39,784 nt of DNA from an uncultured Oscillospiraceae bacterium (lineage in GTDB: Bacteria > Bacillota > Clostridia > Oscillospirales > Oscillospiraceae): positions 1-39,784 of the forward strand of contig CALWWW010000022.1 of assembly GCA_944385365.1 (NCBI GenBank). The letters are read 5' to 3'. Below, one piece after another: positions 1-39,784 of this stretch. Below the pieces are notes generated by a model. That model worked only from the letters and a program-made list of their open reading frames with translations, ran no database searches and had not been told where the DNA came from. Each line of letters starts with the position of its first letter. The stretch's first letter is position 1. A program made the translations under genes and the position numbers.

Positions 1-37
1 TCTGTGGTTTCTGCTCACATTCTTGACGGAAAGGATG

Positions 38-136
38 TCTGCTATTCGCTTTTACACAAAATTTTCGGCGGTCTCGGCAAAGGGGCTTTTGTCGCAGATG
101 TTGTCCTTGCCGGAAGATTGGGACTACTCAAAATTA
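38..136 (+). pseudogene. Remnant of a mobile-element replication initiator (N-terminal fragment)
   Basis: An open frame here encodes the peptide SAKGLLSQMLSLPEDWDYS. It matches the well-conserved start of the HTH replication-initiator / replisome-organizer proteins found on Clostridia conjugative and integrative elements, where 'KGLLSQMLSLPEDWDY' precedes the winged-helix region. The similarity stops right after DWDYS; the frame then runs into the repeat array that begins near 151 and ends in a stop. Nothing resembling the rest of the protein follows. I read it as a broken relic of an integrated element cut by the repeat-bearing sequence. The family assignment is from memory of the motif. Confidence 0.55.
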
Positions 137-150
137 GTGCAAAAGGGCTT

Positions 151-372
151 TGGGCACCGATGTGAGCACTTGGCCCCTATTGGCACCGATGCGAGCGTTT
201 GGCCTCCGGGGGACCGATGTGAGCATTAGGCCCCCAGGGCACTCACTCTTGCAAAAGGCCCTCATCTTTCCGGGTACTCAAAAGGTGAGCATTTGGTACT
301 TGGGAAAAACATTGCTCACGACATGAAATCTGGTGCTGAAGGTGCTCACTTTTTTGGGGCCCTTTTGCTCAC
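151..372. repeat. Array of GTGAGCA repeats in opposed orientation, resembling IS21-family ends
   Basis: The heptamer GTGAGCA lies on the plus strand at 162-168, 219-225 and 285-291, with a near copy GCGAGCG at 191-197. Its complement TGCTCAC lies at 313-319, 343-349 and 366-372. The left copies sit in a longer unit of the form CACCGATGTGAGCAYTTGGCC. Arrays of about 20-bp units at both ends, pointing inward, are typical transposase-binding ends of IS21-family elements. No istA or istB coding sequence lies between the arms, so this would be an internally deleted copy or a non-autonomous derivative. The IS assignment is inference. Confidence 0.4.
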
Positions 373-460
373 ATTTTCGTTTGACAAACACAAGTCTGCA
401 CTCTGCCATGTTGCTCCTATATAGATCCATGAAATATCTAATTTGAAATGAACTTGATCG

Positions 461-1276
461 TCATTGCCAGTTGCGCTTCAAGACCTCACTTTTCAAGAAC
501 AACGTATTTTTGTCGCTCGTCTTAATAGGATGCAGCTTCCCCCGCTTTGTCAGATCCATAATGTTTTGTCGTGAACAGCTGAGGAGCTCTGCAGCCTCAG
601 CAGCGTTGATGACTCGGTGAATGACAAAGTTCTTGAAATCTGCGGCACGAAGAGGAACGTCAACCCCCATCTGATATAGTTCTGTGTCGGAGATAAAACG
701 GTCATCATCCCAATAGACGCCATAACCACCAGTCTGAAGGCGGGCAAGTTCAAAGAATTCCGGCTTGCTCAGAAAGATGCTGAATGCTCTCTTCGTCTGA
801 AAATAGCTGGCCAAACTGCACTTCTTGGTACTGCCATCTCGAAAGAAAACCAGGAGCGCCAAATTTTCAAGAGGGACGATATCCTCAATGCGCTTCTCAA
901 AGCGGCGCCGAATTCCCTTTGGCAGTTTTCCCTCGTCAATCGGTGCCAGATAGTAATTGTCCTGGGCACAGCGGCCCATGGTCAACATGAGCAAGTCAAA
1001 CTCGTCATATTGGCTCAGGTGATTATCCCGCAGCACCATGCCGATGTTTTGGCGATCCTGCGGCACAATACGCTGCTGCACCCATACTTTGCTCCAGTAG
1101 GAGTTGACTGTCCGCTCGCCGCGCTTGATAAAAGACGAAAGCAGCAGCGGTGTCTCCCAGGGATCCGCATCCTCCGGCAACTCGATATAAAACCTCTTTT
1201 CTGTCTCATAGTAGAGGAGATAGCCCAAATCATTTGCCTCGGGACAGCACTCATCTCGTATGGCAAAAATCTTCAT
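461..1276 (-). CDS. HTH protein with DUF2442-like middle domain, partner of the HipA-like kinase
   Basis: The protein is about 271 residues. Its middle part (about 145-205) contains FRDGSTKKCSLASYF, then KPEFFELARL and YGVYWDDDRFISDTELYQMG, a good match to the DUF2442 pattern. The C-terminal 50 residues (INAAEAAELLSCSRQNIMDL...KSEVLKR) look like an excisionase/MerR-type helix-turn-helix. The first 140 residues are not recognised. It overlaps the 3' end of the HipA-like kinase gene upstream by about 26 nt, so the two are probably translated together. I chose ATG 1276 because GGTGG lies 7 nt before it; GTG 1282 is possible. DUF2442/HTH proteins next to HipA-like kinases act as DNA-binding antitoxins in many predicted modules, so that is its likely role. 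Confidence 0.7.
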   Translation of the reverse strand: MKIFAIRDECCPEANDLGYLLYYETEKRFYIELPEDADPWETPLLLSSFIKRGERTVNSYWSKVWVQQRIVPQDRQNIGMVLRDNHLSQYDEFDLLMLTMGRCAQDNYYLAPIDEGKLPKGIRRRFEKRIEDIVPLENLALLVFFRDGSTKKCSLASYFQTKRAFSIFLSKPEFFELARLQTGGYGVYWDDDRFISDTELYQMGVDVPLRAADFKNFVIHRVINAAEAAELLSCSRQNIMDLTKRGKLHPIKTSDKNTLFLKSEVLKRNWQ

Positions 1277-2075
1277 AGGCACACCACCGTTTCCATATCA
1301 TATCCCATATCTTATCCTGGAGGTACTGCGGAATGATGCCGTCCAGGCCCTCCATAATATTCTCTCGGTCAACTTCTTTCAATACGTTCAGTTTTGGCTC
1401 CTGACCCTTGGGAATCAGCTTGAGATTTTCCCAGGTCGAACGCGAGCCAATAAAGGTATTAGTCCGCTTGTCATCCATAACATCAAAATTGCAAACAGAT
1501 TTTTCAGAATCGCAGTTGAAGAGCAGAGACAGCCCGTGATCAAAGAGCGGCGCAAGGCGCAGCGTCTTTTTGCGGCTGTTCCGAAGCACTTCAATGTTGG
1601 CGCCATGACGATCCCGGTTGAGGATCAAATAATCCACCACAAACATCTGGTAAAGATACTCTTCCCATCCATTTCGAATACAGAAATCAAAAGGTGACTC
1701 TCCATCCTTGTGTTCAACCTGATAGTATGCATCCAAAGCGATTTTGCTCTCACCCTGCTGTTTGAAATCCTCAGAGGCATTCAAATGTACTGTGTATAGT
1801 TTCTCGTTGATCATAACATCCGCATGGATCAGTTGATAATGCAGATGTTCAATCCCCAATACATTCAATAAGCGATCCACGATCAGCTCGTTGACGCACT
1901 CATGACCGATTACGCCGCGTGTCTGATCAAAATTGGAGAGTTTGTAATATAATTTCTTCCCTCCCAGTTGAGAAGTAGCTTTTAAAAAAGAGCCGGCTGT
2001 TCCAGAAGAATGCCGAATTTTAGACCAGGACAGATACGTAAGATCCTGCTTTATGTTCATGAGATTATCAGACAT
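1251..2075 (-). CDS. HipA-like (CtkA-type) serine/threonine kinase, probable toxin
   Basis: This 274-residue protein has the core of the HipA/CtkA kinase fold. SSGTAGSFLK (about 23-32) fits the glycine-rich loop and YYKLSN (43-48) carries a candidate ATP-binding Lys45. HECVNELIVDRLLNVLGI (58-75) is the usual helix, DYLILNRDRHGANIEVL (148-164) is the catalytic loop, and APLFDHGLSLL (175-185) carries the metal-binding Asp179. It is shorter than classical HipA (about 440) and lacks the N-terminal HipA domain. The start at 2075 is preceded by GGAGGTG with good spacing. HipA-family kinases phosphorylate tRNA synthetases or other targets and arrest growth; the target here is unknown. It is followed by, and overlaps, the HTH/DUF2442 gene. 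Confidence 0.75.
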   Translation of the reverse strand: MSDNLMNIKQDLTYLSWSKIRHSSGTAGSFLKATSQLGGKKLYYKLSNFDQTRGVIGHECVNELIVDRLLNVLGIEHLHYQLIHADVMINEKLYTVHLNASEDFKQQGESKIALDAYYQVEHKDGESPFDFCIRNGWEEYLYQMFVVDYLILNRDRHGANIEVLRNSRKKTLRLAPLFDHGLSLLFNCDSEKSVCNFDVMDDKRTNTFIGSRSTWENLKLIPKGQEPKLNVLKEVDRENIMEGLDGIIPQYLQDKIWDMIWKRWCAYEDFCHTR

Positions 2076-2094
2076 GAAAGGCACCTCCAAACCA

Positions 2095-2125
2095 AACGTA
2101 CCACAAAACTTGTCATACGTCAAGT
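2095..2125 (-). promoter_or_regulatory. Promoter of the kinase/HTH pair with an inverted repeat
   Basis: Read on the minus strand, TTGACG (2123-2118) and TACGTT (2100-2095) are separated by exactly 17 nt, a good vegetative-type promoter 20 nt upstream of the kinase start. The inverted repeat ACTTG-N8-CAAGT (2108-2125) overlaps the -35 box and the spacer. It is a plausible operator for the HTH protein encoded in the same operon, which would make the module self-repressing. Confidence 0.5.
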
Positions 2126-2196
2126 ATTTTGCAGCATAGAGCGTGATCGACCGGTTTGATTCTCCATATCAAATGTGTGCCCTTCTTTCCAAAAAC

Positions 2197-2242
2197 AAAA
2201 CCCGGCGGAGCAAAGTTCACCTTGCTCCGCCGGGTTTTATTT
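2197..2242. terminator. Bidirectional rho-independent terminator
   Basis: A perfect 13-bp stem (2201-2213 with 2222-2234, CCCGGCGGAGCAA) with an 8-nt loop is flanked by an A-run on the left and a T-run on the right. It can terminate the sensor-kinase gene arriving on the minus strand as well as plus-strand transcripts. Confidence 0.85.
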
Positions 2243-2274
2243 TAGAAACCGCGAATTTCATTGTGAAAAGGCAC

Positions 2275-3558
2275 TTACAAAACAATCCGCAGCCGGAAAG
2301 TTCCATCAGTCAAGTCAAACTGGCACACGGCATCGTGCTTGCGGCAGAAGGCGACAATAGATCGCACGCCCATACCATGACCCTCCTGCTGTGCCATGGG
2401 AAGCCCCTGGTCGTCAAAACGCACCGCTTCATTGCAGGGATTGAGGATCTCCACCATCAGAGACGGTGTTCCGACGGCCCGGCAGCAGATCTTCCGCTGC
2501 TCCCGGGGCAACGTCAGGTTGGCATGGATGGCGTTTTCCAAAGTGTTGGCCAGCACCACCGCCAGCTCCCCCTCATTGACCGGCAGCTCGTCGGGCAGAG
2601 CGATTCCGGCATCCACGGAGATCCCCTCGTTTCCCGCCTGGTCAAAATAGGTGGAAAACACCGCATCCAGCACCGGTGGGCGGCACCAGCGGATTGCCTT
2701 TCGCTCATCCAGCCGCTCCTGCGCGGCGTCCAGAAAGTCCAGCGCCGCTTCCCGGTCGCCCCGGGCCACCAGCTCTGCCACGGCCTGGAGCCGGTGCCGG
2801 AGATCGTGGCGCTCCGTGCGGATGGCGTCCTCCGCCGCTTTTACCGCTTCCATGCGGCCTTGCAGGGCTGAAAGCTGAAAGGCGGAAAGCTGCGCCTCAT
2901 GAAGCGCGCTGTTTTCTTTCTGCACCCGTTCAAAAAAGAGATACATCAGATAGTAGGCTCCGCTGCATACAATCAGCAGCCCGTAAATCAGCACGATTAC
3001 GGCAGCAGAATGCGCCGAACGGTTGATGGCATACAGCACAATCAGGAAGCTGGCGAACGGAATCAGGCAGAGGAATCCCCAGCTGCGGTTGAGCTGGTGC
3101 AACATTTGCCGATAGGTAACGCTGAATCGCCGCAGAATAAAAAACATCAGAGAGAAAGAAGCAATACGCACAGCGAGGGAATAGTACTCGCTATTCGGAT
3201 AATCCCGCAAAAACAACTCTGCCAGCATGGAGTTGGCCGTGCCGATGCAGCCGACAAACAGGCCGGTAACAACGCTGAAAACTGCGCGAAAATCCCGATG
3301 CCGGGAACACCAGAGCGTGATGACAATGTACGGGAGTGTCACAGTAACGACGCCGACACGCTGATACAGGTTCCAGAAATTCAGGAAGAGCAGCGCAAGG
3401 CAATTGGCGCCGACAACCAGCGCCACCGCAGCAATCCATCGCTTCCGCCATGTGGTAACCGGTTTGCGGAAATCGATCAAAAGCATCACAAAGCTGCCCA
3501 AAAAAGCTTGTGAAACCACCAAGAACAACGCGTGATAGAAATCCAGTTTCAAGATCAT
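2275..3558 (-). CDS. GHKL-family sensor histidine kinase (AgrC-like), copy 1
   Basis: A 427-residue protein with about six hydrophobic segments in the first 215 residues, then a coiled linker and a GHKL kinase core. The phospho-acceptor box is ERHDLRHRLQAVAELV, the N-box is ANTLENAIHANL, and the G-box is EGHGMGVRSI. This is the architecture of AgrC-type peptide-sensing kinases that work with LytTR regulators. The core is nearly the same as in the three other kinases of this window (5750, 25433, 26984), while the membrane parts differ more, so the inputs may differ. It follows the damaged regulator gene by 21 nt. TGAGGA directly abuts the ATG, so an in-frame TTG two codons later may be the true start. 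No agrB/agrD-like gene is visible. Its own regulator appears broken, so it may signal to the intact regulator at 4734. Confidence 0.85.
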   Translation of the reverse strand: MILKLDFYHALFLVVSQAFLGSFVMLLIDFRKPVTTWRKRWIAAVALVVGANCLALLFLNFWNLYQRVGVVTVTLPYIVITLWCSRHRDFRAVFSVVTGLFVGCIGTANSMLAELFLRDYPNSEYYSLAVRIASFSLMFFILRRFSVTYRQMLHQLNRSWGFLCLIPFASFLIVLYAINRSAHSAAVIVLIYGLLIVCSGAYYLMYLFFERVQKENSALHEAQLSAFQLSALQGRMEAVKAAEDAIRTERHDLRHRLQAVAELVARGDREAALDFLDAAQERLDERKAIRWCRPPVLDAVFSTYFDQAGNEGISVDAGIALPDELPVNEGELAVVLANTLENAIHANLTLPREQRKICCRAVGTPSLMVEILNPCNEAVRFDDQGLPMAQQEGHGMGVRSIVAFCRKHDAVCQFDLTDGTFRLRIVL

Positions 3559-3579
3559 TCCTCATTCAGTCAGCGGCTG

Positions 3580-4227
3580 TTATCCTTCATGGGTTTGCGC
3601 CAGCCAGTAATTGCCCCAGGCTTTTTTAAAATCTGCCGCCGCCGCTCGGGGCAACGGCACGGTCTGGCCGCTATCCAGCATGGCATTCTGGCCCTGTACC
3701 CTGGTCACGTGCTGGAAGTTCAGCACGAAGCTGGCACCGCACAGGTAAAAGCGCTGGTCAGCCAGCAACGGCGCCACCATCTCCCGGAAGGGCGTGCGGA
3801 TACTCTGAGAATCCACAGTGCCATCCGTACAGTGATAGCGGATGCACCGTCCAACCCGTTCCACATACCGGATCCGCTCCATGAGAATTTGGCGGAGCCC
3901 GTCTCCCGTAGCCACCACAACGCTCTCGCTCCGACGGCGCTTCAGCTTCTCCACGGCGCCGTCCAGTGCCTGAAAAAGCCTTCCCTCTTCCACCGGCTTG
4001 AGAAGGTAAAAGAAGGCCCGGACCTCATAGCTGTCGGCGGCGAAGTTGTTGGAAGTCGTCAGGTATGCCCAATCGCCGGTTCCCGTCAAAACCATAAGGA
4101 AAGACGGAGCGTTCATTTTATCGGTGTCAATTTTCGCTTCCATTGATTTCAGGCTTTTTGCACCTTCCTCAATGAGTGTATCGCCGCCGGGCATAATTTC
4201 AATCAGGCCGTATTGTCCGTTTCTCAA
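3580..4227 (-). pseudogene. LytTR response regulator lacking its receiver, fused to a DUF4143-ATPase tail
   Basis: The open frame joins two unrelated parts. From about 4066 down to 3580 it matches the regulator at 4734: the receiver end (NNFAADSYEVRAF, LLKPVEE) and the complete LytTR DNA-binding domain (ERIRYVERVGRCIRYHCTDG ... FKKAWGNYWL). The first ~54 residues (NGQYGLIEIMPGGDTLIEEG, KIDTDKMNAPSFLMVLTGTGDWAY) are instead the C-terminal end of a DUF4143 ATPase. The acidic pocket and phospho-acceptor Asp of the receiver are gone, and the first codon is a TTG with no convincing ribosome site. It is probably a dead gene made by deletion or recombination; a constitutive DNA-binding fragment cannot be excluded. 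Confidence 0.75.
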
Positions 4228-4457
4228 ATGAACAACCGCATCGCATTCCTGCCGCCTTTGTCCCGGCAGTGGTAAGATGAAACTGTTTCTTCGTTGTTCT
4301 GCGTTTCATCATTTGCCGCAATATCCTGTGCAAGTACTGTATTGGGAACTTGGCTGCCTTGATTTCTTGCACAGGAGCGCATCAGCCTGCGGACTCTTTC
4401 AGGATTCTTTTGTACATTATCCGCCCGGTTATTATACGCCATTATTATGAATTGCAC
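4068..4457 (-). pseudogene. Remnant of a DUF4143 AAA ATPase
   Basis: On the minus strand one frame reads AYNNRADNVQKNPERVRRLM, RSCARNQGSQVPNTVLAQDI, AANDETQNNEETVSSY, characteristic of the middle of DUF4143 ATP-binding proteins. It then jumps directly to HCRDKGG, which in the intact family lies roughly 100 residues further on. After a one-base frame change it continues as QECDAVVHLRNGQYGLIEI, the family C-terminus. So the gene has lost its 5' half (Walker motifs), has an internal deletion and carries a frameshift. Its 3' end is fused in frame to the regulator fragment. Family recognition is from motif memory. Confidence 0.7.
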
Positions 4458-4583
4458 AACTTTTTCCGACGATTGGCCTCAAATAAATCCGGCAATTAGA
4501 AGCCCCCTGTCATACCACCAAGGTCGAACGCAATTCGTTCACCCAACATGACGTACAGAAAGGGCAGGAGAAATCGCAAACAG

Positions 4584-4634
4584 GCAAAAAATATGCTGGA
4601 CATGGTTGATTTCAACCACGTCCAGCATATTTCA
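4584..4634 (-). terminator. Rho-independent terminator of the LytTR regulator
   Basis: Stem of 13 bp (4589-4601 with 4620-4632) extended by an inner 7-bp stem (4603-4609 with 4612-4618). On the minus strand it is followed by a run of six T. It lies about 100 nt after the stop of the regulator gene that ends at 4734. Confidence 0.7.
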
Positions 4635-4733
4635 TTTACACAATCCCGCCAGGCGGATGCCGCAAGCGCAATTTTGAGCAAATCACATTCTTACAAACAC
4701 CCGTCTGGGGCACCGAAGCGCGTTTTCCTCTCT

Positions 4734-5495
4734 CTATCGCCAATTTTTCATCGAGTCATGCAAGTCCAGCCAGTAGCTGCCCCAGGCTTTTTTGAAATCC
4801 GATGCCGCAGCTCTGGGAAGCGTTACCGTCTGATCGTTGTCCAGCGCGACAGTCTGACCGTTCACACCGGTTACATACTGAAAATTCAACACAAAGCTGG
4901 CGCCGCACAGGCAAAAGCGCCTGTCGTCCAGCAGCGGTGCAACCGCCTCCCGAAACGTCACCCGAATGCTCCTGGAATCCACTGTGCCGTCGGTACAATA
5001 ATAGCGGATCACCCGCCCAACCCGCTCGGCGTAGCGGATCTGTTCCAGTGGAATGCGCTGGGGTCCCTGAACCGTGTATACCACTGTGGAGCAATTCTGC
5101 TGCCGGCGCAGCTTCTCCGCCGCCTCATCCAGCACCCGGAAAAGTTTCGTTTCCTCCACCGGCTTGAGCAGGTAAGAAAGCGCCCGGACGTCATAGCTGT
5201 CCGCCGCAAAGTCATTGGAATTGGTGAGATAGACAATCTCGCCCCTGTCGCCCCGTGCCCGCAGCCGCCGTCCGGTTTCAATACCGTTGAGCTCCGGCAT
5301 GAGAATATCCAGCAGGTAGATGTCAAATCCTCCTTGTTGTGCCGCCAGTTCCAGCAGAGTTTGACCGTCAAAACAGGCCCAGACCTTACCATCCAGTGCG
5401 GTATGCATCTGAAAATAGGATAGCATCAGGGTTCTGGTTCTCTCGCAAGATGCCGCATCGTCATCACATACAACAACTTTCAGAATACGAATCAC
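4734..5495 (-). CDS. LytTR-family response regulator (intact)
   Basis: About 253 residues. An N-terminal receiver shows the acidic pocket (VVVCDDD), the phospho-acceptor Asp in YLLDILMPELNG, the switch Thr in YLTNSND and the conserved Lys in LLKPVEE. A C-terminal LytTR domain follows (IRYAERVGRVIRYYCTDG ... FVLNFQYVTGVNG ... FKKAWGSYWL). LytTR regulators bind pairs of direct repeats two helical turns apart, and such repeats occur in this window. I start it at GTG 5495, which gives MIRILKVVVCDDD; an upstream in-frame TTG at 5537 lies inside a candidate operator. It is divergent from the kinase at 5750, its likely partner. It is the only complete response regulator seen, against four kinases. 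Confidence 0.9.
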   Translation of the reverse strand: MIRILKVVVCDDDAASCERTRTLMLSYFQMHTALDGKVWACFDGQTLLELAAQQGGFDIYLLDILMPELNGIETGRRLRARGDRGEIVYLTNSNDFAADSYDVRALSYLLKPVEETKLFRVLDEAAEKLRRQQNCSTVVYTVQGPQRIPLEQIRYAERVGRVIRYYCTDGTVDSRSIRVTFREAVAPLLDDRRFCLCGASFVLNFQYVTGVNGQTVALDNDQTVTLPRAAASDFKKAWGSYWLDLHDSMKNWR

Positions 5496-5516
5496 CAGCT
5501 CTCGTGCAAATGTCAA

Positions 5517-5547
5517 TTTCTGCGCAAAAGTAGGCAAATTTTACGCA
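5517..5547 (-). promoter_or_regulatory. Candidate LytTR operator before the regulator gene
   Basis: On the minus strand TGCGTAAAAT (5547-5538) and TGCGCAGAAA (5526-5517) form a direct repeat with a 21-nt period, two helical turns. Because TGCGCA is self-complementary the pair also reads well on the other strand. It ends about 22 nt before the proposed GTG start, so it may lie in the leader and serve autoregulation. Confidence 0.5.
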
Positions 5548-5659
5548 GCAACTTCCAATATGACAGTTTGCCCATACAATGAAAGTACTGTCTATTTCAG
5601 GAACTTTCTGTGTCTTCTTTTCCACATTGTATCAGGTTTTCCAATCGTTACGCGGTGCC

Positions 5660-5719
5660 TGTGTGAAATCGGCAGTATTTTGCGCAAAATTTGTATTCCA
5701 TTCGAAAAAGGCCTTAAAA
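5660..5719 (+). promoter_or_regulatory. Candidate LytTR operator and promoter of sensor kinase 2
   Basis: TGTGTGAAAT (5660-5669) and TGCGCAAAAT (5681-5690) repeat with a 21-nt period. Immediately after them a promoter-like TTGTAT (5691-5696), a 17-nt spacer and TTAAAA (5714-5719) are seen. An activator site abutting a weak -35 box is the layout known for AgrA-type regulators. The kinase start lies 30 nt downstream. Confidence 0.5.
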
Positions 5720-5749
5720 CGCTTGCCAAGATGGGGGGGGATTTTTCGC

Positions 5750-7027
5750 ATGACACCCGTTCTGTTTTACACATTACGCACATTTCTCATCACCATAATG
5801 ACAGTTGGAATGATGGCAAGCCTGACCGAATTTCGCTTCAGCCGTCGGAAACTGCTGTGCATCCTGGCCATATTCAGCATCTGGGTCATCGTTTCCAGCC
5901 TGGTCCTGTTGTGGATCGGCGGAGAACTGCTGCTGCTCCGGCTGTTTTATTTCACCATTTCCATCCCGTCTACCATTCTGACCTACTGGGCCGCCAACGA
6001 CTCTCCCGCCCAGGCCGTATTCAACTATATGACGCAGATTATGGTGTCTGCTCTCTCAGCTTCCCTTATTCGCTGGCTGACCGAATCTCTTGGTCTTTCC
6101 CTGGCGGTAAACGTCCTTCTGATGTGCGTATTCTACGGAACAGCAATCTATTTGGAATACCGCTTTCTGCGACGTCCTTTTCGCATGCTCATTCAGGTCA
6201 TGCCCAGCCGCTGGGGCGTACTGACCATGATTCCCTGTGTGTTCTGCCTCTTCTTGATTTTCCTTTCCGCCTGGCCGAACAGTTATCTGGAAAACACAGC
6301 CCAGCGTCTCTATGTCTACGCAGCCATCATTCCTCTGACCGTTGTGTATCTTTCCGTATTCAAAAGCCTGCTGGCCCAGTACCGGAGCCAAACGGAACGG
6401 CACGATGCTGCGCTGCTGACGGTGCAGGTTTCTGCTCTTAACGAGAAGCTGCTGCGGGTAAAAGAGTTGGAAGAAGATCTGAGTATCCAGCGGCACGACC
6501 TGCGTCATCAGTTCCAGACGGTGACGGAGCTGGTGGCCCGGGGCGATCAGAATTCAGCATTGGCGTTTCTGGATGCCGCCCAAAAGCGGCTGGACGAGCG
6601 GAAGGAAATCCTCTGCTGTCCGCATCCGGTGCTGGACGCGGTTTTCTCCTTCTACTTCGATCAGGCCCGGCGGCAGAACGTCCGAATCGAGGCGAAGATT
6701 TCTCTGCCAGATAAGCTTCCGGTGAACGAGAGCGAACTGGCCGTGGTGCTGGCAAACGCTTTGGAAAATGCCCTCCACGCCAATTTGAAGCTGCCGGTGG
6801 AGCAGCGGGTGATATACTGCCGTGCTGTCGGGTCCCCCTCTCTGATGTTTGAACTTTCCAACCCCTGCTGTGAGCCCGTCGTCTTTGACGGCCAGGGTTT
6901 GCCGGTGGCCCAGAGCCAGGGCCACGGTCTGGGGGTACAATCCATCGCCGCCTTTTGCAAAAAGAACGGCGCCGTGTGCCGGTTTGAGCTGGCCGACGGC
7001 ACCTTCCTGCTGCAGCTGGTGCTGTAA
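5750..7027 (+). CDS. GHKL-family sensor histidine kinase (AgrC-like), copy 2
   Basis: A 425-residue kinase with about six membrane segments in the first 215 residues. Then come a helical linker (ALNEKLLRVKELEEDLS), the phospho-acceptor box QRHDLRHQFQTVTELV, the N-box ANALENALHANL and the G-box QGHGLGVQSI. I start at ATG 5750, which follows a run of eight G (5733-5740) that would serve as the ribosome site. The frame is open upstream to 5579, but that stretch overlaps the operator and promoter. It is divergent from the intact LytTR regulator, so the two form the most credible two-component pair here. Its core is more diverged from copies 1, 3 and 4 than they are from each other. Confidence 0.88.
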   Translation: MTPVLFYTLRTFLITIMTVGMMASLTEFRFSRRKLLCILAIFSIWVIVSSLVLLWIGGELLLLRLFYFTISIPSTILTYWAANDSPAQAVFNYMTQIMVSALSASLIRWLTESLGLSLAVNVLLMCVFYGTAIYLEYRFLRRPFRMLIQVMPSRWGVLTMIPCVFCLFLIFLSAWPNSYLENTAQRLYVYAAIIPLTVVYLSVFKSLLAQYRSQTERHDAALLTVQVSALNEKLLRVKELEEDLSIQRHDLRHQFQTVTELVARGDQNSALAFLDAAQKRLDERKEILCCPHPVLDAVFSFYFDQARRQNVRIEAKISLPDKLPVNESELAVVLANALENALHANLKLPVEQRVIYCRAVGSPSLMFELSNPCCEPVVFDGQGLPVAQSQGHGLGVQSIAAFCKKNGAVCRFELADGTFLLQLVL

Positions 7028-7032
7028 ACATT

Positions 7033-7083
7033 AAAAATTCGAGGCCGGGCAGTCCTTTTCAGCTGCCCGGCCTCAATTTTTCG
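7033..7083. terminator. Bidirectional terminator between kinase 2 and operon A
   Basis: Stem GAGGCCGGGCAG (7041-7052) with CTGCCCGGCCTC (7063-7074), 10-nt loop, flanked by AAAAATTC and AATTTTTCG. It serves both converging units. Confidence 0.85.
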
Positions 7084-7099
7084 AAATCCCCCGTTCCGG

Positions 7100-8464
7100 C
7101 TACGGGATCAGCATTTCGTAGGAATCCAGCACGGACATTTCCAGTGCTTCCTCCAGTTCCGCTGTGGAAATAGGCTCCTCCAGCAGTTCCGCCGTGGATA
7201 CGAAATACGGCCCGTCGCCCCGGTCCCGGAGCAGGAATGTGGGCCCCAGCGTAATGTGGCTGGTCTTTTGCCCAATGATCTCCGCTTCTCCTGGAAACAT
7301 ATCCAGCGTCTCCAGTGCCCGGATCATCCCTGCCTGCATCTTTTGGAGATAGGTGGGCTGATAGTACCCGCCGAACACTGTAAAATCCCGCAGAAAATAG
7401 AGTTCGAGAAAGTCGAGAAACATGGATGGAAGAAGCGCTCTCCGCTTGAATTTTTCGCAGATTGCCTCTGGTGTAAAGGGAACCGTCACCGTGCCGCCGT
7501 CCGAGTCTGTTCCAACCAGCAGCGTCTTCCTCTGTACCGTCTCCAGATGCATGGCAAACAGGACGCCGTGGCTGTCCAGGCCCCAGAAGAAGTGGGTGCC
7601 TGCCGAGACGCCCGTCCAACAGCCGGAAACCCCGTCCAGCTGCCCCATCAGGCAGTCCCGCAGCGGCGGATGGAACAGGAGCCGGTTCAGCAGTCCCTCC
7701 TCCTGCCGCAGGTCTTTCTGGAGGAGCTCCGAGACGATGTCCTCCATGGGCATCCACAGATACCGGGGACTCCGGTCAGTGAAATACCGCCGGGACAGCT
7801 GCTCATTGACCACTGTGGTCTGCACCCGATAGCTGCTGCAGAGCTGGGCCGCATCCGAGAGCAGGATATCACCATAAAATTCCGAGACCGCGCGGTACAT
7901 CGCAGGGCTGATACTCCCAAGCGTTTTCTCCTTCCAGAGCCGTTCCTGCGCCGCGTGAACCAAGGACGGGTCAACCCGCTCGATTCCGGCGACACAGGCG
8001 TGCTTCCTGCACAAGGGGAACAGAGGCAGCCGCAGTCTTTTTTCCGGGCACGCGCAGTCGTACAGCACGATTCCACGGGGATAAACGGTGTTTTTCAAAT
8101 TGACATTGGAGACGGCAAAGACAGGGACAATTCCTTCCCGTTCGCCGCTCTTTCGTAGCCATTGCTCGTAGAGCAGCGTGTCCTGCACACATCGGTAGTC
8201 AAAGGATAGATGGTGGTGATTTGCAGTGGACAGGCACCGTTGCCTGCGCAGCACCGCTGCTGCCCGCTCGGCGGTCTCCAGGCCGAATACCGGGCGCAGG
8301 TAGTCCCGGACCGCGTCGAGAAGGTCCTCCGAGGGCAGGATTTCCGGCAGCTTTCGGTGGCCGATCTGGCCCAGATAGTCCGCCAGGGAGCAGTCTCCGT
8401 ATTGTTCCAGCAACCGGTCAATGGCGGGATACGCCCGGCGAAGAGCCGCAATATTTTCGTTCAT
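7100..8464 (-). CDS. Unrecognised protein, last gene of operon A
   Basis: A 454-residue, largely soluble protein that I cannot assign to a family. Visible blocks are TANHHHLSFDY (80-90), a histidine cluster that could bind metal; VSNVNLKNTVYPRGIVLYD (118-136); and RYLWMPMEDIVSELL, followed by a region ending near GGYYQPTYLQKM. No signal peptide or clear membrane span is seen. Its ATG overlaps the stop of the MATE-transporter gene (ATGA), so it is translationally coupled to that gene and probably works with it or with the aminotransferase upstream. Unlike its neighbours it has no RsbW-like region that I can see. A biosynthetic or modifying enzyme acting on the transported compound is possible but is only a guess. 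Confidence 0.75.
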   Translation of the reverse strand: MNENIAALRRAYPAIDRLLEQYGDCSLADYLGQIGHRKLPEILPSEDLLDAVRDYLRPVFGLETAERAAAVLRRQRCLSTANHHHLSFDYRCVQDTLLYEQWLRKSGEREGIVPVFAVSNVNLKNTVYPRGIVLYDCACPEKRLRLPLFPLCRKHACVAGIERVDPSLVHAAQERLWKEKTLGSISPAMYRAVSEFYGDILLSDAAQLCSSYRVQTTVVNEQLSRRYFTDRSPRYLWMPMEDIVSELLQKDLRQEEGLLNRLLFHPPLRDCLMGQLDGVSGCWTGVSAGTHFFWGLDSHGVLFAMHLETVQRKTLLVGTDSDGGTVTVPFTPEAICEKFKRRALLPSMFLDFLELYFLRDFTVFGGYYQPTYLQKMQAGMIRALETLDMFPGEAEIIGQKTSHITLGPTFLLRDRGDGPYFVSTAELLEEPISTAELEEALEMSVLDSYEMLIP

Positions 8465-10227
8465 TTTGCCGCCTCCAGTCGGATGGACAGCACCGTATTG
8501 TTCAGATTCATAATCCGGGTATACGTCTTCTGGTCAGCCAGCCGCTCCAGCAAATTGATGTGATTCTTCCGCAAAATGTCCTCCTTGTCCTCGTATGTCA
8601 AAGGGTCAAACTGCTGACCGTTGTCCCGGATACGCACAATTAGATTTCCATCCTCCAGAAGGAGACAGATGTCAATGGTATCCACCTGCTTGCCGTGATG
8701 GATGATGTTGAGGGCCGCCTCCTCAAAGGCGATGGCCAGAAGATTTCCCTTGTTGCGGGGGATCTGATTCTGCTGGCAGAAATAGTCGATCTCCCGGTGG
8801 ATGTCTGCCACGCTTTCCGGCTTTCCCGCGATGGAAAAGGTGTGGCAGTCCGGGTCTCCACGGTCTCTCATGCCAAAGATCGCGATTTGTTTGTACCGAA
8901 TTTTTTCCCAGAGCCATGTGATGGCCAGGGAGAGGGCCTCCGTCAGGAAGCACCAGAGCGCCACAGTGGGCAGGCGGCTCACGTTCCATTGCACGATGGC
9001 CGCCACGGCCATCAGGAGAATCAGGATCTTACATACCATGTACTGGAGCATCAGCAGCAGCACCGACAAATTCTGCCGCTGGATCACGGGATAGAACCGG
9101 GCCAGCAGTTCATTGCACCAGAGAAACGGGAGGCTCAGCAGCATCATCCGGAACGCCAGAAGCGTATATGTCCCCGGTGCATCGGGATCAATGCCGTAGG
9201 TGCGGAGAAACGTCCCGGAAAAGGCCATCAGTACCACCATCACCATCGCCACAATGGCATAGGTGTATTTCAGCAGAATGGCCATCATCTTCCGGATGCC
9301 GAAAAAGTCCCGTTCGCCGAAGAGCATACTGCCCAGGCTGGAAATGGTCTGCAGGGCGCCGCCGGCCAGAATCCGGAGGACAAATTTCAGTCTGCCATAG
9401 ACGGCGTACAATGCCACACCGATGCTGCCGGTATAGCGCATCAGCAGCAGATTGACGATCAGTGTGGAAATAATCCGGGAGGCTTTGTCAACGGAGAAGG
9501 AGGCCGAAGCCGAGGCCAGCTCCCGGCACGTCTCCCGCAGGGCCTGAAACTCCCGGGTAAAGTGAAAGGTGCGCTTTTTGGACAGCAGATACGGAAGGCC
9601 CACAAGGATACCGGCGATATTGCCCATCATGGAAGCGGCGGAGGCCCCGGCCACGCCCATGTGCAGGAATTTCATCAGCACGATGTCCAGGACAATATTC
9701 ACCACATTTCCCGTGATCACCTGTGCCATGGCCAGCTTGGAGTGGTTGTCCAGAATGGCGAAGGCAGATATGAGCATATTGAGGGCGAAGAAAGGCGCGG
9801 CGGCGATGACAAAAAAGGTATACCGCCCCGCTTCCTCGGCGATGGCGCTGCCGCTGCCGGCCAGGAGCGTGCCAATATGGTCGCAGAACGGCAGCAGGCA
9901 CCAGCAGAGGGCACCGCCCAGCAGGGCGATCAGAAAGGACAGCGTAAACACCCCGTCGGCCTGTCGGTACTGCCGTTTGCCCAGCAGGATGCCCACCGCG
10001 ATGGGGCCTCCGGAGGAGATCACAAAGCCTGGAAATTCCGCAATGTCCACAAAGCTGTCGCAAAGGCCCGCGGCGGCCACGGCGTCGGCGCCCAGAATCC
10101 AGCCGATCAGCATAAAATCCACCACCAGGACCAGATAGGACGATGCCGTCACCACGGCGCCCACACCGAAAAACTCCCTGGTCTTGCTGCGTATGATCGC
10201 TTCATTTCGTTGATACGAATATCCCAT
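8461..10227 (-). CDS. MATE-family transporter with C-terminal RsbW-like ATPase domain
   Basis: 588 residues. The first ~450 form a 12-helix MATE (multidrug/toxin extrusion) transporter, an antiporter of the cytoplasmic membrane. The last ~135 residues are an RsbW/SpoIIAB-like GHKL domain. It keeps a complete N-box (FEEAALNIIHHG, about 501-512) and a G1-box (RIRDNGQQFDPL), but the usual glycine box is replaced by KNHINLLERLAD. The start follows GAGGAA at good spacing. The gene lies 16 nt after the aminotransferase and overlaps the unknown gene after it. Ordinary MATE proteins are about 450 residues, so the extra domain is a genuine fusion. I infer that a STAS protein (18601 or 31967) docks on this domain and gates transport. 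Substrate unknown. Confidence 0.88.
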   Translation of the reverse strand: MGYSYQRNEAIIRSKTREFFGVGAVVTASSYLVLVVDFMLIGWILGADAVAAAGLCDSFVDIAEFPGFVISSGGPIAVGILLGKRQYRQADGVFTLSFLIALLGGALCWCLLPFCDHIGTLLAGSGSAIAEEAGRYTFFVIAAAPFFALNMLISAFAILDNHSKLAMAQVITGNVVNIVLDIVLMKFLHMGVAGASAASMMGNIAGILVGLPYLLSKKRTFHFTREFQALRETCRELASASASFSVDKASRIISTLIVNLLLMRYTGSIGVALYAVYGRLKFVLRILAGGALQTISSLGSMLFGERDFFGIRKMMAILLKYTYAIVAMVMVVLMAFSGTFLRTYGIDPDAPGTYTLLAFRMMLLSLPFLWCNELLARFYPVIQRQNLSVLLLMLQYMVCKILILLMAVAAIVQWNVSRLPTVALWCFLTEALSLAITWLWEKIRYKQIAIFGMRDRGDPDCHTFSIAGKPESVADIHREIDYFCQQNQIPRNKGNLLAIAFEEAALNIIHHGKQVDTIDICLLLEDGNLIVRIRDNGQQFDPLTYEDKEDILRKNHINLLERLADQKTYTRIMNLNNTVLSIRLEAAK

Positions 10228-10243
10228 GCAAATTCCTCACGAA

Positions 10244-11590
10244 TCAAACGTTATCTGATTGCCCCTGCCACGCCGGCTGGGACAGGAGCAGCGGATCCGG
10301 TTCATACCCCGCCAGGACCTCGTCAATGGCTTCCTCCAGCCGTCGAAATCCTTCGCGCAGGGACTCCGGGCGGATGGTCAGTGGCGGCTGAAGGCGCAAA
10401 ACATTTCCTGAGACAACCAACAGCAAAAGGCCCTTTTCAAACGAACGGCAGGCGATCTTTGCCGCAGTCGCAGGGTCGCCCGTTCCCCCGCGGAGGACAT
10501 GGATGCCGTAGGACATCCCCGTCCCATAGGCTTTCAAGAGGATCCCCTGCCGCTTCCGGGATACCAGGGTCTTGACGCACTGTTCCATCCCGGTGCAGTT
10601 TTCTCGGAGCGCCGTCTGAAATTCCGGTTGACACATAAAATCAAACTGTGCAATTCCAGCGGCACAGGCCAGGTGGAAGCCGGAAATCGTATGCGCGCAG
10701 ATGGAAAAAGGCAGGACGTCCATGACCTCCGGGCGGGCCAGAAACGCACCCAGGGGCAATCCGCCCCCCAGGCTCTTTCCAAGGAGAATGCCGTCGGGAA
10801 TGATGCCATATTCCTCGATGCCGAACCAGCGGCCGCTGCGGAAAAAGCCCTGCTGCACCTCATCGGAAATGAAGAGGATTCCATGTTTTTTGCAGAGGGC
10901 ATAAAGCTGGCGAAGGAAGGCATGAGAAGCCGGGCGCAATCCACCGTCCCCCTGGATCGGCTCCACAAAGACCGCCGCCACCTCTTCCGGCGGAAAGTCC
11001 GTCCGGAATGCCTCTTCGATTTCGCGCAGATAGTGATAATCCGCCGGAAGCCCCTCATCCTCATAGTAGCATCGGAAATAGCGGATATCTGGCAGCATCA
11101 GGGAAACCTGCTCGCTTCCACCATCAAAACAGGCCGACAGACTGGCCCCGGCATAGCTACTGCCGTGGCAGGAATGGAGAAAACTGATGAACCGCTTCCG
11201 CCCGGTGCAGGTGCGGATCAGACGGACCGCAGTATCGCAGGCATCGGAGCCGCTGTGGGCAAAAAGGACCTTAACGGGAATTTTTCCGGGATAGATCGAT
11301 GCCAGCCGCTCGGCGTATTCCACCATAGGCTGGTTCGTGGTGTAGCAGGTGCAGTATTGCAGGCACTTTTCCAGCTGTGCCCGCACGGCCTCCATCACAT
11401 GCACGTCAGCGCCTCCCAGGTTCAGGGAGGATGCGCTGGCCATGAAATCCAGATAGCGGTTCCCGTCCAGATCTGTGACGATTTCCCCGTCCACCCGATC
11501 CACCGCCAGAGGATAATAGAGCAGATGCTGGCCCGAGGAAAGCACTGTCTGATCTCGCGCCAGCAAGTCACGGGATTTTTGTAAGTTCAT
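10244..11590 (-). CDS. Class III pyridoxal-phosphate aminotransferase
   Basis: 448 residues of the class III aminotransferase family (fold type I), cytosolic. Visible family marks are SGSDACDTAVRL (113-124, cofactor phosphate binding), HSCHGSSYAGASL (139-151), VEPIQGDGG (209-217), SDEVQQGF (242-249) with the Asp that contacts the pyridine ring, and LLGKSLGGGLPLGAF with the Schiff-base Lys at about 272. Family members transfer amino groups from omega-amino acids such as ornithine, GABA or diamines, or isomerise; the substrate cannot be read from sequence. It sits between the sugar-type ABC genes and the MATE/unknown pair, with GGAAAGGTG before its ATG. A role in making or degrading the compound moved by its neighbours is an inference. 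Confidence 0.9.
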   Translation of the reverse strand: MNLQKSRDLLARDQTVLSSGQHLLYYPLAVDRVDGEIVTDLDGNRYLDFMASASSLNLGGADVHVMEAVRAQLEKCLQYCTCYTTNQPMVEYAERLASIYPGKIPVKVLFAHSGSDACDTAVRLIRTCTGRKRFISFLHSCHGSSYAGASLSACFDGGSEQVSLMLPDIRYFRCYYEDEGLPADYHYLREIEEAFRTDFPPEEVAAVFVEPIQGDGGLRPASHAFLRQLYALCKKHGILFISDEVQQGFFRSGRWFGIEEYGIIPDGILLGKSLGGGLPLGAFLARPEVMDVLPFSICAHTISGFHLACAAGIAQFDFMCQPEFQTALRENCTGMEQCVKTLVSRKRQGILLKAYGTGMSYGIHVLRGGTGDPATAAKIACRSFEKGLLLLVVSGNVLRLQPPLTIRPESLREGFRRLEEAIDEVLAGYEPDPLLLSQPAWQGQSDNV

Positions 11591-11648
11591 GCAGGTTCAC
11601 CTTTCCGTGTCAATGCCGCAGCTCCGGTGCTGGAGGCGGCACACTTTA

Positions 11649-12635
11649 TCAGATTCGTTTCCGGCGGGGCGCGTAGGCCGCCACCAGCGCCAGGGCCAGC
11701 ACGCCGCCCTTGACCGCCGGCAGCACGTAGTAGACCACGCCCAGCTGGGTCAGTCCGTTTTCCAGCACCGCCACCAGGGCCGCGCCCACCAGGGTTCCCA
11801 AGGCGTTGGGCTTTTCGGCGCCGCCCACGGACCGCCCCACAAACACGGCGGCAAGGGACGGCATCAGGTAGCTGTCACAGCCGGAGATCTGCGCCGCCGA
11901 GTTGCGGGAACAGACCACAACGGCCCCCAGGGCAATCATGACAGCCGTGAGCATTCCGGCCAAAAAGCGGTACTTTCCCACGGCAATGCCGGAACAGGCC
12001 GCCGCTGTATGGTTGCTGCCCATAGCGTACAGGCAGCGGCCGTGGCGGGTGTAACGCAGGAACACAAATGCAAATGCAACACAGCCCAGCATAATGACGA
12101 TGCACCAGGGTGCCGCGCCGATGGCCAGGGACGCCTCCGTCCAGCTGGTACGGACCGGGGCCGCTCCCCAGGGCGTCGGCATACCGGCAGACACGGCGCC
12201 GCCGCCGGTCCACCAGAGGCCCAGGCCCTGATAGACAAACATCAGCGCGCAGGTGGCCAGCATATCGGGAATCCGGCAGACGAGGATGAGGAACATGGTC
12301 AAAAGATACAGCGCCATGGTCAGCACCACCGTGAGTCCAACACTCAGTCCCAGAGGCAGGCCAAACCACAAAAACAGGCTGGCATACAGGAAAGAAGAAA
12401 CTGTGGCCAGGTTACAGGCCGACATATCGAAACCGTCCGGTGCCATGGTCAGCGTGGCGCCGATGGCAAAAATCGTGGTAATAGACATGGACCGGAGGAT
12501 ATTGACGGCGTTGGCAGCAGAGAAAAAACTGCCGCCTCTCAGCAGGGCAAACACCGCCACCGATACCACCAGGGCAATGACCGCGGCCCAGTCCATGAGA
12601 AAACCGGTGATTCCCGGCTTTTGTAACTGTTTCAA
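11649..12635 (-). CDS. ABC transporter permease, ribose/xylose (RbsC) type
   Basis: About 328 residues with eight to ten hydrophobic segments. The block CSRNSAAQISGCDSYLMPSLAAVFVGRSVGG resembles the RbsC-family signature (P/A-x-x-G-x-x-Y-x-L-x-x-I-A-A-V-x-L-G-G). It forms the membrane channel for the ATPase at 12632 and the binding protein at 14198. I start it at TTG 12635, which overlaps the ATPase stop (TTGA) and has GGGGAGGA just upstream; a longer frame lies wholly inside the ATPase gene. Start choice is fairly secure, substrate unknown. Confidence 0.85.
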   Translation of the reverse strand: MKQLQKPGITGFLMDWAAVIALVVSVAVFALLRGGSFFSAANAVNILRSMSITTIFAIGATLTMAPDGFDMSACNLATVSSFLYASLFLWFGLPLGLSVGLTVVLTMALYLLTMFLILVCRIPDMLATCALMFVYQGLGLWWTGGGAVSAGMPTPWGAAPVRTSWTEASLAIGAAPWCIVIMLGCVAFAFVFLRYTRHGRCLYAMGSNHTAAACSGIAVGKYRFLAGMLTAVMIALGAVVVCSRNSAAQISGCDSYLMPSLAAVFVGRSVGGAEKPNALGTLVGAALVAVLENGLTQLGVVYYVLPAVKGGVLALALVAAYAPRRKRI

Positions 12636-14179
12636 AGATGGTCCTCCCCTTCTCGTGCCAAAACCGCGCGGAAGGGTTTCTTCCCACCGACGGCATAATG
12701 CATGATTTCCGCTTCCGAGGTGTGGGCAGCATCCAGCTCCGCAGCCACCCTTCCACCGTAGAGAACATAAATCCGGTCTGCGGCCTGCAGCAGTTCCGCC
12801 GGATCGGCGGAAGCATACAGGACGCCGCATCCGTCCTTTGCCAACCCGTCAATGACTCTGAGCAGCTCGGCTTTGGCGCCTACGTCCACACCTTTCATGG
12901 GTTCATCCAGCAGATAGAGTCGGCAGTTGGCTGAGAGCCACTTGCCCAGCACTGCCTTCTGCTGGTTACCGCCGGAGAGCAGCTCCATCCGCTGCCGCAG
13001 CATGGGCGGCTGGATGCCCAGAGTTTCGATCTGCGATTGTGCATTGCGATGGAGCATTCTGCTGGAAAGGAACGAAAAGCGGCTCCAGCGTCGAAGGCTG
13101 GCAATTCCCAGATGGAACGACACACTCTCCCCGGTAAACAGCCCTTCTTTCCGCCGCTCCTCCGGTACCAGGCCCATGCCCAGAGTTACCGCATCGGCCG
13201 GGCTTCGGGGCGATACGGGCCGCCCATCCAGCAAAACCTCTCCGGCGGAGCGGGGCAGAATACCGAAGAGCGTCTTGCACAGCTCACTTTTCCCCGCGCC
13301 CACCAGGCCGGCCAGACCAACGACCTCACCGCGGCCCACCGTCAAAGACACCTGCCGGACGCTGCCGTCACGGCTGGAAATATCCCGCACCGACAACAGC
13401 GTTTTGTTTGCCGACACCAAATCACGCCGTCGGACCGATGCCGTCGTGCCCAGCATATGCTCCAGCAGCACATCGGTGGTGGTCTCTGGTGTAATCGGTA
13501 CGCTGGCGGCAAATTTTCCGTTCCGAAGCACCGTGCACCGGTCACAGAGCCGCAGTATCTCCGGCAGGCGGTGGGAGATGAACACCACAGTAGTCTCCCT
13601 TTCCCGCACCAGGGCGCGGCAGAGAGAGAACAGCGTCTCCGTCTCCACAGCGCTCAGAGGCGCCGTAGGCTCATCCAGCAGGAGAATCTGACATTGGCTG
13701 TGGAGAGCCCGTGCAATGAGTACCATCTGCTTCTGGGCCAGGGTCAGCCGTCCCGCCGGCGTCCGGACGTCAAAGTCCAGATTCAACCGTTTTTTCAGTT
13801 CCTCTGCCTGCCGGTACACCTCCCGCCACCGGATCCACGTGCTTCCCGGCTGGCTCAGGTCGTCCAGCAGCATATTTTCCGCCGCCGACAGAGCCGGTGC
13901 CAGGGCCTGATCCGCCTCCTGGCAGACCAGGTGGATGCCCAGCTTTTTGGCCGCCGCGGGGCTGCGGAGTTCCACGGTCCGGCCGTCCAGCCAAACTTCC
14001 CCCGTATAGCCGGGATTGGTACCGGCAAGCACCTTCATCAATGTGGATTTTCCCGCGCCGTTAGCTCCCGCCAGGGCATGGATCTCCCCCGCTGCAAGCT
14101 GAAAGTCCACATGGTCCAGGGCCCTGACGCCAGTGAATTCCACGCTGATGTCCCGTGCCTTCAACAGATACGATTCCAT
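12632..14179 (-). CDS. ABC transporter ATPase with two nucleotide-binding domains, RbsA type
   Basis: 515 residues in two tandem nucleotide-binding domains, the layout of RbsA/MglA/XylG sugar importers. The first has Walker A GANGAGKST and Walker B ILLLDEPTAPLS, but its signature is TLAQKQM rather than LSGGQ. The second has a variant Walker A, GLVGAGKSE, the signature LSGGNQQKAVLGKWL and Walker B LYLLDEPMKGVD. One weakened site is usual for this subfamily. It powers the permease encoded next, whose start codon overlaps its stop. AAGGAG precedes the ATG. Sugars are the usual cargo, but nucleosides and autoinducer-2 are moved by the same subfamily. Confidence 0.9.
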   Translation of the reverse strand: MESYLLKARDISVEFTGVRALDHVDFQLAAGEIHALAGANGAGKSTLMKVLAGTNPGYTGEVWLDGRTVELRSPAAAKKLGIHLVCQEADQALAPALSAAENMLLDDLSQPGSTWIRWREVYRQAEELKKRLNLDFDVRTPAGRLTLAQKQMVLIARALHSQCQILLLDEPTAPLSAVETETLFSLCRALVRERETTVVFISHRLPEILRLCDRCTVLRNGKFAASVPITPETTTDVLLEHMLGTTASVRRRDLVSANKTLLSVRDISSRDGSVRQVSLTVGRGEVVGLAGLVGAGKSELCKTLFGILPRSAGEVLLDGRPVSPRSPADAVTLGMGLVPEERRKEGLFTGESVSFHLGIASLRRWSRFSFLSSRMLHRNAQSQIETLGIQPPMLRQRMELLSGGNQQKAVLGKWLSANCRLYLLDEPMKGVDVGAKAELLRVIDGLAKDGCGVLYASADPAELLQAADRIYVLYGGRVAAELDAAHTSEAEIMHYAVGGKKPFRAVLAREGEDHL

Positions 14180-14197
14180 GCTGCGCTCCTTATCCCA

Positions 14198-15343
14198 TCA
14201 GTCGCCCAGCAGTTGCGCCATCCAGTCGGCGGTGGGCATCCAGCTGCGATCGGTATAGGAATCTCCCGCCACCGTGTCCAAGTTGGTGACGTTGATGCTG
14301 CCGCCGGAGACCATGTCCTGGGTCACCACCGTGGTGGGCAGCTCCAGCCAGTCCGACGTCTCCCCGGTCATGGGGTCGATGATGGCGTCGTAGTCCCCTG
14401 CCAGTTCCAGGGCCAGCACCCGCATACCGAACTCCCCGTTGTAGTTCCAGTTGGTGGTGGCGCAGGCCTTCCAGGGAGAGCCATCCCGGGCCATTTTCTC
14501 AATGTCGGCGTTGCAGATATCCACGCTGACCATGGGAATGTCGTATCCGCCCTGAGTCAGCGCCGTATAGACGCCGCTGGCGTAGAGGTCATAGCAGCAC
14601 CAGATGGCGTCGATGTCCCCCGGCTGATACTTGGCCAGGGTGGCGGTGGTCACGTCGGCCATGGAGGCCTCGGCATTGCTGAAGTCCGACGGGCCGATAG
14701 TCTCCACGGTGTGGATCAGGCCCTGGTCCTCATAGGAGGCGTAGCCCACCTCCCGCCGGTCGAAGGGTGAGAGGAAGTTGGTCCCCACCCAGACCTTCAG
14801 GATATTCACAGGCTCCCCTGCCGCCACCTTGTCCGGATACAGCTCCTCACAGATGTACTCCAGCAGCAGCTCGGCAAACTGGGCGTCCTGCTGGAAAAAC
14901 TGGGTCACGCCGTCCAGGGTCTGGGTCTGGCCAGCGCTATCCTTGAATTGGGTGTCGAAGGTAACGATTTTCAGGTCCGGATACCGGGCCATCAGATCTT
15001 TCAGAAAGGTGTAGGCGTAATTCTGGCCGCCGTGGCTCAGGAGCAGGCCGTCGTAGCCGGCGGAGGCGCACTGTTCCACTGTGTCCTGCCACTGGGCGTC
15101 GGAGCCGCCGCAGAAAAAGGCATCGTAGGTCATGCCGAGGCCTTCCGCCGTCTCCTGAGCCGACTGGGACCACATCTGGAAAATATCCGACGGGGCCATC
15201 TGCATGATGTAGGCCACCTTTTTCCCAGCCACCGGAGAATCCACAGTGGTCGTTTCCGGCGCGGACTGGGCTTCTTTTTGGCCGCAGCCGGCCAGCGATA
15301 AGGCGCACAGCAGCGCGCAGAATCCCGCAATCCATCGCTTCAC
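14198..15343 (-). CDS. Sugar-type ABC substrate-binding lipoprotein
   Basis: 381 residues. It starts with a lipoprotein signal (KRWIAGFCALLCALSLAGC, lipobox LAGC), then a linker and a periplasmic-binding-protein type I fold (Peripla_BP_4 class). Typical blocks are AYIMQMAPSDIFQMWSQSAQ, GYDGLLLSHGG, DAIWCCYDLYASGVYTAL and DIPMVSVDICNADI. It is anchored outside the membrane and delivers a ligand to the permease at 11649. The start is GTG 15343, preceded by AAGGAGG and overlapping the stop of the CstA gene (GTGA). The aromatic-rich pocket fits a sugar or a small polar ligand; none can be named. Confidence 0.88.
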   Translation of the reverse strand: MKRWIAGFCALLCALSLAGCGQKEAQSAPETTTVDSPVAGKKVAYIMQMAPSDIFQMWSQSAQETAEGLGMTYDAFFCGGSDAQWQDTVEQCASAGYDGLLLSHGGQNYAYTFLKDLMARYPDLKIVTFDTQFKDSAGQTQTLDGVTQFFQQDAQFAELLLEYICEELYPDKVAAGEPVNILKVWVGTNFLSPFDRREVGYASYEDQGLIHTVETIGPSDFSNAEASMADVTTATLAKYQPGDIDAIWCCYDLYASGVYTALTQGGYDIPMVSVDICNADIEKMARDGSPWKACATTNWNYNGEFGMRVLALELAGDYDAIIDPMTGETSDWLELPTTVVTQDMVSGGSINVTNLDTVAGDSYTDRSWMPTADWMAQLLGD

Positions 15344-16758
15344 AGGCGTACCTCCTTCTTTCCGTAGGTTTTGTATCCATAGACCGCCGCGCAAGCCGCC
15401 GCAAAGGCGATGCCCACCGGGTAGGAAATGGCGCTGGAGAGGCGGAAGCCCTCGTCGGCCATCAGGATATAGGTGCACGACACGCCGGACATGAAAGTTG
15501 CCGGAAGGGCGCACATGAGGGAATGCCACCGCTTGGCGCCGTGGCGGGCCAGATACATGGCCGCCGCCCACAGGGTGATCATAGCCAGCGTCTGGTTGCT
15601 CCAGGAAAAGTACCGCCAGACCACGTCAAAGTCCACCTGGGTCAGCACCGCCCCCGCCGCCAGCAGCGGCAGTGTCACCGCCAGTCGTTTGGGAAGGCTC
15701 GACTGGTCAATGTGAAACCAGTCGGCAATGGTGAGCCGGGCGCTGCGGAAAGCCGTATCGCCGGAGGAGATGGGACAGACCACCACGCCCACAATGGCCA
15801 ATGCACCGCCGAAGGTGCCCAGGAGGGACACGGAGATTTCGTATACGACACCGGATTGGCCCAGCTCGGTCAGGGCCGCCTGCAGGCCGCCGGTGGCGTC
15901 GTAAAAGGCAACGCCTGCCGCCGCCCACACCAGAGCGATGACGCTTTCGGCAATCATGGCGCCGTAGAAGATCTTCCGCCCGTCCTTCTCCGACGTCAGG
16001 CATCGGGCCATCATGGGCGACTGGGTGCCGTGGAAGCCGGAGATAGCGCCGCAGGCCACTGTGATGAACATAAAGGGCCAGACGGGGCGGCCTGTGGGGT
16101 TCTGATTGACCAGAGTCAGTTCCGGCAGATGGTAACCGCCGGCCACCAGGCCCACGATGATACCCACGGCCATCAGCAGCAGTACCGTGCCGAAAACCGG
16201 GTAGAGCTTGCCGATGAGCTTGTCAATGGGCAGCAGCGTTGCCAGGACGTAGTAGATGAGGATCACCACCAACCAGAACGTGGTATTCATCCACGAAGGC
16301 GTCAGCCGGGCGATGAGGGCGGCGGGGCTGGTGGTAAATACCGCCCCCAGAAGCACCAGCAACACCAGCGAGAAGATCCGCATGACCTGCTTGGCCGCCG
16401 GACCCAGATAGGCGCCCACAATCTCCGAAACGGAAGCGCCATCCATTCGCAGGGAAATCATGCCGCTCATATAGTCATGGACGGCGCCGCCAAGTATGGA
16501 TCCGAAAACAATCCACAAAAAGACCACCGGACCGAACACGGCGCCCAGCAGGGCGCCGAAAATGGGTCCGGTGCCGGCGATGTTCAGAAGCTGAATGAGA
16601 AATACCCGCCAGGTTTTCATGGGGATATAGTCCACCCCGTCGGGATGGGCCGCAGCCGGTGTGGGCCGGTCATCGGGTCGGAACACCCGTTCCACCAGTT
16701 TTCCATACAGAAAATATCCGGCTGCCAGCAGCAGCACGGCGCAAATCAGCGTAATCAA
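15340..16758 (-). CDS. cstA: CstA-family transporter (carbon starvation protein A)
   Basis: 472 residues with about twelve membrane helices and clear CstA-family blocks: LLNIAGTGPIFGALLGAVFG, GSILGGAVHDYMSGMISLR, ACGAISGFHGTQSPMMARCL and VVCPISSGDTAFRSARL. The family includes peptide transporters and pyruvate/H+ symporters (CstA, BtsT) used when carbon is scarce. It is shorter than E. coli CstA (about 700). The start is TTG with GGAGGA 7-8 nt before it. It lies 25 nt after the SpoIIE-RsbW gene and overlaps the binding-protein gene after it, so it belongs to operon A. Unlike other transporters here it carries no RsbW-like domain. Pyruvate uptake would fit the lactate dehydrogenase in operon B; this is inference. 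Confidence 0.88.
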   Translation of the reverse strand: MITLICAVLLLAAGYFLYGKLVERVFRPDDRPTPAAAHPDGVDYIPMKTWRVFLIQLLNIAGTGPIFGALLGAVFGPVVFLWIVFGSILGGAVHDYMSGMISLRMDGASVSEIVGAYLGPAAKQVMRIFSLVLLVLLGAVFTTSPAALIARLTPSWMNTTFWLVVILIYYVLATLLPIDKLIGKLYPVFGTVLLLMAVGIIVGLVAGGYHLPELTLVNQNPTGRPVWPFMFITVACGAISGFHGTQSPMMARCLTSEKDGRKIFYGAMIAESVIALVWAAAGVAFYDATGGLQAALTELGQSGVVYEISVSLLGTFGGALAIVGVVVCPISSGDTAFRSARLTIADWFHIDQSSLPKRLAVTLPLLAAGAVLTQVDFDVVWRYFSWSNQTLAMITLWAAAMYLARHGAKRWHSLMCALPATFMSGVSCTYILMADEGFRLSSAISYPVGIAFAAACAAVYGYKTYGKKEVRL

Positions 16759-16783
16759 ATGCCATTCCTCCAGAAAGCTGGTT

Positions 16784-18604
16784 TTACCAGCCCTTTTCTA
16801 TGGTCAGGGTGTTTTGCCCATCCAGATAGGCGTAGGACACCCGGTCCATACTCTTCTTCACCATAAATATCCCAAGGCCCCCGATTTCCCGTTCCTCTGC
16901 CGACAACGTCGTGTCCGGTTCCGGCAGCGCGGTGGGATCGTAGGGTGTCCCGTCGTCTGAAAAGCGGATGATGGCCCGATTTTCCACAACTTTGCAGGAC
17001 ACGGAAGCCCGCACGGCTCCGCTGTATCTGGCGATGTTGGAAAAGATCTCATCCGCTGCGATATCCACCTGATTGACAACTTTCAAAGGTACTCCGTACT
17101 CCTCAAGTGTCTCCTCCAGAAATTCACATACCCGCGGGAGACTCTCCAGAATTGGCTCGACACGGATGCTCTTTGCCGCCTCCGTCTGCTTTCTCTGGAA
17201 AGACAGCATGGTAATATCATCAAATTGCGGCGCCGCGCCGGCAAAGCGGTCGATGTCCTCCTTGACCTGCTGTAAAAGCGCCTCCGGCCCCAGGTCGCCG
17301 TCACGGTTCAGAGCCGCCAGCATCCGGTCGGTTCCATAAAGGGTATTGGTTCCATCGGTGGCTTCCGTCACGCCGTCGGTGTAGAGGAACACGGTGTCGC
17401 CCACGCCGATTTCCACTTCATACTCCCGGTAGCGGGTGTTCTCCATGCCCGCCAGCACAAAACCGTGGCGGTCCTTCAGCAGTTCAAAGGCGCCGCCGGC
17501 TTTCCGAATCGCCGGATACTCGTGGCCAGCGTTGGCGGCGGTGAGCTTGCCGCTGGAAATCTCATAGATGCCCAGCCACACGGTGACGAACATCTCCGCC
17601 TCGTTGTTTTCACACAGCTGGTTGTTGACCTTCTCCAGGGCCTCTCCGGGAGACAATCCCATCTGCACGGCGTTTTTGAGGAGGGTCTTGGTGATGACCA
17701 TGAACAGCGCCGCCGGCACGCCCTTGCCGGACACGTCGGCGATGACTGTGGCCAGATGATCATCGTCCACCAGGAAAAAGTCGTAGAAATCGCCGCCCAC
17801 CTCCTTGGCGGGCGTCATACCGGCATAGATGTCAAATTCCGGGCGCTCCGGAAAGGCGGGAAAAATGCTGGGCAGCATATCCGCCTGAATCTGGTTGGCC
17901 ACGCTCAGCTCCGTCTCAATGTGCTGTCGGGCGGCGGAATCCTCCGCCTGCTTCTCCAGCAGATTCCGGGTGCGCTTGGCCACGGTGATGCACACAAAGG
18001 CCATGCCCACCAGAATGGCGGAACGGGGCAGGAGGAAGAACAGCACCGCCTCCCGGAAAATCTCCGGCGTGATGACTGCCTCCTCCATATGGAAAGCTTC
18101 GATCAGGTTCGGGTCTCCTTCCCCCACATACAGGCTGGCAATGCCGGCGGCGCACAGGCAGACCACCGAGGCGACCAGGGCGCTGGCCGTCAGCTTCCGG
18201 GAGTAGTAGTGGCAGCTGAGAAGCACCGGGGCGATCCAGGCCAGCACCGTGTGCTTGGGGATGGCCACGGACAGCACCGTGATACCGAGAATGCAGCAGC
18301 CCATAATCAGGTATTTGAACCCGCCGCCCAGCCGGTCCATCCGCGGAAGCAGCAGGGTAGGCAGCAGGAACGCGGCGATGCAGATGGGCATGGCTGCGTT
18401 CATGACCACCGTCGGAACGATGAAAACATCCACCAGATTCAGCAGCCACGCCAGCACGGCAATCAGGGCCATGACCTGGAGGCACCGGCAGGAATACCGG
18501 TTGGCTTCCCGCTCATTTTCCGCAAAAATGGGATTTTCACGTTCCATCTCCGTAGGTACCGCCTCCTCTCCCGGTATGCCTTGGCCTGGGGCCATCAGGG
18601 TCAC
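16784..18604 (-). CDS. Membrane SpoIIE-type PP2C phosphatase fused to an RsbW-like kinase domain, copy 1
   Basis: 606 residues. About six hydrophobic segments (42-205) form an integral membrane sensor, followed by a linker helix and a SpoIIE/RsbU PP2C phosphatase (about 235-465). Metal-binding motifs are intact: KEVGGDFYD, IADVSGKG, YTDGVTEATD and QFDDITM. The C-terminal RsbW/SpoIIAB-like ATPase (about 480-606) has a complete N-box (ADEIFSNIARYSG), D-box (RFSDDGTPYDP) and G-box (IGGLGIFMVKKSMD). One protein thus holds the phosphatase that removes and the kinase that adds phosphate on a STAS serine. The GTG start overlaps the stop of the STAS gene (GTGA), so the pair is coupled. Its expected substrate is the STAS protein at 18601. 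Confidence 0.9.
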   Translation of the reverse strand: MTLMAPGQGIPGEEAVPTEMERENPIFAENEREANRYSCRCLQVMALIAVLAWLLNLVDVFIVPTVVMNAAMPICIAAFLLPTLLLPRMDRLGGGFKYLIMGCCILGITVLSVAIPKHTVLAWIAPVLLSCHYYSRKLTASALVASVVCLCAAGIASLYVGEGDPNLIEAFHMEEAVITPEIFREAVLFFLLPRSAILVGMAFVCITVAKRTRNLLEKQAEDSAARQHIETELSVANQIQADMLPSIFPAFPERPEFDIYAGMTPAKEVGGDFYDFFLVDDDHLATVIADVSGKGVPAALFMVITKTLLKNAVQMGLSPGEALEKVNNQLCENNEAEMFVTVWLGIYEISSGKLTAANAGHEYPAIRKAGGAFELLKDRHGFVLAGMENTRYREYEVEIGVGDTVFLYTDGVTEATDGTNTLYGTDRMLAALNRDGDLGPEALLQQVKEDIDRFAGAAPQFDDITMLSFQRKQTEAAKSIRVEPILESLPRVCEFLEETLEEYGVPLKVVNQVDIAADEIFSNIARYSGAVRASVSCKVVENRAIIRFSDDGTPYDPTALPEPDTTLSAEEREIGGLGIFMVKKSMDRVSYAYLDGQNTLTIEKGW

Positions 18605-18897
18605 TGGATGGTCAGAATGTCCACAAAGCCCGTGACCTCAAAGACCTCCTGAATGGTTTCATTGACGTGGAGCACCACCATGGAGCCCTGTTTGTTCATA
18701 ACCTTCTGAGCCGCCAGCAGCACCCGCAGGCCCGCCGAAGACAGATACTCCAGCTTTTCAAAATCCAGAGTCAGTTCCGTCACGCCGTCCAGGCTGCTTT
18801 TTAGTTCCGCCTCCAGCTGAGGCGCCGTCGTCGTGTCCAGACGGCCCTCCACGGCCAGGGTCAGCTTGGTTCCTTCGCTTGTTTTTACGATGTTCAT
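18601..18897 (-). CDS. STAS-domain anti-sigma-factor antagonist (SpoIIAA/RsbV-like), copy 1
   Basis: 98 residues, a single STAS domain. It has the family start (EGRLDTTTAPQLEAEL), the strand DFEKLEYLSSAGLRVLL carrying the serine phosphorylated by RsbW/SpoIIAB-type kinases, and the end EVFEVTGFVDILTI. By my count 81 of 98 residues match copy 2 at 31967. In Bacillus such proteins, when unphosphorylated, bind the anti-sigma kinase and free the sigma factor. Here no sigma factor is present, and RsbW-like domains sit on transporters, so those domains are the likely partners. It lies 18 nt after the ABC-fusion gene and overlaps the SpoIIE-RsbW gene. Confidence 0.92.
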   Translation of the reverse strand: MNIVKTSEGTKLTLAVEGRLDTTTAPQLEAELKSSLDGVTELTLDFEKLEYLSSAGLRVLLAAQKVMNKQGSMVVLHVNETIQEVFEVTGFVDILTIQ

Positions 18898-18915
18898 AGA
18901 AAATCCTCCATTTCG

Positions 18916-21900
18916 TTAAAACAGGATCGTCACTGTATTGACGCCTTCGGTATACGTATGGCTGCTGCTGCGGGTTCTGGCCAGGGCCAGCCGCACACTG
19001 AGGGGATCCCCGTCGGTCAGGGGATTGAACACCTCGCCCTGCCAGCGGATAACGGTCTCACAGGCGCTGCCGTCCTCCCGGCAGGTCGCGTCGAAGGTCA
19101 GCGTCCAGCCGCCCTCCGGCGGCAGCTCCGTCAGGAGCACCGCCACGCACAGCTCCTCAAAGATCTGCTGGAACTTCAGGGACTGATCAGCGCCCAGCAA
19201 GTGCTTTCGGGCAAAGGCGTCGATCTCGGACGCCGTGCCCAGGAAATCAAAGTTCCGGGATGTGATCTCCGCCCGGAAGGTCTTGAGCCGGTGGACAAAC
19301 ACCCGGCAGCGGTCGGTGGCGGGATGCTCAAAAATCTGCTCCGGCGTGCCCTCCTCGTAGATGAGACCCTGGTCCATATAGAACACGCGGGTGGAGACGT
19401 CCCTGGCAAATTTCATCTCATGGGTGACGATCAGCATGGTCAGCCCCCGGCTGGCCAGGCTGCGGATCACCGACAGCACCTCTCCCACCATGGTGGGGTC
19501 CAGGGCCGAGGTGGGCTCGTCAAAGAGCACGATGTCCGGTCCCATGGCCAGGGTCCGGGCGATGGCCACCCGCTGTTTCTGACCGCCGGACAGTTCATCG
19601 GGGTAATTGAGCGCCTTTTCCGCCAGGCCCACGCTCCGGAGCAGCTCCATGGCCTGCCGTCCGGCCTCCCGCCGGTCCATGCCCAGCAGTTCCACCGGCC
19701 CCAGCACGATGTTTTCCAGCACCGTCAGGTGGGGGAAAAGGTTGAAGGACTGGAACACCATGCCCATCCGGCGGCGGATGGCCCCCAGTTCCTTGGGCCC
19801 GGCACCGGTAATCGTCTGGCCCAGCACGCGGATCTCGCCCTCCGTCGGCTCTTCCAGCCGGTTGAGACACCGTAGCAGGGTGCTCTTGCCGGTGCCGGAG
19901 GGGCCGATGACGGAGATGACGTCGCCCTGGCGGATTTCCGTGCAGACGTCCTTGAGGGGCGTCACATTGGGGTAAACCTTCTTCAGGTGAGCCACGGTGA
20001 TCACCGGGTCCTCGTTCTGTTCCCGGACCGGCGCCGGCGCGGCGGCCTGGGGCAAAAGCGCCTCCAGATCCTTCCGCGTTCTCCGGCGACGTTTGGGGTC
20101 GATCCGCAGCTCCACCCGACCCAGCAGGAAGGTGAGAATGCCCGCCAGCAGGAAGTAGAGCACCGCCGTGACGATCAGCGGGAAGAAGGCCTCAAAGGTG
20201 CGGCTGCGGATCAGGTCCGTAGCCTTGGTCAGGTCCTCCACGGCGATATAGCCCACCACCGAGGTCATCTTGACCATGGAGATCAGCTCGCCCTTATACA
20301 CCGGCAGGATGTGCCGGGCGGCCTGGGGGGCGATGACCTTGGTGAAGGTCCTGACCCGGCCGAAACCCAGGGCGGCGGCAGCTTCCCACTGTCCTTTGTC
20401 CACGGCGTCGATGCCGGTGCGGATCATCTCCGACACGTAGACGGCGAAGTTGATGGAGAAGGCCAGGATGGCGATGACGACGCCGCTGAGGCGGGTGGTG
20501 GCAAAGACGATGTAGTAGAGCACCATCAGCAGCACCAGGGTCGGGATGCCCTGGATCAGGCGGATGAACACCGCTGCCGGCAGGGCGGCTCCGCGGCGGC
20601 GGCTGCGCCGCAATAGGCACAGGCCGAAGCCCAGCACCGAGCCGATGACGGCGGCGCTCAGGGAGATGGCCACCGTCACGCCCAGGCCCGAGAGGATCAT
20701 CTGCCAGCGGTTTTCCTCCACAAAGGTCTTGCGGAAGCTCTCCGCCAGACCGGCGAAAAAGCCCGTCTCCTCCGCCGTCGTCTGAAGGCCCAGGTCCTCA
20801 CCCCGCACCACCAGCACCACGCCGCCGGTGTAATGGGCTGTTGCAAAGTCTATGCTTTCCTTCCGCTCGTCGGTGATGCTGACAGATCCGGAGATGATGT
20901 CGGCCCGGCCGCTGACGAGGCTAGGGATCAGGCTGTTGAAGCTGGCCTGGGTGATCTCCAGCTCCATGCCCAATTCTCTGGCAATGAGGGAAACCAGTTC
21001 CACCTCATAGCCCAGGGAGACGCCGCCTTCGCCGGCGTAGCTCATGGGCTCCAGGGAGGGGTCATGGACGTAGCGGAGGGTCCCGTTGGGGGCGTCGTAG
21101 TCCCCCACGTCGATGGTCTTGGCGTCCTCGTCGGCGCCCATCCACTTTTCCTGCAGGGCGTCCAGGGTGCCGTCCTCGGCGTAGCCCTCGATGATGGCGC
21201 TGACCTTCTTCGTCAGGGGGCTGTCCTTGGCCAGTCCCAGGCCGTAGCTGTCCGGCGCCAGGCTATCAGAGAAAATGGTCAGACCCGGCTGTCGGGCCAC
21301 CGCCAGCTGCGCTAGAGGCAGGTCCGCGACTACCGCGTCCAGTTGTCCGTTCTGCAGGGCCTGCAGCTGGGACGGCAGCTCGTCATAGTACTGAAACGTC
21401 ACGTTCTCGATCTGGCCGCTGACAATGTCGTCTTGAACGGAGCCGGTGACCACGCCGATGGTGGTGCCTGAGAAGTCGTCCAGGGTTTCAAAGCGCGCTT
21501 CGCCAGAACCGTTGTTCACAACCACCGCCACGATGCCGCCGTAGTAGTCCGGCTCGGAGAAGTAGACCTTCTCCGCCCGCTCCTCGGTGACGGTGAAGCC
21601 GGCGGCGCCCAGGTCGTACTTGCCCGATTCGATGCCGGCCAGGAAGGAGGCCAGCTCCACGTTGTTGAGATTGAGGCCGTAGCCGTAGGCTTCGCAGAAG
21701 CGAATCACAATGTCCACGTCGTAGCCCACGGTCTGGCCGTCCTTTACATAGGCGAAGGGGGCGCTGCTGGCCTTGGCGGCAAATTCCAGCGTGCCATTGG
21801 TGGCGGGCAGCGCCGTCCAGTCATCCACCACCTGAAGGCTTTCGTCGGTGCCGAACCAGATCTCTTCGATTTCCGCCAGAGTGCCGTCGGCCTCGATTTG

Positions 21901-22317
21901 GGCCAGGAACTCGTTCATCTGGTCCCGGAGCAGGGCGCCTTTTTCCGTCTTGGGGAAGGCAAAAGCGTAGCCGTCCTCGGTCAGATAGTCTTTCAGATAT
22001 GTAACGCCGGGATTTTCCGCGCAGAGCACCCGGGCCATGGGTTCATCCATGAGGAATCCGGCGATCTTCCCCTGCTCCGCCGCCAGGGCCATATCCGCAT
22101 AGGAAGTGTAGTACTCCTTCTGGGCGTCCTGGATGTAGGTGTCCGTATGCTGGTCAAAGGTGGAGCCGGTCATGACGCCAATGGTCTGGCCGTCCAGCTG
22201 GCGGATGTCGGTGATGGTCGTCTTCTCTGCAGATTCCGCGGCGCAGGCGGTCAGCAGGGCTGTCAGCAAGATCGCGGCCAGGACGGCCAGGGCTCTGGAA
22301 AGGCGGCGTTTATTCAT
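18916..22317 (-). CDS. Single-chain amino-acid ABC transporter (binding domains, permease, ATPase) with RsbW-like tail
   Basis: 1133 residues in one frame. A lipoprotein signal (Cys25, LLTAC) is followed by a binding-protein second half (about 35-160), a full SBP_bac_3 domain (170-400) and a binding-protein first half (410-510). The permease spans 535-740, with the ATPase-contact loop near 645-672. The ATPase spans 772-1010 (Walker [10 protein letters not shown] 805-813, signature LSGGQ 909-913, Walker B IVLFDEP 929-935). A C-terminal ~115 residues resemble the RsbW domains of the locus ([26 protein letters not shown], final VNTVTILF) without their catalytic residues. Polar amino-acid transporters usually split these parts over two or three genes. 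The start at 22317 has AAAGGAGTG before it; the open frame further upstream is only the shadow of the symporter gene. It likely works as a homodimer. Confidence 0.88.
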
Positions 22318-22322
22318 GCGAT

Positions 22323-23939
22323 TCACTCCTTTTTCAGTCGTTCCCGATCCAGCATTCCCAGTTTGTCGGCCGAGAGCATCAGCTCTGCCTGGAGGCAGGA
22401 AAGGCCGCAGGATGTCATAAAGAAATCCAGAATCACGTTGCCCGCCACCGCCAGGCCCACAGCCTCTGCCGGAATGCCCAGCTGGGTCAGCAGCACCGTG
22501 TAGCAGGTCAGGCTGCCACCGGGCACCGGCGGCGCGGCAATGGCCAGGAGGCCCGCCGTCAGAACGCCGGTGACCACCCAGGAGGCGGACATGGACACGC
22601 CGTAAAATTCCGCCAGGCCCAGAGCCAGCAACAGGAATCCCACGGCGCCGCCGGGTTTGAAGATCACCTGCCCCAGAGGGACGGCAAAGTGGACGATACG
22701 TCCGCAGATGCCCAGCTTTCGCTCGCACATCTCCAGGTTGGTGGACAGAGCCGCCGCTGAGGACGCCGTGGACAGGGCGATGAGATAGGTGGGCAGCAGC
22801 TTCCGCAGCACCATGGGGAAGGACACCTTCAGCCGCAGGGAGGCCCACAGGACATACAACAGCGGCCACACCACGCAGGCGGCGATGGCCAGCAGCAGTC
22901 CCTTCGCCACACCACCCAGATTGCGTACCGAATCGGAAAGCGCCAGAGAGAGCAGGCTCACAAAGACAAACACCGCAATATACCGGCTGACAATTCCCAT
23001 CATGAACTGCACCGCCGTGTTGAGCTGATCCAGCAGCGTCCGCAATGCGGAAACCTTTTTCTCCAGCACCAGCAGTACCAAACCGGAGCAGATGGCCAGG
23101 AAAATGATCTGCAGGGAATTCCCTTCCTGAAACGGTGTGATGAGATCGGTAGGGATGATGCTCAGAATCATGCTGTAAATCTGAGCCGCGGCATTCTCTC
23201 CCATGGACGCCGCTCCGCCTGCGGGCTGAAAGGCCCACACCAGGCCGGCGGCTGTGACCGCCGTCACCAGGAAAATGATGCCCAGGAACCGCAGCACCAC
23301 CACCTTGCCGATGCGGCCCAGCGTATGGATATCTCCGATGTTGAGAATTCCCCAGCACACGCTGAGAAAAATCATGGGTCCGGCCAGATCCTGCAAGATC
23401 CCCATCAGTGCGGAAAACAGCGGATCCACCACCCCTACGGCCACTTCCGCCACCCGGTCGGGCAGGGCCAGCAGTACTGCTCCCACCACCGCCGCGCCTA
23501 CAATGGCAAGCAGCAGCTGGAGCAGCGGGTTGACTTTCTGGGGCCTGGGCGGATAAATGGTCAGGCGGTTGACGCCATCCTGGTAGGTGTAGACCGGGGA
23601 AAGGCCCGCCTGGGCCAGCAAATTGGAATACAGCAGTGGTTCATCCAGTTCTGCGGACATCTCGTCGGGATCCATTCGATTGCCCGGCGCAGTGATTTCT
23701 ATATACATTCTCCCCAACCGGGTACCGCACCGAAAGGTGCAGGCAGTCCCGGCGATGCCGCCGGATTTCCACATCCCCAGGATGTCCTCCACCGCCAGCC
23801 GCAGCCGGAGGACGTCCTTTCGGTGGACGGCGGCACGCTCCAAGGCATCGGTCAGCAGCCGGGCTATGGCGTCAATTCCCGTTTCATTCAGCGCCACTTC
23901 CTCACGCCGTCTGATCAGAGTTCGTTTTTCCTTTTTCAT
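22323..23939 (-). CDS. Dicarboxylate/amino-acid:cation symporter with N-terminal RsbW-like domain
   Basis: 538 residues. From about residue 136 on it is a DAACS (GltP/SstT-like) symporter, with the serine-rich re-entrant loop [12 protein letters not shown] and the later conserved ATP-free core [13 protein letters not shown] and [11 protein letters not shown]. These proteins import glutamate, aspartate, serine or C4-dicarboxylates with sodium or protons. The first ~130 residues look like a worn RsbW domain: [17 protein letters not shown] at the N-box, [11 protein letters not shown] at the D-box, [13 protein letters not shown], and the terminal strand GVNRLTIYP that also ends the other RsbW-like domains here. 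The N-box Asn is absent. ATG 23939 follows GAGGAA. It is the first gene of operon A, 5 nt before the ABC fusion. Confidence 0.85.
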
Positions 23940-24038
23940 CCCATCGTTCCTCGTTTCCGGACCTTTTATGGATTGCGGCACTTCCGGAATACAAACGTAA
24001 CATCGGCAGTACCCTGCAAAATCCACAGAGTCGGTTTT

Positions 24039-24102
24039 ATTGTAATGTGGATTCGAGTGATTTGGCACAGCTGCGAAAAATTAGCATCTTTTTGCGTAAA
24101 AT
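24039..24102 (-). promoter_or_regulatory. Promoter of operon A with candidate LytTR operator
   Basis: On the minus strand ATTTTACGCA (24102-24093) and ATTTTTCGCA (24081-24072) repeat with a 21-nt period. Four bases later comes a weak -35 box TGCCAA (24067-24062), a 17-nt spacer and a good -10 box TACAAT (24044-24039). A poor -35 next to paired operators suggests activation. The leader to the symporter start is about 95 nt. Confidence 0.5.
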
Positions 24103-24391
24103 TTGTACCGTAATGGTTCAATCCGCAGAAAAGCGGTAAAAGCCGACAGAGCCGTAGCTTCATGCAACACGGTTGCCTGATTGTTCTTTTTAAATCCTGG
24201 CGGTCAGTCTTTGCAGGTTTTCACTTTTCGCATCGTCGCAGTTGATTCATCAACAAGCTAAGACCACCGGCATAGCCGGTGGTCTTAGCTTACTCAGGTT
24301 TTACCGCGCAGAAAGCCTTTACAGCAGGATCTACTATCCCCGTTGCCAACTGCCTTGATAAGTTTCACATTGAACGGGTTTTATGGATGCT
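24103..24391. other. Intergenic stretch before operon A without a clear gene
   Basis: Only the hairpin at 24255-24291 stands out. A short plus-strand frame near 24320-24400 (IPVANCLDKFHIERVL) faintly recalls transposase 'DKFHI' motifs but is too short to call. Confidence 0.4.
24255..24291. repeat. Perfect 17-bp hairpin
   Basis: AAGCTAAGACCACCGGC (24255-24271) pairs fully with 24275-24291 around a 3-nt loop. There is no T-run on either side, so it is not an ordinary terminator. Hairpins of this sort are found at ends of IS200/IS605-type elements and as REP-like units; no transposase gene is adjacent. Confidence 0.55.
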
Positions 24392-25236
24392 TCAAACAGG
24401 TTCCAACCGGGATTGCACAGCATGATCCAGCTGCCGTACCATGCACCGACCCTTGCCGGCTTTTTTGGCCCGATACAGCATCTGGTCCGTCTCCTCGTAC
24501 AGCTGCCGGTAAGTGCGTCCGGGCAGCGTGCAGATACAGGCGCCCATACTGCAACGAACCTCCATAGGCTGATCCTGCCATCGGATCTCCTTTAGAGATG
24601 CAGCCAGTTGTTCCCCCAGGGCAACCGCACCGGTCTCTGTCAAGGGTCTGGCATAGACCGCCGCAAACTCATCTCCTCCGATGCGCCCCAGGCACGCCGC
24701 CTCAGAAAACGCTTCGCGCATGGCCTCCGCCATTTGCGTCAGCACATGGTCGCCGCAGGGATGACCATAGCGGTCATTGATCCATTTAAACTCATCCAGA
24801 TCCAGAAGGATCATCGTCAGACCGCCGGTCCGTTTCATCTGTTCCGGGTCAAGAAGCAACTGCTCTGTCCGGCATTCTACCGTGATCTTGTTGAGAAGGC
24901 CCGTCAAGGGATCCCGCTCCACCAGCGCATGCAGTTGAGCATTCATCTGCAAGATCTGTTTCTGCTGCGTCAGCGTAATCGTGGTGTGATAGGCGTTGGC
25001 CACGGAAACGGCCAACGCAACTATCGAATCTGTATGTTGGGGTAACAGCAGATTCCCACTTCCAGCGCCACATGGCTGGTCAGGTGAAAATCCGCATACC
25101 GGCAAAACCAGCACTGTGGGCCCTCAATTGACAGATGCCCTTGCCTTGGGAGAAACGCGGGGCAGCTCTGCCGCGGCCACACGCTGCCGCCCGGCTTTGG
25201 GGCAGATATCACTTCGCGGCGTTCTGTCTCAAACAT
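24392..25236 (-). pseudogene. Diguanylate cyclase (GGDEF) with Cys-rich N-terminus, frameshifted
   Basis: The gene starts at ATG 25236 behind a strong AAGGAGG and encodes MFETERREVISAPKPGGSVW, then GHLSIEGPQCWFCRYADFHL and ALEVGICCYPNIQ, before reaching a stop at about 25021. The sequence continues one base out of frame as DSIVALAVSVANAYHTTITL and then a full GGDEF domain: RDPLTGLLNK, ILLDLDEFKWINDRYGH, GRIGGDEFAAVYARP. GGDEF enzymes make cyclic di-GMP from two GTP, and the GGDEF active-site loop is intact. A single-base change near 25025-25030 explains both halves. It may be a recent loss, a sequencing error, or slippage. Two cysteine pairs (CWFC, CC) in the N-terminus could bind metal. Confidence 0.7.
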
Positions 25237-25323
25237 GGCTGTTCCTCCTTTTCATCGCTCTTGACGGCGGTGAGGTCAGATGATATTTTAATTTTATCAG
25301 TTTTCTGAGCAGAATGTGCTGCC

Positions 25324-25354
25324 TGTGTAAAATCCGCATGGTTCTGCGCAAAAT
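25324..25354 (+). promoter_or_regulatory. Candidate LytTR operator before sensor kinase 3
   Basis: TGTGTAAAAT (25324-25333) and TGCGCAAAAT (25345-25354), 21-nt period. The wider context GCCTGTGTRAAATCSGCA is shared with the operator before kinase 2. No convincing -35/-10 pair was seen downstream. Confidence 0.5.
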
Positions 25355-25432
25355 ACGCAGGGCGGCCATGCTGCCAAACACCGTATGTGATGTTCATAAA
25401 GTCTGATGCAGCTGTCGGGAGGCGGTGAGAAT

Positions 25433-26692
25433 TTGGTAGAACTGTTTGTCATGGAGTATTTGACGGTGTTATATATGATTATGGCGTATCTGTTTATGGA
25501 CAGCCGGTATTCCCGGCGCCGCACCGTTTTCATCGTATCCAGCGTCACGATCCTGCTTATGGCGGCGGTGGTTGCCCTGTACCGGGCGGTGGATATGGAT
25601 ACCGCCTTTTGGACCTATGCCATAAGCATCCATATTCCGCTGATCCTGCTCCTGTTCACACTCAGCCGGTTCCGGGGATGGCGGCTGATTTTCCAGCAGC
25701 TCTCCATCGTTCTGTTCTGCACGCTGATTCACCACATATCAGGGCTGTTCTACTATCTGTCCGGCAACCGCTTCTGGGTGATGGTACTGTCCTGTACGCT
25801 TCTCAGCACCGGGGTCATCTGGTTTTTGGTCCGCTTCCTGCGTCCCCTGTTTTTCCAGATACTATTGGAGCTGCACCGGGGCTGGTGGCTCATATGCCTG
25901 GTCATGGCAACCTACTACATCATCGCCGTCTTCCTGATCCCCGGATACGCAGGGTTTGAGCGAAGCAGCAGCATCATCAAACCGGTGATTGCTCTTTTAA
26001 TGATGGGATTCTATTCCATTTTGATGTTCCTGTTTTTCAGCATTCGGAAGGAAGCGGAAACCCGGCACAGCGCGCAGATTTCCGCCTTGCAACTCTCTGC
26101 CCTGCAAAGCCGCATGGAGGCAGTGCGTGTGGCCGAGGACGTCATCCGCACGGAGCGCCATGACCTTCGCCACCGGCTTCAGGCCGTGGCGGAGCTGGTG
26201 GCCCGGGGAGACACCGCCACAGCCCTGGACTTCCTGGACGCGGCGCAAAAGCGGCTGGATGAACAGAAGGCTGTTCGCTGGTGCCGCCCGCCGGTGCTGG
26301 ACGCCGTGTTTTCCTCCTACTTTGACCAGGCGGAAAACGAGGAAATTTCAGTGGATGCCACAGTCGCCCTGCCCGACGAGCTGCCGGTCAATGAGGGTGA
26401 ACTGGCGGTAATGCTGGCCAACGCCCTGGAAAATGCCATTCATGCCAATTTGAAATTGCCGCCGAAGCAGCGGAAGATCTGCTGCCGCATGGTTGCATCT
26501 CCCTCTTTGATGCTGGAACTTTCCAATCCCTGTGACAGGAAGGTTTCCTTTGACGATCAGGGATTTCCGGTGGCGCAGCGTGAAGGCCATGGGATCGGCA
26601 CGCAATCCATTGTCTCCTTCTGCAAAAAGTACGGTGCCGTGTGCCATTACGACCTGACCGACGGAATTTTCCGCCTGCGGCTGGTGCTGTAA
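25433..26692 (+). CDS. GHKL-family sensor histidine kinase (AgrC-like), copy 3
   Basis: 419 residues if started at TTG 25433, behind GGGAGG. I prefer this start because the segment around it (RBS, TTGGT-GA-CTGTTTGTCATGGAG) is repeated almost exactly before kinase 4; ATG 25451 is an alternative. Six membrane helices precede the core: phospho-acceptor ERHDLRHRLQAVAELV, N-box ANALENAIHANL and G-box EGHGIGTQSI. No response regulator lies beside it, so it is an orphan kinase; the LytTR regulator at 4734 is the only intact partner in the window. It is followed by its own terminator and by kinase 4, with which it forms a tandem duplication. Confidence 0.87.
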   Translation: MVELFVMEYLTVLYMIMAYLFMDSRYSRRRTVFIVSSVTILLMAAVVALYRAVDMDTAFWTYAISIHIPLILLLFTLSRFRGWRLIFQQLSIVLFCTLIHHISGLFYYLSGNRFWVMVLSCTLLSTGVIWFLVRFLRPLFFQILLELHRGWWLICLVMATYYIIAVFLIPGYAGFERSSSIIKPVIALLMMGFYSILMFLFFSIRKEAETRHSAQISALQLSALQSRMEAVRVAEDVIRTERHDLRHRLQAVAELVARGDTATALDFLDAAQKRLDEQKAVRWCRPPVLDAVFSSYFDQAENEEISVDATVALPDELPVNEGELAVMLANALENAIHANLKLPPKQRKICCRMVASPSLMLELSNPCDRKVSFDDQGFPVAQREGHGIGTQSIVSFCKKYGAVCHYDLTDGIFRLRLVL

Positions 26693-26707
26693 GCAACAAG
26701 TCACCAA

Positions 26708-26752
26708 CAGGCCGGACAAGTCACGAAAGCTTGTCCGGCCTGCTGTTCTTTT
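26708..26752 (+). terminator. Terminator after sensor kinase 3
   Basis: Stem CAGGCCGGACAAG (26708-26720) with 26730-26742, followed by TGTTCTTTT. The same hairpin and the following AAGGAACCGGGACGGCC recur after kinase 4, so it was copied with the gene. Confidence 0.8.
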
Positions 26753-26862
26753 GAAAGGAACCGGGACGGCCGCAAAGCCCGTGCTGTCAGCAAGCACGTT
26801 CTTCTGCCTTCGCTGTACTTTTAGGTTGCACACCGACGTCACTGTCCCTGCCGACGGTGTCC

Positions 26863-26956
26863 TTGACGAAAAATCGGTTTAATGTTATTGTAATTCTAAC
26901 GTTTTTCAGGTTGAAAATCGGAATTGTGTCAAATCCGTCCCTGTTTTGTGCAGATC
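26863..26956 (+). promoter_or_regulatory. Promoter and weak LytTR-like repeat before sensor kinase 4
   Basis: TTGACG (26863-26868), a 17-nt spacer and TATTGT (26886-26891) make a possible promoter. Downstream, TGTGTCAAAT (26925-26934) and TGTGCAGATC (26947-26956) repeat with a 22-nt period; the second half is degenerate. Here the repeats would lie in the leader, not upstream of the promoter. Confidence 0.35.
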
Positions 26957-26983
26957 TTTCAGATTTCGGGAGGAGGTGGAAAT

Positions 26984-28243
26984 TTGGTTGAGCTGTTTGT
27001 CATGGAGTATATGACGGTGCTGGGTATGACCATGGTACTGCTGTTTCTGGACAGCCGGTATTCGCGGCGGCGCACCATTTTGACAGTCTGCAGCGCCATT
27101 GTGCTGGTCATGGCGGCGGTGGCTGCCATATATTTGACCACCGGCTTGGGAACTACAATCCGGATTTATACTTTGGTTGCCCACGTCCCGTCTCTTATAA
27201 TCTGTCTCGCACTCAGCCGCTTCCGTGGTTGGCGGCTGGTGTTTCAGTTGCTCTCTGCGATCCTGTTCTGTATGCTGATCCACCACGGTGCCGGGCTAAT
27301 CTACTACCTGTCAGGCAACCGGTTTTGGGTGCTGCTCTTGTCTTATGCTGTCCTCAGTGCAGGAGTAATCTGGTTCTTGCTTCGATTTCTGCGGCCACTG
27401 TTTCTCCAGACGCTGCTGGAACTGCGCCGGGGCTGGTGGCTCATGTGCCTGGTGATGATCCTGTACTATGTCGTCGCCATCTACCTGATTCCTGGTTATG
27501 TGGGCATTACGCGGAGCAGCACCATCCTGAAGCCTGCCGTTTCCCTGCTGATGGTGGGATTCTATTCTATTTTAATGTTCCTCTTTTTCAGCATTCGGAA
27601 GGAGGCAGAGATCCGGCACGGTGCACAGATTTCCGCCTTGCAGCTCTCTGCCCTGCAAAACCGCATGGAAGCAGTTCGTGTGACCGAGGACGCCATCCGT
27701 ATGGAGCGCCATGACCTTCGCCACCGGCTCCAGGCCGTGGCGGAGCTGGTGGCCCGTGGCGATCGGGAGGCGGCGCTGGACTTTTTGGACGCTGCAAAGG
27801 AGCGGTTGGACGAGCGAAAGGCAATCCGCTGGTGTCGACCACCGGTGCTGGACGCCGTGTTTTCCTCCTACTTTGACCAGGCGAAAAACGAGGAAATTCC
27901 GGTGGATGCCGCAGTCGCCCTGCCGGACAAGCTGCCGGTCAATGAGGGAGAACTGGCGGTGGTTCTGGCCAACGCTTTGGAAAACGCCATTCATGCCAAT
28001 TTGAAACTGCCGCCGGAACGTCGCGGGATCCGCTGCCGCATGATGGCAGCCCCCTCTTTGATGCTGGAACTTTCCAATCCCTGTGACGGGAAGATTTCCT
28101 TTGACGATCAGGGTCTTCCGGTGGCGCAGCGTGAAGGCCATGGAATCGGCACGCAGTCCATCACTTTATTTTGCAAAAAGCACGGCGCCGTGTGCCAGTA
28201 CGACCTGACCGGTGACATTTTTCGTCTGCGGCTGGTGCTGTAA
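26984..28243 (+). CDS. GHKL-family sensor histidine kinase (AgrC-like), copy 4
   Basis: 419 residues from TTG 26984, with GGAGGAGGTGG just before it. It has the same length as kinase 3 and very close sequence throughout, including the membrane part (VMEYMTVLGMTMVLLFLDSR). Core motifs: ERHDLRHRLQAVAELV, ANALENAIHANL, EGHGIGTQSI. The pair arose by tandem duplication with its terminator. The membrane segments differ more than the kinase core does, which suggests diversification of the sensed signal, possibly with gene conversion of the core. It is also an orphan with no adjacent regulator or peptide-processing gene. Confidence 0.87.
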   Translation: MVELFVMEYMTVLGMTMVLLFLDSRYSRRRTILTVCSAIVLVMAAVAAIYLTTGLGTTIRIYTLVAHVPSLIICLALSRFRGWRLVFQLLSAILFCMLIHHGAGLIYYLSGNRFWVLLLSYAVLSAGVIWFLLRFLRPLFLQTLLELRRGWWLMCLVMILYYVVAIYLIPGYVGITRSSTILKPAVSLLMVGFYSILMFLFFSIRKEAEIRHGAQISALQLSALQNRMEAVRVTEDAIRMERHDLRHRLQAVAELVARGDREAALDFLDAAKERLDERKAIRWCRPPVLDAVFSSYFDQAKNEEIPVDAAVALPDKLPVNEGELAVVLANALENAIHANLKLPPERRGIRCRMMAAPSLMLELSNPCDGKISFDDQGLPVAQREGHGIGTQSITLFCKKHGAVCQYDLTGDIFRLRLVL

Positions 28244-28244
28244 A

Positions 28245-28292
28245 CAGCAGGCCGGACAAGTTACGAAAGCTTGTCCGGCCTGCTGTTCTTTT
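28245..28292 (+). terminator. Terminator after sensor kinase 4
   Basis: 16-bp perfect stem (28245-28260 with 28270-28285), followed by TTCTTTT. A second small stem (28302-28311 with 28315-28324, CGGGACGGCC) lies just beyond and may end the SLH remnant on the other strand. Confidence 0.85.
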
Positions 28293-28329
28293 GGAAGGAA
28301 CCGGGACGGCCGATGGCCGTCCCGATTGT

Positions 28330-28527
28330 CTATGATGCCTGGTCTGTCATGCAGAAACGCATCAGCATGGTTGCCGCCTGAGCACGGGTTGCCGTGCCGC
28401 CGGGCACCAGGGTACTATCGGTGACGCCTTCGATAATGCCGGCGCCGCAGGCCCACTGGAAGGCCGGAACGGCGTACTCGCTGATATCGAACGCATCGGT
28501 GTAGGAGAGGATATTGGTATCCTCGCC
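28330..28527 (-). pseudogene. C-terminal SLH-domain fragment
   Basis: The peptide EDTNILSYTDAFDISEYAVP, AFQWACGAGIIEG and GTATRAQAATMLMRFC is the end of an S-layer-homology domain, the cell-wall anchoring repeat of Clostridia surface proteins. The domain keeps its TRAQAATMLMRF end, but all upstream protein is missing, and the sequence before GEDTN is unrelated. It is the stump of a deleted surface protein gene. Confidence 0.7.
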
Positions 28528-28613
28528 TAAGGGGCTTATTTTACGCCTTTGTATTCTTGCTACCCGTAAACGGGTCAATAAATTCCCTTAATCTCGTCCG
28601 TGCACGCTCCCAA

Positions 28614-28736
28614 ATGGAGAACGACATCCAACAGATTCTCGATGACTGCGATGACTATGAAGTGCGCGTCGTCCGTGAGGTCGCAAAAGCGGCTGTGGAT
28701 GCGTTGCGCTCCAATGAACACTTGAAACGCATATAA
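28614..28736 (+). pseudogene. C-terminal fragment, probably of an XRE-type regulator
   Basis: A 40-codon stretch (MENDIQQILDDCDDYEVRVV, REVAKAAVDALRSN) reads like the amphipathic C-terminal tail that follows the HTH domain in many Clostridia XRE regulators ('DCxDYE...AxALxxxLR'). No HTH is found upstream and no ribosome site is evident. Likely a remnant left by the same rearrangement that truncated the SLH gene. Motif recognition is tentative. Confidence 0.35.
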
Positions 28737-28767
28737 AACAGGAGTTGCCAGACTCCAGAATAATTCG

Positions 28768-28816
28768 ATCCCCCGTCTTGCAAAAGACATTCCAGTGTCT
28801 ATGCAAAGCGGGGGAT
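28768..28816. repeat. Compound hairpin, possible terminator
   Basis: Outer stem ATCCCCCG (28768-28775) with CGGGGGAT (28809-28816). Inside, TTGCA/TGCAA and AGACA/TGTCT can pair around TTCCAG. It is followed by TATTTATA on the plus strand. It may end a lost gene or belong to a small structured RNA. Confidence 0.45.
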
Positions 28817-28963
28817 TATTTATACTTCACATCGTCGAGCTGCAATTGAAATCAAGTTGCGTTTCTCATTGATCCAGAGAATGTACATTGAGAAATCATT
28901 CGCTTTTAGATTTTCACCGCTTGGCGTTCTTACCTCCCACAAGATTTCGCCACTCCCAAAACG

Positions 28964-28996
28964 CATCCACCAACTTGCTGGTGGATGTGTTTTTCA
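28964..28996 (+). terminator. Terminator-like hairpin upstream of operon B
   Basis: CATCCACCA (28964-28972) pairs with TGGTGGATG (28979-28987), 6-nt loop, then TGTTTTTC. It would insulate operon B from upstream transcripts. Confidence 0.65.
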
Positions 28997-29015
28997 TTTG
29001 ATCGTGAGCTGGCAA

Positions 29016-29080
29016 AAAATGCGCAAGAAGGCACAAATTTTGCACACTCGATGCAAAACAGCTCTGTCGCGTAGTAAAGT
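29016..29080 (+). promoter_or_regulatory. Candidate LytTR operator and promoter of operon B
   Basis: AAAATGCGCA (29016-29025) and ATTTTGCACA (29037-29046) repeat with a 21-nt period, in the same orientation to the genes as the operator of operon A. Four bases later a weak ATGCAA (29051-29056), comparable with TGCCAA of operon A, and a TAAAGT (29075-29080) 18 nt on could be the -35 and -10. The match is looser than at the other sites. Confidence 0.35.
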
Positions 29081-29142
29081 AATTTTGTTATCAAGCATTT
29101 TCCAATCGCCCAAGGAACAAAAACAGGAAGTGACTCCCGCCC

Positions 29143-29877
29143 ATGAAACAAATCGGAAAAGGCATCGCGCGGCTGCTTGAACTGACGCTGATGTTCTCGG
29201 CGCTGCTTGGATTGGCCGGTTGTGCCGGTACAGAAATAACTACCGAGGAGCTCTGGCAGCAAGCCATGATAGATGCGGTATTCAGCGAGGACAACGAGGT
29301 AATGGAACTGGTAACACTGACCTCCGAGGATCCCCGGGTAATCTGGGACGAGGCAGGTGAACGGGTGCTGCTTCTGACTTGGCACAGTGCAGAAGACCGA
29401 TATGAGCCAGGTCAGGCCATGGACGGCTCGGGGGAAATCTGGGCAACCTCGGCAGGGGAAATGATTGACTGGTATGAGGCAAACGGACAGGATGTGAAAA
29501 ACTGGACACTGCGCTTTGCACAGCTGCTGGGCATCCCTGGTGACACGGATTACGGTCAGTTTACCGCCTTCTGGGCGCATCCAAAAGATGTAATCCGTCC
29601 GGCCTATGAAACCGACGTGGCCAGTCAGGTGAAAAACGACTACGGCTTGGTGTCCCAAGATGCGTACAAGGAATGGTTTGACGCAAACATTCTCTGGTCC
29701 TACTTTGAAAGCGAGTACCCATGGACGCGGCTGGGTTATACCTATGACTGGAGCGGCGAGACTTCAGAGTACGGTCTGACGGAGTTTCTGTTGTTTGATG
29801 GGGAGACCTCCCAGGTGGAATTTACGCTGCCCACCCTGGAATTTGTGAATTGGCTGGAAGATCAGACGACCAACTGA
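29143..29877 (+). CDS. Uncharacterised lipoprotein
   Basis: 244 residues with a lipoprotein signal (charged start, hydrophobic ELTLMFSALLGLAGC, predicted lipid-bound Cys27). The mature part is acidic and rich in Trp and Tyr (HSAEDRYEPGQAMDGSGEIW, YESEYPW-like blocks), with no family I recognise. It is expected outside the membrane, attached to the cell surface. It opens the plus-strand cluster and is followed after 26 nt by the small Cys-rich gene. It could be a secreted binding or sensor component of operon B, but nothing shows this directly. No strong ribosome site is seen before its ATG. Confidence 0.75.
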   Translation: MKQIGKGIARLLELTLMFSALLGLAGCAGTEITTEELWQQAMIDAVFSEDNEVMELVTLTSEDPRVIWDEAGERVLLLTWHSAEDRYEPGQAMDGSGEIWATSAGEMIDWYEANGQDVKNWTLRFAQLLGIPGDTDYGQFTAFWAHPKDVIRPAYETDVASQVKNDYGLVSQDAYKEWFDANILWSYFESEYPWTRLGYTYDWSGETSEYGLTEFLLFDGETSQVEFTLPTLEFVNWLEDQTTN

Positions 29878-29903
29878 GCCGCCAGATAAGGAGGAATGAA
29901 AAC

Positions 29904-30104
29904 ATGGATCAACGGTGTGACAACGTCAGGGACTGTCCCTGTACATACGATTGCCCCCGGCACGGGAAGTGCTGTGCCTGTGTAGCCCATCATCGGGACC
30001 ACAACGAAGGAGTACCCGGGTGCTTCTTCTCCAAAGAGGCGGAGGCCACCTATGACCGCAGCATTGAAGCACTGGCCCGGGATCACGGGATCATTCCGAA
30101 ATAA
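29904..30104 (+). CDS. Small Cys-rich protein, DUF6485-like
   Basis: 66 residues with CDNVRDCPCTYDCPRHGKCC, ACVAHHRDHNEGVPGCFF, then a helical tail (SKEAEATYDRSIEALARDHG). The cysteine/histidine pattern matches the short DUF6485-type proteins common in Clostridia, which probably bind a metal; function unknown. The start at 29904 follows AAGGAGG at 9 nt; a nearer ATG is out of frame. It lies between the lipoprotein gene and the PAS-CPBP gene with short gaps. Confidence 0.8.
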   Translation: MDQRCDNVRDCPCTYDCPRHGKCCACVAHHRDHNEGVPGCFFSKEAEATYDRSIEALARDHGIIPK

Positions 30105-30118
30105 GAGGAGTTTTGAGG

Positions 30119-31165
30119 ATGGGAACTACCGCAATACAGGAAATCGTCCCGCGGATTCTGCGGGATATGCGCGACGGCGTCCTGGTGCTGGATATGCAGG
30201 GCAACATCCTGTATCTGAACGACCAGGGACGGGCGTTGCTGGGCACGGATCAGAACTGTACAGGGCTGAAATACACGGCAGCCTTTTGGGAACAGAATGC
30301 AGATGGACGAAACGATGATTTTCACCAGTTTGTCCTGGACGCCGTCTATGACAAGGAACACGCGCACAGCGGCGAGGCATCCTACACCCCCCGAGGCCAG
30401 GAGGAACGCCGGTTCCGGCTGACCTCCTCCTTCCTCCACAGCGAGGACGGGACCAAAAAAATCGGCATTGTGGTGCTGTTTTCAGACATCACCGAGACCG
30501 CGCGGCTCCACCAGCAGCGCCGGGAGTCCTCCATTGTCTTTGCGGTGCTGATGATCTGCGTCTGCGTATACCTGTTCCTCTGGAGCCTGCTGCGCTATCT
30601 GGACGCTGAGCCGCCCGGATGGGTGATGAATCTGATGATCGAGGGCATTTCGGTCATTATGTTTTTCATCGTCCTGAAAACCACTTCCTTTTCCATTCGG
30701 GACATCGGCCTGCGGATCACCAACGCAAAGGCCACCTTCGTTCCGGACATTCTTATCACCCTGGGCGCCTGCGCCGTCCTGGTGGGTGGAAAGGTCGTGC
30801 TGCTCCGGGTCGCGCCTGGCTTCTTCCCGGAAGGGGCGCCCTTCTGGGACTGGAGCGTCGGCACCTTTGCCGATGTGATCTATCCGCTGACCGTAATCCT
30901 GCAGGAATTTCTGGCCCGCGGCGTCATGCAGGAGAACCTCCGAAGAATCTTCACGGGAAAGCACGCCGCCGCCCTCTCCATCATTGTGTCAGCCCTGGTC
31001 TTCGGCGTGCTCCATATTGCCTACGGTTTCATGTTTATGGTGGGAGCTACGCTGCTGCTAGGCGTGATGGGCATATTTTACCATAAGCAGGGCAACATCT
31101 GGGGCCTGTGCATCATCCACTATGTGCTGGGGGAGGTGGCATCATTTCTGCGCTATATCATCTGA
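30119..31165 (+). CDS. PAS-domain protein fused to a CPBP (CAAX-protease-like) membrane domain
   Basis: 348 residues. The first ~125 form a PAS-type sensory domain (RDMRDGVLVLDMQGNILYLN, GRALLG, IGIVVLFSDITE). The rest has about seven membrane helices of the CPBP/Abi family, with motif 1 as LQEFLARGVMQENLRR, motif 2 VFGVLHIAYG and motif 3 IIHYVLGEV. Motif 1 usually begins with two glutamates; here the first is Gln. CPBP proteins are intramembrane glutamate proteases that cut prenylated or bacteriocin-like proteins, or act as scaffolds. A PAS sensor on a CPBP domain is unusual. The ATG at 30119 has GAGGAG 8 nt before it. Its 3' end overlaps the next frame. Confidence 0.8.
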   Translation: MGTTAIQEIVPRILRDMRDGVLVLDMQGNILYLNDQGRALLGTDQNCTGLKYTAAFWEQNADGRNDDFHQFVLDAVYDKEHAHSGEASYTPRGQEERRFRLTSSFLHSEDGTKKIGIVVLFSDITETARLHQQRRESSIVFAVLMICVCVYLFLWSLLRYLDAEPPGWVMNLMIEGISVIMFFIVLKTTSFSIRDIGLRITNAKATFVPDILITLGACAVLVGGKVVLLRVAPGFFPEGAPFWDWSVGTFADVIYPLTVILQEFLARGVMQENLRRIFTGKHAAALSIIVSALVFGVLHIAYGFMFMVGATLLLGVMGIFYHKQGNIWGLCIIHYVLGEVASFLRYII

Positions 31166-31950
31166 AGATTTCATCCTTCAACGGGGTCTGGTGGGCTGTT
31201 ATGGCGGTGATTGCGGCAGCCACCATGGGAATCTGGTTTTACCGCCGGCGGCTCTCCGAACAGGAAAACTGGAAATTTTTAACGGTGCTGTCAGCGTTTA
31301 CGATCGTCTATCTGGCAGTCTATAAAGTTCTGCTGGCGTTCAGCCCGGCATACGAATTTGTGATTTGGAATGAGCTGCCCCTGTATCCATGCAACATCGT
31401 GGCGCTTCTGACACTCCCCGCCACCCTGCTCCACGGACGGGCCGGGCGCCTGCTGAAGGCATTCTGCTTCTACGCCGGAATCGTGTTCACGCCTGTGGCA
31501 ATGACCATGCCGGTGACAGGCTTTGGGGACGTACCGCTGCTTTCCGTAAACGCCATCGGCTTCTATGGTTTTCATGGTCTGCTGCTGGTGTTGTCCATCA
31601 GCTTCGGCACCCTGAAAGTCTACCGGCCCGCGTTCCGAGATATCCCAGGTGTCCTGCTGGTGCTGATGCTCCTGGCCCTGCCGGTGCACGGCGTCTGTAT
31701 GCTGCTGCGGGCCACCGTGTATCCGGAGGCGAACTACTTTTATACCTATGGCCTGGCCGGAAATCCGATTTTGGAGGGGCTGAAGGGCCTGATCCCCATC
31801 CCGCTGGTCTACCAGCTGCCGCTGCTGCTGGTTATGGCAGCGCTCTGTGCAATCATTACACTGCTGTTCCGGGGCGTCCGGAACCTGGCCGCTCGTCGGA
31901 ATCAGAACGGTGCCTGCAGGTCGGACGCCAAAGAAACATATCTATCCTGA
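31108..31950 (+). CDS. YwaF/TMEM164-like integral membrane protein
   Basis: Up to 280 residues with about seven membrane helices. Family marks are ELPLYPCNIVALLTLPATLL, the repeated small-residue and His blocks GFYGFHGLLLVLSISFGTLK, and NYFYTYGLAGNPILEGLKGL, typical of the YwaF (TIGR02206) / TMEM164 group. TMEM164 is a lipid acyltransferase in animals; bacterial members are uncharacterised. The start is uncertain: the frame opens at ATG 31108 inside the previous gene, while the best ribosome site (GGGGGAGGTGG, 31129-31139) points to ATC/ATT codons at 31141-31146, and ATG 31201 would cut into the first helix. It precedes the STAS gene by 16 nt. Confidence 0.75.
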   Translation: MHHPLCAGGGGIISALYHLKISSFNGVWWAVMAVIAAATMGIWFYRRRLSEQENWKFLTVLSAFTIVYLAVYKVLLAFSPAYEFVIWNELPLYPCNIVALLTLPATLLHGRAGRLLKAFCFYAGIVFTPVAMTMPVTGFGDVPLLSVNAIGFYGFHGLLLVLSISFGTLKVYRPAFRDIPGVLLVLMLLALPVHGVCMLLRATVYPEANYFYTYGLAGNPILEGLKGLIPIPLVYQLPLLLVMAALCAIITLLFRGVRNLAARRNQNGACRSDAKETYLS

Positions 31951-31966
31951 AAACGGAGGTTATCCT

Positions 31967-32263
31967 ATGAACATCATCAAGAAAACGGAAGGTACCACCC
32001 TGGCGCTGGTTCTGGAGGGCCGGCTGGACACCACCACCGCCCCGCAGCTGGAGACGGAGCTGAAAAGTAGCCTGGACGGCGTGACGGCGCTGGATCTGGA
32101 TTTTGAGAAGCTGGAGTATCTGTCTTCCGCCGGCCTGCGGGTTCTGCTGGCCGCTCAGAAGGTGATGAACAAACAGGGAACCATGGTAATCCACCATGTG
32201 AACGACACCATCCACGAGGTGTTCGAGGTGACGGGCTTTCTGGACATCCTGACCATCGAATAA
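31967..32263 (+). CDS. STAS-domain anti-sigma-factor antagonist (SpoIIAA/RsbV-like), copy 2
   Basis: 98 residues, same length as copy 1 and about 83% identical by my count. It keeps EGRLDTTTAPQLETEL, the phosphorylatable serine region LEYLSSAGLRVLLAAQK, and the end EVFEVTGFLDILTIE. Differences cluster in the first 18 residues and around 72-84, which may tune partner choice. ACGGAGG lies before its ATG. It is followed after 12 nt by lactate dehydrogenase and then by three genes whose products carry RsbW-like domains. It should be the substrate of the SpoIIE-RsbW protein at 36276 and could cross-talk with operon A. Confidence 0.92.
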   Translation: MNIIKKTEGTTLALVLEGRLDTTTAPQLETELKSSLDGVTALDLDFEKLEYLSSAGLRVLLAAQKVMNKQGTMVIHHVNDTIHEVFEVTGFLDILTIE

Positions 32264-32275
32264 GGGGTTTTCCGC

Positions 32276-33244
32276 ATGAAGATTGCAGTCATTGGCAATG
32301 GAAACGTAGGTATGGCCGCCTTTGGTGAGCTTCTTCGAATGCCGGAAATCCGCGAACTGGCCCTGGTAGGCCGGAACGTGGAGCGGATCCGGGCAGAAGT
32401 AGAGGACTACGCCGACGCGCAGGTGCTTCACACGGCACCGGGCGTCAAGCTCTCCGGCGGCGGCTATGAGAAAACGGCGGGCGCCGACATTCTCCTCTAC
32501 ACCGCCGGAGCGGCCCAGAAGCCGGGCCAGACGCGGCTGGAGCTGGCGGCGGAAAACGTCCGCATCACACGGCAGATCTTCGGTGAAGTCAGCCGCTATA
32601 ACCGGGACGGCATCGTAATCTGCCTGAGCAACCCGGTGGACCTGATTACCGCCGTGGTGCGCGACTGCACCGGACGTCCGCCGGAAAAAGTCATTGGCAC
32701 CGGCACGCTGCTGGACACCGCCCGCCTGAAAAAATATCTGTCCAACCTTCTGGACGTGTCATCCGCCTCGGTGACGGCCTATGTGCTGGGTGAACACGGC
32801 GACAGTTCCTGCGTGATCTGGAGTGCTACCCGGATTTCCGGTCAGCCGGTGGACAGCTATCTCTCCTTTTCCCTGGAAGATGAAGCCCATATCCGCCGGC
32901 AGGCCATGGCCGGCATGGTACGAGGCAGCGCGGGGAAACTCATCCGCGCCAAGGGTTCTACCGCCTACGGCGTGGCTGCCGCGGCTAGTCGGCTGGTACA
33001 GGCCATCATCCATGACACGCGGGATATTCTGACCGTGTCCGTGGAACTGGGAGGCGCGTATGGCAAAAACGGATTGGCCATATCCGTTCCCTGCATCGTG
33101 GACCGCCAGGGTGCCCGTGTGGCGGCGGAGCTGCCCATGTCCGAGGACGAACGGCAGGCGTTTGACGCTTCCGCCGACGTGGTTGCCGCCATCACCAAGA
33201 ACTTTATCGAGAAAGGATCCGATGGAAACGATGAAATCCAATGA
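32276..33244 (+). CDS. ldh: L-lactate dehydrogenase
   Basis: 322 residues of the lactate/malate dehydrogenase family: NAD-binding start KIAVIGNGNVGMAA, loop YTAGAAQKPGQTR, LSNPVDLIT, IGTGTLLDTARL, and the catalytic GEHGDSS. The Gln before Lys-Pro-Gly in the substrate loop is the residue that selects pyruvate over oxaloacetate, so lactate dehydrogenase is more likely than malate dehydrogenase. It interconverts pyruvate and lactate with NADH in the cytosol. It lies inside operon B between the STAS gene and the RsbW-VOC gene, overlapping the latter by 23 nt, so its dosage is tied to the regulatory genes. No regulatory domain is fused to it. Confidence 0.85.
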   Translation: MKIAVIGNGNVGMAAFGELLRMPEIRELALVGRNVERIRAEVEDYADAQVLHTAPGVKLSGGGYEKTAGADILLYTAGAAQKPGQTRLELAAENVRITRQIFGEVSRYNRDGIVICLSNPVDLITAVVRDCTGRPPEKVIGTGTLLDTARLKKYLSNLLDVSSASVTAYVLGEHGDSSCVIWSATRISGQPVDSYLSFSLEDEAHIRRQAMAGMVRGSAGKLIRAKGSTAYGVAAAASRLVQAIIHDTRDILTVSVELGGAYGKNGLAISVPCIVDRQGARVAAELPMSEDERQAFDASADVVAAITKNFIEKGSDGNDEIQ

Positions 33245-34409
33245 AATTGCGTTATCCAACAGCCTGTCCTGCGCTGTAAACGCGCTGCAGACCGTGGAAC
33301 AGGCCTCCGAACAGGCTGGCTTCAGCCGGGAGCAGACCAATATTCTGCGGCTTTTGACCGAGGAAATGATCGCCATGACCACTGATATCCTGCAGGAGTG
33401 CAAGGGCTCTCTGTGGATGGAATGGGAAGGCACGGCCTGTGAACTGCATCTGACCGCCGTGGCGCCCATGGAAGAAGCGGCAAAGGCTGCCTTCATCGAG
33501 GCGTCCAGAGCCAAGGTGAACACCCCCGTCAAGGGCCTGAAAAACCGGATCAGTGCCCTGCTGGCCGGGATGCTCAGCAGTGTGAACAGCCCGGAGCTGT
33601 ACGCCGCCATGAGCGCGGGTTTTGTCGGCGGTATACCGTCCATGCCCTCGATGCGGACCTGGTCCCTGGCCGCCTATGCGGAAAACCAGAAGCAGGACCA
33701 AAAGGACGCCGAACTGGAAGGTGTGGAAAAATCCATTCTGACCGGCCTTGCCGACGATGTGGTGGTGTCGGTCAAAAACAACTGGGTGGAGCTGGTCGTC
33801 CGGAAAGCTTTCAACGCACCGGCTCAGGCTGCCATGCCGCGGTTTACAGGACTTTCCCATGTGTGCATCTTTGTGGATGATATGATGGAAGCGGCCGCCT
33901 ATTATCAGAAGCTGCTGGGCGCCGTGCCGGACCACTACCTCTCCCACTGGAGAAACAAGGGTTTCTTCCAGGCCGGCGGTTTTGTACGGGAGGCCAAGGA
34001 CGGTGATGTCTCCATCGCTTTTTTGAATGTGCCCGGCACGAAGCTGACGCTGGAGCTCATGCAGTACCACTATCCGGAGGGCCGCAAAGAGCCGGTGATT
34101 TTCGCCGCCAACGATGTCAGCGGCGCCCGGCACGTGGCGTTGAAGATCACCAATATTGAAGAGGCATTCGAGCACATCAAATCCATGCCCGATACGAGGC
34201 TCATCAATGAAACAGACGAGTATCGGGTATTCCAGATCAGTGAGACGCAGCCCTCGGAGGTGCGCTTCTTTGATCAGGATCTGCGGGAAAGCGATGAGCG
34301 GAATGTACAGACGGCCAAAATCCTCAGCGGGGTGCGGTATTTCTACTTTATTGACAAGTACGGCCTCCAGTGGGAATTCGAACAGGGCCACAGTGACATC
34401 GGCGACTGA
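33222..34409 (+). CDS. RsbW-like domain fused to a VOC (glyoxalase-fold) domain
   Basis: 395 residues. The first ~195 resemble a strongly altered RsbW domain: REQTNILRLLTEEMIAMTTDIL at the N-box position (Asn replaced by Met), LHLTAVAPM at the D-box, and the closing strand VKNNWVELVVRK. From about 205 to the end there is a vicinal-oxygen-chelate fold (LSHVCIFVDDMMEAAAYYQK, FYFIDKYGLQWEFEQG), as in glyoxalase I, dioxygenases and epimerases. Several of the usual metal ligands are hard to place, so catalysis is unproven. The start ATG follows GAAAGGA and lies inside the lactate dehydrogenase gene. The fusion fits the local pattern of RsbW-like domains attached to effectors; a STAS-controlled enzyme or ligand sensor is an inference. 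Confidence 0.72.
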   Translation: METMKSNEIALSNSLSCAVNALQTVEQASEQAGFSREQTNILRLLTEEMIAMTTDILQECKGSLWMEWEGTACELHLTAVAPMEEAAKAAFIEASRAKVNTPVKGLKNRISALLAGMLSSVNSPELYAAMSAGFVGGIPSMPSMRTWSLAAYAENQKQDQKDAELEGVEKSILTGLADDVVVSVKNNWVELVVRKAFNAPAQAAMPRFTGLSHVCIFVDDMMEAAAYYQKLLGAVPDHYLSHWRNKGFFQAGGFVREAKDGDVSIAFLNVPGTKLTLELMQYHYPEGRKEPVIFAANDVSGARHVALKITNIEEAFEHIKSMPDTRLINETDEYRVFQISETQPSEVRFFDQDLRESDERNVQTAKILSGVRYFYFIDKYGLQWEFEQGHSDIGD

Positions 34410-34481
34410 CCGTGGAGGCGGGTCCTTCCCGCCTCCGCTGCATCTTTGCCGCAAGTTTCAAAAAGAGAGGAAATCGTTCCC

Positions 34482-36227
34482 ATGAAAACAGCCGCACGGG
34501 AAGCCGTGTTTGTCAGAAAATCCTTTTACAGCTTCTTTCTTCCAAGCCTTCTCTCCTGTCTAGGAATCGCTGCCGGCGGACTGGCGGACTGCATTTTCGT
34601 AGGCAACGCCATCGGTCCTGTGGGCATGACGGCCATCAGCATTGGACAACCCATCTATATGCTGTTCAACACCATCAGCTATTCCCTCTCCATCGGCGGC
34701 TCCATCCACTACGCCAACGCCCTCAGTGAGGGAAAGGAAGAGGAAGGGAACCGGATCTTCGCCAACGTCCTGCGGACCGACCTCTTCCTCAACCTGGCCC
34801 TCTGCATTCTGGGTCTGCTGTTTCTGCCCCAGGTGCTCACGTTTCTGGGTGCCGGCGAACCTGGGACGGAGGTCTGGGCCAACTGTGAGGCACTGGTCCG
34901 CGCCCAGCTGATTCTGGTGCCCGTCATGTTCTGCCAGGGGCCGTTTTACTACTTTGTCAACTGCGACAATGACCCGAAGCTGGCCGCGGTGGCATTTGTG
35001 ACCAGCAATACGCTGGACATTGTCTTTAACTACATCTTCGTGGTTCTACTGGATCTGGGCGTTGCTGGCTCAGTCTACTCCACGGGCATCGGCGCCGCCG
35101 TCATGATCCTCATCAGCCTGATCCACTTTGCGAAAAAGTGCGGATGTCTCCGGTTCTGCTGGCCCAGGTATCAGCTCCGCTCCGTGTGGAACTTCTTCCG
35201 CACCGGATTTGCCACATCCGTGCAGTACGTCTATCAATTCATCACCATTCTGGTCTGCAATCACCTGCTCATGTCCATCAGCGGCGAGCTGGGCGTAGCC
35301 GTGTTCGGGATTGTGTTCAATGTGGCCCTGGTGGCCGCGTCGATCTATGACGCCATCAGTATGGCCCTGCAGCCCATGGTGAGCACCTTCCACGGCGAAC
35401 GCAACAAATCCAACATCCGATGCACGCTGAAACAGTGCTTCAAGGTATCCATGGTGGTCAATCTTGTGATCGTTGCGCTCCTGACCGCAGTACCGCAATG
35501 GATCAGCTTTGCCTTCGGTCTGCGGACCGAGGCGGAACTGGCCATGGGAAGTACTGCCATCCGCATTTACGCTCTGTGCGTTATCCCGTCCGGAATCAAC
35601 ATGGTGCTGACCTACTACTACCAGGCACTGGGGCGGGAGTCCGTCAGTTATCTGCTGTTCACCCTGCGCTCCTTTGTCTTCTTTCTGGGATTCAGCCTCC
35701 TCTTCAGTCTTGGCGGGATCCACCTGTTCTGGTGGACCTATCCCTGCATGGAGCTTGCTTCCCTTGCGGTGCTGGCCATCTACAACCGGCTGCACGGCAC
35801 GTGGACCTATCTGGAGGAGGACGACAGCCGGGTATTCAGCGCCTTTGTGGAGAGCCGGGACGCGGATCTTGGCGCGGTAAGCAAGGATGTTTCCGAATAC
35901 CTGGAAGGAATCCACGCCACAGCCATGCAGGGGTATTTTGCCGCAATCGCCGTGGAAGAGGTGTGCGCGCTGGTTCTGGGCCAGCCCTTCCCTTCCGGCG
36001 AAGGGTACATCCAGTTCACCATTGTACCCCATGAGGACGGGACCGTGACCCTCCATCTGCGCGACAACGCCAAGGCATTCAATCCCTTTGACATGGACAC
36101 GGAGGGAATCAGCCTGGAGGAGGGCAGCGGGCTGGACGCCCTTGGAATCAAAATGATTAAGAACAAGGCAAAGGAATTCTTTTATCGGCGGTATGCCGGC
36201 TTCAACACTCTGGTCATCCGGGTGTAA
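34482..36227 (+). CDS. MATE-family transporter with C-terminal RsbW-like domain, copy 2
   Basis: 581 residues: a 12-helix MATE transporter (FYSFFLPSLLSCLGIAAGGL, FVGNAIGPVGMTAIS, NCDNDPKLAAVAFV) up to about 445, then a ~132-residue RsbW-like domain. In that domain the N-box reads VEEVCALVLGQPF (Asn lost), the D-box LRDNAKAFNPFDM (Gly replaced by Ala), and the G-box GLDALGIKMIKNKA is partly kept. The tail ends FNTLVIRV like the others. So it has the same architecture as the protein at 8461 but a more decayed ATP site. ATG 34482 has AGAGAGG 12 nt before it. It lies between the RsbW-VOC gene and the SpoIIE-RsbW gene. Cargo unknown. Confidence 0.87.
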   Translation: MKTAAREAVFVRKSFYSFFLPSLLSCLGIAAGGLADCIFVGNAIGPVGMTAISIGQPIYMLFNTISYSLSIGGSIHYANALSEGKEEEGNRIFANVLRTDLFLNLALCILGLLFLPQVLTFLGAGEPGTEVWANCEALVRAQLILVPVMFCQGPFYYFVNCDNDPKLAAVAFVTSNTLDIVFNYIFVVLLDLGVAGSVYSTGIGAAVMILISLIHFAKKCGCLRFCWPRYQLRSVWNFFRTGFATSVQYVYQFITILVCNHLLMSISGELGVAVFGIVFNVALVAASIYDAISMALQPMVSTFHGERNKSNIRCTLKQCFKVSMVVNLVIVALLTAVPQWISFAFGLRTEAELAMGSTAIRIYALCVIPSGINMVLTYYYQALGRESVSYLLFTLRSFVFFLGFSLLFSLGGIHLFWWTYPCMELASLAVLAIYNRLHGTWTYLEEDDSRVFSAFVESRDADLGAVSKDVSEYLEGIHATAMQGYFAAIAVEEVCALVLGQPFPSGEGYIQFTIVPHEDGTVTLHLRDNAKAFNPFDMDTEGISLEEGSGLDALGIKMIKNKAKEFFYRRYAGFNTLVIRV

Positions 36228-36275
36228 GCAGCGTACCACAGCACTATTTTACTGGAATTGTGGGGAGGACATGGC

Positions 36276-38309
36276 ATGAGGTCCAAGGTGAAGTTTTCAT
36301 TAGGGAAAAAGTTGACGATCCTCATCGTGCTGATGAGCGTGGTCCTGAGCCTGACGGCAATATTTGTGAGCTACCGGGTGTTCACTTCCAACATGACGGC
36401 GTACTACGAGACGCTGGCAACAAATCTAGTACGCACCCTGGCCAGCCAGCTGGATGCGGACGATCTGGACCATTACTACGAAACCGGCGAAATGGACGAG
36501 GACTACTATGCCACTCAGGATTTCATCCGGGACCTGGTGGACAGCAACGACGTGGAGTACCTCTATGTGGTCCGTCCCCACGGGACGGGGGTCACCTTCC
36601 TCTTTGACTCTGACATGGAAACCGGCGAGGGCGGTGAGTATGAGGACGGCGGCTACTGCGCCCTGGGCACCTACGTGGACCTGGTGGGAGATTTCCAAAA
36701 GAATCTGGACAACCTCCTGGCAGGGCGGCCGGTGGACCCCATCGTCCAGTGGGACGAGAGTTTCGGCTGGCTCATGACCGCCATGACGCCGGTGCTGCAC
36801 GACGACGGCACCATGGCCGGCTACGTGATGGCAGACATCAGCATGAACGCGGTGATGAATACCCAGCGAACGTTTCTGATCGCTCTGGCGGCGCTGCTGG
36901 CGGTTCTGACCATCGGGTTTATCGTGTTGTTCCTTCTGGTGATGCGCAAAAAGGTGATCCGCCCCATCGACCAGCTGACCCAGGCCACAGGCGCCTTTAT
37001 CCAGAACAACGAGGCGGAACTGGCCGCCGGTACCGCCTGTGTCAACGTGCCGGAAATCCGCACCGGCGACGAGGTGGAGCTGCTGGCGAATTCCTTCCGC
37101 AAAATGGAGGAGGACATGATCTCCTACATCCGCAGCTTCATGGCCATCACCGCGGAGAAGGAGCGCATCGGCGCCGAGCTGAACGTGGCCACCCAGATTC
37201 AGGCGGATATGCTGCCCCGGATCTTCCCCGCTTTCCCGGAACGGTCGGAATTTGATATTTACGCCAGCATGACCCCGGCCAAGGAAGTGGGCGGCGACTT
37301 CTACGACTTCTTCCTGGTGGACGACGATCATCTGGCCATGGTGATTGCCGACGTTTCCGGAAAAGGCGTGCCCGCGGCACTGTTCATGGTGATCGCCAAG
37401 ACGCTGCTGAAAAACGCCGCCCAGACGGGCCTGTCCCCCAAGGCGGTCCTCGAAAAGGTTAACAACCAGCTGTGCGAAAACAACGAGGCTGAGATGTTTG
37501 TCACCGTATGGCTGGGATTCTATGAGATCTCCACCGGCCGTCTGACCGCAGCCAACGCAGGCCATGAGCATCCCGCCATTCAACGGGCCAATGGGGACTT
37601 TGAACTCTTCAAGGACCGTCACGGTTTTGTACTGGCCGGCATGGAAAACGCCCGGTACCGGGAGTACGAATTGGAGCTGGGCCTTGGCGACACCCTGTTT
37701 GTGTATACGGACGGTGTGGCAGAAGCTACGGACAGCGCCAACACCCTCTATGGAACGGACCGGATGCTGGAGGCGTTGAACTGCGGCCGAAACCAGGTGC
37801 CGGAAGAACTGCTGCGGTATGTGAAACAGGACATTGACCGGTTTGTGGGAGGCGCTCCCCAGTTTGACGACATCACCATGCTGGCCATCCGCCGGCGGGA
37901 CACAGGGAAAGAGACTATGAAAAAATGCAGTGTTGAGCCAAAATTGGAGAGCATCGGAGCAGTCAGTGAATTCTTTGAGCAGGAACTGGCAAACCATCAG
38001 GCTCCGCCAAAGGTAATCGCTCAAGTCAATGTGGCCATTGACGAGATCTTCTCCAACATTGCCCGGTACAGTGGCGCCACATCTGCCACTGTGGGCTGTG
38101 AGGTAGAAGCAGGCCATGCCGTTCTCCGTTTTGCCGACAATGGCAGGCCCTATGATCCCACCCAGCAGCCCGATCCGGACACCACCCTGGGGGCCGAGGA
38201 ACGGGACATCGGCGGTCTGGGTATCTTCATGGTGAAAAAGACCATGGACTGCATTACCTATGCGTACACCGACGGCATGAATGTGCTGACCATTGAAAAG
38301 AGCTGGTAA
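36276..38309 (+). CDS. SpoIIE-type PP2C phosphatase with extracytoplasmic sensor, HAMP and RsbW-like kinase domain, copy 2
   Basis: 677 residues. Membrane helix 1 (about 12-32) and helix 2 (199-223) flank a ~165-residue outside domain of Cache-like size. A HAMP-like region (about 224-290) follows, then a SpoIIE phosphatase (305-525; KEVGGDFYD, IADVSGKG, YTDGVAEATD, QFDDITM) and a complete RsbW-like ATPase (545-677; IDEIFSNIARYSG, RFADNGRPYDP, IGGLGIFMVKKTMD). The cytoplasmic part is close to copy 1 (16784), but the sensor is of a different kind, so the two probably set the same STAS proteins in response to different signals. GGGGAGGA lies 6 nt before ATG 36276. It is the last gene of operon B. 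Confidence 0.92.
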   Translation: MRSKVKFSLGKKLTILIVLMSVVLSLTAIFVSYRVFTSNMTAYYETLATNLVRTLASQLDADDLDHYYETGEMDEDYYATQDFIRDLVDSNDVEYLYVVRPHGTGVTFLFDSDMETGEGGEYEDGGYCALGTYVDLVGDFQKNLDNLLAGRPVDPIVQWDESFGWLMTAMTPVLHDDGTMAGYVMADISMNAVMNTQRTFLIALAALLAVLTIGFIVLFLLVMRKKVIRPIDQLTQATGAFIQNNEAELAAGTACVNVPEIRTGDEVELLANSFRKMEEDMISYIRSFMAITAEKERIGAELNVATQIQADMLPRIFPAFPERSEFDIYASMTPAKEVGGDFYDFFLVDDDHLAMVIADVSGKGVPAALFMVIAKTLLKNAAQTGLSPKAVLEKVNNQLCENNEAEMFVTVWLGFYEISTGRLTAANAGHEHPAIQRANGDFELFKDRHGFVLAGMENARYREYELELGLGDTLFVYTDGVAEATDSANTLYGTDRMLEALNCGRNQVPEELLRYVKQDIDRFVGGAPQFDDITMLAIRRRDTGKETMKKCSVEPKLESIGAVSEFFEQELANHQAPPKVIAQVNVAIDEIFSNIARYSGATSATVGCEVEAGHAVLRFADNGRPYDPTQQPDPDTTLGAEERDIGGLGIFMVKKTMDCITYAYTDGMNVLTIEKSW

Positions 38310-38362
38310 GCCCTGTTAAGGGCATTTCTTCAGCGGTAAATCATAGGCATAGCAAATGCAGG

Positions 38363-38398
38363 ATAGAGACTCTGATCCGCAAGGATTAGGGTCTCTAT
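38363..38398. terminator. Hairpin after operon B
   Basis: ATAGAGAC (38363-38370) pairs with GTCTCTAT (38391-38398), with an inner CTGATCC/GGATTAG stem. No clean T-run follows, so it is a weaker terminator candidate than the one at 38477. Confidence 0.45.
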
Positions 38399-38476
38399 CT
38401 ATAACAGCATCTTTCATTGTTGTACCGTATAAAAAGGCTATCACAAAGTGCGCCTTATTCTCTCGTCTTCACATCC

Positions 38477-38507
38477 AGCTGCCCCAAATTTCGGGGCAGC
38501 TTTTTTT
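38477..38507 (+). terminator. Strong rho-independent terminator
   Basis: AGCTGCCCC (38477-38485) pairs with GGGGCAGCT (38493-38501), followed by a run of seven T. It closes operon B. Confidence 0.88.
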
Positions 38508-38863
38508 GTAAATTTCATCTGCAAACATTAGATTTCTGTTTCAACCGTTGTTTTTATTTAATGAAGACATCCCCTGGACCTTGACAACAAAACAACAGCA
38601 CCCGGTACATCCCCTACCCGATGAGCGGCTGAGATCCCGACTGGCAACCGGAATCCCAACACAAATTTGCGGCGGCGGCCGCAAAACGCGACGATTCGGC
38701 TGGGTCATTATGGTACTTTCGGCTTGGACGCGTCACAGCATCGGCCGGCTCGGCATCAGAATGCGGAGAGATGAGAATCTATGGACCTGCTCGCCACAGG
38801 CGCCGGGAGCTGCAAACGAATGAAAGCCCTAATTTTGGTACAGATATTGGTGGAGGTGATACC
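38508..38863. other. Intergenic stretch without a recognisable gene
   Basis: A plus-strand frame (38548-38823) is open but its peptide is rich in Arg and Pro with no recognisable motif or ribosome site. I take it as non-coding sequence at the border of the mobile-element region. Confidence 0.45.
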
Positions 38864-39049
38864 GTGGACCAGCACAACACGGAGCAAGCTGCTTTGGATT
38901 CGTTGGTAGATATTCGGGACGTAGAAGTGGATTTGGCCAAGCCGCCGGAAAAACACATCCGTTCCTATGTAGAGCAGTTCAAGGCCCCCTACTGCTTCCG
39001 CGTGGGAAACGTCAAAGTCCAGGTACAGGGGGCGGCAGAAAAGCATTAG
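38864..39049 (+). CDS. Small DUF6870-like protein of mobile elements
   Basis: 61 residues: LDSLVDIRDVEVDLAKPPEK, HIRSYVEQFKAPYCFRVGNV, KVQVQ. The pattern 'SLVDIxDVxID...ERIxxFxxQxKNPYCFxxG...V' is that of the short DUF6870 proteins found in Clostridia conjugative elements; the role is unknown. The start is GTG 38864 with GGAGGTG 5 nt before it. It precedes the integrase frame, consistent with element cargo next to its recombination gene. Confidence 0.65.
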   Translation: MDQHNTEQAALDSLVDIRDVEVDLAKPPEKHIRSYVEQFKAPYCFRVGNVKVQVQGAAEKH

Positions 39050-39070
39050 CGTCCTTTTTCCTGTTTTGCT

Positions 39071-39784
39071 TTGTGCTTACTCTTTTTCGACTTCCGTATA
39101 TCATCAAGACAAGTACAGAATAAGCGCGATAGCAACGGCGTTCTGACGGGGAAGCCAGGTACCGTTTATGATGTGAATATCAAGTACAATTCCCCGGAGG
39201 GGAAGAAAACCTATTCCAAAAAAGGCTTTGCTACCAAAAAGGAAGCAGCGCAGCATGAAGCAGAAATGAAAGTAAAACTTTCTAATCCTGTTTATACGCC
39301 TGTTATTGCTTCGCAGGGTAAGCAGACCGTCAAAGAGTATTTAGAGGAATGGGTAGAAAATCATGGCAAGGCAAATTTACGTCCGAGTACGTTTGCCAGC
39401 TATAAAAGCCATATCAAAAATCATATTGTGCCTTATGTCGGTCATGTTCAGCTAAACCAACTGACGCCAGCTATGCTTGATAATATGTTCCAGCAGCTTT
39501 TTGATAAAGGACTGTCTAACAGCACCGTCCGCTACGCACAGCGCATTTTGAGCGTATCAATGGAACACGCACGAAAATATCATTATATCGAACATAATCC
39601 TGCCCGTGATGTAATCACAAAGTTTGGCAAGCAGGGGAAAACACCCGACCCGTACACCGTTGAGCAAATGCAGCAATTTATGAGCAACGTGATCGGTACG
39701 GAGTGGGATATCCCAAAGCAGTTGCTACATCCGTTCCGCAGAACAGCACCTTGCCGTCCTGCTCAAAAGTGCGGATGCTTCCAA
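39071..39784 (+). CDS. Tyrosine recombinase/integrase, truncated (N-terminal and core-binding parts only)
   Basis: In one frame running to the window end: RQVQNKRDSNGVLTGKPGTV, YDVNIKYNSPEGKKTYSKKG, FATKKEAAQHEAEM (arm-type AP2-like DNA-binding domain), then VKEYLEEWVENHGKANLRPS and IKNHIVPYVGHVQLNQLTPA (SAM-like core-binding domain). After MQQFMSNVIGTEWDIP the family-typical start of the catalytic domain is missing; the sequence becomes unrelated, and its reverse strand encodes a BRO-N peptide. So the R-H-R-Y catalytic half is lost by a junction near 39705-39714. The start is unclear: no ribosome site, a TTG at 39071, and an ATA at 39098 where an ATG would be expected. Confidence 0.75.
   Translation, partial: MCLLFFDFRISSRQVQNKRDSNGVLTGKPGTVYDVNIKYNSPEGKKTYSKKGFATKKEAAQHEAEMKVKLSNPVYTPVIASQGKQTVKEYLEEWVENHGKANLRPSTFASYKSHIKNHIVPYVGHVQLNQLTPAMLDNMFQQLFDKGLSNSTVRYAQRILSVSMEHARKYHYIEHNPARDVITKFGKQGKTPDPYTVEQMQQFMSNVIGTEWDIPKQLLHPFRRTAPCRPAQKCGCFQ
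39678..39784 (-). pseudogene. BRO-N antirepressor fragment running off the window edge
   Basis: On the minus strand from the window end: SIRTFEQDGKVLFCGTDVAT, ALGYP, the classic start of the BRO-N domain (phage antirepressor family). After GYP it enters the reverse of the integrase gene and stops at 39678. The switch occurs at the palindrome GGGATATCCC (39705-39714). The beginning of the gene lies outside the window. Confidence 0.65.

What the first reader, a model, noticed from the sequence alone, without database searches (positions are those of the whole stretch)
8461..38309. A partner-switching system whose RsbW-like domains are built into transporters and an enzyme
Seven proteins in two operons carry an RsbW/SpoIIAB-like domain: two MATE transporters (C-terminal), a dicarboxylate/amino-acid symporter (N-terminal), a complete ABC transporter (C-terminal), a VOC-domain protein (N-terminal) and two SpoIIE phosphatases (C-terminal). 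Two STAS antagonists sit between them. Known circuits (RsbU/V/W, SpoIIE/AA/AB) control sigma factors, but none is encoded here. The inferred output is direct control of transport and metabolism by STAS docking. I know of no described system of this form.
Basis: partly seen in the sequence, partly recalled or inferred. Interest (0 to 1): 0.92.

Follow-up and report, generated by a model that had tools for sequence, protein, structure and literature searches.

The report
Transporters wearing dead RsbW receiver domains
A gut bacterium carries a phosphorylation switch of the kind that normally controls gene expression, but here the switch's docking domain, with most of its ATP-binding signature lost, is built into membrane transporters and a metabolic enzyme, which suggests that bacteria can use it to turn transport on and off directly.

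The parts
8461..10227 (-). MATE1 transporter with C-terminal RsbW-type domain (domain 8464-8856); N-box Asn and G1 kept, G2 lost
   Evidence: Pfam MatE 1.4e-20, HATPase_c_2 8.7e-9; motif table
16784..18604 (-). SpoIIE-type phosphatase 1, hydrophobic N-terminus (by eye), with C-terminal RsbW-type kinase domain (16787-17182), kinase motifs kept
   Evidence: Pfam SpoIIE 2.3e-49, HATPase_c_2 1.8e-16
18601..18897 (-). STAS1, single-domain anti-sigma-antagonist type, presumed phospho-acceptor Ser54
   Evidence: Pfam STAS 6.5e-14; Ser54 and Asp21 in 95 of 95 distinct aligned STAS
18916..22317 (-). One-chain polar amino-acid type ABC importer (solute-binding domains, permease, ATPase) with C-terminal degenerate RsbW domain (18919-19314)
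   Evidence: Pfam, NCBIfam GlnQ best, hhalign 97.5-98.3% to kinases
22323..23939 (-). Dicarboxylate/amino-acid type (SLC1/SDF) symporter with N-terminal degenerate RsbW domain (23535-23927)
   Evidence: NCBIfam GltP 1.2e-18, below its cut-off; hhalign 96.9-97.6% to kinases; model with the GHKL order of elements
31967..32263 (+). STAS2, 81 of 98 residues identical to STAS1
   Evidence: NCBIfam ant_ant_sig 2.7e-19
33222..34409 (+). VOC-domain protein (methylmalonyl-CoA epimerase-like) with N-terminal degenerate RsbW domain (about 33231-33815)
34482..36227 (+). MATE2 transporter with C-terminal degenerate RsbW domain (35817-36224)
   Evidence: Pfam MatE 3.9e-29, HATPase_c_2 0.0023; hhalign 99.2%
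36276..38309 (+). SpoIIE-type phosphatase 2 (N-terminal region with weak, sub-cut-off HAMP and Cache hits) with C-terminal RsbW-type kinase domain (37911-38306), kinase motifs kept
   Evidence: Pfam SpoIIE 1.8e-51, HATPase_c_2 1e-17
7100..16758 (-). Rest of the minus-strand operon: CstA (15340-16758), sugar-type ABC binding protein, ATPase and permease (11649-15343), class-III aminotransferase (10244-11590), MATE1 and an unknown 454-aa protein (7100-8464): possible cargo
   Evidence: Pfam, packed gene order
30113..33244 (+). Start of the plus-strand operon: PAS-CPBP protein (30113-31165), TMEM164-like membrane protein (31108-31950), STAS2, lactate/malate dehydrogenase-like protein (32276-33244)
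   Evidence: Pfam; same order in L104/L156 (one contig fetched twice) and L157

Best explanation
This is a partner-switching system whose outputs are transporters and an enzyme rather than a sigma factor. Each of the two operons encodes a membrane SpoIIE-type phosphatase that carries an intact RsbW-type kinase domain on the same chain; it sets the phosphorylation of Ser54 of a small STAS protein. Unphosphorylated STAS then docks on a degenerate RsbW domain (a 'receiver' with a vestigial ATP site) built into MATE1/2, the SLC1-type symporter, the one-chain ABC importer and the VOC protein, and changes their activity; phosphorylation releases it. Shown: domain folds, kinase motifs kept in one set and mostly lost in the other, conservation, linkage, selection, no conserved sigma factor. 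Inferred: enzyme activities, STAS docking, its dependence on phosphorylation, and the effect on transport, whose sign is unknown.
For: Fold of all seven domains. Kinase boxes kept in 78 of 78 SpoIIE-linked or free kinase domains; in fused domains the N-box Asn is kept in 9/45 MATE, 1/20 symporter and 0/15 ABC, with G1/G2 mostly lost, yet the N-box Glu (or Asp) is kept in 80/80. In the SypA-SypE model a Glu of the kinase bonds the STAS serine (PMC10120452); that it is the N-box Glu is my inference. Fused MATE, ABC and symporter domains form one clade, 87 of 87, support 0.979; median dN/dS 0.07-0.23. STAS Ser54 in 95/95. Linkage within 9 kb: VOC_H domains near STAS in 24/26; fused MATE near a SpoIIE phosphatase in 16/30, fused symporters 5/14, against 0/20 unfused symporters. 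Mixed operons: L248 STAS-SpoIIE/kinase-symporter-ABC; L243 MATE-VOC_H-STAS-SpoIIE-kinase. Own genome: besides these two STAS genes only one beside SpoIIAB and a sigma factor (spoIIA type) and one in a 545-aa frame.
Against: No interaction was tested. 12 of 30 fused MATE and 6 of 14 fused symporters have no STAS, SpoIIE or kinase within 9 kb (some lie near contig ends). Fused symporters have STAS nearby in only 5 of 14, unfused ones in 3 of 20, those three being spoIIA-type loci. G741 (96% complete) has a fused MATE but no kinase-profile or SpoIIE match and one partial STAS; G749 has no kinase match but its own MATE. An Arg recalled to bind STAS in SpoIIAB is not conserved in the fused domains, though SpoIIE2's kinase domain lacks it too (by eye). 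None of 23 fused symporters has the NMDG-type motif of SLC1 transporters, which fits a sensor as well as a regulated transporter. MATE1 keeps N-box and G1, so it may still bind nucleotide.
Confidence: 0.62

Rival explanations
1. The fused domains are inputs, not outputs: transporter-like sensors bind or release STAS according to substrate and so tune a circuit whose real target is elsewhere (for example a sigma factor or another STAS client).
For: None of 23 fused symporters has the NMDG-type substrate/ion motif (motif recalled); transporter-fused kinases that act as sensors exist (recalled: CbrA).
Against: The SpoIIE proteins already carry N-terminal membrane regions (by eye); the ABC importer keeps its ATPase motifs (by eye) and the VOC enzyme its four presumed metal ligands in every row that covers them (10 or 11); the fused domains have mostly lost the kinase motifs needed to pass a signal on; a sigma-like ORF is in the stretch in only 6 of 89 loci.
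Confidence: 0.16
2. The degenerate domains pair with the active SpoIIE-linked kinase domain (RsbW and SpoIIAB are dimers), tethering or tuning the SpoIIE protein at transporters; STAS does not dock on them.
For: Same fold as a dimeric kinase (PMC10120452, passages, states the dimers); pseudokinase-kinase pairing is common elsewhere (recalled). Fused MATE lie near a phosphatase gene (16/30) slightly more often than near STAS (12/30).
Against: VOC_H proteins are near STAS in 24 of 26 loci but near STAS plus a phosphatase or kinase gene in 19 (several contigs are cut short, so this is weak).
Confidence: 0.12
3. The fused domains are nucleotide- or energy-sensing regulatory domains that act without STAS.
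For: GHKL fold; MATE1 keeps N-box and G1; orphan fusions without local STAS or SpoIIE.
Against: ATP-binding motifs are gone in the symporter and ABC copies and most MATE copies; linkage to STAS/SpoIIE.
Confidence: 0.05
4. A classical sigma-factor circuit whose sigma factor lies elsewhere in the genome, the fusions being decoys that hold STAS.
For: 18 Sigma70_r2 matches exist elsewhere in the genome.
Against: No sigma-like ORF in the stretch in 83 of 89 loci, and none within 1 kb of STAS in the other six; among the loci fetched, sigma within 600 bases of STAS was seen only in the four spoIIA-type loci.
Confidence: 0.05

Closest known systems
RsbU/RsbV/RsbW and SpoIIE/SpoIIAA/SpoIIAB partner switches (Bacillus)
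   Same: PPM phosphatase, STAS protein with conserved serine, RsbW-fold kinase
   Different: No conserved sigma factor in the loci; phosphatase and kinase on one chain; extra RsbW-fold domains, ATP motifs mostly lost, fused to transporters and an enzyme
SiaABCD, HsbA-HsbD, BgrV-BgrR (PMC8457831, passages)
   Same: A STAS or STAS-like protein acts directly on an enzyme; SiaA is the best NCBIfam match of the SpoIIE proteins (below its cut-off), and SiaB is among the structural neighbours of the VOC N-terminal domain
   Different: Target there is a diguanylate cyclase; no RsbW-derived receiver domain on the target is mentioned in the passages seen
SypE-SypA of Vibrio fischeri (PMC10120452, passages)
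   Same: STAS as the downstream output; kinase and phosphatase on one chain
   Different: Target unknown; no fused transporters in the passages seen
SipA-sigmaSsdA of Actinoplanes (PMC10733313, passages)
   Different: There STAS is fused and the target is a sigma factor; here the RsbW-type partner is fused, and to transporters and an enzyme
SLC26/SulP transporters with STAS domains
   Same: A partner-switching domain on a transporter
   Different: There the STAS domain is fused; here the RsbW-type partner is

Membership tests
RsbU/V/W-type partner-switching system | SpoIIE/PPM phosphatase | tested here: met
   Pfam SpoIIE 2.3e-49 and 1.8e-51
RsbU/V/W-type partner-switching system | STAS protein with conserved phospho-acceptor serine | tested here: met
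   Ser54 in 95 of 95 distinct aligned STAS; equivalence to SpoIIAA Ser58 recalled
RsbU/V/W-type partner-switching system | RsbW-type kinase with N, G1 and G2 boxes | tested here: met
   78 of 78 SpoIIE-linked or free domains
RsbU/V/W-type partner-switching system | sigma factor as linked target | tested here: not met
   none in the window; sigma-like ORF in 6 of 89 related loci, none within 1 kb of STAS (queries: 12 of the genome's 18 sigma matches)
RsbU/V/W-type partner-switching system | phosphorylation-dependent binding | not testable with these tools
RsbW/SpoIIAB serine kinases (the five fused domains) | RsbW fold | tested here: met
RsbW/SpoIIAB serine kinases (the five fused domains) | ATP/Mg motifs (N-box Asn, G1, G2) | tested here: not met
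   no window copy has all: lost in MATE2, symporter and ABC; MATE1 keeps N-box Asn and G1 but not G2; the VOC domain was not in that table, its N-box Asn is absent in alignment A2 by eye
SiaC/HsbA-type direct STAS output | STAS binds and modulates a non-sigma target | not testable with these tools
   inferred only
SLC1/SDF symporters | fold and homology | tested here: met
SLC1/SDF symporters | NMDG-type substrate/ion motif (motif recalled) | tested here: not met
   absent in 23 of 23 fused symporters

The most novel reading that the evidence does not exclude
Clostridia possess a general post-translational signalling module: a degenerate RsbW domain family with one common ancestor that serves as a plug-in receiver for phospho-regulated STAS proteins, shuffled onto unrelated transporters and enzymes, as REC domains are in two-component systems.
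Probability: 0.45. Interest if true: 0.9.

Novelty: new variant of a known kind. Interest (0 to 1): 0.8.

Why it matters
Partner switching is taught as a way to control sigma factors, with a few enzyme targets known. If docking is shown, many gut Clostridia would have a direct, transcription-free phospho-switch on amino-acid import, drug or metabolite export and metabolism, read out by a receiver domain recognisable by sequence. It would also explain why transporters in these bacteria carry an extra domain that Pfam largely misses, and give a way to predict targets of STAS proteins from genome sequence.

Tried and rejected
Pfam and NCBIfam alone missed the ABC, symporter and VOC domains. A first VOC_H profile of 12 rows gave no clear match (5-53%); with 42 rows it rose to 81-94% against the fused families but only 24% against the kinases, so it rests on the model (mean pLDDT 65.8; about 70-90 over most of residues 1-80, 52-72 over 81-180). 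Foldseek alone ranks glyoxalases first for that model and SpoIIAB 22nd (E 0.0028); the second look by VIA-align puts RsbW first. The SpoIIAB Arg contact (recalled) was looked for in the fused domains and not found conserved. An IQ-TREE run timed out, FastTree was used; the clade of fused domains could be helped by long branches. A first dN/dS script timed out. The symporter's nearest PDB entries 9bgy/9bgz are a reconstructed ancestral aspartate transporter and say nothing on the fused domain. Rfam: 0 families in the window.

One search sorted the reading frames and one search repeated the test with 12 sigma proteins of this genome (of 18 matches): 6 of 89. As a control it found the sigma gene within about 500 bases of STAS in the genome's own spoIIA-type locus (L154) and in the three STAS-bearing control loci (L256, L260, L261).

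Literature: ten searches; four gave no paper; in the rest no listed title or abstract told of such fusions (one search listed 10 of 2,326, 25 of 27, 8 of 20). Only open-licence PMC papers are held, so absence is weak. I read passages of five papers, no whole text; PMC12826045 describes an RsbW-like domain on a response regulator, no transporter.

Counts to read with care: loci L046-L125 were found with SpoIIE1 as query (best 80 of 465 relatives), so their linkage to SpoIIE is by design and was not counted. Contigs fetched twice (for example L032/L046, L033/L050, L104/L156, L048/L158, L171/L231) count twice among the 89 loci; exact duplicate domains were dropped, and near-duplicates before the tree. 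MATE contexts were fetched for 37 of the places listed; 30 of them hold fused MATE genes (one, L216, split in two frames; L246 partial). dN/dS used the closest 25 pairs per family, of which 14-25 were usable.
Full report
What is there. The window is contig 22 of a 2.58-Mb, 91% complete draft genome. One genome of its family, G133, gave a contig (C64, 23,169 bases, L032) with the length and gene layout of DVLB01000007.1, Candidatus Galloscillospira stercoripullorum (L046), which NCBI places in Oscillospiraceae, Clostridia. Two divergent operons carry the system. Minus strand, 23939 to 7100: symporter with N-terminal domain, one-chain ABC importer with C-terminal domain, STAS1, SpoIIE1 with C-terminal domain, CstA, a sugar-type ABC system, a class-III aminotransferase, MATE1 with C-terminal domain, an unknown protein. 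Plus strand, 30113 to 38309: PAS-CPBP protein, TMEM164-like protein, STAS2, a lactate/malate dehydrogenase-like protein, VOC protein with N-terminal domain, MATE2 with C-terminal domain, SpoIIE2 with C-terminal domain. That each set is one operon is inferred from packing and strand.

Kinases and non-kinases. In one alignment the N-box Glu and Asn, G1 Asp and Gly and the three G2 glycines are present in 78 of 78 SpoIIE-linked or free kinase domains. In the fused domains the N-box Asn survives in 9 of 45 MATE, 1 of 20 symporter and 0 of 15 ABC copies; the G1 Asp in 30, 0 and 0; the ABC copies have gaps at the first G2 glycine (15 of 15), while 39 of 45 MATE copies keep the third. The N-box Glu (Asp in five symporters) survives in 80 of 80, and the Asn of the last strand in 158 of 158 of all. 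In the VOC family two adjacent glutamates at the corresponding place are invariant in 40 rows. In the published SypA-SypE model a kinase glutamate (Glu48) bonds the STAS serine (PMC10120452, passages); I take it to be the N-box Glu. The fused domains have thus mostly lost what an ATP-using kinase needs and kept a residue that a STAS partner is expected to touch; the second half is inference. MATE1 is the least degenerate.

One receiver family. A FastTree tree of 159 domains plus SpoIIAB puts all 87 fused domains in one clade (support 0.979), with MATE (55) as one clade (0.91) and ABC plus symporter (32) as another (0.909) (VOC not included, long-branch effects possible). Domain position differs (C-terminal in MATE and ABC, N-terminal in the symporter), so the domain has been shuffled. 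Median dN/dS of the domains is 0.227 (symporter), 0.178 (ABC), 0.104 (VOC) and 0.065 (MATE), against 0.168, 0.107, 0.085 and 0.098 for the partner domains: they are under purifying selection.

Distribution and linkage. Symporter fusions occur in 12 of 150 family genomes, this one included, matching from residue 22 or earlier at 28-77% identity; the other matches start at residue 130 or later. The VOC fusion was found in 3 of 295 genomes of the order, this one included; 24 further places hold the VOC_H domain without the VOC domain. The MATE-domain profile, which also picks up kinases, matched 60 of 391 genomes of the class; in the contexts fetched, 30 fused MATE came from 24 genomes of 13 families. 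Within 9 kb: VOC_H domains had STAS in 24 of 26 and a SpoIIE phosphatase in 15 of 26; fused MATE 12 and 16 of 30; fused symporters 5 and 5 of 14; unfused symporters of the same family 3 and 0 of 20, those three STAS being in spoIIA-type loci. The queries contained no STAS or SpoIIE. Of 14 genomes in which some fused gene lacked a local STAS, phosphatase or kinase, 8 have a strong kinase domain somewhere (E below 1e-30), G772 one about 16 kb away (3.5e-15), G107 a weak one, and G019, G113, G741 and G749 none apart from a self match (further checks 76, 77). G741 is a clear orphan. Mixed operons such as L248, L243, L062, L104, L113 and L123 hold several fusions with STAS and SpoIIE genes.

Output. 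Among 89 loci with a fused or VOC_H protein and STAS, 6 hold a sigma-like ORF in the stretch, none closer than 1 kb to STAS; the same test finds the sigma gene beside STAS in four spoIIA-type loci (which replaces the faulty). In this genome the STAS matches are the two in the window, one beside SpoIIAB and a sigma factor, and one in a 545-aa frame. STAS Ser54 and Asp21 are invariant in 95 distinct STAS. Known topology of MATE and SLC1 proteins (recalled) puts these domains in the cytoplasm. The VOC enzyme keeps four presumed metal ligands in all rows that cover them, and the ABC ATPase keeps its motifs by eye, which suits regulated effectors; the NMDG-type motif is absent in 23 of 23 fused symporters, which leaves room for a sensor role.

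Reading and novelty. I hold that SpoIIE-kinase proteins read membrane signals and set STAS phosphorylation, and STAS gates the fused proteins directly (0.62). The sign of control is unknown. Direct STAS outputs on enzymes are known (SiaC-SiaD, HsbA-HsbD, BgrV-BgrR: PMC8457831, passages); STAS and RsbW domains as fused docking modules are known for a sigma factor (SipA-sigmaSsdA, PMC10733313, passages); the review of STAS-only proteins (PMC8256260, passages) tells of sigma-factor and unknown-target cases. I found no paper with RsbW-type receivers on transporters. Hence: new variant of a known kind, with the modular receiver as the new element.

Noticed in passing
22326-23939 and 22 relatives: None of 23 fused SLC1-type symporters has the NMDG-type motif of known transporters: different substrate, different coupling, or a sensor.
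   Followed up: partly
L042:5704-7305, L161-L165, L167, L170, L171 (again as L231), L174, L175, L177, L180, L221, L224: Sixteen ORFs (one fetched twice) join a STAS domain to an intact RsbW-type kinase domain; the one tested (L042) has an aminoglycoside-phosphotransferase-like (APH) middle domain.
   Followed up: partly
7100-8464: Unknown 454-aa protein without Pfam or NCBIfam match; its only relative in the fetched loci follows a MATE1-type gene (L062:3140-4495).
   Followed up: partly
2275-3558, 5579-7027, 25406-26692, 26924-28243: Four similar membrane GHKL proteins around the operons; Pfam HATPase_c_5 was found in the two tested, the other two look alike by sequence.
   Followed up: no
15340-16758; L032, L048, L049, L064, L068, L104: CstA lies downstream of SpoIIE1 in several relatives, so it may belong to the circuit although it has no receiver domain.
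   Followed up: no
L104/L156, L157: In relatives ABC-fusion, PAS-CPBP, TMEM164-like, STAS, dehydrogenase and VOC-fusion stand in one operon, so the window's two operons may be a split or duplicated single one.
   Followed up: partly
L035, L119: Tandem copies of the fused symporter.
   Followed up: no
L099:7469-11263: MATE fusion and SpoIIE-kinase read as one frame of 1265 aa, whereas L111 has two overlapping genes.
   Followed up: no
24392-25114: GGDEF-like ORF, apparently cut short, upstream of the symporter.
   Followed up: no
39071-39784: Start of an integrase-like gene at the right end of the contig (by eye).
   Followed up: no
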